53,660 nt of DNA from an uncultured Lachnospiraceae bacterium (lineage in GTDB: Bacteria; Bacillota; Clostridia; Lachnospirales; Lachnospiraceae). Below the pieces are notes generated by a model. The model did not search any database. It was not told where the DNA came from and saw only the letters and a program-made list of their open reading frames with translations. Within the stretch, counting starts at the first letter, position 1. Every line of letters starts with the position of its first letter. Where the stretch lies: NCBI GenBank assembly GCA_947623805.1, contig CANQHZ010000013.1, positions 1 through 53,660 on the forward strand, written 5' to 3'. This document shows positions 1 through 53,660 of the stretch, in pieces. The translations under genes and the position numbers were made by a program.

Positions 1-1140
1 ACTGACCCTACAGAGGGCGCGGCGCTTGCGATTGCGATTTTAAAGCATCTTCATGACAAGGGCATACGGACAATGGCGACTACGCATTACAGCGAGTTAA
101 AGGTCTTTGCGCTGACTACGCCTTATGTCGAAAACGCCTGCTGCGAATTTGACGTGGAGACGCTTAGACCTACCTATCGGCTTTTAATCGGAATTCCCGG
201 CAAGAGCAATGCCTTTGCCATTTCCTCAAAGCTTGGGCTTTCAGAGGAAATCATCAATTCTGCAAGGGAGCATATCAGCGAGGAGGAGGAAAGCTTTGAG
301 GATTTGCTCGCCGATTTGGAGACAAGCCGCAAAACCATAGAAAATGAGCGGAATGAGATACAAAGCTACAAGGAGGAAATAAGCTCGCTCAAGGCAAGGC
401 TTGAGCAGAAGCAGGAAAGGCTTGACGCGCAAAAGGACAAAATACTGCGCGAGGCAAATGAGGAGGCTCGCAAAATCCTGCAGGAGGCAAAAGCTGTCGC
501 AGACGAAACAATACGCGATTTTCAGAAGGTCAATTTAAACCACGCCTCGGCAAGCGATTTGGAAAAGAAACGCACAAAGGTACGCGACAAGATAAATGAA
601 AAGGACAAAAAGCTCTCCGCTGCGCAAAACCAGCCCACACACAAGCTGCTAAAGCCAAACCAGATAAAGCTTGGCGATATGGTAAAGGTGGTGTCAATGG
701 GCCTAAAAGGCACTGTTTCCTCAAAGCCTGACGCCAAGGGCGATTTGTTTGTACAGTGCGGGATTATCCGCTCACGCGTCAATATCAGCGATTTGGTGCT
801 TTTGAAGGAAGATGATGCGCCAAATGTTTCCAAGTATAAAAAGAGCTATAGTTCAAGCTCTGCTGGCAGTCATATCGGCATGGCAAAGACCTCCGAGTTT
901 TCCATGGAAATAAATCTGATTGGAAAGACTGTGGACGAGGCAATTTCCGAGCTTGACAAATATCTTGACGACGCGTATCTTTCGCATGCGCCTAGTGTGC
1001 GCATTGTACACGGCAAGGGCACGGGAGCTTTGCGGCAGGCGGTACAGCAGCACTTGAAACGTATTTCCTACGTGAAAACTTTTCATCTGGGAGAATACGG
1101 CGAGGGCGATGCGGGCGTGACAATATGTGAATTTAAGTAA
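1..1140 (+). CDS. mutS2: MutS2 C-terminal part (5' end outside window)
   Basis: The frame is open from base 1, where it reads TDPTEGAALA, the Walker B/signature region of the MutS-type ATPase, so the start codon lies upstream of the window. After the end of the ATPase domain comes a long charged coiled coil (roughly 70-160 residues into the visible part), a KOW-like beta segment (LGDMVKVVSMGLKGTV), and a C-terminal Smr domain ending with HGKGTGALR. MutS2 is known to act on stalled or collided ribosomes and on branched DNA, with Smr as nuclease or ribosome-binding part. The usual Smr LDxRG motif reads INLIG here, which suggests that the nuclease-type motif has changed. The gene stands alone ahead of a two-component system. 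Identification is secure. Confidence 0.95.
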   Translation, partial: TDPTEGAALAIAILKHLHDKGIRTMATTHYSELKVFALTTPYVENACCEFDVETLRPTYRLLIGIPGKSNAFAISSKLGLSEEIINSAREHISEEEESFEDLLADLETSRKTIENERNEIQSYKEEISSLKARLEQKQERLDAQKDKILREANEEARKILQEAKAVADETIRDFQKVNLNHASASDLEKKRTKVRDKINEKDKKLSAAQNQPTHKLLKPNQIKLGDMVKVVSMGLKGTVSSKPDAKGDLFVQCGIIRSRVNISDLVLLKEDDAPNVSKYKKSYSSSSAGSHIGMAKTSEFSMEINLIGKTVDEAISELDKYLDDAYLSHAPSVRIVHGKGTGALRQAVQQHLKRISYVKTFHLGEYGEGDAGVTICEFK

Positions 1141-1163
1141 CTGAAAACACTTAAAATGCTTAT

Positions 1164-1190
1164 TTGACAGCGCATAACACTTTTTATAAC
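1164..1190 (+). promoter_or_regulatory. candidate sigma-A promoter for the two-component system
   Basis: A perfect TTGACA at 1164-1169 is followed by TATAAC at 1185-1190 with a short 15-base spacer. It sits about 40 bases ahead of the response-regulator start and just after the mutS2 stop. The spacer is shorter than the usual 17, so the exact -10 is uncertain. Confidence 0.4.
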
Positions 1191-1226
1191 TGCTTAAACA
1201 AATATTGGAATAGAGGGATTTTATAT

Positions 1227-1928
1227 ATGGCGAACAAACAAAAAATTTTGATTGTTGATGATGATGAAAATATTGCGGAGCTTATCTCACTGTACATGAC
1301 TAAGGAATGTTTTGAAACCAAAATCGTCTACGACGGCGAATCCGCGCTGAAGGAGGCGGCTGCATTTTCACCCGATTTGATTCTGCTGGACCTTATGCTG
1401 CCTGGCATTGACGGCTATCAGGTCTGCCGCGAGGTACGTCAGAAATCGCAGACGCCGATTATCATGCTTTCCGCAAAGGGCGAGGTTTTTGACAAGGTGC
1501 TGGGGCTGGAGCTTGGAGCTGATGACTATATTGAAAAGCCATTTGACACAAAGGAGCTTGTCGCGCGCGTAAAGGCTGTGCTGCGCCGCTATAAGACTGC
1601 GCCCGCGGAGCCTAAGGCGGCTGCCGCAAAGGAGGTTAGCTATCCTAATCTTACGATTAATCTGACAAATTATTCCGTAATCTACAACGGCAAAAATATT
1701 GACATGCCGCCAAAGGAGCTTGAACTGCTGTATTTTCTTGCTTCCTCGCCAAACCATGTGTACACACGCGAGCAGCTGCTTGACCAGATTTGGGGGTACG
1801 AATATATTGGGGACACGCGCACTGTAGATGTGCATATTAAGCGCCTGCGCGAGAAAATCAAAGACCATGATACATGGCGGATTGCTACTATATGGAGTGT
1901 GGGGTATAAGTTTGAGGTCAAAGCATGA
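1227..1928 (+). CDS. OmpR/PhoB-family response regulator
   Basis: A 233-residue DNA-binding response regulator. The receiver domain (about residues 1-120) begins KILIVDDDENI with the acidic pocket, the phospho-acceptor is Asp55 in LLDLMLPG, and the conserved Lys is in the segment DDYIEKPFD. A C-terminal winged helix (about 140-233) carries the typical YTREQLLDQIWG and RTVDVHIKRLREKI segments. The ATG at 1227 is preferred over upstream TTG because GAGGG lies 9 bases ahead. The partner kinase follows at 2041. The stop codon is embedded in the first stem of a structured element (1923-2012), so regulator and kinase may not be expressed in equal amounts. The inducing signal cannot be read from sequence. 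Confidence 0.93.
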   Translation: MANKQKILIVDDDENIAELISLYMTKECFETKIVYDGESALKEAAAFSPDLILLDLMLPGIDGYQVCREVRQKSQTPIIMLSAKGEVFDKVLGLELGADDYIEKPFDTKELVARVKAVLRRYKTAPAEPKAAAAKEVSYPNLTINLTNYSVIYNGKNIDMPPKELELLYFLASSPNHVYTREQLLDQIWGYEYIGDTRTVDVHIKRLREKIKDHDTWRIATIWSVGYKFEVKA

Positions 1929-2012
1929 AAAGATTTTCTAATGCTCACACCAATGGGTGTTTCGCAAAGAAAATCTAATTTCATGCCGAAGAACGCAAGG
2001 GCAGCGTTCTTC
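1923..2012 (+). repeat. structured intercistronic element, copy A
   Basis: A two-hairpin element directly between regulator and kinase. Hairpin 1 pairs GCATGAAA (1923-1930) with TTTCATGC (1979-1986) and AGATTTTC (1931-1938) with GAAAATCT (1969-1976), with a small inner hairpin ACACC/GGTGT (1947-1960). Hairpin 2 pairs GAAGAACGC (1988-1996) with GCGTTCTTC (2004-2012) around the loop AAGGGCA. The regulator stop codon is inside the first stem. A second copy, on the other strand at 42403-42498, has the same loops and compensatory base-pair changes, so the structure itself appears selected. Function unknown; an RNA processing, stability or attenuation element would fit. Confidence 0.8.
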
Positions 2013-2040
2013 ATTTAATGATTACTTACGGGGTTTTGTG

Positions 2041-3459
2041 ATGAAAAGGACACTTTATCTGAAATTTGTTTTAGCTTATCTTATTTTTGCTTTTTTCAGC
2101 TTTGTCGTGGTGGCTACTTTTACTTCTAGTATGACGCTGGAGCAGCTGAAACGCGAGAGGGCTGATGCTTTGTATAGGGAGGCTACGCTCATTTCCAATT
2201 CTTATGCCGCGGATTTGTATAACAGCGAGATAACCTTGGAATCGGTGTGGCGACAGATTGAAGCTATAGGGACATTTCTCGATGCCTCGATTTGGATTAT
2301 TAATCCGTCGGGGCTTGTGGTGCTTGATTCGGATGCCGCCCCTGATATTGAAAATCCTACTACAATCCCTAATTTCACGCCTGCGATAACAGGCAGCTCG
2401 TTTTACACGGTAGGGAATTTTTTCGGAATGTTTGATGAGGATATGATTTCCGCTTTTGCGCCAATCACTTCGCAGTACAAGGTCAAGGGTTATGTGGTAA
2501 TACATGGCTCAATGGCAAAGCTGCAAAGCTCGTGCAATACCCTGCTCAATATTTCGTATCTTACAATGGTGATTTTGTTTCTGCTCTCGCTCATAATACT
2601 GCTTTTTTTCACTGAAATGGTATATGTGCCGCTGCGCAAAATCACGCGCGCTACAGAACAGTATGCGATAGGCAATTTCAGGTATGAGTTTCAGGTGGAC
2701 AGCGAAGATGAAATCGGCTATCTCGCCGCCTCCCTTGCATATATGGCAAGCGAGGTTGCTAAAAGCGAGGACAACCAAAAGCGTCTTGTGGCTAACATTT
2801 CGCACGATTTCCGCTCGCCGCTCACGTCGATGCGGGGCTATCTGGAAGCTATGCTTGACGGCACGATACCGCCTGAGCTGCACGAAAAATATATCGGCGT
2901 GGTGCTCAATGAGACTGACAGGCTGACAAAGCTCACAAACTCCCTGCTCACGCTCAACAACTTAAACACAAACGGAATGATTTTGGAGCGCACGGATTTT
3001 GACATCAATCAGGTGATAAAAAACACGGCAGCGTCCTTTGAGGGAACTTGCCGTGAGAAATATATTTCCATAGAGCTTGTGCTTACTGGGGAAAAGATGT
3101 TTGTAAACGCCGATATGGTAAAAATACAGCAGGTGCTTTACAATCTGGTGGACAACGCGATAAAATTCAGCCACAAGAATTCTTCTATTAAAATCGAAAC
3201 GATTGAAAAGTCAAACAAGCTGCTTGTGTCGGTAAAGGACAATGGTATTGGCATACCGAAGGACAGTATCAAGCTTATCTGGGACCGCTTTTATAAGACT
3301 GATTTGTCGCGCGGGAAGGACAAGCGCGGCACGGGGCTGGGGCTTTCGATTACGAAGGAGATTATTCGCTCGCATAATGAAAATATTAATGTTATCAGTA
3401 CGGAAGGGGTTGGCACTGAGTTTATTTTTACGCTTGAAAAGAGTAAGGGCGAGGATTAA
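2041..3459 (+). CDS. sensor histidine kinase
   Basis: A 472-residue membrane kinase. An N-terminal membrane helix (about 7-29) and a second one (about 178-200) bracket an extracellular sensor domain. Then come HAMP, a HisKA domain with phospho-acceptor His255 in NISHDFRSPLTS, and a HATPase domain with the N box (VDNAIKFS), G1 (DNGIGIP) and G2 (GTGLGLSITKEI). It should phosphorylate the regulator encoded just upstream. The ATG at 2041 is chosen because it opens directly on the membrane anchor; an earlier in-frame start would translate the structured element at 1923-2012. The ribosome site is weak (a GGGG run about 8 bases upstream). Confidence 0.93.
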   Translation: MKRTLYLKFVLAYLIFAFFSFVVVATFTSSMTLEQLKRERADALYREATLISNSYAADLYNSEITLESVWRQIEAIGTFLDASIWIINPSGLVVLDSDAAPDIENPTTIPNFTPAITGSSFYTVGNFFGMFDEDMISAFAPITSQYKVKGYVVIHGSMAKLQSSCNTLLNISYLTMVILFLLSLIILLFFTEMVYVPLRKITRATEQYAIGNFRYEFQVDSEDEIGYLAASLAYMASEVAKSEDNQKRLVANISHDFRSPLTSMRGYLEAMLDGTIPPELHEKYIGVVLNETDRLTKLTNSLLTLNNLNTNGMILERTDFDINQVIKNTAASFEGTCREKYISIELVLTGEKMFVNADMVKIQQVLYNLVDNAIKFSHKNSSIKIETIEKSNKLLVSVKDNGIGIPKDSIKLIWDRFYKTDLSRGKDKRGTGLGLSITKEIIRSHNENINVISTEGVGTEFIFTLEKSKGED

Positions 3460-3460
3460 A

Positions 3461-3524
3461 GAGAGTGTAATATAAAGTGTGTAAATTACTGGTAACAGAC
3501 TTACGCACTTTATATTACACTCTC
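3461..3524 (+). repeat. long post-stop hairpin
   Basis: Two perfect 19-base arms (3461-3479 and 3506-3524) enclose 26 bases that contain a further GTAA/TTAC pairing. It begins one base after the kinase stop codon. It lacks a following T run, so it is not a standard terminator; a real terminator comes 40 bases later. Confidence 0.75.
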
Positions 3525-3564
3525 CATATTTTATATCTAATTCGTACCCCCTCCAATTTTAATG

Positions 3565-3610
3565 TCCCCGCAAGTCTTGATTTTTCAAGACTTGCGGGGA
3601 TTTATTCTCT
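3565..3610 (+). terminator. rho-independent terminator of the two-component operon
   Basis: A perfect 16-bp stem (3565-3580 with 3585-3600), loop TTTT, followed by TTTATTCTCT on the plus strand. Confidence 0.88.
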
Positions 3611-3682
3611 TACTCAACCTCTACATCATTGAGTAAAGCTTCGCAAACGTCTATAATGCAAACAAGATTTAGTAATAAGACT

Positions 3683-5023
3683 CTAATGCTTATACCCACT
3701 ACCATATATAAGCGATGTCATATCAACCTGCGTTTCATACTCGCCTGCTTTTATGGTATAGGTTTCTCCCGCCTTGATATAAGGACAGCTTAATACCACA
3801 CAATTAAAGGCTTTATCTGTCCTGCTTTCGATAAGGGCATTTCCGCTGCTGTCAATAAGCTGTACGAGCGCGCCGTTTGGCTGGTTGTCGAGCTTGACAA
3901 GGATTGAGCCCTGAGACGATGCTTCGCCAAAGTTCTGCGCTTCGCCGCTGTAGCCGAATGCTGCGACTACTCCGCCGCTTATCGTCGCTGAAAGGTCATA
4001 ATCAATCGGAGCGTTTTCATTGTCTGACGGTCCCATTATTATCATATTGCCGCCGCTTACGGTTATATTTCCGTTTGCGTCTATGCCGTCGCCCTGCGCG
4101 TCAATGGTGATACTTCCGCCCATTATGTTTATGCTGACATCATTAGTTTCTGACGAATTTTTGTTGGCGGCGTTTATTCCGTCATTTGCGGCCGTAATGT
4201 CTATATTTCCGTCAAAAATATTTACCACAGTTCCCTCGATGCCTTCTTTGCCCGCGTTTATGGAAATATCGCTGCCTGTAATGCTAAGCTCGTCATTTGC
4301 CGATAAGCCGTGCGATGCTGTTTCAAGGCTGTATGTCCCGCCCGCAATTCTAAGCTCGTCTTTTGACTCTACTCCGTGTCCTGCGGGAGAGGCGATGCTG
4401 AGCGTTCCTGCGCCGTTAAGGGTTAAGTCGTCTTTTGAAAAAATAACCGCGTCTATTTTGTCGTCGCCTTCTGAATTGAATGTGCCGCCGTTTGAAAGCG
4501 TGTTTTGAGTGCCTTCCGCCAGAGTTACGAATACTTTATCAGCCTTTTTGACATATATTGCAGCGGAGCTTTGGCTTGTCACAGAGGCGTTGTTTAAAAC
4601 AAGCTGAATTTTGTCCGATTTGCCCGCGTCAACTATTATGCGCCCATTGCTTATTGAGCCGCTAAAGATATATGTGCCCTCCTGCGTAATGGTGATGTCG
4701 CCCCCGTCAACCGTGACTATATCTGACGAGGCAGAGATACTGCCGTCTGAAAGCTCTATGCTGATGCTCTCGCCCGCGTCATATTCTCCGCTTAAATCAC
4801 GCTTTGAAAATATGTCGTCTATGGTAATTCCCTGCGATATGCTGTTTTCATTTTTTTGAGCTGCTGCGTCGTCTAAGCTGCCTGATGCCTGAGACGAATT
4901 TTCGCTGCTTGAGCTGTCCTGTGTTGCCTGTGCATTTCCACTTCCCTTTTCCCCTGAAAATGAGCAGGCTACAAGAAATGCAGACATGCATGTCAAAATC
5001 AGTATTCTCTTATATATCTTCAT
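3683..5023 (-). CDS. Cthe_2159-like carbohydrate-binding beta-solenoid lipoprotein
   Basis: A 446-residue secreted lipoprotein. The signal peptide ends in a lipobox (FLVAC, Cys20), followed by a Ser/Asn/Gln-rich linker to about residue 65. The rest is a repetitive beta structure with many short turns of the kind GG-x-I-x-I and DGI-A/DGID, the pattern of the Cthe_2159/DUF4353 family. The family founder from Clostridium thermocellum is a right-handed beta-helix that binds cellulose and acidic polysaccharides. It lies downstream of the phosphonate locus on the same strand with a gap of about 120 bases, so it may be its last gene or stand alone. Function as surface glycan binder is inferred. Confidence 0.82.
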   Translation of the reverse strand: MKIYKRILILTCMSAFLVACSFSGEKGSGNAQATQDSSSSENSSQASGSLDDAAAQKNENSISQGITIDDIFSKRDLSGEYDAGESISIELSDGSISASSDIVTVDGGDITITQEGTYIFSGSISNGRIIVDAGKSDKIQLVLNNASVTSQSSAAIYVKKADKVFVTLAEGTQNTLSNGGTFNSEGDDKIDAVIFSKDDLTLNGAGTLSIASPAGHGVESKDELRIAGGTYSLETASHGLSANDELSITGSDISINAGKEGIEGTVVNIFDGNIDITAANDGINAANKNSSETNDVSINIMGGSITIDAQGDGIDANGNITVSGGNMIIMGPSDNENAPIDYDLSATISGGVVAAFGYSGEAQNFGEASSQGSILVKLDNQPNGALVQLIDSSGNALIESRTDKAFNCVVLSCPYIKAGETYTIKAGEYETQVDMTSLIYGSGYKH

Positions 5024-5146
5024 ATTAAGCCCTGCGCTACCTTTCCATATTAATCAGTCCTGAAAACCAAAGCCATTTCCGCAAAATTTGCCGCTTTATT
5101 ATCGGGCAGTTTTTATCAGCATATGTGCATTTATGTCTTAATATCC

Positions 5147-7258
5147 TTATTCTATATAGTCGCTTATTGTCCAGCTGTCTAAGTCTGAGGCGTGACCATT
5201 TACGCTGAATATGGTATCCGCCGCCCTGCACTCAACTACTTTGCGCTCTATCTGCTCATCCTCTGAAATTTCGCTGAAGGTTCTTCCGTATTTTTCCCAA
5301 TCAAGTCCTATAGCCTTGATATAAGTCGGTGCCAATTGCGACTGGGAAACGGGGGCATTGTTTATTACCATTGCCTCATTATGCTCATACGGCTCCTTTA
5401 TTATGAATATAGGGCGTGATGTTCTGTCTGGTCCTCCCGATTTTCTTGAAGGATCATCCATAATCGTACCTTGACCATGATCAGCTGTTATAATAATTGT
5501 AGCATCATCATATTTTCCAAGCTTCTTAAGCTGTTCAAGATACTCATACACTATTTTCATGCTACCACGCCCCTGCGAGTGCATTGAGCCTTCCCGTCCT
5601 GATGCATCGTATCGAAAATCATCTGTAAGGCAAAATGGAGCATGCAGTCCAAACATATGATAAAACTTAAATGCCTTGTCAAGTCCCTCCTGAACACTTA
5701 TTCCTTCACTTGCAAGGTAATTATGGAAAAGTGAATCATTTTCTATATTCCACGCATCTTTTCCTACTATATAATTAACGATATCGCCAGAATAATAAGA
5801 GTGCATTATCTTCATGCAGAATGGGGACATTTTGTACAAGGATGCATTAACCATCATCTTAAATACTTTTGTGACATTATATTTATACTCAATGTTATCA
5901 TTATAATTTGGCAGCATAGGATAAATCGAATCTGGAATATATCTAAGATCTGTATATATTCCTAAGTCATATCCTTGTTCATATATTGTCTCAAGCAAAT
6001 CGCTGGTTCCATAGGCATAATTATAGTAATCGTCTTTGTGTGCTTCATCCCACTCAACTCCTGTCAACATATATGGAATAGCTTGAGCCGTATGGAAGAA
6101 TTTTGCCGTGCCGTTCCTGTAATAAGTAAAATCAGCCAATGGCGCTGTAAAGCCTTCATCCTCCTCTAAAATTTCCTCAAACCAATCCCCCTCATAACAG
6201 TCAAGCACAAAAACCAACACATTGTCATTCTCTGCTATCTGGAGCGCTCCTTTATTCGTTAACGCCGCATATTCCTTTGTACTCAAATCACTTGTTACAA
6301 CTAAATATACGAGCGAAAAAGCCTGTATAAGGGCAATATACCAGCATAATAGTTTGCATGCCTTGAATATCACATTCTTTTTATGACCTATTAGCATAAC
6401 TGCCATAATTACAGCAAGCCATATGGCAGCGTTAATAAGCTTGGTTGAGAACTCCCAAACCTGGTCTTTTCCATCCATGCTTTGAAGTTCACCATTCAAA
6501 AACATATTCTGTATATATCCCATAAGCACCATAATTGACAGCAAAACATTCACTGCACCATATATGCGTTTAGGCAAAAACAATATGCCCATAAGTATAA
6601 GCGCTGCACCGGCAAGCAGGCTTGCAATAATCATTATGACAAGAAATACCCAATAGCTGCCTGGAAACTCCTCTGGATTGTTCAGATACAATTCATTTGG
6701 CAAATATATTCCAACTGTCATAACGCATGCACATATAACAGGTAATGCATCCAGTATATAGCTTTTACATTCTTTTATAGATATAAACTCAATATCTTTT
6801 TTATACAGCAATGCCACGATTGCCGCTATCACAAATGATATCACGTAAATAACACAATACCACATAATACTAATATGGCATTTTAATATAAAAGCAAAAA
6901 ATAGCAAAACCAAAAGAGAACAGTCAAATATTCTAATAAACTGCCTTCCCCTTATCCTGAATATCAGCTTGATTAATACTGGAAGTATAATTCCAATTAG
7001 CATAAGCGGAATGCTATAATGAATATAAGTTATAGCCCTTATGTCCCAAAAGCTCTCATACAACGAATTATTATTATCGCCCAAATATACCTTAACAACC
7101 GATACTACAAAGTAGTGACTGGCGTAAAAAAACAAGAGTGTTTTTAGAAATACCCCCCCCCTCCTATTTTTCTGCGGATATTTTTTATTTATACATTCCC
7201 ATATTACGCTTGACAAAATTCCAAACATAAGGATATATATCAAAATATACCTCTGCAT
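5147..7258 (-). CDS. polytopic alkaline-phosphatase-superfamily transferase; in-frame G9 tract
   Basis: A 703-residue membrane protein with about ten hydrophobic segments in the first 330 residues and an extracellular sulfatase/LtaS-like domain after it. Visible active-site marks are the metal Asp in VFVLDCY, a likely nucleophile Thr (about 390, in FFHTAQAIPYMLTG), a His in FGLHAP and the metal pair in TADHGQG. Enzymes of this fold move phospho-alcohol groups (LtaS, EptA) onto surface polymers or hydrolyse esters. Substrate is unknown; in this locus a phosphonate or glycerophosphate group is a reasonable inference. The start has GGAGG 8 bases ahead. Codons 33-36 contain a run of nine G (7153-7161 on plus as C9). 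Nine keeps the frame; eight would stop at once. It is therefore an ON state of a likely phase-variable gene. Confidence 0.85.
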   Translation of the reverse strand: MQRYILIYILMFGILSSVIWECINKKYPQKNRRGGVFLKTLLFFYASHYFVVSVVKVYLGDNNNSLYESFWDIRAITYIHYSIPLMLIGIILPVLIKLIFRIRGRQFIRIFDCSLLVLLFFAFILKCHISIMWYCVIYVISFVIAAIVALLYKKDIEFISIKECKSYILDALPVICACVMTVGIYLPNELYLNNPEEFPGSYWVFLVIMIIASLLAGAALILMGILFLPKRIYGAVNVLLSIMVLMGYIQNMFLNGELQSMDGKDQVWEFSTKLINAAIWLAVIMAVMLIGHKKNVIFKACKLLCWYIALIQAFSLVYLVVTSDLSTKEYAALTNKGALQIAENDNVLVFVLDCYEGDWFEEILEEDEGFTAPLADFTYYRNGTAKFFHTAQAIPYMLTGVEWDEAHKDDYYNYAYGTSDLLETIYEQGYDLGIYTDLRYIPDSIYPMLPNYNDNIEYKYNVTKVFKMMVNASLYKMSPFCMKIMHSYYSGDIVNYIVGKDAWNIENDSLFHNYLASEGISVQEGLDKAFKFYHMFGLHAPFCLTDDFRYDASGREGSMHSQGRGSMKIVYEYLEQLKKLGKYDDATIIITADHGQGTIMDDPSRKSGGPDRTSRPIFIIKEPYEHNEAMVINNAPVSQSQLAPTYIKAIGLDWEKYGRTFSEISEDEQIERKVVECRAADTIFSVNGHASDLDSWTISDYIE
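7153..7161 (-). repeat. G9 homopolymer (C9 on plus), ON phase
   Basis: Nine identical bases inside the coding region of the membrane transferase, about 100 bases after its start codon. The frame is intact with nine. Confidence 0.9.
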
Positions 7259-7384
7259 TTTTCATTCCTCCAAGATGTTATCCTCTTTATAGACTGTATT
7301 CTGCATATTTAACGCCAAGTTTATAAATTTTACCGCCGTGCAATTTTTATTCAAAACAAAAAACCTGCACAGCGTGTTTTTCTG

Positions 7385-8506
7385 TTATTTAAAGTTTTTC
7401 ATAAATGCGTCTCTATTCTCTTTCGCCGTTTCCTTCGGTCTGCCCAAGTCTTTCCTCGAATCAAGCGATACCATAATTTCATAGAGCACAGGACCTTTTC
7501 TGCTGCCAAATGTTCCTGCAAGACTGTCAAGACCTTTTTCGTCCATAATCCGCTCCGTGTAAGCATAACCTGCTGCCTTTGCCACTCTCGAAAAATCCGT
7601 AGACTGGCAGCCTGTAGGCATTGCTCCTACCGATTCGTGAGCCTGATTGTTGATTACTATGTGATAAAAATTTTCAGGTGCCTGCGACGCGATAAACGGC
7701 AACGCGCCCATATGCATAAGAGCCGCTCCGTCGCCGTCGATACATACTATTGTCTTGTCCCTTTTCTCCTGCGCGACACCGAAAGCAATCATGGATGCAT
7801 GTCCCATGCCTCCGACAGTCATAAAAATATTGTCATGATTTCCAAACTGAGCATTACTCTGTTCATACAACTCACGCGATATTTTCCCCGTGGTCGACAC
7901 GATATATGCATCTCTTGGCACTATCTGCAACAGTCTGCCTAAAACCGCCTCGCGATTAAGTGTACTGCTGTTTTGCCATACAAATTCCCTATCCGGCTCA
8001 AAAGTGCCTTTCTTTACAATAATCGCAAACTGCAGGTTTTTATCAAGGTATGTCTTGGCGCGGGTTAATATTTCCTGCCACTGCTCATCCGTGGTATTCT
8101 TATCCACCACAGAATAAGGTACATCAAGCGTGTCAAACAGCTTACAGGTAATTTTTCCCTGAAAAACATGCTGAGGCTCGTCCTTAACACCCGGCTCGCC
8201 GCGCCAGCCTACGATAAACAACATTGGAATACCATAAACATCATCATTTGCAAGTGATGCAAGCGGATTTACTATGTTGCCTATGCCCGAGTTTTGCATA
8301 TATATGCACGCAGGACTGCCTGAGGCTAAAAATGCGCCCACTGCCAAGCCCACCGCTGCGCCCTCATTTGCCGTCACGTAATGCTTTAATCCACCCTCAT
8401 ATGTCTGCAGTCCATCGCAAAACTGCTTAAGTGTAGAGTCCGGCACTCCTGCAATTACCCTTACTCCCATATTTTCTATCTGCTTTAACAATCTATCTGC
8501 TTTCAT
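7385..8506 (-). CDS. aepY: phosphonopyruvate decarboxylase
   Basis: A 373-residue ThDP enzyme that converts phosphonopyruvate into phosphonoacetaldehyde and CO2, the step that pulls the unfavourable PEP mutase reaction forward. The N-terminal part has the typical GVPDSTLKQFC start and NEGAAVGLAVG (cofactor-activating Glu); the C-terminal part has the ThDP/Mg motif GDGAALMHMGALPF. The length matches the family. Its start overlaps the upstream cytidylyltransferase gene by 14 bases, so the two are probably coupled in translation. After it lies a 126-base gap before the transferase gene. Confidence 0.95.
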   Translation of the reverse strand: MKADRLLKQIENMGVRVIAGVPDSTLKQFCDGLQTYEGGLKHYVTANEGAAVGLAVGAFLASGSPACIYMQNSGIGNIVNPLASLANDDVYGIPMLFIVGWRGEPGVKDEPQHVFQGKITCKLFDTLDVPYSVVDKNTTDEQWQEILTRAKTYLDKNLQFAIIVKKGTFEPDREFVWQNSSTLNREAVLGRLLQIVPRDAYIVSTTGKISRELYEQSNAQFGNHDNIFMTVGGMGHASMIAFGVAQEKRDKTIVCIDGDGAALMHMGALPFIASQAPENFYHIVINNQAHESVGAMPTGCQSTDFSRVAKAAGYAYTERIMDEKGLDSLAGTFGSRKGPVLYEIMVSLDSRKDLGRPKETAKENRDAFMKNFK

Positions 8507-9185
8507 TAATCTTATTCAGCTCCTCTACGGTATCAATCTCGACCAGCTGTCCCTCATTTACAGGCTCTATCGTCAAATCCAGCTTGTCCAAATTTTGATT
8601 AACTATATCGTCCCAAAAAAGCTGGCTGTTTTCTTCCTTATCATATGCCTTTTCAATCTGTTCTTTGAGGCAGAGCGCTTCCTTTTGCCTGAAATACGCT
8701 ATGCCCACCATATTATAAGTATCCGTGCCGCCTTTGCCCACTCTCGTAATTTTTCCATCCTGCAAATCAAAAACCCAATCGTCCGAATATCCCGCCTGCA
8801 TTCTGCCATAATAGCAGGATTTAGGCAGCGGTTTGCAAAAAATTGATGCATCAGCGACATATAAGTCCGACTCGCAGATAAAGCAATTCCCCTTTGCCAA
8901 AACTTCTCTTGCGGCATATATGGATGAAATATTGTTTTTCTCTCTATAATCCTTATTATTAATCAGCTTTACCATAGGGTATTTGCGCTGAAGATAATCA
9001 AACTGCTCCCCTAAATACCCCGTCACCACATATATCTCATCGACCGGTCTTGAGATAAGTCCTTCGATTACTGTTTCTATCATAGGTTTTCCAAATACCT
9101 TTATCAAGGGCTTTGGCATTTTTTCCGTCAGCGGGCGCATCCTTGTCCCAAGACCCGCCGCCATCAAAATCGCTGCTTCTTTCAT
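8493..9185 (-). CDS. PntC/LicC-like nucleotidyltransferase (probable CTP:AEP cytidylyltransferase)
   Basis: A 230-residue sugar-nucleotidyltransferase-fold enzyme. It begins AAILMAAGLGTRMRPLTEKMPKPL, the NTP-binding signature, and has the metal Asp in CESDLYV and a late EID motif. It resembles LicC (phosphocholine) and PntC (AEP) cytidylyltransferases more than hexose-1-phosphate enzymes. Together with its neighbours it should make CDP-AEP, the activated form used to decorate glycans or lipids. The ATG at 9185 (with GAGG just upstream) is chosen over a TTG 24 bases earlier. It starts 26 bases after the PEP mutase stop and overlaps the decarboxylase gene. Substrate assignment is by family and context. 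Confidence 0.87.
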   Translation of the reverse strand: MKEAAILMAAGLGTRMRPLTEKMPKPLIKVFGKPMIETVIEGLISRPVDEIYVVTGYLGEQFDYLQRKYPMVKLINNKDYREKNNISSIYAAREVLAKGNCFICESDLYVADASIFCKPLPKSCYYGRMQAGYSDDWVFDLQDGKITRVGKGGTDTYNMVGIAYFRQKEALCLKEQIEKAYDKEENSQLFWDDIVNQNLDKLDLTIEPVNEGQLVEIDTVEELNKINESR

Positions 9186-9211
9186 ATTTCCTCTTATTTT
9201 CCGTTTCAATC

Positions 9212-10507
9212 TTAAAGCTCATCAATCAGGCGTATAATATCCTTAAAAGGCATTAACTTAGAATCAACCTCCATCGCCCTATGATGTTTCAGTATTTCCG
9301 TCGCGGTTTCCTGCATTGCGGGGAACGCGCTCCTCGTAAGCTGGTTGGCATAAATTACTATATTAACCCCTGCCTTTGCCAGTTCTTCCTCCGTAATGCT
9401 GTTAAACGAAGTTGGTACTACCACGATAGGCGTAGACTTATCCCTTTCCCTGAACAGATGGCAAAACTCCAAAATCTCATCGGGGCTTTTCTTCCGCGAA
9501 TGAATCATAATGCCATCTGCTCCAGCCTTCACATACGCAAAAGCGCGCTCCAGTGCTTCCTCCATAGGCTTTTCCAAAATCAAGCTCTCAATACGCGCAA
9601 TAATCATGAAGTCGTCCGTGCGGAGCGCCTGTTTACCTGCGCTTATTTTCTCGCAGAAATTCTCTATCGTATCTTGTGTCTGCTCTACTTCCGTGCCAAA
9701 CAGCGAGTTCTTTTTTAGTCCTGTCTTGTCTTCTATGATTACCGCCGACACTCCCATACGCTCTAAAGTCCGCACATTGTATACAAAATGTTCCACAAGT
9801 CCGCCCGTATCACCGTCAAGAATAATCGGTTTTGTCGTCACATCCATCACATCATCAATCGTACGGATACGCGAAGACATATCGACAAGTTCAATATCGG
9901 GCTTACCCTTTGCCGTTGAGTCGCACAGGCTCGAAATCCACATAGCGTCAAACTGGTCGAGTTCTCCGTTGCTCTCCACGATAGTTTTTTCGGCAATCAA
10001 ACCTGTCAAGCCTGAATGTACTTCAAGGGTTTTTACAATAGGACGCAGCTTTATCAGCTGACGCAAGCGCTTACGCCTAAATTCAGGCATCGCAAGCTTT
10101 TCTTTCATGCGGTCGTCAATCTTTTTGACCTTTTCATTGTATGTATACGGTACTTCTATGAGCTGCCCGCCATATTTTTTGAGATTATTTACTACATTCT
10201 CTCTGATTGCGCTCTCAGGTCCGTTCTGCCAGTTGTCACCGTGAATGACATAATCCGGCTTTAGTTCTTCAAGAACATCGTCATACATAATCTCCCGCTG
10301 AATCAATACTTGGTCTGCAAGCCCTGTCGCCTTTATAATTTCTATCCGCTCATCTATCGAGATTGTCGGAAAACGATTGTATCGCACCATAGCTTCATCA
10401 GCAAGCACACCAACGATAACCTGTCCGTATTTTTTTGCCTCGTTTAAAATATTCAAATGTCCTTCATGGATAACATCCGTGCAAAAACAAGTGTAAATTT
10501 TATTCAT
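9212..10507 (-). CDS. aepX: phosphoenolpyruvate mutase with N-terminal cytidylyltransferase-like domain
   Basis: A 431-residue two-domain protein. Residues 1-140 form a nucleotidyltransferase domain of the glycerol-3-phosphate cytidylyltransferase type: HEGH (HxGH motif) near residue 14 and the ISIDERIE segment near residue 50. Residues about 150-431 are PEP mutase, which turns PEP into phosphonopyruvate, with the diagnostic EDKTGLKKNS motif (EDKxxxxxNS) and DGDTGG metal-site segment. The fused architecture is known in PEP mutases of surface-phosphonate pathways. It is unclear whether the N-terminal domain is active, since a separate cytidylyltransferase follows. The start codon has GAGG 4 bases ahead. 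Confidence 0.95.
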   Translation of the reverse strand: MNKIYTCFCTDVIHEGHLNILNEAKKYGQVIVGVLADEAMVRYNRFPTISIDERIEIIKATGLADQVLIQREIMYDDVLEELKPDYVIHGDNWQNGPESAIRENVVNNLKKYGGQLIEVPYTYNEKVKKIDDRMKEKLAMPEFRRKRLRQLIKLRPIVKTLEVHSGLTGLIAEKTIVESNGELDQFDAMWISSLCDSTAKGKPDIELVDMSSRIRTIDDVMDVTTKPIILDGDTGGLVEHFVYNVRTLERMGVSAVIIEDKTGLKKNSLFGTEVEQTQDTIENFCEKISAGKQALRTDDFMIIARIESLILEKPMEEALERAFAYVKAGADGIMIHSRKKSPDEILEFCHLFRERDKSTPIVVVPTSFNSITEEELAKAGVNIVIYANQLTRSAFPAMQETATEILKHHRAMEVDSKLMPFKDIIRLIDEL

Positions 10508-10640
10508 GTTTCCTCACATTCCGCCGAGCCTAATCCGTATGAAAAAGCACAGCCATAACTTATTTTATAATTATAATCATCAGGATAATCCACAGCAGAC
10601 GCCTATACGATACCGGCAAATTCACGTCATGCCGCACAAC

Positions 10641-11765
10641 TTACTTATACTTCACAGGTATTGCAACATTGTATTTTCTAAGCGCTTCCTCAAAAACCGT
10701 AAAAAAGTCTTCAATGTCCTTAGCCGTTATTGCGCCCAATGCACACAGACGAAACATTCCCATTTTTTCAACCTTGCCTGGATATATCGTAAATCCTCTC
10801 TCGTAGCAATAGTCGTGGATTTTGATAAAATCCCAGTTTTCATCGTCAGGATAGAGCGCCGCCGCGACAAGCCCCGACGAATATTCCTTAGGGATATAAG
10901 TGCGAAAGCCAAGCCCTGCAAGTCCGTCACAGATGGCGTTAAATACCCCAAGATGACGCTCCCACTTTGCCGTTTCGCCCTCCTCAAAGTATTCTTTCAA
11001 TGCCTGCCTTGTCGCATAAATCACCTGTACCGGCGGAGTAAAATGCATCTCGCCGTGCTCTTTCGCATATTCATACTGCATATACAGATTGCAATAATAT
11101 GAACGCTTGGGGTACTCGGCCGATGCCTCTATCACAGCCTTATTTCCTATTACAAAGGAAAGACCAGTCATTGCCATTATTCCCTTCTGCGCCGACGCCA
11201 TGCAGAAATCGATGTTGTCCTTTTGCATATCTATGGGGCGCATGGCATAGGTAGATGTCGTATCCACTGCAAACACGGCATGATACTTGTGCGCTATCGC
11301 GCCTATCTCGCGAATAGGATTTAAAAGCCCTGTACCTGTTTCGTTGTGAGTGGTGTAGACGAGCGCTACATCAGGATTTTCCTGCAATGCCCTTTCCACT
11401 GCTCCCATATCCATAGGCTGATTGAGCGCAAATTTGAGGTTTATATGCTCCAGTCCGTAATATTCGCATATCTCCACAGCTCTGCTGCTGTATGCACCAT
11501 TATTGAGTATCAGGATTTTTTTATCTTGCGGCAGCAGCGAATTGAGACATATATCCATATTTATAGTACCTGAGCCGCAAAACAAGACAGCCGTATACAC
11601 GCTTGGGTCAGCATGCACAATTTTCAAAAGACCATCTTCAATCTCACGCATAACCGCCACAAACTCTTTTTCTCTGGGACAAATATCAGGCACAACCTGC
11701 GCCATTTTCACAGTATCTGTAGTCGTCGCAGGCCCCGGATTTAACAATACATTTCTCTTTACCAT
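10641..11765 (-). CDS. phnW: 2-aminoethylphosphonate aminotransferase (class V)
   Basis: A 374-residue PLP enzyme that interconverts phosphonoacetaldehyde and 2-aminoethylphosphonate, here in the biosynthetic direction. It begins VLLNPGPATTT, the PLP lysine is in ASAQKGIMAMTG and the cofactor Asp in FAVDTTSTY. The ATG at 11765 is favoured (GGAG 10 bases ahead) over an upstream in-frame ATG inside the methyltransferase 3' end. It follows that gene by 20 bases and precedes the PEP mutase gene by 133 bases. No phosphonatase gene is present, which argues against AEP breakdown. Confidence 0.92.
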   Translation of the reverse strand: MVKRNVLLNPGPATTTDTVKMAQVVPDICPREKEFVAVMREIEDGLLKIVHADPSVYTAVLFCGSGTINMDICLNSLLPQDKKILILNNGAYSSRAVEICEYYGLEHINLKFALNQPMDMGAVERALQENPDVALVYTTHNETGTGLLNPIREIGAIAHKYHAVFAVDTTSTYAMRPIDMQKDNIDFCMASAQKGIMAMTGLSFVIGNKAVIEASAEYPKRSYYCNLYMQYEYAKEHGEMHFTPPVQVIYATRQALKEYFEEGETAKWERHLGVFNAICDGLAGLGFRTYIPKEYSSGLVAAALYPDDENWDFIKIHDYCYERGFTIYPGKVEKMGMFRLCALGAITAKDIEDFFTVFEEALRKYNVAIPVKYK

Positions 11766-11785
11766 AACAATATTTCTCCAATAAA

Positions 11786-12545
11786 TTACATTTCGTTTTT
11801 TATCATAAAACAATTATAAACATAATCATTATTCCAATACTCTTTCATACTCGGCTTTGAAAATCTAATGCTCATATCATGTGTTTCGGCAAAATTTAAA
11901 AAGAACTGCTTCTCATAGAAAAATTTAGGTAAGTCCTTATATCGTTCTTCATAATTTTCTATAACCTGTTTCCTATATGCAATAAAGGCGTCTTTTTTCC
12001 CCGCATCATGAATATCTATAATTCCAATCGAATATTCTGCTTTCTTATACATCTTTTCCAACACTTCATAAGCATAATCATATCCATCAAAATATGAAAA
12101 GACACTATTTGAGAGTATGGCATCATACATAATCTCACATGATAAGTTTGATGCCTCATCACAAATCAGTTCTTTGGGAGTTTCCAATACCCCCTTTGCA
12201 ATTTCAATTTCTGCCGACGAATAATCTATTCCGCCTACCTTTATTCCATCTCTTTGAAACAAATACAAATTTGCCCCACAGCCACAGCCGACTTCAAATA
12301 TGCTTTTTATTTCCTTTTTTTGCGTCGTTGCGTTAAATTCTAATTCATTCTTAGTTTGTATATATTGGGAATAAAACTCATCATACGCAAGGCTGACCTT
12401 GTCATACCCCCCCCCTGGTATTAACTGAGTCCCACCCCGCAATTCGCTTTAGCTCCATAAATACCCTATGCGCATCTCCGGACTTTAACTCCTTTTCATC
12501 TGCCTCTCTCTTTTCCCATATTTCATGCCACTTACCATTTGTCAT
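11786..12545 (-). CDS. class I SAM-dependent methyltransferase, frame broken at a G9 tract (OFF)
   Basis: The natural start is the ATG at 12545, 20 bases after the YidC fusion gene, with GGGAG upstream. It opens MTNGKWHEIWEKREA, a start typical of this methyltransferase group, and runs 45 codons to the G9 tract at 12407-12415, after which it hits TGA. The rest continues in another frame: motif I is EVGCGCGANLYLF, followed by GIDYSS. Eight (or 11) G would join the halves into one 252-residue protein. A TTG at 12442 could start a short form, but it would lack the N-terminal segment and has no good ribosome site. Substrate unknown; the operon position suggests modification of a surface polymer. 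Either a phase-OFF contingency gene or a homopolymer miscall. Confidence 0.82.
12407..12415 (-). repeat. G9 homopolymer (C9 on plus), OFF phase
   Basis: Nine G in codons 46-49 of the methyltransferase. Frame arithmetic shows that 8 or 11 bases would restore the full reading frame. Confidence 0.88.
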
Positions 12546-12565
12546 TTTTGCTTTTCTCCCTTTCT

Positions 12566-14446
12566 TTATTTTTCAGAGCGCTTAACCAAACGGTCAATTA
12601 TATATTTCGCGCCTACTTTGCCGCTCGTTCCAATATTATAAATATACTGTTCTTTTAATTTTTGCAGAGAATCACTTGAAAATTCCGCGTCTTCCAATAG
12701 CTTATCTACCGCTGACACAATCTTGTCCCCTGCTTCTGACAAATCAACAGATATGCCTATCACATTTCGCAATTCTATATCAATCGGCACGGTCTCCAAT
12801 TCCTTATAATCAGGATTAAGAATTTTCATTGGCGTATTGATAAACAGTACAGGTTTCAATGTTGAAAATGTATACTCAAATGCAATGCTCGACCAGTCTG
12901 TTACAAGCAAATCCGCCATATACACAGTCTTATTAGAAGAAAAATCTTTTTGGAAAACAACACCGTAATCGCTGTACTTAGCAGCCAATGCATCAATCTT
13001 ACTCTCAAAATGGCGCACATATTGTGGGTGTGGTCTTACAATAATGCGATAATCTGTCTTCACAAGCTTGTCCAGCATACGCTCAATGCATGAATCTAAT
13101 ATATTATCCTTTTGCCAAGACGGCGCTATTAAAATTGTCTTTTTATGGCCGTCAACAGTCTGCATATTTTCTTCCACAAGCATTTGATTGTAAGATGCTG
13201 TCATATCATCAATAACTGAGGAGCCCCATTCAACAAGCGTCTTTGACGGCAATCCATACTTTTTCTCCCGTTCAGCAATTTCTGCCTTATTTTTCGGTCC
13301 TGATGTATAGATTGTGTCAAAATGGTCAAGCGCGTTTTTGTGAAAGGATAGATTTGCACTGTTTACGTCATGCGGCACATATATATACTCGATATCCTTT
13401 TTCACATAAGAGCGCTTTAGCTGGAAATTTTCCAAGTCAGGCGTAGTCATCACACAGATATCAGTTTCAAGCTTCATCATCAGCACAATAAGACGGTTCT
13501 CACCGATATAATAAGGTTTGAACTGCTCACTCTCCAAAGCAAAAACCTCGTCAAGCGGGTCACTTGTGATATAATGCACCACAATATTAGTCCTGCGTAT
13601 TATCTCCTCTATTATATTCTTATAATATTTATAAAAACCATTTTTCTCCGAATAGAAGACTACACGCTTTCTTCCTGCAGAAAAGAAACGCTTATAATCC
13701 GCCTTTTCCTTTTTTCGGTACGGATTTTTCCTGTCCTCTTTCTTTTTTGGCGCCATAAATTGTTTCGCCTGTTTTAATTCTTCCTTGCTCTTTTCCAAAG
13801 CGTCATAATCTATATAGTTTTTGGGATTTATCCAGATATTCAAAAGTACAAGCTGCAGTATGGAAAGCAGGTTGCTGTAGCTCCAATATATTCCCACTCC
13901 TATCGATACAAAAAAGCCAAGATACAATGAAAGCCCTACGGAAAATATCATAGTACCGTACTGGTTAAGCGCGCCCTGCTCCGCCTGCAGGACATTTATT
14001 TTGTTCTGCACATAACACATCAAAAAAGCCGACACTGCCGCAATCACAGGCACGAGCAGCGTAAGCCCCATAGTTTGTATAGGTACGGCATTTAAGGTCG
14101 TCCCGCGCTTTACCGCCTCCACGACGCCCATCAGCAGCGCAAGCTGTACGAACAGCGGTATCAAGTCCACAAACGGGCTGTATTTTTCCCGCTTAAACAG
14201 CTTGTACTGCTCCTCGGAAATCATCTCCTGATTACCCATGTATGCCGCCTTGATATGGTTCATCTCAGGCTGCATACGCACTGTCTTAATGGAATTTTTC
14301 TGCACCCATACGGAAAGTGGCAGCAGAATAACCTTTGTCAGAAAAGTAAATATAAAAATCGCAATCCAATAATTGTGGCAAACGGCATAGCAGGCGTTTA
14401 TAAGCCATACTAAGCCGTCTACTATCGCATTGATTATAGCACTCAT
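12566..14446 (-). CDS. YidC/Oxa1 insertase fused to CDP-glycerol glycerophosphotransferase-like domain
   Basis: A 626-residue fusion. Residues 1-225 are YidC/Oxa1-like with membrane helices near 25-45, 95-115, 125-150 and 165-185 and the conserved cytoplasmic hairpin. A Lys/Glu-rich linker (about 225-260) leads to a GT-B domain of the TagB/TagF type, with RPHP near 471 and TDWSS near 518. Such enzymes transfer glycerophosphate or similar alcohol phosphates from CDP donors. In this locus the donor could be CDP-AEP, which would make it the missing AEP transferase (inference). Classical YidC lies with rpmH/rnpA, so this is an accessory copy. It starts 5 bases after the small upstream gene, and GAGG lies upstream. 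Confidence 0.9.
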   Translation of the reverse strand: MSAIINAIVDGLVWLINACYAVCHNYWIAIFIFTFLTKVILLPLSVWVQKNSIKTVRMQPEMNHIKAAYMGNQEMISEEQYKLFKREKYSPFVDLIPLFVQLALLMGVVEAVKRGTTLNAVPIQTMGLTLLVPVIAAVSAFLMCYVQNKINVLQAEQGALNQYGTMIFSVGLSLYLGFFVSIGVGIYWSYSNLLSILQLVLLNIWINPKNYIDYDALEKSKEELKQAKQFMAPKKKEDRKNPYRKKEKADYKRFFSAGRKRVVFYSEKNGFYKYYKNIIEEIIRRTNIVVHYITSDPLDEVFALESEQFKPYYIGENRLIVLMMKLETDICVMTTPDLENFQLKRSYVKKDIEYIYVPHDVNSANLSFHKNALDHFDTIYTSGPKNKAEIAEREKKYGLPSKTLVEWGSSVIDDMTASYNQMLVEENMQTVDGHKKTILIAPSWQKDNILDSCIERMLDKLVKTDYRIIVRPHPQYVRHFESKIDALAAKYSDYGVVFQKDFSSNKTVYMADLLVTDWSSIAFEYTFSTLKPVLFINTPMKILNPDYKELETVPIDIELRNVIGISVDLSEAGDKIVSAVDKLLEDAEFSSDSLQKLKEQYIYNIGTSGKVGAKYIIDRLVKRSEK

Positions 14447-14451
14447 GCCTT

Positions 14452-14706
14452 TTAGTCCTCTGTATCCTTAAACTCGATTTTTTCTTCTTCCTCCTGATTT
14501 GCTTTCTTCCCCTTAAAGAGCTGAAAAATCTTGTGGCGGAATATGGTAAGTCCCGCACCAAGGGCAATCAGCACACCCGCTACACCCTGAATAATGTACG
14601 TAACTGCCGACGGGTCAATGTACGCATAAACCGGCACAGTGAAAAGAGCATGAAAGCATGTGAAAAAGTAAAGAAATGAAAGTGTTCTCGCAATTATTTT
14701 TTTCAT
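14452..14706 (-). CDS. small membrane protein with AYIDPS motif
   Basis: An 84-residue protein. A signal-like helix (about 5-28) ends in PVYAYIDPSAV, a second helix follows (about 38-60), and a charged tail rich in Lys then Glu completes it. Small proteins with a PxAYIDPxxxxxxxQ segment often sit beside sulfatase-fold membrane transferases in Clostridia, and that is so here (the 14776-16488 gene is just upstream). GGAG precedes the ATG and the YidC fusion gene starts 5 bases later. Probably a partner or chaperone of the transferase; no function can be proved. Confidence 0.8.
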   Translation of the reverse strand: MKKIIARTLSFLYFFTCFHALFTVPVYAYIDPSAVTYIIQGVAGVLIALGAGLTIFRHKIFQLFKGKKANQEEEEKIEFKDTED

Positions 14707-14775
14707 AATTTTTATTCTCCATTCATATATATAATAATATTGGTATTATAACACCAACAAATATCAATGTCCAGC

Positions 14776-16488
14776 CTAAAAATAGGAATCTACTATCGGT
14801 ACAATCTCACTTGGTCCTATTTCTGTCTGCTTCAAAAGCTCCGATACATCACCGGTATAAGTATATCCAAAATACACATTCGAATCGCCTGTTTTATCTC
14901 CCGTGTAACAGGGAACAGACGGATAATCCTCGCTGTACATGCGCAGCCATACTGTTCTGGTTCTTTCTTCATCCTGCTCATAATCATGAACAGACTTGCC
15001 GTATTTCGTATAATCCACTCCTACTGCCTCCGCAATCGTTGGCATATAATCGGCAAATGAAACGGGAGCTGTATTGACAGGCGATACGTCATGCTTTTCC
15101 TGAGGCTCTTTCATATAAAATATCACTTGAGAATCATAGGGCCCTCCATGGTCTGCCGTAATAATAATCGTGGCATCGTCATACACCCCCAAATCCTTTA
15201 GCTGATTAAGATATTCATTCACGATTACCATGCAGCCCTTTGTAGTTTCCTCCAGTGTCGAGTTTTCTTTGTAATTGCCCGCTTCATCAGTCGTATAAAG
15301 ATGAGGTCCCATAATGTGCTGCACGATATAATAATTGGATTTACTGTCAGCAGTAAGTCTTTTCTCCGTCAATCCTTTATAAAAATCATAATTCTCATGG
15401 TTGATTTTATTTTCTTTAACTTCTACAATATTTGAATACTCGTCAATATTGGCATAAAAATATGGTTTTAAGATATCTGGAAACATACGATAGCTTGACA
15501 TCTTAGCCATAGTCTTGAACAAAAGCTTATAAAATATATCTATCTCCTGCGAGGAATTTACTACATTTGACAGCTTGCCATCCAAAATCTCCGGCGAATT
15601 AAGACCGCATAAAATATTGGTGTCAGGCGTATACACATTCGCCACAAAATTTTGCTCGGAAAGCATATCATAAAATTCTTCCGTGCTTTCATTGTTCCAG
15701 ATATTCTCACACCATTCATTAATCCCGACATCCATATCAACCTCCTGTCCTGTAAGCATATGAGGAAGTGACGGAAACGTGCCAAAATAAACACAATCCA
15801 TATTGTTGTAATACGTAAAGTCATGGAGGAAATCCACGGCGTCAGGGTATGCCGTCAACAACGGCTCTATATACTGATTGCTGAAATAATCCAAAATTAT
15901 AACAATTACATTTTTATCGGCAGAAACCGTATACTGATTCTCGCCTGAGAGATGCCATTTCCCCTCAGGATAAACATATGCTTCCTCCCTCGCCGATACA
16001 GTCAATGATACCAGCGCAACTGCCTGTATAAGCAAAAGGAAAACGGATAAATACATAACCGTCTTTTTCCAAATCTCCGATTTCCAAAAAGCCAAAACGA
16101 TAACTCCGACTATTATGACAAGCCAAACAATAAGATTGCCTACAGACTGTCCCGTTCCAACCTTATATCCTTCCGGATTTACGCCAAGCAAATCAAGATT
16201 TTTATTCAAAAACATAACCTGGATATATCCACCGACAGAAAACGCAAATATCACAGACATCACTGCCCTATACGCCTTATCAGGTAAGACAGAAAATATC
16301 AATGTAAAAACAATCGTACCCGCCACGGCAAACAAGGTCATATACCCTGCAAACTCACCATATACAAACTCAAATTCCGTAACATTTGAGAAAAAAATCT
16401 CAGACGGTCCAAAAATAAGCAGCATAAAAGCCAAAAGAAAATTAATCAAAAATGCAATGATTATTTTCTCTTTAATAATCTTTTTCAT
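14776..16488 (-). CDS. membrane alkaline-phosphatase-superfamily (sulfatase-like) transferase
   Basis: A 570-residue protein with four to five membrane helices in the first 170 residues and an extracellular sulfatase/LtaS-like domain. Active-site marks are the metal Asp in VIILDYF, the nucleophile candidate Thr237 in FGTFPSLPHMLTG, HIMGPH, and TADHGGP. It is a shorter paralogue of the 5147-7258 gene, with similar segments (LDDFTYY-type, MLTG, DATIIITADHG, NTAPVS). It is the first gene of the phosphonate operon, with a promoter candidate 20 bases upstream. Probably moves a phospho- or phosphono-group onto a surface polymer; substrate unknown. It has no homopolymer tract. Confidence 0.86.
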   Translation of the reverse strand: MKKIIKEKIIIAFLINFLLAFMLLIFGPSEIFFSNVTEFEFVYGEFAGYMTLFAVAGTIVFTLIFSVLPDKAYRAVMSVIFAFSVGGYIQVMFLNKNLDLLGVNPEGYKVGTGQSVGNLIVWLVIIVGVIVLAFWKSEIWKKTVMYLSVFLLLIQAVALVSLTVSAREEAYVYPEGKWHLSGENQYTVSADKNVIVIILDYFSNQYIEPLLTAYPDAVDFLHDFTYYNNMDCVYFGTFPSLPHMLTGQEVDMDVGINEWCENIWNNESTEEFYDMLSEQNFVANVYTPDTNILCGLNSPEILDGKLSNVVNSSQEIDIFYKLLFKTMAKMSSYRMFPDILKPYFYANIDEYSNIVEVKENKINHENYDFYKGLTEKRLTADSKSNYYIVQHIMGPHLYTTDEAGNYKENSTLEETTKGCMVIVNEYLNQLKDLGVYDDATIIITADHGGPYDSQVIFYMKEPQEKHDVSPVNTAPVSFADYMPTIAEAVGVDYTKYGKSVHDYEQDEERTRTVWLRMYSEDYPSVPCYTGDKTGDSNVYFGYTYTGDVSELLKQTEIGPSEIVPIVDSYF

Positions 16489-16508
16489 TATTTGGGATTT
16501 CCTTTCAT

Positions 16509-16536
16509 ATAATACACTATTCTACCCAAAAATCAA
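16509..16536 (-). promoter_or_regulatory. candidate promoter of the phosphonate operon
   Basis: On the minus strand TTGATT (16531-16536), 16-base spacer, TATTAT (16509-16514), just ahead of the first gene and its ribosome site. Confidence 0.55.
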
Positions 16537-16563
16537 ATTTCATTTATAAACACGAATACAATA

Positions 16564-17109
16564 TCAGATTATCTCCCTAATTTTCTCACGAACCTTAGTC
16601 ATAGACGCAGTAGGCTCAAAACGCGCGATTATATTGCCGTTTCTGTCTATCAGAAATTTTGTGAAATTCCACTTGATGGCGCTGTTGTTTTTGTAACGCC
16701 TGTCGTGCTTTTTGACAAGCTGACCAAGCATCGCGCCCATAGGAGTGCCTGTATCAAAACCTGTAAACGAGGTATTCTCCACAAGCCATTTATAGAGAGG
16801 TATAGCACCTTGTCCGTTTACTTCTATTTTTGAAAACTGCGGAAAAGTAATGCCGTAGTGCGATATGCAGAATGAATGTATTTCTTCGTCTGTACCGGAT
16901 GCCTGTTCACCAAATTGGTTGCAAGGGAAATCGAGAATTTCAAAGCCTTCCTTTTGATATTGTACATATATCTCCTGGAGCTCCTTGTAATGTGGGGTAA
17001 AACCGCAGCCTGTAGCTGTATTGACAATAAGAAGAACTTTTCCCTTGTAATCGGAAAGCGGAACCTCTTTGCCATCGCGCGCTCTTACAGAAAAATCATA
17101 AATTCCCAT
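16564..17109 (-). CDS. glutathione peroxidase-family (thioredoxin-dependent) peroxidase
   Basis: A 181-residue thiol peroxidase. Peroxidatic Cys35 lies in NTATGCGFTPHY, followed by FPCNQFG with the catalytic Gln65 and by KWNFTKFLID, which supplies the Trp/Asn of the tetrad. As a Cys (not Sec) enzyme it is expected to use thioredoxin rather than glutathione and to reduce peroxides in the cytoplasm. The ATG has AGGAGG 9 bases ahead. It is a single gene between the aldo/keto reductase and the phosphonate operon. Confidence 0.94.
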   Translation of the reverse strand: MGIYDFSVRARDGKEVPLSDYKGKVLLIVNTATGCGFTPHYKELQEIYVQYQKEGFEILDFPCNQFGEQASGTDEEIHSFCISHYGITFPQFSKIEVNGQGAIPLYKWLVENTSFTGFDTGTPMGAMLGQLVKKHDRRYKNNSAIKWNFTKFLIDRNGNIIARFEPTASMTKVREKIREII

Positions 17110-17148
17110 AGCTAAACCTCCTTGTGTATTATCTATTCATCTTCTATG

Positions 17149-17187
17149 ACTTGGCAGCGCAATTTTGTCAAACTGCAGCTGCCAAGT
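17149..17187. repeat. inverted repeat between reductase and peroxidase genes
   Basis: ACTTGGCAGC (17149-17158) pairs with GCTGCCAAGT (17178-17187). There is no clear T run on either side, so terminator function is doubtful. Confidence 0.5.
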
Positions 17188-17241
17188 TTATTGTATCATA
17201 TATTTTGCAAAGAATCACTGTTTTTAGCAAAATTTTATGCC

Positions 17242-18381
17242 TTATGCTTTTCCCATTTTTTCCGCAAAGCAGTGCAGCACTTCCGGAATATGTATCGTCT
17301 GCGGGCATACTTTTGAACAGCTGTGGCAGCCAATGCAGCATTCGGGCTGTTTATCGGCATCGATTGAGGCCAGCGCCATAGGCGCAATAAAATCCCCCGA
17401 ACCTGCCACTACAGCCTCATTGTACAGCTTCAACAGAAACGGTATATCAAGCTGCTTGGGGCAATGGCTTACGCAATAATGGCAGCCTGTACATGCAACG
17501 GCAGTCTCGGCTATCATTTCATCGGCAATCCCTAAGACAAGGCGCATTTCTTCTTCATTTAAAGGTTTGCTCTCAGCATATACAGCAATATTTTCTTTTA
17601 GCTGCTGCATATTTGACATTCCCGACAACGTAACCCCTACATTTGGAATTGACTGTATAAACCTGAACGCCCATGCGGGAATTTTTTCGTCAGGTCTTGC
17701 CGCCTTAAGCTTATCCGCGAATTTATCGGAAAGCGTCGCAAGCTGTCCGCCGCGAACAGGCTCCATAACCCAAATCGGTATTCCGTACTTGTTTAAGAGC
17801 TCAATTTTTCCTTTTGCGTTTTGGAAAGCATAATCAAAGTAATTCAACTCAATCTGGCAAAATTCCATGTTTTCTCCGTATGCATCCAAAAAACGTGTCA
17901 TACATTCAATATCGCCATGCGCAGAAAATCCCAAATGCTTGATGCGCCCATTTGCTTTCTGCTCCAAGAGATATTTATAAATCCCGTATTGCGGGTCAAG
18001 GTACTGATTTATATTCATCTCGCAGACATTGTGAAACAGATAAAAATCAAAATACTCGACCTGGCACTTTTTTAGCTGCTCCTCAAATATCTCTTTTACC
18101 TTCGGCATATTTGTAAGGTCATAGCCTGGAAATTTCGATGCAAGGTAAAAGCTGTCGCGCGGATACTTTTTTAGCAGCTGCCCGACTACAATCTCAGACT
18201 GTCCGCCATGATAACCGTATGCCGTATCGTAATAATTTATGCCCCCTTTCATGGCATATTCAAACATTTCCTCCGCTGCGCCAACATCGATTTTGGCATC
18301 ATCGCCGTCCAATACAGGCAGCCGCATATTGCCCATTCCCAGCGCCGATAATTTTTTCCCTTTAAATTCTGTGTAAATCAT
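17242..18381 (-). CDS. aldo/keto reductase with C-terminal two-[4Fe-4S] ferredoxin domain
   Basis: A 379-residue protein. The TIM-barrel reductase part (about 1-280) has the active-site YDTAYGYHGGQSE and the later HLGFSAHG. The tail has two clusters, CTGCHYCVSHC and CCIGCHSCSKVC. This fused form is common in strict anaerobes and is thought to use ferredoxin-type electrons for reduction of aldehydes or ketones. Physiological substrate is unknown. GGAG is 6 bases ahead of the ATG. Confidence 0.93.
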   Translation of the reverse strand: MIYTEFKGKKLSALGMGNMRLPVLDGDDAKIDVGAAEEMFEYAMKGGINYYDTAYGYHGGQSEIVVGQLLKKYPRDSFYLASKFPGYDLTNMPKVKEIFEEQLKKCQVEYFDFYLFHNVCEMNINQYLDPQYGIYKYLLEQKANGRIKHLGFSAHGDIECMTRFLDAYGENMEFCQIELNYFDYAFQNAKGKIELLNKYGIPIWVMEPVRGGQLATLSDKFADKLKAARPDEKIPAWAFRFIQSIPNVGVTLSGMSNMQQLKENIAVYAESKPLNEEEMRLVLGIADEMIAETAVACTGCHYCVSHCPKQLDIPFLLKLYNEAVVAGSGDFIAPMALASIDADKQPECCIGCHSCSKVCPQTIHIPEVLHCFAEKMGKA

Positions 18382-18479
18382 AAAATTCTCCTTTTCAGCT
18401 GCTGATTTTTAGTTTCAAACCGATTGCAAATAACGGTTAATTTTATTTTAACCGATATCACGCTTTAAATCAATCATAA

Positions 18480-18513
18480 AATCCCCGAAAGCATACGCCG
18501 TTCGGGGATTTTA
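18480..18513 (-). terminator. rho-independent terminator of metK
   Basis: AATCCCCGAA and TTCGGGGATT flank an 11-base loop; a run of T follows on the minus strand. It lies 30 bases after the metK stop. Confidence 0.8.
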
Positions 18514-18542
18514 CCATATCATTTTTTTACCTTATATTTACC

Positions 18543-19730
18543 TTATAAATATTTTTTGAGCGCATCGACTTTGTCAAGCTTCTCCCAAGGAAGGTCAAGG
18601 TCGTTGCGTCCGAAATGTCCGTAAGCCGCTGTCTGCTTGTAGATAGGTCTTCTGAGGTCGAGCATCTTAATAATGCCTGCGGGACGCAGGTCAAAGTTCT
18701 CACGCACAATCTCAACAAGCTTCTCGCTTGAAAGCTTTCCTGTGCCAAAAGTGTCCACATTTATTGATGTAGGCTGCGCTACACCGATAGCGTATGAGAG
18801 CTGTATCTCACATTTCTCTGCAAGTCCTGCCGCCACGATATTCTTTGCGACATATCTTGCCGCGTATGCGCCGCTCCTGTCAACCTTCGTGCAGTCCTTG
18901 CCTGAAAAAGCTCCGCCGCCGTGACGCGCATATCCGCCGTAGGTATCTACGATAATCTTACGCCCCGTAAGTCCCGCGTCACCGTGAGGTCCACCTATAA
19001 CAAAACGGCCTGTAGGATTGATAAAGAACTTAGTATCAGCGTCGATAAGCTCCTTTGGAAGAATCACGTCAAATACGTGCTTCTTGATATCCTCGTGAAT
19101 ATGCTCCTGCGTGACATCGGGGTCATGCTGTGTAGAAAGCACTACAGCCTCAAGCCTCTTTGGCTTGCCGTTTTCATCGTACTCTACGGAAACCTGTGTC
19201 TTGCCGTCCGGTCTTAAATACTTTAATGTGCCGTCTTTACGAATCTTTGTAAGCTGCAATGCAAGCTTGTGCGCAAGAGATATGGGATAAGGCATATATT
19301 CCTCTGTCTCGTTTGTGGCATAACCAAACATCATGCCCTGGTCGCCCGCACCGATAGCTTCTATCTCCGCATCGCTCATTTTATTTTCTTTTGCTTCCAA
19401 TGCCTTGTCAACGCCCATTGCGATATCGCTTGACTGCTCATCAATTGCTGTGAGCACAGCGCAGGTATTGCCGTCAAAGCCGTACTCGGACTTGTCATAT
19501 CCGATTTCCTTGACTGTCTCACGAACAATCTTGGCAATGTCAACATACGCTTTTGTGGTAATCTCGCCCGTGACAAGCACAAAGCCTGTACATGTAGCCG
19601 TCTCGCAAGCTACACGGCTCATGGGGTCCTGCTCCATAAGCGCATCCAGAATAGCGTCCGAAATGGCATCGCACACTTTGTCGGGATGCCCCTCTGTAAC
19701 CGATTCAGAAGTAAACAACAATTTCTCCAT
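18543..19730 (-). CDS. metK: S-adenosylmethionine synthetase
   Basis: A 395-residue enzyme making SAM from methionine and ATP in the cytoplasm. It begins [23 protein letters not shown], with ATP/methionine-binding motifs [12 protein letters not shown] and [19 protein letters not shown]. The ATG at 19730 follows AGGAGG by 8 bases; the longer open frame upstream would run through the leader. It is governed by the SAM-I riboswitch at 19870-19982 and the attenuator at 19813-19843. The length is normal for the family. Confidence 0.98.
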
Positions 19731-19812
19731 TGGTAATCCTCCTTGTTTTTTGTTTTTTGTTTTTAGTTTCTTGTTTCTTTCCCGCGAACTTTCCTCTTTT
19801 AAGAATTGCAAC

Positions 19813-19843
19813 AAAAAATCCGCTTATCTTCAATAAGCGGATT
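19813..19843 (-). terminator. riboswitch-controlled attenuator ahead of metK
   Basis: Minus strand: AATCCGCTTAT pairs with ATAAGCGGATT (19833-19843 with 19817-19827), then a T run. It follows the SAM aptamer, as expected for SAM-dependent termination. Confidence 0.9.
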
Positions 19844-19869
19844 TCATCAGTTTCATTGATAATCAAATC

Positions 19870-19982
19870 CTCTTATTGTTCGACTTATCTTACGACGTTA
19901 GCTCGCTCAGGTTGGCACCTTCCATACCGGGGTTGCCGTGGCTTCTCAGGTCCTCTGTACCTCCACCACTCTGAATAAGAGT
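19870..19982 (-). ncRNA. SAM-I (S-box) riboswitch aptamer
   Basis: Minus-strand leader of metK. Helix P1 pairs CTCTTATT (19975-19982) with AATAAGAG (19870-19877). Conserved blocks in order are CAGAGTGGTGGAGG, GAGAAGCCACGGCAACC, GGTGCCAACC and GATAAG, which match the S-box consensus with its kink-turn and SAM pocket. Binding of SAM should favour the terminator at 19813-19843 and shut metK off. Confidence 0.97.
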
Positions 19983-20017
19983 AAAACTTACATATTAAAT
20001 TTTCAAGTCTTTTATAT

Positions 20018-20044
20018 ATTATACCTATATGCAGCGCTTGTCAA
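20018..20044 (-). promoter_or_regulatory. promoter of the metK leader
   Basis: Minus strand TTGACA (20039-20044) and TATAAT (20018-20023), spaced by 15 bases; an overlapping TAATAT gives a 17-base spacer. Confidence 0.65.
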
Positions 20045-20079
20045 CTGTTATTTTTAATAATAATGCTCAATAATAATGC

Positions 20080-21375
20080 TCAGCCGACCTTTAATTTAAA
20101 TTTTGTAAACTCCTTATCCGAATCAACTTTTTCTATTAACGCGCCAAGACTTTGCAATTTCACTTCAAAATCCTCGTAACCGCGCTCGATATATTTGATG
20201 TCGTCAACCGTGCTGAAACCGTCCGCTGTAAGGCAGGCAAGCACAAGCGCCGCGCCCGCGCGCAAATCCGGCGCCGTAATGTTTGCGCTCGTAAAATGGT
20301 CTACGCCCTCAATAATTGCGGTATTGCCGCCCTCAACCTTTATATTGGAGCCCATCTTGGCAAGCTCGTCTACATACTTAAAACGATTGTCAAAAATGCT
20401 TTCTGTCACAATGCTGGTCCCCTCCGCAAGCGCAAGCGACACGGCAATCTGCGGCTGCATGTCCGTCGGAAATCCGGGATAAGGCAGTGTCTTTACGTGC
20501 GTGTTGTTTAATCGCTTTGAAGCTGTCACGCGTACAGCGTCGTCCGACTCCTCTATCTGGCAGCCCATCTCGATAAGCTTGGCGCTTATTGATTCAAGAT
20601 GCTTGGGAATAACATTTTTTACCGTGACATCGCCCTTGGTAATCGCCGCGCCAAACATGAATGTTCCCGCTTCTATCTGGTCCGGTATGATTGAATACTC
20701 TGACGAATGCAGCTTCTTTACGCCTGTAATTCTTACCACATCAGTACCGGCGCCCTTGATATTCGCGCCCATTGAGTTCAAAAAGTTTGCCACATCAACC
20801 ACATGAGGCTCTTTCGCTGCGTTTTCTATGACTGTCTTTCCTTCGGCAAGCACTGCCGCAAGCATGATATTGATTGTCGCGCCAACCGATACGGTATCAA
20901 GATAAATATGCGCCCCCTTTAGCTGCTTGGCGTCAGCGATAATAAGACCGTGCTCAATCTTTACCTGTGCGCCGAGCGCCTTAAAGCCCTTGATGTGAAG
21001 GTCAATCTTCCTGCTGCCGATATTGCATCCGCCCGGCAAAGCAACCTCAGCGTGCTTGTACTTGCCAAGAAGTGCGCCTAGCAGATAATATGAAGCCCTT
21101 ATCTTCTTTATATAATCGTCCTCTATCACGAGCCCCGAAATCATGGACGCGTTAATTCTTACGGTATGTCTGTCTGTTCTGTATATGATAACTCCGATGC
21201 TCTCCATCGCCTGTAAAAGAACATTTATATCCCTTACGTCGGGAATGTTCTCGATAACTGTCCTGTCGTCAGTCATAATCGCCGCCGCAAGCACGCCCAA
21301 TGCCGCGTTTTTTGCCCCGCCGATTTCTACCTCGCCGACAAGAGGGATGCCTCCCTTAATCGCGTATCGTTCCAT
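20080..21375 (-). CDS. murA: UDP-N-acetylglucosamine 1-carboxyvinyltransferase
   Basis: A 431-residue enzyme for the first committed step of peptidoglycan synthesis, adding enolpyruvate from PEP to UDP-GlcNAc. The substrate loop Lys/Asn are in GGAKNAAL (K22, N23) and the fosfomycin-target Cys117 is in PGGCNIGSR. Two repeated inside-out alpha/beta domains are evident. The ATG at 21375 is preceded by GAGGTG; an in-frame ATG 12 bases earlier overlaps that site and is less likely. Many Clostridia carry two murA paralogues, so this may be either. Confidence 0.96.
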   Translation of the reverse strand: MERYAIKGGIPLVGEVEIGGAKNAALGVLAAAIMTDDRTVIENIPDVRDINVLLQAMESIGVIIYRTDRHTVRINASMISGLVIEDDYIKKIRASYYLLGALLGKYKHAEVALPGGCNIGSRKIDLHIKGFKALGAQVKIEHGLIIADAKQLKGAHIYLDTVSVGATINIMLAAVLAEGKTVIENAAKEPHVVDVANFLNSMGANIKGAGTDVVRITGVKKLHSSEYSIIPDQIEAGTFMFGAAITKGDVTVKNVIPKHLESISAKLIEMGCQIEESDDAVRVTASKRLNNTHVKTLPYPGFPTDMQPQIAVSLALAEGTSIVTESIFDNRFKYVDELAKMGSNIKVEGGNTAIIEGVDHFTSANITAPDLRAGAALVLACLTADGFSTVDDIKYIERGYEDFEVKLQSLGALIEKVDSDKEFTKFKLKVG

Positions 21376-21407
21376 CGTACACCTCATAAACTTGTTTAAT
21401 AGTCTTG

Positions 21408-21436
21408 ATTATATACCTTTTTACAGCTTTTGTAAA
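21408..21436 (-). promoter_or_regulatory. promoter of murA
   Basis: Minus strand TTTACA (21431-21436), a 17-base spacer, and TATAAT (21408-21413), about 30 bases ahead of the start. Confidence 0.7.
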
Positions 21437-21490
21437 CCGACAGACCGCTTGTTATCTTATGAAAATTAATAAAAATTTTAGCTAATTTAA

Positions 21491-23068
21491 CTAATTCAGA
21501 TAGTTCAGCGGGTTTACGGCGCTTCCGTTGATGCGTATTTCAAAATGAACATGCGGTCCTGTAGTTATGCCCGTATTTCCGCTGAGAGCTATGCGCTCGC
21601 CTTGCGCAACCTTCTGCCCGGGCTTTACAAGCACCTTGCCTAAATGTCCGTATCGCGTCTGCTTGCCGTCATCGTGATTTATATAAACCGCATATCCATA
21701 CCCGCTTGTCCAGCCGGCCGTCACGACCGTCCCTGCATTTGAAGCAACTACAGTAGTGCCGACAGGTGTAGCCCAGTCAATGCCTTTGTGGTACGTCGAA
21801 GCTCCCTTAGTCGGCGCGCTTCTCGCACCAAATCCGGAGCTTAAACGACCACCAGATATCGGTTTGATATATGTGGGCGGTATCTTTGTGCCGCGCTCCA
21901 CAATCTTCGGAACTGCCTCTGCGTATATTTCTTCTTTTAATATCTCACGTCCAAGCTCACTGTCGTTTTTGTGTCTGATAAGCGCGGCTACTTTGCGCCT
22001 GCCTGCCGACGGTGCCTGGAGCGTCACACTCTGCGTAGTGTACCAGTCATCGTTTGGCACATATTGAACCTCCGCCTCGTAATCCTCGACATATACCTGC
22101 TCCTCATCCCATATAATGGAAAGGTCCGGCTCAGGCACTGTAAGCACAAGCTCCTGCCCTACGCGGATGGTCGTATTTTCGTCCTCCAGCGCATCATTCA
22201 TTGCGACAATCTCATTCATAGGTATATTGCTGTTGAGTGCAATTTCAGAAAGCGTATCTCCCTGTTGCACCTCATATACAACCTGCGTCTCCTGCTCCTT
22301 TGTCACAAGGTCAACTGCCTCGGAAACGCTCTGCAGCTCATTTTTCATAAGATATGCCTCCGCTATCTCAATAGTGTCGGCATAATCTATCCCTGTAAGC
22401 CCTATCTCATAGTCGTCAAAATCTTTTTCAATCACAGGCTCAACATCCCAAAACATAGATGTCAGCACTGCCTCAACTCCCGCCGCCTGTTGTGTTTCCT
22501 CCGCAGAAGCCTCGTCCTCAGTTGAAACCACATGCGCGTCAAGAACGTTCATCTCTCTGTCACTGTCCAGCAAAAGCTCGACGTCATATTTACCCGCCGC
22601 ATCATACGGCGCAAGCGCCTGTTTCAGCAAATCGTGAACCTCCTCGGGCGAGCTCAGGTTCACAGTCACATCATTTATCTTGACAGTATACGCGCGCTGC
22701 AGCGTCTCCTGCGCGCTGCTCCTCATAATATCTGCCAGTCTCTTTGTGACCGTCTCGTCGCTGTCCACAGCCCCAAATATGACTTCCCTTCCCGACGTTT
22801 CAAGCGAAAGGTCCATAAAAATCAGGTCATCTGCTCCGCTTTCTTCCGATACACTTTTGCGCGCATCACTCATAAGCTTGTCGAGCTTGTCCATAGAGCC
22901 TACGCAGCCCGCCTCCACACCGTTAAGCCTTACCGCAAAATAATTGTCACCCGTATGCCTGAAAAATTCAAGCGATGGAAGCAGAAAAGCACACGCGATA
23001 ATCGAAATAACAGCTGCCTCAATATAACACAGTCTGAATTTTTTTAAATAGTTCTTTTTGGTTTTCAT
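21491..23068 (-). CDS. M23 peptidase with LysM and G5 domains
   Basis: A 525-residue envelope protein. A single membrane helix (about 15-33) anchors it; a long middle region is followed by LysM (about 265-312, QQGDTLSEIALNS), a G5 domain (about 325-395) and a C-terminal M23 metallopeptidase with HKGIDWA and HVHFE zinc motifs. It should bind and cut peptidoglycan outside the membrane. The start has GGAG about 12 bases ahead. It lies just upstream of murA with the same orientation, which suits a cell-wall role, although murA has its own promoter. Confidence 0.92.
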   Translation of the reverse strand: MKTKKNYLKKFRLCYIEAAVISIIACAFLLPSLEFFRHTGDNYFAVRLNGVEAGCVGSMDKLDKLMSDARKSVSEESGADDLIFMDLSLETSGREVIFGAVDSDETVTKRLADIMRSSAQETLQRAYTVKINDVTVNLSSPEEVHDLLKQALAPYDAAGKYDVELLLDSDREMNVLDAHVVSTEDEASAEETQQAAGVEAVLTSMFWDVEPVIEKDFDDYEIGLTGIDYADTIEIAEAYLMKNELQSVSEAVDLVTKEQETQVVYEVQQGDTLSEIALNSNIPMNEIVAMNDALEDENTTIRVGQELVLTVPEPDLSIIWDEEQVYVEDYEAEVQYVPNDDWYTTQSVTLQAPSAGRRKVAALIRHKNDSELGREILKEEIYAEAVPKIVERGTKIPPTYIKPISGGRLSSGFGARSAPTKGASTYHKGIDWATPVGTTVVASNAGTVVTAGWTSGYGYAVYINHDDGKQTRYGHLGKVLVKPGQKVAQGERIALSGNTGITTGPHVHFEIRINGSAVNPLNYLN

Positions 23069-23151
23069 TTATGTTAAATTACTCCAATATTTATTCTATC
23101 CAATGTCAACATCATTACAATAACACAACATATGTGCCTTGTAAAGCTTAA

Positions 23152-26100
23152 TCATCTTTTAAATATATATGTCCCCGCCTCAAGTTCCATACTCTCTCCA
23201 TTGTCTTCGGGCAGTATTACTGTAGCAGATGTATTTGGAGGTATCACAAATGTATATACTGTTTCCCCGTTCTCAATACGCCTGCAGCTCTTAATTGTGC
23301 CATACATACTCTCGTAACTTCCACTGACCTCTCCTATTTGATTTATACCCATTGGCTGCAAAATAAAATGCTTGAAACCTGCGGACGAAACATCAGCCTT
23401 AATACCAAGCAAATCTGAATATATCCACTCCGCTACAGAGCCAAGCGCATAATGATTTAGCGAGCCATTAATGCCATATTTTCCATCATCAGCCTCATAG
23501 TATGTCATCCAAGACTCGGTTATCGTAGTACCTCCGTGTGCAAACATATAGTTCCATGACGGATAGCCCTCCTGCGTTATAAGCTTATATGCAGAACCAA
23601 CATAACCATATCTACACAGTACCGAAAGAATATATGGCGTTGTGATATACCCCGTACTTATGTGAAAATCTCCCGCTTCAAGAGAAATATTCAGCTTTTC
23701 TGCGCCTGCCGCTTCAAGTTCCTTGGGATACAAGCCAAAGGCAAGCCCCAATACATACTCAGACGGAATCCAGTAGCCTATAGAACCGTCATCATTGATA
23801 TAGTTGTCCTGCCACGCGTGTCTATAGTTTTGATAAACTTCAGCATATTTTTCATAAGCCTTCATATTTCCTAAAACCTTGCACATTCTTGAAAGCAAAT
23901 CTGCCACATGCGCGCACTGCGCCGTATTGGACAGCGCAATTTCAGCACCCGAAACAGCATTATGGTCACCGAACCCCTCATCATAACGTATATAGTTATC
24001 GCTTGTTGCAACAAGATAATCCATATATCTGCACATAGCCTCAAAGTTGTCTTCAATTATACGCTCATCGCCATATTGCCTGTATAATGTCCATGTAATA
24101 GTAATAATCGCATCTCCCCAGCCATTACTTCCTCCGGAAACGGCTGGCAACAAACCGATATCCTGTATTGAACCATCGTCATTCTGCCCTAAACGCAGCG
24201 CCTCAAGATAACGCGACATAAAATTATATATATTTGAATTGTATGCCGCAGCTGGTGCAAATACCTGCGCATCGCCACTCCATCCAAGTCTTTCGTCGCG
24301 CTGCGGGCAGTCAGTCGGCATATCGACAAAATTGCTGAGCTGTGTCCAATATATATTGTTATATAATGTATTTATTTTGTCCTCAGAACACTCGAAACTT
24401 CCTGTACGCGCATTTTGTGAAGACAAAACAAGCGCTTTTATATCATCGCCCGTCAAAGCCTCGTCAATCCCTGTAATCTGTACATACCTAAAACCTCTGC
24501 AAACAAACTCAGGCTCAAAGATTTCTCTTCCGTTTCCTTTCATAATATAGTAATCTGTATTCTTTGCCGTGCAGAGATTTTGTGTCCATATCTTGCCAAC
24601 GTCATCATCCCTGCAAAGCATATTTTCTTCATTGAGCGCCTCCGCGTATCGAACAGTAACTGCCTGTCCTTCATTTCCATGCACGCAAATTCGGCATATG
24701 CCACTGAAGTTCTGCCCAAAATCATACACAAAACAGCCTTCCTGCGGCTGAGTAACCGCAACAGGCAAACGTTCTTCAAGACACATCACAGGCGCACCCT
24801 CAAATGCCCTTTTTCGCACCGCCGTCGCGTCACTTTCAAGCAATGACGCACTGCTCCAGCCTTCACAGTTATAGCCGAAAACAGTCCAATCGCCAATCTC
24901 ATAGCGGGCGTCATAATATTCTCCCCAGAACAAATCATCCCTACGCACCGGTCCGTTCCCATACGCCGCCCAAGTATCATCAGTAACAAATGTCTGCTCG
25001 CTTTTATCATCATACCTAACTACAAATTTGGCGCAAAGCGCAAGTTCTTCGCCCCAGTTTGATTTCGCGCGGTCATATCGCCCATGCCCCAAAACTGCTC
25101 CAAATACATTGTCGCCGTCTCTCACAAACTCAGTCACATCATATGTCCGGTAATAAACCTCCTCGGCATAATATGAATTGCCCGCCGCAAAATACTCTTT
25201 TGTTATTTCTTCCCCATTTAAATATGCCTCATACGTGCCAAGCGAGCATATATATAAACGTGCCGACTCTATTTTCTTACCGTCATCAGTCTGAAACTCT
25301 TTCCTGAACATAGGCGCGGGCTCCTCGCCACCCGGCACAGTAATAACTCCCGGCGAGGCCTCAAGCCAGCCGTCCTCAATCTTAGTATAAAACGGAGAAA
25401 AAATATTGCCGTTTTCATCCGAAAAATCTTCTCTGTAAAGTACATCGCCGCCGTCCGTCTCCACACGTATATTGTCGTAGTACGCATAATAAGCGCCTCT
25501 GCCCGTCCAAAAGCCCAAAAGCCCCATTGCTTTTGCCTCGTCCATTTCCTCCTTTGAAATCATTGCGCCGTCCAGATAAGTGTCAACATATTTTCCGTCA
25601 ACTTCAATCCTTATATCATGCGCACTCTGAATAAAGCTCTCCTTTGAAATTCCAAGCTCTGCCAGTGACAGCCTGCTCTCAATCAAAGTGTCTTCATATT
25701 TCATTTTCGATGTGACAAGCCATACCTCATCTTCACGCGTGTCAAAAGCCCAGAGATAATACTCGCCATAACAGTTCGTATCCATTCCCCACATAATGCC
25801 TGAATATGAGCTGTCCATTTTCAAATCATAAGAAATCGTATAATGCGTGTCCGTTTCCGCGGGCAAAACAGCACTTTGCCTTTCAGCCGCTCCGCCATCA
25901 TAATATATCCACTGCGCATTATCCCAGTCGCCGTCCAAAATCCCCGTTTCAAAATATGATGTTTCTTCAGATTTAGCTTTTCTGCCGTCATTGTCCTCCA
26001 CAAATACCTGCCAGTAATAGCGCGTTTGTGGCGCAAGATTACCCCCCCCCTGTATTGGATTGCGACAGACATAGAAGTTTCATTTTCTCCCGAATCCCAT

Positions 26101-26339
26101 ACATAAGTTCCCTTCTCCAAATTTTTTTCCGAATCGGCAACGACAATCCTATATGAAGTCTGCTTTTGCCCCTGCGTATCCGATTTCATTTTCCAGCTAA
26201 AGACAGGCTCCTCCTCTATCCCTATCGGATTTACCTGATAATTTACAGTAAGCTCATCAATTACCACATCGCTTTGTTTTCCACAGCCACAAACAATGCA
26301 TGCCATGACAGCGGACAGTAAAAATATTTTACCCTTCAT
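23152..26339 (-). CDS. GH78 alpha-L-rhamnosidase lipoprotein, frame broken at a G9 tract (OFF)
   Basis: Two frames give one protein. The first begins at ATG 26339 with a lipoprotein signal (lipobox VCGC) and an N-terminal fibronectin-like segment ending VFSWKMKS...YRIVVAD. It runs to the G9 tract at 26042-26050 (near residue 97). The next frame continues the same domain with NLAPQTRYYWQVFVEDN and holds the rest: carbohydrate-binding sections, the (alpha/alpha)6 catalytic domain with DERLGWSGDAQ near residue 682, and a beta-sandwich end. Seven or ten G would give 1062 residues. As sequenced it is OFF, or the run is miscalled. Predicted to release L-rhamnose from glycans at the cell surface. 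It follows the antiporter gene by 44 bases. Confidence 0.88.
26042..26050 (-). repeat. G9 homopolymer (C9 on plus), OFF phase
   Basis: Nine G about 290 bases into the rhamnosidase gene. Restoring the frame needs 7 or 10 bases. Confidence 0.88.
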
Positions 26340-26383
26340 TGTTAAGAAACAACCCTTTCTATCAGTAAACAGCAGCTGATAAG

Positions 26384-27331
26384 TCAGCCCATCATCAACA
26401 AATACACAAAATACACCCCATAGCACGCAAGAAACGTAATCCCGTCGCGCCTTGAAAGCGTATCGTCATCTTTTGAGAGAAAATACAAAAGCACCACTGC
26501 CACAATGCTGATAACACCGTCAATTACAAACGACATCGAAAACTCTACCGGCGAAATAAGCGCCACAGTGCCAAGCACAAACAGAATATTAAAAATGTTG
26601 CTGCCGAGAATATTTCCAACCGCAATATCCGCGTTACCCTTTCGCGCCGCCAGCACAGACGTCATAAGCTCAGGTAGCGACGTACCAAAAGCAACAATAG
26701 TAAGACCTATAAGCCTGTCGTCCATTCCAAGCATCGACGCAATAATTTTGGCATTGTCAACCGCCAGATTACTACCCAAGATAATAGCTACAAGCCCTCC
26801 TACAATAAAGAGTACCAATAAGAGCGCATTTTTAGACGCCGCCTTGTTTTCCTCTCCGCTGTCCGCATCGCCGCTCTTTGCCGCACGGAAAAGATGCGCA
26901 ATGAAAAAAATCATAAGCGCCCAGAACACCACTCCCGCAATGCGTCCAAGCCTGCCGAAAAATATGCCAAAGCCCACAAGCAAAAGCGTAATAATAAGAT
27001 TAAACGGTATATCAAACTTTATGCTCGACTTACCGATATGCAGCGGCACAATGCACGACGCAATGCCAAGTATAAGCAGGATATTCAGCAGATTGCTCCC
27101 GAGAATATTACCAATCGCAATACCAGTAGTCCCGCTAAGCGCCGCCGAGATACTGATTGCCGCCTCGGGCGCGCTCGTACCAAACGCCACTATAGTAAGC
27201 CCTATGATAATCTGCGGAATTTTAAACTTCGCCGCTATTCCCGATGCGCCGTCTACAAAAAAATCAGCGCCCTTAATCAAAATGACAAACCCAACCACCA
27301 TCAAAACAACACTTTTTACAGCCAAAACCAT
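26384..27331 (-). CDS. calcium/sodium antiporter of the CaCA (YrbG) family
   Basis: A 315-residue membrane protein with about ten helices arranged as two inverted repeats. Each repeat has the ion-binding signature: GTSAPEAAIS with GNILGSNLLN, and GTSLPELMTS with GNILGSNIFN. It exchanges Ca2+ for Na+ or H+ across the membrane. The ATG at 27331 has GAGG 7 bases ahead. It is the gene before the rhamnosidase and close to the P-type Ca2+ ATPase further upstream, so calcium export is a shared theme. Confidence 0.94.
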   Translation of the reverse strand: MVLAVKSVVLMVVGFVILIKGADFFVDGASGIAAKFKIPQIIIGLTIVAFGTSAPEAAISISAALSGTTGIAIGNILGSNLLNILLILGIASCIVPLHIGKSSIKFDIPFNLIITLLLVGFGIFFGRLGRIAGVVFWALMIFFIAHLFRAAKSGDADSGEENKAASKNALLLVLFIVGGLVAIILGSNLAVDNAKIIASMLGMDDRLIGLTIVAFGTSLPELMTSVLAARKGNADIAVGNILGSNIFNILFVLGTVALISPVEFSMSFVIDGVISIVAVVLLYFLSKDDDTLSRRDGITFLACYGVYFVYLLMMG

Positions 27332-27442
27332 ACATTTACCTCTTTCCCGCGCCACTACGCACAATGTCAACAGCACCTAATTTCATAGAAACTCAAAACC
27401 TGTACATCGTTCTATTTTTTATTCCAAGAAGTATGAAAGCAT

Positions 27443-27468
27443 TTGTAGTTGCCAAGGCAAGACTACAA
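27443..27468. repeat. short inverted repeat upstream of the antiporter
   Basis: TTGTAGT (27443-27449) pairs with ACTACAA (27462-27468), with an inner TGCC/GGCA pairing. Location between HAD and antiporter genes. Confidence 0.5.
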
Positions 27469-27491
27469 CTATTTTCATATTCAACAACCTA

Positions 27492-27570
27492 GAATTTATG
27501 TGAAATATACAAAATAAGCGACGACTCGCACTGCGCATTAGTCGCGTTTTTGTATATTTCACACAAATTC
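27492..27570 (-). repeat. long compound hairpin downstream of the HAD gene
   Basis: Arms GTGAAATATACAAAA (27500-27514) and TTTTGTATATTTCAC (27548-27562) are perfect; GAATTT/AAATTC extends them outside, and GCGAC/GTCGC forms an inner stem. The build resembles the post-stop hairpin at 3461-3524. It lies about 37 bases after the HAD stop codon. Confidence 0.7.
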
Positions 27571-27606
27571 GGCCCCATTAGAAAACCTTTAACAGTCACT
27601 TACATT

Positions 27607-28374
27607 CTATATAAATTTTGAGCAATTTTCCAGTATAAAATCAGAAAAAAACTCATTATCAGTATCACACACAGCACACGCCCCTATATTTAACATATTT
27701 TGCATATCCGCCGCCTCCCAAAGCCCTTTCGGCGCAAACGCAAAATCAACCTCCCTAAGCATAGGCGCATCAAAAGCGCTATCCCCCGCCGCAATGCACT
27801 TATCAACCCCAAACCTCTGCCTAAACCGTCTTACCGCCGTGCCCTTATCCATATTTTTCGGCACCACATATATCTTCTGCCCATTTGAAAATACCCCTAC
27901 TTTTTGCAAATCAAGCCCCGCCCTTAACCGCTCCACAGTTTCCTGCGGCTTTTCACTCTTTGTAAAAAGAAAAAGCTCATAAATACTGCGCACTTCAAAG
28001 CATCTATCCTCATCACAGTCCATAAGCCCATACGCCTTTTTCATCTCCGCCTCCGACGCGCTAATCAGCTCCAGTGAATCCCGATACCACTCCTCGTCCC
28101 TCACTCCGCCGTTAAGCAGCATACCTCCGTTGCACACAAGCGCATACCGAGGCTTTATCCCAAGGTCAATCCGCGCATACTGCTCAGGCGTTCGCGTCGT
28201 AACTGGCACAAAAAGCAGCCGCCTGTCCGCCTCATTAAGCAGCGCATATGATTTCCCCGTCATAAAGGATATAACCCTATCATTGTAGAGCTCCACGCCC
28301 ACTTTATCCTCGCCTATGTCACGCTTATACGAATAAATAAGCGTATTGTCCAAATCCGAAAAAAAGACCGCCAT
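27607..28374 (-). CDS. HAD-superfamily phosphatase, Ter-associated
   Basis: A 255-residue HAD hydrolase with the nucleophile motif DLDNTLIYS (Asp7), a Cof-type cap, a Lys in NMDKGTAV and motif III/IV GDSAFDAPML. It is likely a phosphatase of a small molecule. HAD enzymes belong to the biosynthetic module that accompanies Ter proteins, and this gene sits at the end of the Ter gene block. A terminator at 28395-28422 separates it from the ATPase gene, so it needs read-through or its own promoter. Confidence 0.88.
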   Translation of the reverse strand: MAVFFSDLDNTLIYSYKRDIGEDKVGVELYNDRVISFMTGKSYALLNEADRRLLFVPVTTRTPEQYARIDLGIKPRYALVCNGGMLLNGGVRDEEWYRDSLELISASEAEMKKAYGLMDCDEDRCFEVRSIYELFLFTKSEKPQETVERLRAGLDLQKVGVFSNGQKIYVVPKNMDKGTAVRRFRQRFGVDKCIAAGDSAFDAPMLREVDFAFAPKGLWEAADMQNMLNIGACAVCDTDNEFFSDFILENCSKFI

Positions 28375-28388
28375 ACAGAAAATTTCCC

Positions 28389-28422
28389 CAAAAAAGATGT
28401 GCGGCGCTTAAACCGCACATCT
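28389..28422 (-). terminator. rho-independent terminator after the Ca2+ ATPase gene
   Basis: AGATGTGCGG (28395-28404) pairs with CCGCACATCT (28413-28422); a T run follows on the minus strand. Confidence 0.86.
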
Positions 28423-28438
28423 CTCCAAAAAATCAGCA

Positions 28439-31093
28439 TTATTCTTTCATAATAGCTTTCCTAATCAAGTCCACAGGTATCATAGTCGCCGCAAGTATAA
28501 ACACAGCTATCCAGCCCGTAATCCCAAACGGCACGCAGCTAAACATATTTCCAATCCATGTAAACAGCGGGAACGGAATAAGCGCCGCGTTCACTATAGC
28601 CGCCTGCACAAGTATTATAATGCAGAATACTTTCAAAAATCCCGTATTTTCATTCAAGCCCTTGAAAATGCCAAAGCCGTCGTCCCTCACATTGAAGCCG
28701 TTAAACAGCGCGCTCACGATAAACAGCACGAAATACCCTGTCATATGCTGCTCCTCGCTGCCAAACAGATTCACAAAGAACGGATGCTTTAGATATACAA
28801 AGCTCAGAATAATAAGCCATGCGCCCATTATCAAAATCTGCGCCATCATCTTTTTGCTTATAATGCTCTCGTCTCTCCTTCTGGGCTTTTCCTTCATATA
28901 CTTTTCAAGCGCGGGCTCGTTGCCAAGCATAATCGCGCCCAAGCCGTCCATTACAAGGTTTACGAATAAAAGATGCGTAACCTTTAACGGCTCCTCCACG
29001 CCGAAAAACGGAGCTATCGCGCTCACTACCACAGCCGTCACGTTTATTACAAGCTGGAACTTGCAGAATTTCAAAATATTGTGGTAAATCGTCCTGCCGT
29101 ACCATATCGCGTCTTTGATTGACTTGAAATTATCGTCAAGCACGACAATCTTTCCTGCCTCTTTCGCCGCCTCAGTGCCGCTTCCCATGGCAAATCCGAC
29201 ATCAGCGCGTTTAAGCGCGGGCGAATCGTTCACTCCGTCGCCCGTCATGCCCACTACAAGGTTCATCTCTTGACAGAGCCTTACCATTCTCGACTTGTCC
29301 GTAGGCAGCGCTCTTGCAATTACTCTGATATCCTTTATAATCGCCTTGACCTCGTCATCGCTCATAGAGTTAAGCTCTGCAGACGTTATAGCCCTGTCAG
29401 ACGCCTGCGTGATAAGCCCCGCGTCTTTTGCAATGGAAACGGCGGTTTCAAGCCTGTCGCCAGTAATCATTACAACCTGAATGCCAGCCTCCCTAACCTC
29501 TCTGATTGCCTCCTTAGCCTCGGGCCTTACGTCATCCCTTATCGCCACAAGACCTACAAGCACCACGTCATCATTAATCTTATTCTCCGTAAGCGCGCTC
29601 TCTGAATATCCAAACGCCAGCACACGCATCGCACGCGACGCAAGCTCATTGATTTTTTTGTTGAGCTCATCGAGATTTAAGTCCACCACATTTCCGTCTT
29701 TGTCAAGCGCCTTTTTCGCTACGGCAAGAAATCTCTCTGGCGCGCCCTTGTAAAATGTCCTGCCTAAATTTCCGATATGCGCCTGGCTGAATTTGTTTGC
29801 CGAATTAAAGCCCTGAGACGCATCGACGACATACTCCTTATTTGCCGAAAGAAGATTGAATGTGTCCTCGCCGATAAACTTCATAAGCGCCTGGTCTGTC
29901 GCGTTGCCGCCGATTACGCGGTGCTCCCTGTCAAACATTGATGCCGTATTCTTGCCAATCGCAATATCGAGCAGCTCCTTTACCTTTCCATGATTTTCAA
30001 GGCTGCCAATCTCTATCGTCTCACCCTGCGCAGTGAAAAACTCCACAACCTCGAGCATACCCTTTGTGATCGTACCCGTCTTATCGCTGAAAAGAATATT
30101 CAAAGAGCCCGCTGTCTCAATACCCTCCGCCTTGCGCACAAGCACATTGTGGTCAAGCATTTTGCTCGTATTCTGCATAAGCACGAGCGAAATCATAAGC
30201 GGAAGCCCCTCGGGCACGGCGCAGACGATAATAACAATCGCAAGCGTAACCGCCTCTATAACATCCTGCAGGATAACATTCCAGTCATTTGCAAAATATG
30301 CCGATATGCCACCCGCCTGCGTTATAAAGAAAATAACATACAATACGGCAATCGCAATCGCGCCGATATAGCCAAACGTGGAAATCTGCCCCGCAAGCTT
30401 GGCAAGCTTCACCTTTAACGGCGAATCAGGCTCGTCCTCCTGCATCTCCTCCGCCATCTTGCCCATCATTGTTTTCAAGCCTACCTTGCGCACGTCGAGC
30501 ACACCCTCTCCGTCAAACACCACAGCGCCCCTAAAAAGCGAATGTTTGTCCACAAACGTATCGCCCGTGATATTGTCGGCAAGCTCCACTCTGCCCTCCG
30601 CCGCCGTCTTTTTGCACTCCTCAGCCTCTCCGTTGAGCGCCGAGTTGTCCACACGCAAATCTCCGTCAACAAGTATGCCGTCAGCGGGAATCTTATCTCC
30701 CGACTGCAGAAGCACGCTGTCGCCGACTACCACATCATCTACCTCTATCACAGTCACCATGCCGTTTCGGTAGACCTTGCAGGTGTCCTTTTTCGTGCTG
30801 TCCTTAAGCTCGCGGTACTTCGTATCGCTTGCCACACTAGTCTTTGCGGACACAACCGCCACTATGAGCACGGCTACTATCGTGCCGACAGGCTCATAAA
30901 TCTCCGCATAGCCCAGAAAGAACATCACTATCATAATTGCCGCGATGATAAGCAGAATCTTTATCATCGGATCGCCGAAGGTTTCCTTGAACGCCTCCCA
31001 AAAGGTAGTAGGCTCCGAATCGGGTATCGCATTGGAGCCGTTTTTCTCCCTTGACTGGCGCACCTCCTCGTCTGTCAGTCCATTAAACTTCAT
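28439..31093 (-). CDS. P-type Ca2+-transporting ATPase
   Basis: An 884-residue P2-type ATPase. Ten membrane helices are predicted. The phosphorylation site is Asp337 in SDKTGTITKG, the ATP-domain motif TGDGVNDSPALK is present, and the PEGLPL segment of helix 4 marks Ca2+-type pumps. GGGAG precedes the ATG. Its place directly after three terD genes matches known Ter operons, in which calcium-type pumps accompany Ca2+-binding TerD proteins. It likely exports calcium (or manganese). Confidence 0.93.
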   Translation of the reverse strand: MKFNGLTDEEVRQSREKNGSNAIPDSEPTTFWEAFKETFGDPMIKILLIIAAIMIVMFFLGYAEIYEPVGTIVAVLIVAVVSAKTSVASDTKYRELKDSTKKDTCKVYRNGMVTVIEVDDVVVGDSVLLQSGDKIPADGILVDGDLRVDNSALNGEAEECKKTAAEGRVELADNITGDTFVDKHSLFRGAVVFDGEGVLDVRKVGLKTMMGKMAEEMQEDEPDSPLKVKLAKLAGQISTFGYIGAIAIAVLYVIFFITQAGGISAYFANDWNVILQDVIEAVTLAIVIIVCAVPEGLPLMISLVLMQNTSKMLDHNVLVRKAEGIETAGSLNILFSDKTGTITKGMLEVVEFFTAQGETIEIGSLENHGKVKELLDIAIGKNTASMFDREHRVIGGNATDQALMKFIGEDTFNLLSANKEYVVDASQGFNSANKFSQAHIGNLGRTFYKGAPERFLAVAKKALDKDGNVVDLNLDELNKKINELASRAMRVLAFGYSESALTENKINDDVVLVGLVAIRDDVRPEAKEAIREVREAGIQVVMITGDRLETAVSIAKDAGLITQASDRAITSAELNSMSDDEVKAIIKDIRVIARALPTDKSRMVRLCQEMNLVVGMTGDGVNDSPALKRADVGFAMGSGTEAAKEAGKIVVLDDNFKSIKDAIWYGRTIYHNILKFCKFQLVINVTAVVVSAIAPFFGVEEPLKVTHLLFVNLVMDGLGAIMLGNEPALEKYMKEKPRRRDESIISKKMMAQILIMGAWLIILSFVYLKHPFFVNLFGSEEQHMTGYFVLFIVSALFNGFNVRDDGFGIFKGLNENTGFLKVFCIIILVQAAIVNAALIPFPLFTWIGNMFSCVPFGITGWIAVFILAATMIPVDLIRKAIMKE

Positions 31094-31175
31094 AATTGTC
31101 TCCCATATAATTTTATTTTAATCCTATATTTCCTCAAAACAGTTCAAATATTCAGCAAAAACGCCGCATTGCATT

Positions 31176-31763
31176 TTACGTGTAACGTCCTACAAGCTCT
31201 CCCAAGCCTGGATCAGTAGTTCCCTGTCCGATAGCGTTAAACTTCCACTCGCCGTTGTGCCTGTACACCTCGCCGAAAATAAGCGCAAGCATGCCCGAAT
31301 AGTCGTCTGTAAGGTTGTACCTGCAAAGCTCGGTATTGTTTGAAGCGTCTACTATGCGGATAAACGCATTTTTAATCATTCCGAAATGCTGTTTTCTCTG
31401 CACAGCCTGATAAATATTGACAACCACCGTTATCCTGTCATACTGCGCCGGAACATTCGCCAAATCAACAACAATCTGCTCGTCGTCTCCGTCGCCCGCG
31501 CCCGTAAGGTTATCGCCCATATGCTGCACAGCACCCGACGGATGCTTTAAATTCCCGAAAAATACAACGTCAAGCTTATCAACAATCTTTCCATTTGTAA
31601 GCAGGAACGCCGACGCGTCACAGTCAATCGCCTGCGGCTTAGGCGCAAAAAGCCCTCTCTTTTGGGGCGCCTCGTCCCAGCCAAGACCTATAATCACTCT
31701 TGAAAGTCCCGCCCTCTCCTTAGTCAGGCTTACCTTCTGCCCTTTTTGTAAACTAACCGACAT
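31176..31763 (-). CDS. terD: TerD-family protein (third, divergent copy)
   Basis: A 195-residue TerD-fold protein. It begins [14 protein letters not shown] and has [13 protein letters not shown], the Ca2+-binding loop. It differs from the other two: the first metal loop reads AIDCDASAF after an insert (EAPQKRGLFAPKPQ), and the C-terminal end is GTTDPGLGELVGRYT, closer to TerE/TerZ-type members. AGGAGG precedes the ATG; the gene is 12 bases after the second terD. Family proteins act in the cytoplasm in stress, tellurite and phage responses. Confidence 0.92.
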   Translation of the reverse strand: MSVSLQKGQKVSLTKERAGLSRVIIGLGWDEAPQKRGLFAPKPQAIDCDASAFLLTNGKIVDKLDVVFFGNLKHPSGAVQHMGDNLTGAGDGDDEQIVVDLANVPAQYDRITVVVNIYQAVQRKQHFGMIKNAFIRIVDASNNTELCRYNLTDDYSGMLALIFGEVYRHNGEWKFNAIGQGTTDPGLGELVGRYT

Positions 31764-31775
31764 CTTAAAAACCTC

Positions 31776-32357
31776 CTATTCCACTTCAACTCCATAATTT
31801 GCGCACAGCGCGGCAAGTCCGCCCTGATAGCCGCTGCCGATAGCGTTAAACTTCCACTCTCCGTTGTTTCTGTAAAGCTCGCCGAACACAGCCGCCGTCT
31901 CGATCGAGAAGTCCTCGCCCAAATCATACCTCAAAAGCTCCTCGCCGTTTGCCTCATTGTAAATACGGATAAAAGCGTTTGAAACCTGTCCAAAATTCTG
32001 CCGCCTCTGCTCCGCTTCGTAAATCGTCACAGTAAACGCAATCTTTGTAATGTTTGACGGCACCTTTGACAAATCAACCTTAATCTGCTCATCATCTCCG
32101 TCGCCCGCGCCCGTAAGGTTATCGCCCATATGCTGCACTGCGCCTGACGGATGTGTCAGATTTCCGAAAAACACAAAATCCTCAGACACAGACACCCTTC
32201 CGCTGTCCGTCAGCAGAAACGCCGCCGTGTCCAAATCGAAAGCTGAACCCGTGTCAAAAGCATTCACGTCCCAGCCAAGCCCCACAACAACCTTTGAAAG
32301 CCCCGGATTATCCTTAGTAATACTAACCTTCTGCCCCTTCTGTAAACTAACAGGCAT
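31776..32357 (-). CDS. terD: TerD-family protein (second copy)
   Basis: A 193-residue TerD protein, close to the first copy (both share [10 protein letters not shown] and the ending FQGGLAALC or YQGGLAALC). Ca2+-site segments are [10 protein letters not shown] and [20 protein letters not shown] precedes the start. A structured intercistronic element (32385-32468) separates it from the first copy, which may set a different expression level. Confidence 0.95.
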
Positions 32358-32384
32358 AACAATTACCTCCTTAATAAAATCCAG

Positions 32385-32468
32385 AAAGAACGCCCGCCCT
32401 TGGCGTTCTTTGTAAAACTTAGCAAATCTTAGCGTGTGTCTTTTACACGCTTAGAATTGCTTAGTTTT
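32385..32468 (-). repeat. structured intercistronic element, related type, between terD copies
   Basis: Minus strand, starting inside the stop codon of the first terD. A long hairpin pairs 32457-32468 with 32414-32426 and 32445-32455 with 32427-32437, with one A-A mismatch in each helix. A second hairpin pairs AAAGAACGCC (32385-32394) with GGCGTTCTTT (32402-32411) around a loop that reads AAGGGCG on the minus strand, the same loop as in the elements at 1923 and 42403. Confidence 0.72.
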
Positions 32469-33048
32469 ATGCTACTTCAATACCATAGTGCCCGCACAAT
32501 GCAGCAAGCCCGCCCTGGAACCCGCTGCCGATAGCGTTAAATTTCCACTCTCCATTGTGCCTGTAAAGCTCGCCTACAACAACCGCCGTCTCAATCGAGA
32601 AGTCCTCGCCCAAATCATATCTGATAAGCTCCGTGCCCGTAGTTTCATCGACAATCCTTATAAACGCATTGGAAACCTGTCCAAAATTCTGTCTGCGCGC
32701 CTCAGCGTCATATATCGTCACGGTAAACGCAATCTTCGACACGTTTGCAGGCACAGCGCTGAGGTCAACCTCTATCTGCTCGTCGTCGCCTTCGCCCGCT
32801 CCCGTAAGGTTGTCGCCCATATGCTTAACGGCACCTGTCGGATGCTCCAGATTTCCATAGAAAACAAATTCCTTCTCCGTAGGGCATTTCCCGTTTTCGC
32901 CTGCCATAAACGCGGCTGCGTCAAGGTCAAAATCCGCGCCCGAATCAAACGCATTTACGTCCCAGCCAAGACCTACCATAATCTTCTTTAGCCCAGGATT
33001 CCCCTTCGTCAAATCAACCTTTTGTCCTTTTGATAAATTAATTGGCAT
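32467..33048 (-). CDS. terD: TerD-family protein (first copy)
   Basis: A 193-residue TerD protein with [37 protein letters not shown] and [13 protein letters not shown], which form the double Ca2+ site. It follows telA in the operon. The ribosome site is AGAGGTAAAAAT ahead of ATG. A TATAAT at 33080-33085 (minus strand) could be an internal promoter, but no -35 at the normal distance was seen. Confidence 0.95.
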
Positions 33049-33119
33049 ATTTTTACCTCTTTCTGCGCTGCTCTTAATTATTATATCTGCGGTTTGCGGC
33101 AGCGCGCTTTCAAACCTTT

Positions 33120-34268
33120 TTACTTTGCGGGCGGCATATGATATCTTTGCTCAAAGTCAGCCTTAATCTGTTCAAGCCTTGCCTGATCCTCAATGCGCTT
33201 CTGGCGCGCGTTGTCCTGAATCTGCTTTGTCTCATTTATGCCGTCAACAATAGTTTTCCAAGTAGTTTCAAGCGTCTCGATTTTGATAGAGCTGCCGGAA
33301 GCCAGCTGTGTCGTAAGCTTTGACTGCTCCACGGTATTCTGCGCATTTCTTATGAGCATCTCGTTTGTCTTTTCATCAAGCGCGGAAATGGCGTCTGCCT
33401 GTATGCGCTGGCGCTTTAGCAGGATAGCCTGCGCAATGCCCTGCTTAAACACAGGCAGCGTAATGATAAACGCTGAGTTTATCTTTCTGACAAGATTCAT
33501 ATTGCTAAATTCCATTGTCTTTATCATAGGAATGGACTGCATAGCCACGCTCTCAGCCGTGCGCAGATCTTGAGTCCTCTGCTCAAGCATCATCAGCGCC
33601 TGTCTGAGCGACTGCAGCTCAAACTGGATTGAATTATCGCCCGTTGCCTGCAGGTCGTTCTCGCGCTTTGCTATGTATTCCTCAAGCTCCCTGCAGCCCT
33701 GCTCGCCCGCGAGGATATACTTTACAAGCTGGTGGTAATAATTTACGTTTGCCTCAAACATATCGTTGAGCTTGCGGTTTGACTGCTTTATCTCCGATTC
33801 ATACTGCTTTAGCTGCACATAAATCTTGTCAACCTCATCGCCCATCGTATGATACTTCGCAAAGAGCTTGTCAACCTGCTTGCGCATATTCCCAAAAAGC
33901 TTGTCAAAAAATCCAGGGTTGTCTTTAAGCTCGTCAGGATCAAACTTCTCCATTACCTTCGCAAGAGCATTGAGCATTTCGCTTGAATCGTCTATCTGCG
34001 ACATATTCATGCTGTTTAAGATAACGTCTGACGCCTTGGAAATCTCCTCCGCCGCCTCAGCGCCGAAGCTCACAATGCTCTCCATATTGTCAAGCTCAAT
34101 CGTGCTGACAATGGCGTCAACCTCCGGCGAATTTACAAGCACGGCGTTCATCTGCTGCCTGTCCGCCACAATATCGTAGCTCTCCACAACCTCAATCTCC
34201 TGCTTTGGCTGCGCAGCCACAGCCGTTGTCTGGTCATTCTGCGATGCTCTGCTAAAATCAAGTCCCAT
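33120..34268 (-). CDS. telA: TelA/KlaA-family toxic anion resistance protein
   Basis: A 382-residue, mostly helical cytoplasmic protein of the TelA family. The central part has long coiled coils and the family segment [19 protein letters not shown]; the C-terminal part holds [24 protein letters not shown]. TelA is a standard member of Ter systems, and its molecular role is unsettled. It starts 4 bases after the yceG-like stop, with its ribosome site in the end of that gene, so the two are likely coupled. Confidence 0.95.
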
Positions 34269-34272
34269 AGTT

Positions 34273-36546
34273 TTAATTTCCTCTCTTAAAAATTATGTCA
34301 CGCAATGAACGGCGTGAGTTAACGTTTACCTTGTCAAAATTGGGAATCGCCAAATCATATATATATTCGCCAATCTGGTGCTCCTCTATTATATTCTTCT
34401 CAAAATACTTTTCTACGCACTGATACCCCGTCGGCACGAAAAACACTATGTCAAAGCCCACAAGATTTAGAAAAGCCGCCATAATGCTGTCCTCCAGCGA
34501 AAGCATAGCCTCTGAGGTATTGATATATATAAGTTTCGGGTTTGTCTTAGTAAAATCAAACCGCTGTATAAGCCTTAAAATATCTCTGTTAAGATTAAGC
34601 ACAGTGGCTATTATCGTATACTGCGTGCCGTTTTCATAAGTGTTATCTATTATATTTGAATCAAGCAGCTGCTGCAGCTTGTCAAGGATATGCTCCTGCA
34701 TCTCGTCACGCAAAAAGCCGTATGCGTAATTTTTATGCGCCTTGATTGTGTTTTTCTGCAGCTTTTTATCCTTGAGGAATGATGCCGCCGCCGATTTAAA
34801 CGGATTTTCGTCCTCTCGGCGTATATAAGGCGCACCTTTTATGACAAACGTGTCATTTGTGATAAGTTTCTTTATCTCTATCCAGTATTCCGGAACTTTG
34901 CCATCTTTCACACCCGATACCTTTGAAAAAATCACAGGCACGGTAACTATGGAATCCGTTATCGCAAAATTGGGGCGGAAACGTATCTCCTCTTTCCACA
35001 GTATCGCAATCTCCTCATATATGGAGCGCAGCGTCACACAGACGGCGCGCTGATACTGATGATTGCGGTACATTCCCGTGTCCTGGTACATCACGCTGTC
35101 AAGCTCGCGCTCCGCATGATATGCCGCCGTGCCCATCTGCATATTCGCATTCTCGCGCGGGAGTTTATCAACCTTTAGATAGTCCGCAAAACGCTGCTCA
35201 TACAGATTGTCCGCAGAAAGCCTGCATTTATCATTGATATCCGGTATAAGTATAAGTACGTCGACGGGCAAAAGGCTTAGCATTTTCATAAAAAGCGCCT
35301 CGCTGTCGTTACGGCAGCCGCCGAGGTAAATAAACACTGCAATATCGGGCATTTTCCAGCTTTTAAAAAGTCTGCCCTGATAGCGCCTGAGCCAGCAGAG
35401 CAGATGCACTGCCTTGTTGGTAAGCTTGTTTATGGTGTCACCGGTCTGCTTTATATCCTCAAGCATAACGTCGATAAACGCCTTTTTCATAAGTTTCTGC
35501 AGCTCATTATTCGGGGCGTATATGATATTTGAAGACAGTTCCTCCAGCATACGGTTTGTGTTGTCATAATTGTGCCTATGTATGCCTGCTATTTCCTCGT
35601 TTGTCGGAGCTGGGATGCCGTACTCGGCAAGGACAAAGCCTCTGTTGGAGCCCTTTATTTCCATATATAATTTATACAAGTCATTCAGGTAAGTAATCTT
35701 GTCTTCTACGCCCTGCACACGCATAAAACAATTGTAAAAAATGCGCTTGTCATCGCCTCTTAGCACGGCAGGCGTAAGTATATCGCTGAAACCTTTTCCG
35801 CTTATCCATGCATTCGTACAATTTACATACGCAGGCGCGGCACCGTAGAGCCGCTGGGTATTATATCTATTTTCTATTTCTCCTCTGAGCCATTTTATGC
35901 CGAAATCTCTTGGAAACGCTGTCATATCGGGAAGTTCAAGATTGTCCGAATATTCAAGCTTTTTGTCCAGCTCGCGGTATGCGCTGTCGCCGTTGTACTG
36001 CAAAAGCACTATGTCGCAGCCTGATTTGGAGAGCACATTAAACATTTTCAGTTCGTAGCTGCTTATACTGCCTTCATACAAAATCTTTGGCAGCATGTTC
36101 CCACCGAGCAGGTTCATAATGCGCTCAAATTTGTAGTAGAGCCAGCACATGAATTTGATGTAGGCGTTCTTTAAAATGTTCTCGTTTTTTCCGTCTTTGT
36201 GCATTTGTTCGAGCGTATCGTAAAGCGCCTCGGCAACGTTTGTCCGCTGGTAATCGTTCATGCGGGGCAGCCATTTTTTTAAGCCGAATGATATAAAGCT
36301 TACGCTTAGTCTGAAGTCTGAGCCCATTATTTCGACGTAGTAGGACAGGTTATTTTCGTCGGGGTTTGCGAGTCTCCCCTCGATGATTACGCCTGCCTTG
36401 CGCGCCGCCTCATAGTATTTTAGGAGGAATTCTTTGACACTGTCATTATAGCCGTTTATTCTATAGAAATATACGCCGCTTGCGCTGCGTTCGTTGCATT
36501 TCAGGAAATAATCGTCTAAATTGTTTAGTGTCCTGCGTTCAAACAT
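34273..36546 (-). CDS. YceG-like Ter-operon protein
   Basis: A 757-residue protein of the YceG (B. subtilis) family, which is found beside TelA and TerD. Two internal related segments are visible: KFMCWLYYKFERI...CDIVLLQYNGDSAY in the first half and HLLCWLRRYQGRL...PVDVLILIPD in the middle. Biochemistry is unknown. ATG 36546 is chosen because an upstream in-frame TTG has no ribosome site; the GAGGTG is 12 bases from this ATG, a rather long spacing. It is the first gene of the operon yceG-telA-terD-terD-terD-ATPase. Confidence 0.88.
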   Translation of the reverse strand: MFERRTLNNLDDYFLKCNERSASGVYFYRINGYNDSVKEFLLKYYEAARKAGVIIEGRLANPDENNLSYYVEIMGSDFRLSVSFISFGLKKWLPRMNDYQRTNVAEALYDTLEQMHKDGKNENILKNAYIKFMCWLYYKFERIMNLLGGNMLPKILYEGSISSYELKMFNVLSKSGCDIVLLQYNGDSAYRELDKKLEYSDNLELPDMTAFPRDFGIKWLRGEIENRYNTQRLYGAAPAYVNCTNAWISGKGFSDILTPAVLRGDDKRIFYNCFMRVQGVEDKITYLNDLYKLYMEIKGSNRGFVLAEYGIPAPTNEEIAGIHRHNYDNTNRMLEELSSNIIYAPNNELQKLMKKAFIDVMLEDIKQTGDTINKLTNKAVHLLCWLRRYQGRLFKSWKMPDIAVFIYLGGCRNDSEALFMKMLSLLPVDVLILIPDINDKCRLSADNLYEQRFADYLKVDKLPRENANMQMGTAAYHAERELDSVMYQDTGMYRNHQYQRAVCVTLRSIYEEIAILWKEEIRFRPNFAITDSIVTVPVIFSKVSGVKDGKVPEYWIEIKKLITNDTFVIKGAPYIRREDENPFKSAAASFLKDKKLQKNTIKAHKNYAYGFLRDEMQEHILDKLQQLLDSNIIDNTYENGTQYTIIATVLNLNRDILRLIQRFDFTKTNPKLIYINTSEAMLSLEDSIMAAFLNLVGFDIVFFVPTGYQCVEKYFEKNIIEEHQIGEYIYDLAIPNFDKVNVNSRRSLRDIIFKRGN

Positions 36547-36593
36547 AATGCTTTGTGTCACCTCGTCTGCCAAAACAATACTTTACTTTTTTT

Positions 36594-36622
36594 ATAATAT
36601 CATTTATTGATGTTCAATTCAA
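36594..36622 (-). promoter_or_regulatory. promoter of the yceG-telA-terD operon
   Basis: Minus strand TTGAAT (36617-36622), 17-base spacer, TATTAT (36594-36599). A run of seven G on plus (36630-36636) begins 8 bases upstream of the -35. Confidence 0.72.
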
Positions 36623-36629
36623 TAAAAAA

Positions 36630-36636
36630 GGGGGGG
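36630..36636. repeat. G7 homopolymer next to an A6 run upstream of the Ter promoter
   Basis: A6 is followed directly by G7 on the plus strand, just outside the -35 box of the Ter operon promoter. Confidence 0.7.
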
Positions 36637-36673
36637 ATAAATGTTAATTTTATTAATTATGTGGCGGTAGGCC

Positions 36674-36840
36674 GCCCGAGCAGGGGCATACACCCTATTC
36701 AGACGCGCTTGCGCTCAGTGGAAAGCGTAGCGGTACTAAGCTCGGCAGTGCTTTGAAAGGAGCTACGCTTTCAAAGCTTGCCTCGCTAAGTACCGACGCT
36801 TTCCAAAGGTCTTCATAGGGTGTATGCCCCTGCTCGGGCT
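36674..36840. repeat. long compound palindrome, copy 1
   Basis: 167 bases with matching ends: GCCCGAGCAGGGGCATACAC at the left and its inverse at the right. Inside are further nested stems (GGAAAGCGT, CGGTACT) and a central hairpin GCTTTGAAAG/CTTTCAAAGC. A related copy in inverse orientation runs off the window at 53563-53660. It fills most of the 322-base gap between the yceG-like and protease genes; the rest holds only the Ter promoter and the G7 run. Confidence 0.8.
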
Positions 36841-36895
36841 AGTGTATTGGCAAGCTCCCCCCATTAACGCTTGCGCTGTTTTTTTTGAAGACAAT

Positions 36896-38305
36896 TTAGG
36901 TTGTAAAGCCTCTTATGAAATTGTTGATAAATTCGTAGCCTACGGCGAGGTTTATGTTTTGTCCGTCGTCAAAGCCGGCTGTACTTATGCCGATTACTTC
37001 GCCAAACATATTTAGGACTGCACCGCCTGAGCTGCCGTGGGAAATGGGGGCCGTGAACTGTATCATGTCTACGTCATCAAGCTTTCTAAAGCCTGCGATA
37101 ATTCCGTCTGATACGGAGTTGAACAGTCCTAGGGGACTTCCGATTGCGACTACCTTTTGACCGCGGACAAGCGGCTTTTCGCCTTTGTATATTGTAAGCG
37201 GATTGAGCTTGCGCTGTATGCGGATTATTGCGAGGTCCAGCAGTTGATTGTATTTTATTATTTCGTCGGTTTTGTAGACTGTATCGTCGTCTTCTACTCT
37301 GACAGAATAGCTTAGTCCGCTGAACGCTACGTGGCTGTTTGTGAGTATGTAGCCTTTCTGTCCTATCATTATGCCTGAGCCTGTACCTGCTACATTTCCG
37401 TTTTTGTCATGTACGGCTATCATCACTACGGACGAGGCAAGGCGCGCGAGTTCCTCAAAATCAAGCTCGCGGTTATGTACAGGCGCATTTTTCCCGCGTG
37501 TCGGGTGTGTTACGTCAACCACTATACGTCCTCTGTCTTGATTTTGCGTAACACCTTGCTGCGCTGCGGAAAGTTGCGTATCCTGCACGCTTTTATATTT
37601 ATTTTTGTCATATCCGCTTATATTTACGTCTCCAAAGGCGCCTATCTCTATCGTGCCCAGACATGGCAACCTTGTACATTTTTCATCTATATCGTATTTG
37701 CTTTGCAAAAGCAACACATCTATGCCAAGGCAAGTGAGCATGTAGCAGAAATAAAATTCCTGCTCCTTTCGTATGTTATGAAACACGCATTTCATAGAGC
37801 TGCGAATGTCCCACTTGTCGAGAAAGCTTGCGCTTACGGTATCAAGCCAGTACAAAAGCTTTACCGCAAAGCTTTTCTCCATAGAGGCGTTCGCATTTGG
37901 ATTATTTTTCCTGTATATCTCAAGTGTTTCGTTTAGGGCAGCGCCGGCAAAAGCGGATACATCTGAATGTGGCAAAATCGTCTTCGTTTCCAGATTTTCT
38001 CTGCCGCCCTCTACCCACTTTTCATAAAAATCGCTGCAGCGAGTGACCTCATCTATATCTGAAAGCGCAGGGAGCGAAAGCACTCTTTCGTATGCGCCGT
38101 GTCCTGTCTCCTCTTTACTTGCCAAAAGCCTGTCCATTTCCTCTATATCATTTATATATGAAGAATTGACCCCGCATGCCCTGATAAAATACACGTCCTT
38201 ACAGCTGCCGTTTACTCTGCCGCTCACATTTGCAAAAGCAGAAATCGATGCCAATCCTATCACATTGTATCTTCTCTCCGTCCCTTTTCTTCCCCCGCTA
38301 TCCAT
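36896..38305 (-). CDS. trypsin-like serine protease with N-terminal YceG-like segment
   Basis: A 469-residue protein. Residues about 140-215 contain FAVKLLYWLD...MLTCLGIDVLLLQSKYD, which matches the repeated segment of the neighbouring YceG-like protein (KFMCWLYYKFE...GCDIVLLQYNGD). Residues about 285-469 form an S1C/HtrA-type protease with the triad His325 (TNSHVAF), Asp357 (LLDLAIIRI) and Ser426 (HGSSGGAV). No signal peptide or PDZ domain is seen, so a cytoplasmic protease is likely. The pairing suggests a stress-activated protease recruited to the Ter complex (inference). The ATG has only a weak ribosome site (GGTGA). Confidence 0.87.
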   Translation of the reverse strand: MDSGGRKGTERRYNVIGLASISAFANVSGRVNGSCKDVYFIRACGVNSSYINDIEEMDRLLASKEETGHGAYERVLSLPALSDIDEVTRCSDFYEKWVEGGRENLETKTILPHSDVSAFAGAALNETLEIYRKNNPNANASMEKSFAVKLLYWLDTVSASFLDKWDIRSSMKCVFHNIRKEQEFYFCYMLTCLGIDVLLLQSKYDIDEKCTRLPCLGTIEIGAFGDVNISGYDKNKYKSVQDTQLSAAQQGVTQNQDRGRIVVDVTHPTRGKNAPVHNRELDFEELARLASSVVMIAVHDKNGNVAGTGSGIMIGQKGYILTNSHVAFSGLSYSVRVEDDDTVYKTDEIIKYNQLLDLAIIRIQRKLNPLTIYKGEKPLVRGQKVVAIGSPLGLFNSVSDGIIAGFRKLDDVDMIQFTAPISHGSSGGAVLNMFGEVIGISTAGFDDGQNINLAVGYEFINNFIRGFTT

Positions 38306-38461
38306 AATTCATCACCATTCCAATTACTTGTATAATACCTATTATTAAACCCAAGCTAAGCATATCCGCCAGTCCAAGCATTAGCATAATCCATTAAAAA
38401 TCTAATATTTTTATAATATCACAATTTTTCCAAACAAGCTATTAATATTTGTTAAATGTTA

Positions 38462-38470
38462 TGTTATAAT
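38462..38470 (+). promoter_or_regulatory. extended -10 promoter of the CitE-like gene
   Basis: TGTTATAAT with TG one base before TATAAT (38465-38470), about 60 bases ahead of the start; the -35 is weak. Confidence 0.5.
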
Positions 38471-38533
38471 ACAGTTATTGTGCGCAATCTTAATCCTTTG
38501 ACACAAAATTAATCAACATAAACGGAGAAAATT

Positions 38534-39493
38534 ATGAAAAATTCTTTAATATATTACAGCGTCGGACCTCTGCTGTACTGCCCCGCCAACAATGAAAAAA
38601 TAGCGTCTTCCCTGATTAATCAAAAATTCGGCGACGGCTATTCACTTTCAATGTGCCTTGAGGACACTATAAACGACAGTTGTGTCACAGAGGCGGAAAG
38701 CCGACTTGTAAAATCAATCCAAACTCTTTATGAGGCGCGCTTTACCGCACATTTTTTTATGCCTAAGCTTTTTATACGTGTCAGAAATCCTATGCAGATA
38801 AACTGCCTGATTGAGCGCTTAGGCAATGCGGCGGAGCTTGTCTGCGGCTTTATCGCGCCTAAATTTTCACTGGAAAACGCCGATGATTATCTTGACGCAA
38901 TGCAACACATAAACGTCGGACGTGACAGCACGATTTACTTTATGCCCATACTGGAAAGTCCCTGCATTGTCAATCTTTCAAACCGTGCCGAGGTTTTATA
39001 TTCCTTAAAAGAAAAGCTTGATGCCGCTGCAGAGCTTGTGCTTAACATACGTGTCGGCGGCAACGACCTCTGCAATATATTTGGTTTCCGTCGTCATAGT
39101 GATGAAACCATACATAAAATCACCCCTATTGCAAATATTTTTTCGGACATTATCACGGTTTTCGGCACGGACTATGTGGTATCAGGTCCCGTGTGGGAAT
39201 ATTACGATGGCGAGGGATGGGAGAGCGGACTTAAAAACGAGTTAAAAGACGACAAGCTTTGCGGCTTTATCGGTAAGACTGTCATACACCCAAAGCAGAT
39301 AAAGCTTGTAAACGAGGCATATAAGGTACCCCAAAAAGACTATGACGACGCAAAGGCTATTCTTGGCTGGGACGACAGCACCCCCGCACTTGTTGCGGGC
39401 AGCGCCGCCAAGGAGCGCATGAACGAGTACAAAACCCACTATAATTGGGCAGAAAAAACCATGATGCTTGCGCAAGCCTATGGCGTTTTATAG
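38534..39493 (+). CDS. HpcH/HpaI-CitE-like aldolase/lyase of the Ter biosynthetic module
   Basis: A 319-residue TIM-barrel protein related to citrate lyase beta subunit. Key parts are CLEDTI (metal-side Glu/Asp), FIRVRNP (substrate Arg), and GFIGKTVIHPKQI near the C terminus. Such CitE-like enzymes are part of the predicted metabolite pathway linked to Ter proteins, along with ATP-grasp, PRTase and HAD members; the product is unknown but has been proposed to be nucleoside-like. It is on the plus strand, opposite to the rest of the module. GGAG is 6-7 bases ahead of ATG. Confidence 0.9.
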   Translation: MKNSLIYYSVGPLLYCPANNEKIASSLINQKFGDGYSLSMCLEDTINDSCVTEAESRLVKSIQTLYEARFTAHFFMPKLFIRVRNPMQINCLIERLGNAAELVCGFIAPKFSLENADDYLDAMQHINVGRDSTIYFMPILESPCIVNLSNRAEVLYSLKEKLDAAAELVLNIRVGGNDLCNIFGFRRHSDETIHKITPIANIFSDIITVFGTDYVVSGPVWEYYDGEGWESGLKNELKDDKLCGFIGKTVIHPKQIKLVNEAYKVPQKDYDDAKAILGWDDSTPALVAGSAAKERMNEYKTHYNWAEKTMMLAQAYGVL

Positions 39494-39536
39494 ATTATCT
39501 TGTATTTCAGAGAAAAAAATAGTATTCTTAAATAAT

Positions 39537-39575
39537 AAGTGCTGTTTGATTAATTGGAAAACACTTTTTTATTTT
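39537..39575 (+). terminator. probable terminator after the CitE-like gene
   Basis: AAGTG and CACTT with inner pairing, followed by TTTTTTATTTT on plus. Confidence 0.5.
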
Positions 39576-39577
39576 GA

Positions 39578-39591
39578 GCCGCTAAAGCGGC
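39578..39591 (+). promoter_or_regulatory. small hairpin directly before the ribosome site of the DUF3737 gene
   Basis: GCCGCT (39578-39583) and AGCGGC (39586-39591) are separated by only two bases, so the outer five pairs form with a four-base loop. It ends 2-3 bases before GGAGG. It could tune translation. Confidence 0.4.
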
Positions 39592-39604
39592 ATGGAGGAT
39601 TTTT

Positions 39605-40462
39605 ATGGGAGAAAATAAAACGGTAATAAAACAAGCTTATTATACAGGAGAGCGTCCTCTTTTTGGCACGCATAATTTATCAATTTATGATACCATTTTT
39701 ACCGACGGCGAATCGCCGCTTAAAGAATGCTCGGATATAGAGCTTTCAGGGTGCATGTTTAAATGGAAATATCCGTTATGGTACTCAAAAAATATACACG
39801 CTAAAGAATGTATCTGGTTTGAAATGGCGCGCGCGGGCGTGTGGTACACTGATAATATATACGTAGAGGACTGCCAGATTGAGGCGCCCAAAAATTTTCG
39901 CCGCTGCAACGGGATAACTTTCAAAAATGTGTCATTTCCAAACGCTGCCGAAACCCTATGGAGCTGCCAAAACGTAAATATGGAGCAGGTTGTCGCAAAG
40001 GGCGATTATTTCGCGATGAATTGCACGGACATGAAAGTAAACAATTTCACGCTTTACGGCAATTATTCTTTTGACGGCGCAAAAAATATCGAAATACATA
40101 ATTCAAGGCTGCTTTCCAAAGATGCTTTCTGGAACAGTGAAAATGTCACGGTATACAATTCCTTTATATCGGGCGAATACCTCGGCTGGAACGCCAAAAA
40201 TCTGACGCTTATAGACTGCACGGTCGAAAGCCTGCAGGGAATGTGCTACATCGACAATCTAATCATGAAAAATTGCAAACTGATAAACACCACGCTTGCC
40301 TTTGAATATTCCACGGTCGAGGCGGATATCACGAGCAAAATCGACAGCGTAATAAACCCGAGCGCAGGTTCCATTACTGCGGACAGTATCGGCGAGCTGA
40401 TTATTGAAAAAGACAAGATAGACCCGTCAAAGACAGTGATTAAATGCCGTGACAGCATATAA
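39605..40462 (+). CDS. DUF3737 family right-handed beta-helix protein
   Basis: A 285-residue protein made of short repeats such as NIEIHNSRLLSK, NVTVYNSFIS, NLTLIDCTVE, typical of the DUF3737 family, a parallel beta-helix. No signal peptide is visible, so it is probably cytoplasmic. GGAGG lies 6 bases ahead of ATG. Function is unknown; the family is often a single gene, and its place between two halves of the Ter module could be chance or association. A terminator follows at 40473-40510. Confidence 0.9.
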   Translation: MGENKTVIKQAYYTGERPLFGTHNLSIYDTIFTDGESPLKECSDIELSGCMFKWKYPLWYSKNIHAKECIWFEMARAGVWYTDNIYVEDCQIEAPKNFRRCNGITFKNVSFPNAAETLWSCQNVNMEQVVAKGDYFAMNCTDMKVNNFTLYGNYSFDGAKNIEIHNSRLLSKDAFWNSENVTVYNSFISGEYLGWNAKNLTLIDCTVESLQGMCYIDNLIMKNCKLINTTLAFEYSTVEADITSKIDSVINPSAGSITADSIGELIIEKDKIDPSKTVIKCRDSI

Positions 40463-40472
40463 CCAACACAAA

Positions 40473-40510
40473 AAGAACGCCGGTGCAATTACTGTCCGGC
40501 GTTCTTCTAT
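40473..40510 (+). terminator. rho-independent terminator after DUF3737
   Basis: AAGAACGCCGG (40473-40483) pairs with CCGGCGTTCTT (40496-40506), with a modest T-rich tail. Confidence 0.72.
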
Positions 40511-40620
40511 ATTCACCTTAAAAAGCATAATTACAGGCGCTCACAAAAGTCTGTCCAAAAATCCAACATTTCTGCAAGCGCCCAAAAACACAAATCTCAG
40601 CGTATATCTGCAGCAGATAT

Positions 40621-41151
40621 TTACTGCAAAATAACGCGTACTTTCTCCTCATATTCTTCTCTTGATATGATATCCATCTGATACTGCATCTCTACCTTTT
40701 TGAGCGCCTCAAAATTATCAAGTCGTTTCTGCGCCTTTGCAAGTTTCTCCTCGTATTCCTCTGTAGAAATTATGTCCATCTCCAATGCCTTGTCGAGTTT
40801 CTTCTTCTCGCCGTCAAATTGGTCCTGCGCCTTTTTTCTGTCCTTTTCGATATTGTTCTGCTTTATCTGCTGCTCTCTCTGTTTAAGCTGCGCGTCTATC
40901 TCGGCAATCTTTTCGAGCTCAGGCTTTATCTGCTCAATGATATCAGATACGTCAAACGTGTCATACTGATACGAGTTTTCGATATATGCGACATACTTCT
41001 TGCCGATTTCCGCATAGCGGTTCTCAAGTTTTTTCTCTATAGCCGCCCTCTGAATTTTCATATTTGCGACCTCTGTCTGTTCGCGTGTTACATTGCCTAT
41101 CGTGTTTCCTACTTCCTTTGCCCTTTTCGTAGCCTTGTCAAAAAAATCCAT
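40621..41151 (-). CDS. coiled-coil protein with two SHOCT motifs
   Basis: A 176-residue charged protein. A coiled coil fills residues about 15-110. Two short C-terminal repeats, DIISTEEYEEKLAKAQ and DIISREEYEEKVRVIL, are SHOCT-type (short C-terminal) motifs, which mediate oligomer or membrane-partner binding. The ATG at 41151 has GGAGAGGAG ahead; earlier in-frame starts lack a ribosome site. It is the last gene of the minus-strand ATP-grasp set (151 bases after it) and may act as adaptor there. Confidence 0.8.
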   Translation of the reverse strand: MDFFDKATKRAKEVGNTIGNVTREQTEVANMKIQRAAIEKKLENRYAEIGKKYVAYIENSYQYDTFDVSDIIEQIKPELEKIAEIDAQLKQREQQIKQNNIEKDRKKAQDQFDGEKKKLDKALEMDIISTEEYEEKLAKAQKRLDNFEALKKVEMQYQMDIISREEYEEKVRVILQ

Positions 41152-41302
41152 TTTAATTTCTCCTCTCCTTGTTGACATTCCATCAAACATTACATGCAAT
41201 AGCGCCATCCGCACTTCATAGCCTTATTTTATCATCTAACCGAAATTTTTCCAGCAAACAATTTATAAAAACCATAAAGAAAATCTTAAATTAATCCTGC
41301 TT

Positions 41303-42310
41303 TTAATTTATAATCTGCGGTATTTCGATATAAGAAACCACTTTTTCACCCTTAAACGGCGTCCACCCGACTTCCTTTCCCAAAAGCTTATTGAGTGCAA
41401 TATTTGGAATGTTAATTCCCGACGCAAGGCAGCTCATAGGCGTGCCGCCGGACATCCGCGTGTTTATCTCCAAGAGATACGGCATCCCATCCTCCGAAAG
41501 TTTAAACTGAATATTGCACGGATATTCAAGCCCAATGCCATCCACCACGACCTCACACATTTTGTAAATCCCCTCATCGAAGAAAACGCGCTCGTCCCGC
41601 GTCCAGCCCTTCCTGCGCATAACCGCAATCAGTCCCTGCTTTGTCGAAAGACAGTCCACGCTTATCTCGTCGCCTGAAAGATACGGCATGACAAGCATGT
41701 CCTTAAAGCTTTCCTGACCTTTCAAAATATCCGCCAACTCACGATATGCGATTTTTGAGCCTTGATAATAGCTAAGCGACTCAAAGCGGTCGATTTCGTC
41801 GACAATCCTCCGAAAGCTCATTCCGCCCTCGTCCTGCACATATTTGCAACACACGCCGCCGGCAGTTTTGCAAAGCTTTTCATATGCCCGCTCAAACTCC
41901 GCGCTGTTGTTTACGACAAAATAATCAGGCACATTTATATCCCTATTACTCTTAAAGAACTCATACGTCTTCGCCTTATCATTCAAAAAGGAAATTTTAT
42001 CATATCCGTCCGCCAAAATCCTGACGCCAAGGCTTTCAAACTGTTCTCTCTGGCGGCTTATCTCAACCATCTCCCTACGCGGCGCAAAAACATCTATACT
42101 ATGAGCCTTGCAAAATTCCAAGCAAAAACTGACATAACTGTCACCTTTAAGTTCACTGTCCACATACCACTCGTCGCAGGCATTCCTTATCACAGAATTA
42201 ACCGCCATATTACTGCCGACCACATATATATCCTGACTTTCATCTCGTTTCATAAGCCCGATTATCTGATGCGCCGTACTAAACCAATGATTAAACCACA
42301 CCCTCACCAT
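41303..42310 (-). CDS. ATP-grasp ligase of the Ter biosynthetic module
   Basis: A 335-residue ATP-grasp enzyme. The N-terminal pre-ATP-grasp fold is followed by the ATP-binding Lys in VCCKYVQDEGGMSF and the metal-site end YLLEINTRMSGGTPM. It should ligate a carboxylate to an amine or thiol with ATP. Ligases of this kind form part of the predicted Ter-linked metabolite pathway. GGAGGGG precedes ATG. It follows stiP after 185 bases that hold the structured element 42403-42498, so its expression may be partly separated. Confidence 0.88.
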   Translation of the reverse strand: MVRVWFNHWFSTAHQIIGLMKRDESQDIYVVGSNMAVNSVIRNACDEWYVDSELKGDSYVSFCLEFCKAHSIDVFAPRREMVEISRQREQFESLGVRILADGYDKISFLNDKAKTYEFFKSNRDINVPDYFVVNNSAEFERAYEKLCKTAGGVCCKYVQDEGGMSFRRIVDEIDRFESLSYYQGSKIAYRELADILKGQESFKDMLVMPYLSGDEISVDCLSTKQGLIAVMRRKGWTRDERVFFDEGIYKMCEVVVDGIGLEYPCNIQFKLSEDGMPYLLEINTRMSGGTPMSCLASGINIPNIALNKLLGKEVGWTPFKGEKVVSYIEIPQIIN

Positions 42311-42402
42311 ACCATCATCCCCTCCTCTCCGTCAACCATAAAGCACCAACCAACAAAATCAACTCCAAAAGCACGCCGACCATACAGTTAAATCGACAAC
42401 CC

Positions 42403-42498
42403 GAAAAAACGCCGCCCTTGCGTTTTTTTAAGCACGAAACTTAGATGTTCTTTGCGAAACGCCCATTGGCGTGAGCATTAGAACATCTTTTCGTGCTA
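42403..42498 (-). repeat. structured intercistronic element, copy B
   Basis: Minus strand, starting in the stiP stop codon. Hairpin 1 pairs 42489-42497 with 42431-42439 and 42481-42488 with 42443-42450, with inner ACGCC/GGCGT. Hairpin 2 pairs 42420-42428 with 42404-42412 around loop AAGGGCG. Compared with the element at 1923, three helices carry compensatory changes while the unpaired TAATGCTC and TTCGCAAA segments are identical. Confidence 0.8.
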
Positions 42499-43608
42499 TG
42501 CCTCAGCAATCTTCCTAATAATCCCGCACGCCTTATAATTTACAAGCGGATAATATTCAACCGCAACACCCTTTTCCTCAGCAAGCCTTAAAAGATGCAC
42601 AAGCGCCTCATCATTCTTATTTTTTTCATTTATAAGCACTTTCCAAGGCACTCGGCGCAAAAGCACCCTTGTAGTTTCCCCAATGCTCGGTTTTATCAGA
42701 TTAATATCATCAACCGAAAAATCCTCAGCTATCCGCATTACCTCATCTATCCCGCCAAGCTCGCTGTCTTTTATGACACTTGTGTCATTTCCTTTTGAAA
42801 CAGCCGGGTATGAAAAATATTCCTCTATCGCATTTATAAAGTCATACGACAAGTCCGCGTCCGTAAGCTCCCCATAATATACCGCTCCATGGAAATCATT
42901 CTTACCTATGATATCATCACGTAGAAATGTGCGGCTGATAAGACCTGAAACAGTACAGTTAAGACACGAGCTTGGAATAAGTATATCCTCATGCGTGCCG
43001 CATAAATCAGTCACTCCCGCCGGGTCCGCTATAACAGCAAGCTCACTCGATACGCCCTCATAGGCGCTTACACATTTTTCAAGTTCCCCCAAAATAGCGC
43101 CTTTCCCTGTCCACCCATCTACAAACTGCAGCTCCTCCGCCTTGTGGCGGTTCAAAATATATTTCATGGCATTATCGTCCATGCCACGGTCCTTTATTAT
43201 GGAAACAGCATAATGCTCGACATTCGCCATGTGCCATTTTTCCATATATCTTTTCAGCAGCACACCTATCGGTATGCCTGCGCGCGCAAGTGACACCAAA
43301 ACTATGTCGCCCCTATGTCGATTGACTATTCTTTCCGCGAGCACAGCCACAGCATCCGCCACAGGTTTTGCATAGTGCTTTAGAGCCTGCCTGTACGCCT
43401 CCATATACTTCTTGCTTGGTCTGTATTCTATCGGCAGCATTTCGCTGTAGTGCTTTCCCGACTGTATCAACTTCTCACGCTCGTCGGTAGACTGCGGCAA
43501 TACCATACCCGTTATATCCTTTAACAAAATTTTTACATCATCAGTGCTGTATGAACTTCTCATATACATACTAACTCCCATGCTGCCTATAAGCAGCGCC
43601 TTTTCCAT
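42496..43608 (-). CDS. StiP-like phosphoribosyltransferase-fold protein with PELOTA domain
   Basis: A 370-residue protein. The family start MGVSMYMRSSYSTDDVKILLKD is clear, the PRTase-like part has VLVSLARAGIPIGVLLKR, and the C-terminal part (about 285-370) resembles the PELOTA RNA-binding domain. Databases call the family cysteine protease StiP, whereas comparative work places it in the PRTase fold; I favour the latter. It follows the TRSP gene by 11 bases and belongs to the same pathway. Confidence 0.9.
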   Translation of the reverse strand: MEKALLIGSMGVSMYMRSSYSTDDVKILLKDITGMVLPQSTDEREKLIQSGKHYSEMLPIEYRPSKKYMEAYRQALKHYAKPVADAVAVLAERIVNRHRGDIVLVSLARAGIPIGVLLKRYMEKWHMANVEHYAVSIIKDRGMDDNAMKYILNRHKAEELQFVDGWTGKGAILGELEKCVSAYEGVSSELAVIADPAGVTDLCGTHEDILIPSSCLNCTVSGLISRTFLRDDIIGKNDFHGAVYYGELTDADLSYDFINAIEEYFSYPAVSKGNDTSVIKDSELGGIDEVMRIAEDFSVDDINLIKPSIGETTRVLLRRVPWKVLINEKNKNDEALVHLLRLAEEKGVAVEYYPLVNYKACGIIRKIAEA

Positions 43609-43619
43609 CTCAGAGTTTT

Positions 43620-44720
43620 TTATTTATTTGTGACCACCACAATATCACTGTTTCCGCAGCGGCTCAGAGCATTTATTATTGAATTGAGCCCTGTCTTTGA
43701 AAGTCTTACGGCATCCGTCAAAATGACAGTTGTGTCATATTTCTCCAAGTCATACACAAATGTACGCCTGCCCTCATCATAAACACTCACAAGCTCAAAA
43801 CGCTTTTTAAGCGGATAATCACTCTCGCTGCTCACCTTGATAGGACTTCTTGTCGTGGCATGACACAGCGCCTGCCCTCCGTTCTCGTCAATGCATTTGG
43901 CAAGCCATAGCGCGGGGAACATAAATTCCTCCGTCCCGAGCACGAGATACCGCCCGCCCTTTTTTACGTTTATCTGCGACATCACATTATGGCACAGTTT
44001 CTCGCACATTTCAATATAGTCTGCCGACTTGTGTATACGTCTCGCATTGATATACGGCGACAGGCAAAGCTTTTTGTACTTCACCTCTGCCTCTCCCGTC
44101 ATTGCCTCCATGTACATGCCATCGCCTGCATATTTCTCCGCAATTTCCGTATAGCCGCTATGGTCCGTCTTTACAAGATAATGCAGTCTTATCCCGTCAG
44201 CGTCAAATGCGGCTCTTGCTGTTTCGTCCATACCATTTAAAATAGAGGCAACGCTAAATTGAATTTCACTCCCATAAGTCTTCCTCATCAATCTTACAAT
44301 GGACATAATCGTATTCCCCGTCGTAACCTCGTCCTCAACAAAAACAACTCTGTCCACCTCACCAATCACGGCATCCACATCATTTTTGACAAGCCGCTGC
44401 TCAGTGGCATGGCTATGGCTTTCCGTAAAAAAAAGATACTCTACGCCGTCGATATCTTCTCTCGTAGTATGCATATAGTACGAATTAAGTCTTATGGCAG
44501 CCGCCTCGCCTATTGCCGTAGCCGTTTCCGCAAAACCGATTAACAGCAGCCTCTCACTTCCATATTCTTTCTTCAGTATATCCGCAAGCTCCCAAAACAT
44601 TTCAAGCGCCTCAGCGGCTTTCACTGGAATATGCTTACCCTGTTTTTCGTTTATCACCAGATATTTTCTTTTATTGTTGTTGTCTCTCTTTGCAATTTTC
44701 ACTATGCTGTCATCATACAT
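43620..44720 (-). CDS. phosphoribosyltransferase with C-terminal TRSP domain
   Basis: A 366-residue protein. The PRTase domain holds the PRPP loop VVFVEDEVTTGNTI near residue 125 and the LLIGFAETATAIG segment. The C-terminal domain carries the naming motif TRSP (ATTRSPIKVSS). This protein is a hallmark of the Ter biosynthetic module and is predicted to attach a ribose phosphate. ATG 44720 with GAGGG is chosen over a GTG 27 bases upstream that lacks a ribosome site. It is the first gene of its group; the terminator of the XRE gene lies upstream. Confidence 0.9.
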   Translation of the reverse strand: MYDDSIVKIAKRDNNNKRKYLVINEKQGKHIPVKAAEALEMFWELADILKKEYGSERLLLIGFAETATAIGEAAAIRLNSYYMHTTREDIDGVEYLFFTESHSHATEQRLVKNDVDAVIGEVDRVVFVEDEVTTGNTIMSIVRLMRKTYGSEIQFSVASILNGMDETARAAFDADGIRLHYLVKTDHSGYTEIAEKYAGDGMYMEAMTGEAEVKYKKLCLSPYINARRIHKSADYIEMCEKLCHNVMSQINVKKGGRYLVLGTEEFMFPALWLAKCIDENGGQALCHATTRSPIKVSSESDYPLKKRFELVSVYDEGRRTFVYDLEKYDTTVILTDAVRLSKTGLNSIINALSRCGNSDIVVVTNK

Positions 44721-44854
44721 AATAGCCCTCAGCTCCCTTATCGCCACTCAATACGCGGTCCCACAACCTTATTAACGCTCACACAATTATAACTATAAAA
44801 TGACAACGAGCTTATGTCAATCACAAATAACAGCAGTCACAACAAGTCCGTTAC

Positions 44855-44883
44855 CAAAAAAGCGCCGCCCTTTCAGGCGACGC
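44855..44883 (-). terminator. rho-independent terminator of the XRE-cupin gene
   Basis: GCGTCGCC pairs with GGCGGCGC (one G-T wobble) and a T run follows. The stem includes the last codons and stop of the gene. Confidence 0.8.
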
Positions 44884-45421
44884 TAATCACATCAATCACC
44901 AGCGGCTGTCCACCCCTATTACAGTAGCTGCAGCTGCACGACGTATCTATAAATGCTGTATGATATGCCCCTATCTCATACGTGGCTTTCTCTGTTTCAA
45001 GGGTAAGTGTCCCCTCCAAAACCATTATGTACTCACTGCCTACCTCGCTGCCCAAAAAAGTTTCGCATTTTTGCCCCGCCTCTATGCGCACCTCATATAC
45101 CTCAAAAGTCCTTCGCTTATCATAGGGAAGTATGGCACGTATCTGATATTTTCCGTCCTGTTCCTTAAAAATCGGCTGTTTTTCATTGTCCGTAATCACT
45201 ACTTCTTCACTCTTTGGATAAATCAGCTCCTCGAACGGCACGTGTATCCCCTCCACAATCTTTGCAATCGTAGCCACAGTGGGATTGGACTCTCCGCGCT
45301 CTATCTGCCCCAGCATACTCTTGCTCACGCCCGTCCTTTCAGACAACATATCAAGGCTCATATTTTTGGACTTCCTTATCCGTTTCAAATTTACGGCTAT
45401 ATTCCTTTCCAATTGGCTCAT
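44873..45421 (-). CDS. XRE-family regulator with C-terminal cupin domain
   Basis: A 182-residue regulator. The helix-turn-helix (about 10-63) includes MLSERTGVSKSMLGQIERG; a linker follows and the cupin is at about 105-180. This family commonly senses a small metabolite and represses nearby transport or catabolic genes. The ATG at 45421 has GAGGGG directly ahead and GGAGG further up. Ligand and targets unknown. It lies between flavin reductase and the Ter module, separated from both by terminators. Confidence 0.92.
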   Translation of the reverse strand: MSQLERNIAVNLKRIRKSKNMSLDMLSERTGVSKSMLGQIERGESNPTVATIAKIVEGIHVPFEELIYPKSEEVVITDNEKQPIFKEQDGKYQIRAILPYDKRRTFEVYEVRIEAGQKCETFLGSEVGSEYIMVLEGTLTLETEKATYEIGAYHTAFIDTSCSCSYCNRGGQPLVIDVISVA

Positions 45422-45500
45422 ACCCCTCAAACCTCCATAATTCATAGTTAGCGCTATTATATCCGCGCCCCCAAGTTCCTCATGCAGTAATATGAATAAA

Positions 45501-45536
45501 AAAGCACCAGACTTTCCTTTCAGAAAATCTGATGCT
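45501..45536 (-). terminator. rho-independent terminator of the flavin reductase gene
   Basis: Minus strand: AGCATCAGATTTTC (45522-45535) pairs with GAAAGTCTGGTGCT (45503-45516), then a T run. Confidence 0.85.
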
Positions 45537-45580
45537 ACATCTTTGTGGCATTTAAAATTATTCATTATTTATCGTATCCA

Positions 45581-46177
45581 TTATTTATGATAACTATTTT
45601 TCTGCTTTCCGTCAAGCCCCTTTTGAACACTATACCCAAATTTTCCAAGCCGGTCGCCCAATGAAAAATAATCGCCGTGCGAGTACACAATCGGCTCCGC
45701 CTGCTCTAAGTGAAATCCGCCGCGTTCATCCATATATGTGTCGTCCACCCGGACCGCCTCCACAGCCGCGATAAACATATCATGCGAGCCAAGACTTTCT
45801 ACGCGTTCCACCCGACATTCAATATTTACGGGACTTTCGGCAATACACGGCACGCTGACCTTTTGCGCCGCTGCCTTTGTAAGTCCAAGCTCTTTCCACT
45901 TGTCAATATCTCTGCCGCTTTTCACCCCGCAAAAATCAGTCGCATAGGCAAGCTTTTTCGTCGTGAGATTAATCACAAATTCCCCCGTCTCCATAAGCAT
46001 ATGGTGAGAATACCTTGTCGGGCGCACGGAAATGCTGACCATAGGCGGGTTGGTGCAGACAGTCCCTGCCCAAGCCACAGTGATTATGTTGGCATTTCCC
46101 GATTTGTCCGCCACGCTGACCAGTACCGCCGGCAACGGATATAGCATATTTCCAGCCTTAAACGAAATCTTGGACAT
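45581..46177 (-). CDS. flavin reductase-like FMN-binding protein
   Basis: A 198-residue split-barrel flavoprotein. It has the family segment YPLPAVLVSVADKSGNANIITVAWAG and then SISVRPTRYSHHMLMETGEFVINL. Proteins of this family bind FMN and reduce flavins or small electrophiles; the real substrate is not clear. GGAG is upstream of the ATG. It starts 28 bases after the coiled-coil gene ends, so both may share a transcript. Confidence 0.93.
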   Translation of the reverse strand: MSKISFKAGNMLYPLPAVLVSVADKSGNANIITVAWAGTVCTNPPMVSISVRPTRYSHHMLMETGEFVINLTTKKLAYATDFCGVKSGRDIDKWKELGLTKAAAQKVSVPCIAESPVNIECRVERVESLGSHDMFIAAVEAVRVDDTYMDERGGFHLEQAEPIVYSHGDYFSLGDRLGKFGYSVQKGLDGKQKNSYHK

Positions 46178-46205
46178 GTCCTAAATCTCCAAAACAAATC
46201 GCAGT

Positions 46206-47090
46206 CTAAAACAAAGTAATCCCCATAGCGGTCAAAAGCGTAAGCACACTAAGTATTACGCCCCCAAGAGATGCCACAAGCGATACAATGCTCACAACCA
46301 GTACAGCGTTTATCTTTGACTTCAAAGATGTATTTTCTACGGAAATCGTGTCATTTGTGCGTTTCATCTCGTCGGAAACCACTGCCTGCACGTTTCTGTA
46401 TACTTTCACGCTCTCTTTATGGAAAAAGTCCTCTGACTGCTTGAATTTTTCATCAAGCACCTGAGCCATCTCCTGAGCATCGTTTTGTGACTGTTCTTCC
46501 GCCTGTCTCTCACGCTCAATGCGCTCCTGCTCATAACGCTCACGCTCAGCTGCAAACCTGCTGCGTTCTTCATCAAGACGCGCCCTCTCAGCCTCAAAAC
46601 GCTCACGCTCCGCCTCACGGTCCTTGTCCTGATCCTCGATAAAGCTCTTTATCGTATTAATGACACGTTCGTCATTTTCTTTGAGATTATCAATCTTCTC
46701 GCTATTATCGGCAATAAGGCTCTCCATCTTCTCGGAAACAGCTCTAAGGACAGTGGTAATTCTCTGTACATCACCCTCCTCGTCCTCGCCTTCTTCCGCA
46801 ATAAGCGCATCAAACTTCTCCGAAAGCGCTTTCACAGACGCCACAAGCTCCTCATCGCTCTGAACCGCGACTGCCGCACCCACGCCGTCGACCCCTGAAA
46901 TTATCTCCTCTATCCTGTCGGCTATCTCGGTATTTTTGTAATTGAGCTTGCGCATCTCCTGCAAAATCTTTTCATACTCGGCTACCTGCTGCTCAAGACG
47001 TTTATTCTGAGCGGCCTCCGCCTGCGAATTTGCCTTTATCAATTCCTGCGCATTAAATTTCTGCGCTATTTTGTCTATAAAATTATCCAC
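46206..47090 (-). CDS. coiled-coil protein with C-terminal membrane helices
   Basis: A 294-residue protein not matched to a named family. Residues about 15-60 and 110-235 are highly charged coiled coil; a central stretch repeats RERFEAERARLDEERSRF-like Arg/Glu heptads. Two adjacent membrane helices (about 258-292) form the tail. It looks like a tail-anchored cytoplasmic protein. The GTG at 47090 with AGGAGG 6 bases ahead is a better start than an upstream TTG, which would translate the ribosome site. The leader holds a strong hairpin (47110-47138). Confidence 0.78.
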   Translation of the reverse strand: MDNFIDKIAQKFNAQELIKANSQAEAAQNKRLEQQVAEYEKILQEMRKLNYKNTEIADRIEEIISGVDGVGAAVAVQSDEELVASVKALSEKFDALIAEEGEDEEGDVQRITTVLRAVSEKMESLIADNSEKIDNLKENDERVINTIKSFIEDQDKDREAERERFEAERARLDEERSRFAAERERYEQERIERERQAEEQSQNDAQEMAQVLDEKFKQSEDFFHKESVKVYRNVQAVVSDEMKRTNDTISVENTSLKSKINAVLVVSIVSLVASLGGVILSVLTLLTAMGITLF

Positions 47091-47109
47091 GGCTACCCTC
47101 CTAAACCTT

Positions 47110-47138
47110 AACAAAAATTTTCTATGAAAATTTTTGTT
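47110..47138 (-). promoter_or_regulatory. leader hairpin ahead of the coiled-coil gene
   Basis: Perfect 12-base AT-rich arms (47110-47121 and 47127-47138), five-base loop, lying between promoter and ribosome site. Confidence 0.6.
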
Positions 47139-47152
47139 TCGTCATTATTAAT

Positions 47153-47181
47153 ATACTAGCATATGACAAGCTATTTTTCAA
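47153..47181 (-). promoter_or_regulatory. promoter of the coiled-coil gene
   Basis: Minus strand TTGAAA (47176-47181), 17-base spacer, TAGTAT (47153-47158). The rest of the AT-rich 361-base gap to 47451 shows no gene; only weak hairpins such as GTAAT/ATTAC near 47362-47382 were seen. Confidence 0.6.
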
Positions 47182-47451
47182 CAAATTTCCAAATATTTAT
47201 GAACGTATCATGCAATTGTTCAAATTTTTTTGTTAAAAATAAATATATTTTGTTTTTAATTATTGTAAAGTTTAGTCATATTTACAATAAAATTACATTC
47301 CGTTCATATTTTATTCATATATAAGTGATAATATAAATATATCAGATGACAAACAGTAATGTTTTTATTACTCACAGATAAATTTTTTCATAATAGCCTC
47401 GGCGCAGCGATGTGTCGGGGCACTCCTCATTTTAGGGGTATTTTGCAAATT

Positions 47452-48084
47452 TTAAGGCAATAACGAATGTACTTCTTCATTTAGGGAAAGCATTTTTGCG
47501 TCAAGCTCCGACACCATTCGGGCACAGGCATATAGTTCATCTTTAATATGCCTTGGTACCTTAGTCTCAAATTTATAATTTATTTTATGTTCAAGACTTG
47601 CCCAAAAATCCATCGCCACAGTCCTTATCTGTATCTCCACCTTTGTATCCACACGACGCTCAGAAAGAAAAATCGGAATTGACACAAGCATATGATAGCT
47701 TTTATATCCACTCGGTTTAGGACTTTTGATATAATCTTTGACAGAAAGCACACAAATATCGCTCTGACGCTCAAGCATTTCCGCAAGCCGGTATATATCC
47801 GTCGTAAATGAGCAAATAATACGTACACCCGCTATGTCATTTACATATTTTACAACATTTTCTATCGTCGGCTCACACCCGTACTTCTTCATTTTTTTCG
47901 CTATACTCTCGGACGTTTTTATTCTCGATTTTATATGCTCTATAGGATTGTACTTGTGGACATGCTGAAACTCATCATTCAATATCTCAAGCTTTGTTCC
48001 AATCTCTTTCAATGCCGAATTATATATAAGCCTAGCCTCGCGCCACCGCCTCGTCTCAAAATCCGCGTCATTTATGTATTCCAT
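47452..48084 (-). CDS. relQ: small alarmone synthetase (RelQ/YjbM type)
   Basis: A 210-residue RelA/SpoT-domain protein without hydrolase or regulatory domains. Synthetase motifs are VNDIAGVRIIC, SPKPSGYKSYHMLV (G-loop) and VEIQIRTVAMDFWASLEHKINYK. It makes (p)ppGpp or related nucleotides from ATP and GDP/GTP in the cytoplasm. ATG 48084 follows GGAGGAG; a longer frame upstream has no site. Between RelQ and RelP types I favour RelQ on length, but this is not certain. Confidence 0.92.
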   Translation of the reverse strand: MEYINDADFETRRWREARLIYNSALKEIGTKLEILNDEFQHVHKYNPIEHIKSRIKTSESIAKKMKKYGCEPTIENVVKYVNDIAGVRIICSFTTDIYRLAEMLERQSDICVLSVKDYIKSPKPSGYKSYHMLVSIPIFLSERRVDTKVEIQIRTVAMDFWASLEHKINYKFETKVPRHIKDELYACARMVSELDAKMLSLNEEVHSLLP

Positions 48085-48173
48085 GCCACTCCTCCCACAG
48101 TACAATATTATACACACGCATTTCGCCGCCAAAATTTATTATATGCGCAATCCCCGCAGCATATTACTTACAA

Positions 48174-48202
48174 TTGCCAAAAACAAGCTTTCATTATATA
48201 AT
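48174..48202 (+). promoter_or_regulatory. promoter of the 87-residue gene
   Basis: TTGCCA (48174-48179), 17-base spacer, TATAAT (48197-48202), then an AT repeat (ATTATATAAT twice). Confidence 0.65.
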
Positions 48203-48251
48203 TTTATTATTATATAATTTCATTATATTATTTATAGAAAGGACCCCCTCC

Positions 48252-48515
48252 ATGTTCAGACTATGGTCAAAAATATTCAAAGACAACAAACTAATCAAAG
48301 ACATCGTAATTTACGACAACACCAATGACACCAGAACCCACAAAGTCTTCAACACCCTCGACAAAGCATGCTACGAGCTTGACCTAGGCAAACCCATCTG
48401 GCTCGACGCCAATATCACAGAATTCAAAAGACACAGCAAAACCCGTTTCAGAGCTGACAATTTCATAGAAGAAATAGATTTCGATTATCTTGAAATACAA
48501 ATCATTGAAGAATAA
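48252..48515 (+). CDS. conserved-looking small protein of unknown function
   Basis: An 87-residue protein beginning MFRLWSKIFKDNKLIKD. It is soluble, mixed alpha/beta, with an acidic tail (FIEEIDFDYLEIQIIEE). I do not recognise a named family. AAAGGA lies 8 bases ahead of ATG 48252 and a good promoter is present, so it is very likely real. It is divergent from relQ and before the hemolysin-III gene; no function can be derived. Confidence 0.78.
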   Translation: MFRLWSKIFKDNKLIKDIVIYDNTNDTRTHKVFNTLDKACYELDLGKPIWLDANITEFKRHSKTRFRADNFIEEIDFDYLEIQIIEE

Positions 48516-48575
48516 AATTCGTAGCCATAACTAATTTTATAAATTAATTTTGTGTAAAGTTATGCATATTTACTA

Positions 48576-48604
48576 TTGACTTATGCAACAATATATTGTA
48601 GTAT
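48576..48604 (+). promoter_or_regulatory. promoter of the hemolysin-III gene
   Basis: TTGACT (48576-48581), 17-base spacer, TAGTAT (48599-48604). Confidence 0.65.
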
Positions 48605-48615
48605 CTTTATAAACA

Positions 48616-48640
48616 ATATGTAGTATTTAAAACTACATAT
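48616..48640 (+). promoter_or_regulatory. inverted repeat at the likely transcription start
   Basis: ATATGTAGT (48616-48624) and ACTACATAT (48632-48640) with a 7-base centre, 12 bases after the -10 box. It could be an operator or a leader hairpin. Confidence 0.5.
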
Positions 48641-48722
48641 CAAAGTTTTAATAACACTCACAAGTCAATCAGCACCTATATGATATCATTTTTTCATACT
48701 CCGGTGCAGAAAAGAGGTAAAT

Positions 48723-49364
48723 ATGCAGCTTACAATAAGAGAACCCGGAAGTGCCCTGACACATTTTATCGCATGCCTTATGGCCGCCATAGCAGCCTCG
48801 CCGCTTTTAGTCAAAGCACAAGGAGGCATTACCACAGTAGCGCTCACCATTTTTGCGGCAAGCATGATACTTTTGTACGGCGCAAGCGCGCTCTACCATA
48901 CCGTGAATGTCTCAGCATCCGCATTAAAAGTATTTAAAAAAATAGACCATATGATGATTTTCGTACTGATAGCAGGCTCGTATACTCCCGTGTGCCTTAT
49001 AGTGCTCGGCGGCAAGCTTGGTTATTCCCTGCTTGCGCTCGTGTGGGGCGTCGCGCTTATCGGAATGTTCATTAATATCGTCTGGATAAACTGCCCCAAA
49101 TGGTTTTCGTCTGTCATTTATATCGCAATGGGCTGGCTTTGCCTGCTAGTGTTTGGCACACTCTGGAACACGCTGCCGCATGCGGCGTTTGGATGGCTCC
49201 TCGCAGGCGGCATCATCTACACCATCGGAGGCATTATTTACGCGCTCAAGCTCCCCGTATTTAATTCACTCCACAAAAACTTCGGCTCACACGAAATTTT
49301 TCACCTTTTCGTAATGGGCGGCAGCATATGCCATTTTATATTTATGTATCTCTATGTAGCATAA
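48723..49364 (+). CDS. hemolysin III / PAQR-family membrane protein
   Basis: A 213-residue protein with seven membrane helices. Conserved family positions are the Ser/His in SALYHTV, the Asp of KKIDHMMIFVLIAGSYTP and the late EIFHLFV with nearby His. PAQR-like proteins are integral membrane proteins, probably metal-dependent hydrolases; the hemolysin name is historical. GAGG precedes ATG by 5-7 bases. It is transcribed alone, with a terminator after it. Confidence 0.93.
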   Translation: MQLTIREPGSALTHFIACLMAAIAASPLLVKAQGGITTVALTIFAASMILLYGASALYHTVNVSASALKVFKKIDHMMIFVLIAGSYTPVCLIVLGGKLGYSLLALVWGVALIGMFINIVWINCPKWFSSVIYIAMGWLCLLVFGTLWNTLPHAAFGWLLAGGIIYTIGGIIYALKLPVFNSLHKNFGSHEIFHLFVMGGSICHFIFMYLYVA

Positions 49365-49403
49365 GCGCATCGGCGTGTCACAATTTATAACTGCCAATAA
49401 AGC

Positions 49404-49457
49404 AAAAAAGTAAAGAAGACAGCATAGTTTTTTCGCTATCTTCTTTACTTTTTTGTT
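49404..49457. terminator. terminator after the hemolysin-III gene
   Basis: AAAAAAGTAAAGAAGA and TCTTCTTTACTTTTTT form a long stem with an inner loop; T runs follow on plus and A runs precede, so it may act both ways. Confidence 0.78.
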
Positions 49458-49544
49458 TATTATTGTTAAAATATATGTACATAGCTTTATTTTGTGCAAA
49501 AACTGGACGATGCATAGAGGCAAGCATGGATAGGGGGATTAATT

Positions 49545-51335
49545 ATGATAGATGCAATTTTTGACACAGCTTATCCGGCGGGGCGGTTTGACACCTCGCT
49601 CAATCTGATAGAGGGTAATCCCTATATGTACCGTTTTTTCGGCTCAAACGTATATTTTTCCATACTGAAAATCGTAAATGCGGACGAGCAGAAAAAACTC
49701 ACGGCGGACATCGAGCTCTGCCGAAATAATCCACAGCTTCGCATTGACGAGTGCATACATATTGACAATAACAGCGGCGGACAGGACTGTTATTTCATTG
49801 GCATGAAACTTTCCGACACCCCCGATATCCTCAACATAACGCTTATCAACGTCACAGAAAGCAAGGCGCACATCAATTCGCTAAATAGACGACTTATGCT
49901 TGCGCGCAATTTTCTGACGCTGAACGGCACAGCAGTTTTTGTATACAGACCCTCGACCGGCTTTATAGAGATTTCTTATGTGAAAAATGAGCAGACCGCT
50001 GTATTTTTCAATATGCACATCGACGAATGGCGCACCCAAATGTACGAAGAAAACAGGATAAATCTTGAAGATAAAGATTTGTTTGACCTGTTTTGCGCTA
50101 CGGTCAAGGTTGCCAAGGAAAACCGTTCCATCATTTTCAGGGGCAGCGTCATAGGCGACAAAAACCGCATGGAAACCTACCGTGTCAGCTTTAACGTACA
50201 CGAATACTCTGGTGACGAGCCTGTCGTAGCAGGCACATGGTCAATTATGCATGCGGGGACAAACGATGCAAACAGCAATTATTTTGAAGACTCGTACATA
50301 GACGCACTCACAGGCCTGCTCAACAAAAAGGCGATTATGTCATACGCCGAAAATGCCGTAAACGGTATAAACCACGACCATGTAGGGCTTGCCATCATGG
50401 ATATCGACAATTTCAAGAGCGTAAATGACAATTACGGTCATATGTTTGGCGACAAAGTCATAAATGCCGTGGGCGAAGTAATCAAAAACGCCGTAGGCAC
50501 TGATGCCGTTGCCGGACGCATGGGCGGAGATGAATTTTTAATAGTATTTGAAAAATGCCAGAATGAGCTTGAATACAGAAATATCCTAAGATGCATAAAG
50601 TCAAACGTCCAAAACGTATATAAGGGGCAGATGGGCGACAACTCTCTCTCCTGCTCTATAGGGCTTGCCAGATACGGATACGGTCCCGGTTCGACTTCAT
50701 ACCATGATTTGTTTAAAATTGCCGACAGAGCGCTTTATCTTGCCAAGCAGAAAGGCAAAAACCGCTACATCATTTATAAGCCCGAAATACACGGCGATTA
50801 CTCGTCAAAGGGTGAAAACGAAGACATCGTAAACGTATCAAACAGCTATTATTCCGCGGCGGAGATTGATAAGCTCAATACCATGTTTACACGTATCATT
50901 ATAGACGGCATTGACGTAATCCCCGAGACGCTCAACCTGTTTGCAAGCGCATTAAAGCTTGATAGAGTAAGTATATTTTTCGGTGACGGGAGCCTGCCAA
51001 AATTCACAAGCAATTATATCGGCAATGTATGTCCCGCCAATCCTATAGTCATTAAGGACGAAAAATATTTGGGACTTTTTAACAACAATATGCTTGCAAT
51101 AAGCAATGTCCACGCCATAGAATATTCCTGCCCCAACGTTTATAATGTGTTCATTGATACAGAGATTTCAAGCACTATGCAATATATTCTAAGAGACGCA
51201 GACAACACCCCTGCAGGACTGGTATCGGCCGACATATTCGGCATTCCGATTGCTTTTCCAAAGGTAGTGACAAATGTCTACCAGAACATGTGCAGCATAA
51301 TAAACGCCGTGCTACTACGTGAAAAACTAATATAA
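49545..51335 (+). CDS. GGDEF-domain diguanylate cyclase with PAS-like and C-terminal sensory regions
   Basis: A 596-residue soluble protein. An N-terminal PAS-like region (about 1-120) and a second sensory region (about 120-235) precede the GGDEF domain (about 243-410), which has DALTGLLNKKA and an intact MGGDEF near residue 327. The region after 420 is a further sensory-like domain without a known name. It should make cyclic di-GMP. The inhibitory RxxD site before GGDEF reads VGTD, so product feedback at that site is likely lost. GGGGG precedes ATG. Transcribed as a single gene. Confidence 0.9.
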   Translation: MIDAIFDTAYPAGRFDTSLNLIEGNPYMYRFFGSNVYFSILKIVNADEQKKLTADIELCRNNPQLRIDECIHIDNNSGGQDCYFIGMKLSDTPDILNITLINVTESKAHINSLNRRLMLARNFLTLNGTAVFVYRPSTGFIEISYVKNEQTAVFFNMHIDEWRTQMYEENRINLEDKDLFDLFCATVKVAKENRSIIFRGSVIGDKNRMETYRVSFNVHEYSGDEPVVAGTWSIMHAGTNDANSNYFEDSYIDALTGLLNKKAIMSYAENAVNGINHDHVGLAIMDIDNFKSVNDNYGHMFGDKVINAVGEVIKNAVGTDAVAGRMGGDEFLIVFEKCQNELEYRNILRCIKSNVQNVYKGQMGDNSLSCSIGLARYGYGPGSTSYHDLFKIADRALYLAKQKGKNRYIIYKPEIHGDYSSKGENEDIVNVSNSYYSAAEIDKLNTMFTRIIIDGIDVIPETLNLFASALKLDRVSIFFGDGSLPKFTSNYIGNVCPANPIVIKDEKYLGLFNNNMLAISNVHAIEYSCPNVYNVFIDTEISSTMQYILRDADNTPAGLVSADIFGIPIAFPKVVTNVYQNMCSIINAVLLREKLI

Positions 51336-51381
51336 TACGTCGCACGCACAGACGGTTTGACAACGTTCAAAAGTGCGCCTC

Positions 51382-51418
51382 AATAATAAAAAGGAGCTTC
51401 AAGCTCCTTTTTATTATT
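51382..51418. terminator. bidirectional palindromic terminator between GGDEF gene and spoVT
   Basis: 18-base perfect arms (51382-51399 and 51401-51418) around one base, with T-rich ends in both directions. It includes the spoVT stop codon. Confidence 0.85.
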
Positions 51419-51962
51419 GCTCCATCTGTTTTCCCAGAAATCCTGCCGCCGACTGCGCCAGTTTCATCTCAACCTCGTTCATCTCATCTCCTGCACTCGC
51501 GGACAAAAGCACTACAGCGCCAATTATATCTCCCTGAGTAATTATCGGGATAATTACCTCCTGCTGGTATTCGTCATTTTCATTGTCAACCACGCTGACA
51601 TAGCTTTTTTCGCCTTTTGAGGCGCATACCGCCTCGCGCGAGTTCATTTTATCCTCCAGTTCCTTGCTCACGCTCTTGCCAAGTATCTGCTTGCTGTTAC
51701 TGCCTGCCGCGGCTATTATCTGGTCCCTGTCCGCTATCAGCGCCACATGACCTGACACCTGCGAAAGGCTCTCCGCGTACTGCTTGGCAAAATCTCCGAG
51801 TTCCCCGATAGGTGAATATTTCTTTAAAATAATCGCGCCCTCGTTGTTTGTGAATATTTCCAGTGGGTCAGCTTCCCTTATCCTCAGAGTCCTTCGTATC
51901 TCCTTTGGTATAACCACACGCCCGAGGTCGTCAATTCTACGCACTATTCCCGTAGCTTTCAC
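51414..51962 (-). CDS. spoVT: stage V sporulation protein T (AbrB-type regulator)
   Basis: A 182-residue regulator. The N-terminal AbrB swapped-hairpin domain has KATGIVRRIDDLGRVVIPKEIRRTLRI; the C-terminal GAF-like domain spans about 60-178. In Bacillus it tunes sigma-G genes in the forespore. The GTG at 51962 is chosen because GGAGG lies 8 bases ahead and the protein then starts as family members do; an upstream ATG at 51977 would put the ribosome site in the coding region. Two direct repeats lie just upstream (51984 and 52024). Confidence 0.94.
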   Translation of the reverse strand: MKATGIVRRIDDLGRVVIPKEIRRTLRIREADPLEIFTNNEGAIILKKYSPIGELGDFAKQYAESLSQVSGHVALIADRDQIIAAAGSNSKQILGKSVSKELEDKMNSREAVCASKGEKSYVSVVDNENDEYQQEVIIPIITQGDIIGAVVLLSASAGDEMNEVEMKLAQSAAGFLGKQMEQ

Positions 51963-51983
51963 CGATATTTCCTCCATTTCAAA

Positions 51984-52037
51984 ACTAGTATTTACAACGG
52001 CTTTTCTCTTTACAAGCTGTAACACTAGTATTTGTAA
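51984..52037 (-). promoter_or_regulatory. direct repeats upstream of spoVT
   Basis: ACTAGTATTTACAA (51984-51997) and ACTAGTATTTGTAA (52024-52037) on plus, 40 bases apart, 12 of 14 identical. On minus the nearer copy gives AAATACTAG, close to a sigma-G type -10 (CATACTA). Operator or promoter role is a guess. Confidence 0.45.
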
Positions 52038-52057
52038 ATGCTGGCTTTTTATACCGA

Positions 52058-53419
52058 TTAAAGCTTTAAAATATTTATAAGCAAAATCCACGCCAAACCA
52101 TAATACGTAACAACACCAACCAAATCGTTCACAGTAGTAATAAGAGGTCCCGACGCAACCGCAGGGTCAACTTTAATTTTGTGAAAAAATATAGGAACTA
52201 TCGTACCCACAAGGCTTGATATCGTCATGGCGACTATCAGCGCCGCTCCCGCGCAGCCCGATATGGCAAACGCCTGCGTTAATGCCCTGCCCTTGAACGC
52301 CGCCAGATATAGACCTATAAGCACAAACGACAACGCACCAAGTATAATACCGTTAAAAAAACCAATGCGCATTTCGTTAATCACTATCATAAATTTCTGC
52401 TTTGCGCCAAGATTTTCATCCATCAAAAGCCTTATCGTCACGGCAAGCGACTGCGTCCCCACATTCCCCGCCATATCAAGCACCACAGACTGAAAACTTG
52501 CAATAATGACAAGTTGCGCGATAACCCCCTCAAAAAGCCCCGTCACAGAAGATACCGCAATCCCCAGCGCCAACAGCACCAAAAGCCACGGCAGACGTTT
52601 TTTAATACTCACAGCAAGTGATTCCTCAAGCTCAGCCTCCTCGGTCATACCGGCAAGCTTAGCATAGTCCTCACCCATCTCATCATCTACAGCCTCCACA
52701 ACATCCTGAGCCGTAATTACGCCAATAAGCTTGTTTTCATCATTTAAAACCGGTATATAATCCTCAGAATATTCCTTCAGCTTGTCAATAGACTCCCCAA
52801 TATCGTCAGTATCCTTTACATACGGAAATGAATGTGCAATAAGCGTCTCAAGCTCCACATAATTCCTCGCAATAATCAAATCCTTTAAATCAATCGCCCC
52901 ATAAAACGTACCGTCATCATCCCGCACAAAAATCGTCGTAATATTATCATTGTCCTCCGCCTGCGCAATCAAAGCACGCATCGCCTGCTTTATAGTAAGC
53001 CTCCGCTCTATCTCTATGAAATTGGTAGTCATCCGGCTGCCTATCTCGTTATCCTTATATGAAAGGATTAAATTAATATCCTCCTTAGACTCGTCATCAA
53101 TCAAGTCAATAAGCTGATTTCTAGTCTCCTCGTCCATCTCCTCAAGGACATCAACCGCGTCATCAGCATCCATCTTTTCAATAATATCCGCAGCCCGCTC
53201 CGGCTCCAGCTCACCCAGATACTTCTGCGGGTCATCAAGATACGCAAATATCTCCGACACCCGCTCAAGCCCCAAAATCCGATAAAGAACACTACGCTCC
53301 CTCTCATCAAGCTCATCCAAAATATTCGATATATCATTATCATGATAATCATTAAGCTTCTCCGCAATCACATTAGGCGCATTCCCACTGCGTATCAACT
53401 CTACAATCTCATTCCCCAC
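52058..53419 (-). CDS. mgtE: MgtE-type magnesium transporter
   Basis: A 453-residue channel. The N domain (about 1-130) is helical, acidic and repetitive (LEPERAADIIEKMDADDAVDVLEEMD), two CBS domains follow (about 135-255), and five membrane helices (about 285-450) include the pore segment GNVGTQSLAVTIR. Intracellular Mg2+ bound by N/CBS closes it. GTG 53419 is the only start in frame after an upstream stop and has GGGGGTG 5 bases ahead. No M-box riboswitch was seen upstream. Confidence 0.96.
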   Translation of the reverse strand: MGNEIVELIRSGNAPNVIAEKLNDYHDNDISNILDELDERERSVLYRILGLERVSEIFAYLDDPQKYLGELEPERAADIIEKMDADDAVDVLEEMDEETRNQLIDLIDDESKEDINLILSYKDNEIGSRMTTNFIEIERRLTIKQAMRALIAQAEDNDNITTIFVRDDDGTFYGAIDLKDLIIARNYVELETLIAHSFPYVKDTDDIGESIDKLKEYSEDYIPVLNDENKLIGVITAQDVVEAVDDEMGEDYAKLAGMTEEAELEESLAVSIKKRLPWLLVLLALGIAVSSVTGLFEGVIAQLVIIASFQSVVLDMAGNVGTQSLAVTIRLLMDENLGAKQKFMIVINEMRIGFFNGIILGALSFVLIGLYLAAFKGRALTQAFAISGCAGAALIVAMTISSLVGTIVPIFFHKIKVDPAVASGPLITTVNDLVGVVTYYGLAWILLINILKL

Positions 53420-53562
53420 ACCAACACCCCCATTTCACATAACCATTCTCACACAACCATTCCTAATGACATAATCCCAAAGGCAACATACCCCTCTCCA
53501 CAATCACATCCCCATCCCCGCCAACACACAAGCATTCTCCGTAAGTTATTTCCAATAACCTA

Positions 53563-53660
53563 GCCCGAACAGGGTCATACACCCCATGAAGACCCTTGGG
53601 AAACGTCGGCACTTGGCGAGGCAAGCTGTAAAAGCGCAGTTCCTTTTACAGCGCTGCCGA
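53563..53660. repeat. long compound palindrome, copy 2 (cut by window end)
   Basis: About 83 of 98 positions match the inverse of 36840-36743 in a hand alignment. Stem changes are compensated: GCTTTGAAAG/CTTTCAAAGC in copy 1 is GCTGTAAAAG/CTTTTACAGC here. The remainder lies outside the window. Confidence 0.8.

Follow-up and report, generated by a model that had tools for sequence, protein, structure and literature searches.

Three G9 tracts beside a phosphonate operon

The window analysed here, a stretch of 53,660 nucleotides from an uncultured Lachnospiraceae bacterium (contig CANQHZ010000013.1 of GenBank assembly GCA_947623805.1), carries a genuine operon for 2-aminoethylphosphonate (AEP) biosynthesis: TIGR02320, TIGR03297 and TIGR03301 (PEP mutase, phosphonopyruvate decarboxylase and AEP aminotransferase of the PhnW-AepZ type) all score above the NCBIfam cut-offs. 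Exactly three runs of at least eight G or C occur in the window, each C9 on the forward strand and G9 on the coding strand (Table 1), the next longest being G7 (36630) and C6 (36857). A sequence-only reading had singled out nine coding-strand G in each of three envelope genes, with no other run of eight or more; the counts agree on both points. Each tract falls within a gene, split or continuous, such that its length would set the reading frame. At the sulfatase-fold tract, 33 open codons upstream are joined to 667 downstream; the upstream frame of the methyltransferase gene meets a stop directly after the tract; and the rhamnosidase tract is followed, in another frame, by 962 open codons. These frames match the states of one gene ON and two OFF assigned by that reading. 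Three G9 compare with a mean of 0.16 in shuffled sequence, but 2 of 100 shuffles also reached three, so that by itself the window offers no more than modest evidence.

Table 1. Poly-G tracts and associated genes of the window, in window coordinates
Feature	Position	Strand	Remarks
G9 tract, sulfatase-fold gene	7153..7161	-	in frame (ON); 3' flank TATT; no preceding ATAC
G9 tract, methyltransferase gene	12407..12415	-	out of frame (OFF); ATACCA-G9-TATG
G9 tract, GH78 rhamnosidase gene	26042..26050	-	out of frame (OFF); ATACA-G9-TAAT
Sulfatase-fold protein, 703 aa	5147..7258	-	PF00884; tract near codon 36, where homologues vary
Phosphonopyruvate decarboxylase	7385..8506	-	no tract
Operon nucleotidyltransferase	8493..9209	-	no tract
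Cytidylyltransferase-PEP mutase fusion	9212..10507	-	no tract
2-aminoethylphosphonate aminotransferase	10641..11813	-	PhnW-AepZ; no tract
Open frame with SAM methyltransferase domain	11786..12442	-	intended start upstream in other frame, about 12545
GH78 alpha-L-rhamnosidase, downstream open frame	23152..26001	-	four rhamnosidase domains
GH78 rhamnosidase, upstream open frame	25821..26426	-	lipoprotein-like N-terminus (by eye) and Rha78A N-terminal Ig domain

The tracts had further been interpreted as a three-switch, eight-state system centred on surface phosphonate. In that form the interpretation is not supported: only two genes in the operon neighbourhood carry tracts, none lies in the genes for the PEP mutase, the decarboxylase, the cytidylyltransferase or the aminotransferase, and three tracts are a small part of the 59 found across the genome. 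The sulfatase-fold protein, for which no sequence match was found in NCBIfam or PDB, may be the neighbouring transferase that attaches phosphonate to the cell surface. Insertion of a fixed-size element as the source of the tract was also considered and is unsupported, as the sulfatase-fold homologues are variable at this position; for the same question, the rhamnosidase region was set against the usual GH78 N-terminal motif.

Poly-G tracts across the genome and its relatives

The same draft genome contains 59 runs of 8 to 11 G (58 by pattern, plus one that opens contig C30 at base 1), comprising 8 G8, 28 G9, 20 G10 and 3 G11. Set against 27 runs of exactly seven G, the G9 and G10 classes show that the length distribution is no simple falling tail. 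When 40 open pieces adjoining tracts outside the window, all on the G strand, were scanned with Pfam (E 0.001), 29 gave matches, and 17 of these were methyltransferases (7) or glycan tailoring and transfer families (10). Among TA-flanked tracts (see below) with at least 30 open codons on each side, 14 are ON and 17 OFF in this genome, with corresponding counts of 8 and 6 in the related genome G338 and 9 and 5 in G339. Antisense open frames of at least 200 codons cross 3 of the 59 tracts, none of the three being TA-flanked. Some tracts sit in promoter spacers, with the G run between TTGACA and TATAAT. Homopolymers between -35 and -10 are found in Neisseria, where promoter spacing follows run length; here, by comparison, spacer tracts are a minority beside the intragenic ones, and most of them are preceded by ATAC. 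At least five contig ends fall within G runs, two of them being the halves of one sulfatase-fold paralogue; such breaks are at most an indirect sign of switching and can also arise where Illumina fails at a G run, according to an excerpt of PMC9187656.

Related genomes have tracts at matching positions. The sulfatase-fold tract is G9, G9 and G10 in the genomes compared, with both orthologues ON and the G9 and G10 forms alike in frame, while the single methyltransferase orthologue is G9 and OFF, as in the window. Elsewhere in the genome, two sets of genes with near-identical flanks differ in both tract length and reading state, as predicted from their open frames: an AMP-binding gene is G9 and ON at locus L053 but G10 and OFF at L298, with 200-base flanks 98% and 99.5% identical, and an MBOAT gene is G9 and OFF at L068 and L288 but G11 and ON at L193. 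Where both arms could be aligned, 6 of 14 tract pairs differ in length; these pairs are not independent (two trios are among them, and a group of four related loci), and 10 of the 24 listed pairs, aligned on one arm, were left out. Length is equal in the other 8, including the methyltransferase tract (G9 and OFF in both), a point against variation. As these comparisons run between species-level genomes, the differences are no proof of fast switching. In the tract-length comparison with related genomes that the sequence-only reading had proposed, positions are kept and some alleles differ in length, but the sulfatase-fold and methyltransferase loci are unchanged in state.

Tracts as candidate contingency loci

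We consider it probable (roughly 0.85) that the three window tracts belong to a genome-wide set of poly-G contingency loci, a phasome subject to slipped-strand phase variation, in a Lachnospiraceae-related genus. The sequence-only reading would then have been right in kind and too small in scale; its view of the tracts as contingency-type sequences in envelope genes is supported by their states, the kept positions and the allele length differences. Replication slippage would add or remove G residues in the tract. At most loci the outcome would be a frameshift that turns a surface-glycan or envelope gene ON or OFF, and at a minority a promoter with altered -35/-10 spacing. If about sixty loci vary independently of one another, one population could contain many surface types, a diversity that presumably helps against phages, antibodies or competitors. 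MutS was found in this genome (and in 36 of 40 genomes overall), which counts against this reading; loss of MutS is ruled out as an explanation.

It is quite improbable that ordinary frameshift pseudogenes, or base-calling or assembly errors at homopolymers, account for the OFF tracts. The assembly is indeed a draft in 229 contigs, G runs are described as hard to sequence in the excerpted text of PMC9187656, and both genomes that carry the methyltransferase show it OFF; but such accidents fit poorly with tracts at the same place in related genomes, a length peak at 9-10, frames that stay open for hundreds of codons past OFF tracts and a common flank. Still less probable is programmed transcriptional or ribosomal slippage that reads the tracts and keeps OFF genes expressed at a set level, for although G8-12 runs are slippery, the flank is identical in every phase as an RNA-level signal might be, and the methyltransferase G9 stays out of frame in two genomes, the flank also accompanies tracts in promoter spacers, where no frame is at stake, and allele lengths vary.

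The hallmarks of a multi-locus poly-G phasome, namely many loci, a bias to surface genes and a length peak at 9-10, are all present here. In the available part of the PhasomeIt study (PMC6321876), 53% of Campylobacter poly-G/C tracts have length 9 and 26% length 10; that phasome resembles ours in its poly-G peak at 9-10, its location mostly within ORFs and its dozens of tracts per genome; G stands on the coding strand there, as it does at the three window tracts. Ours differs in its Lachnospiraceae-related lineage, the presence of MutS and an ATAC-N0-2-Gn-TA(T) flank. The pilus switch of Bifidobacterium breve, as excerpted from PMC9187656, likewise concerns a Gram-positive gut commensal in which G-tract slippage sets expression of a surface structure, but it involves two pilus loci with lengths obtained by maximum depth sequencing, compared with about sixty tracts known here from assembly. 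In an excerpt of a 2025 review (PMC11868660), multi-locus phase variation is called restricted to pathogens, perhaps through database bias, and the matches listed from open-access PMC text included no paper on poly-G phasomes in Lachnospiraceae. About sixty such loci in one genome would bring Campylobacter-scale surface switching to a major group of gut commensals; some apparently broken genes in such genomes would then be switched-off alleles, and assemblies could break at poly-G tracts.

A shared flank, ATAC-N0-2-G8-12-TA(T)

In five genomes of the genus, TA directly follows 113 of 163 tracts, as against 23 of 146 G5-7 runs at loci of this genome. These counts exclude tracts close to the end of a locus or contig, which removes 3 of 59 here, and cover 35 of the 35 tracts in G338, 27 of 29 in G339, 30 of 32 in G019 and 15 of 17 in G021. 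Within this genome TA follows 42 of 56 tracts, and TAC lies within the last five bases before the run in 25 of 56, compared with 4 of the 146 G5-7 runs. The 14 tracts without TA, some in antisense or GC-rich contexts, may be background. The full motif was counted by eye at 21 distinct tracts and by pattern at 27, the latter counting one tract repeatedly where TA repeats. Within the samples compared, this context is largely confined to the genus, in which the ATAC-Gn-TA pattern is absent from 18 of 38 genomes and abundant in G000, G338, G339, G019 and G333. No paper on a flank of this type appeared among the matches listed from open-access PMC text, and we regard this DNA-level feature as new; it offers a way to test whether tract length alone governs homopolymer switching.

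The motif occurs in all three coding phases (9, 6 and 13 by downstream phase) and at promoter tracts, and the use of all three phases rules out a codon effect. Matching hairpin arms are likewise rejected, as mean complementarity is 3.23 against 3.21 in shuffled pairing, and so is an internal promoter, a -35 box with 0 or 1 mismatch being found at 8 of 101 intragenic-type TA tracts and at 14 of 16 non-coding ones.

The motif may be a sign of tracts that depend on the surrounding sequence to arise or persist. For this, the chances seem evenly balanced that intrinsic context, with weak TA steps at both ends, favours slippage or tract birth and that selection retains the result, with no dedicated factor. 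The surroundings are AT-rich with TA steps on both sides; some other Clostridia, too, often have TA following the tract (8 of 11 in G033); and in the table of PMC7173850, T is the 3' base on the G strand at 6 of 10 C. jejuni poly-G/C loci, with TAT at 2 of the 3 that show more 3' bases. On the other side, the 5' ATAC is more specific than AT-richness and mostly genus-confined in our samples, no ATAC is visible before the ten C. jejuni loci in the few 5' bases that the table shows, and an excerpt of PMC4965091 reports PCR slippage in C. jejuni as independent of flanking sequence. It is doubtful, though conceivable, that the motif is instead a recognised site, at which a lineage-specific factor (a nuclease, DNA modification, specialised polymerase or binding protein) makes, holds or adjusts the G tract; to the same slight degree, phase variation in the genus might be assisted by a sequence-specific process beyond bare polymerase slippage. 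A little less likely still, TA could supply an immediate stop codon in the wrong frame and so make OFF states tight: a wrong-frame stop falls within one codon at 19 of 32 TA tracts, compared with 33% of control positions, but where the coding frame of a TA tract begins two bases past the run, 10 of 15 read TAT, with no such stop, TA is found at promoter tracts too, and ATAC is left unaccounted for.

In the genomes G055 and G090, 23 of 30 tracts are also followed by TA; with a different 5' side, and several sharing near-identical, stem-loop-like flanks, they are set apart from the motif described here.

Poly-G tracts of the window and the source genome

The sequence-only reading had placed three C9 runs (G9 on the coding, minus strand) in the window and assigned each gene a state, ON where tract length leaves it in frame and OFF where it does not. 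Both places and states were borne out by a run scan, which found these three G or C runs of eight or more only, and by a frame check (see table). Dinucleotide shuffles of the window gave 0.16 such matches on average against the three observed; since 2 of 100 shuffles also gave three, the window taken alone is only suggestive. The proposed phosphonate system held for its enzymes, which scored over cut-off, but just two genes of that neighbourhood have tracts, one encoding the methyltransferase and the other, adjoining, the sulfatase-fold protein. Also adjoining the phosphonate genes is a single open frame joining an insertase-type and a transferase-like domain, a fusion that looks unusual.

Features of the window and two further loci
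Feature	Location	Strand	Remark
Sulfatase-fold tract	window 7153-7161	-	ON
Methyltransferase tract	window 12407-12415	-	OFF
GH78 rhamnosidase tract	window 26042-26050	-	OFF
Fused open frame	window 12566-14446	-	YidC/Oxa1-type insertase domain (residues 26-203), CDP-glycerol glycerophosphotransferase-like domain (374-536)
Second sulfatase/phosphodiesterase-superfamily protein	window 14776-16488	-	no tract; distant paralogue (31%) of the tract-bearing one
Two G10 tracts, locus L043	source contig C8, 8635 and 9396		apparently both within one DUF1796 gene
Tract cluster, loci L297 and L286	genus-mate G338, C6:107778-134322		12 G tracts within 27 kb, many of them in open frames that follow one another; one locus by appearance

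The source draft genome (3.96 Mb, 229 contigs, 95.7% complete; the window is contig C13) contains 58 runs of at least eight G by pattern search; another at the start of a contig brings the total to 59, made up of 8 G8, 28 G9, 20 G10 and 3 G11. Runs of exactly G7 number 27 (T next in 5, counted by eye in the list), so that the counts fall to 8 at G8 and rise again to 28 at G9; this distribution is no chance tail. Campylobacter tracts have a similar length peak, with 53% at length 9 and 26% at length 10 in the tract data excerpted from PMC6321876. Such runs number 0-32 per genome in 23 genus-mates, 35 in G338 and 29 in G339, both of which are additional to the 23.

Allelic variation and the genes affected

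Tract length differs in 6 of 14 pairs with both arms aligned between genomes and is equal in 8, the pairs not being independent. The clearest cases are two. One allele is G9 and ON (L053) where its counterpart, with flanks 98% and 99.5% identical, is G10 and OFF (L298); in another set two G9 alleles, both OFF (L068 and L288), face a G11 allele that is ON (L193). For the sulfatase-fold tract of the window, the source genome and G338 both carry G9 and G339 carries G10, each of these alleles being in frame. At the methyltransferase tract, the source genome and L107, judged from identity and contig numbers to be the same record as G338, share G9 and the OFF state; in L106, likewise equated with G339, an aligned methyltransferase region was sought and none was shown. 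Among TA tracts (G runs with TA directly 3') with at least 30 open codons on each side, ON/OFF tallies are 14/17 in the source genome, 8/6 in G338 and 9/5 in G339. At least five contig ends of the source assembly lie in G runs (C30, C63, C120, C59 and C32), and C59 and C32 carry the two halves of a single sulfatase-fold paralogue. According to a passage of PMC9187656, breaks are known to arise where sequencing fails at G tracts.

These tracts are best read as sites of slipped-strand phase variation (probability about 0.85), slippage and its rate being presumed by analogy with related systems. Phase variation by poly-G runs is already an established phenomenon; the seemingly new elements are its scale in this lineage and the bipartite flank described below, neither of which is reported among the matches listed for open-access PMC text.

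A Pfam scan covered 40 open pieces adjoining tracts outside the window, picked by length among the 59 tracts, with or without a TA flank. At E 0.001, 29 had a match: 7 were methyltransferases (including two TylF and one FkbM), 10 belonged to other glycan-tailoring or transfer families (WcbI, WbmS-like deacetylase, two formyltransferases, Core-2 branching enzyme, sulfatase fold, PIG-L, MBOAT, GT1 and hexapeptide transferase), and the remaining 12 included two AMP-binding, radical SAM, LysM, CBS and unknown families. Sulfatase-fold members occur in 30 of 38 genus genomes, counting the source genome, which has paralogues, and tract position differs from one member to another. The four named loci recovered with this protein are Lachnospiraceae MAGs; a search among solved structures gave no sequence match.

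A bipartite flank and its possible origins

Many tracts share the motif ATAC-N0-2-G8-12-TA(T), complete in two of the three window tracts and present on the 3' side only in the sulfatase-fold one. Of 56 source-genome tracts with readable flanks, 42 are followed by TA, compared with 23/146 G5-7 runs (Fisher p 3e-15) and 62/704 G4 runs from the same loci, and TAC lies within the last five bases 5' of 25/56 versus 4/146 (p 1e-12). The two sides are linked, TAC accompanying 40/71 TA tracts and 2/30 others in three genomes (p 1.6e-6). TA recurs in G338 (23/35), G339 (19/27), G019 (17/30) and G021 (12/15); pooled over five genus genomes, TA marks 113/163 tracts and TAC 74/163.

The flank could partly be a by-product of frame control: an out-of-frame stop falls within one codon in 19/32 TA tracts against a control of 33%, and such stops may partly explain TA. 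Coding phases are spread (downstream 9/6/13, upstream 11/9/8). The genus set has 117 TA tracts, of which 16 are non-coding, and 13 of those 16 carry a perfect TTGACA at promoter spacing; as TAC is found alike in 11/16 of these and 60/101 of the others, the motif is common to two kinds of switch. One promoter in which G10 lies in the spacer between TTGACA and TATAAT is conserved across four genus genomes (L072, L289, L303 and L207), with G10 in all. Alternatively, the flank could be an intrinsic context favouring slippage or tract birth, although C. jejuni PCR data, in the portion of PMC4965091 consulted, report no flank effect. That it marks a dedicated factor is improbable.

Range of the motif

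The pattern ATAC-N0-2-G8-N0-4-TA is present in 20 of 38 genus genomes, while its reversed control has 3 matches in 2 genomes. Among 398 genomes sampled across the phylum, it occurs in 22 others outside the genus. One of these, G707, from another family, has 6 matches (5 distinct tracts, contig C1) and none for the control; leaving it aside, 24 matches in 21 genomes against 19 in 18 for the control (tallied from the table) represent little excess. The five G707 tracts read ATAC-G9 to G11-TA, the same motif at a distance. TA alone ranges wider: 109 versus 249 runs summed over 23 genus-mates, and 23 versus 109 summed over 16 genomes from other families of the order (8/11 in G033). Two tracts in a C. 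jejuni table, as excerpted from PMC7173850, are G8-10 followed by TAT. In another Clostridia family (L170-L188 from G055, L239-L248 from G090), TA comes next in 23 of 30 G9 tracts fetched; several contexts are near-identical, for example CTCCGACATTTGTC-G9-TA, by appearance a stem-loop repeat element.
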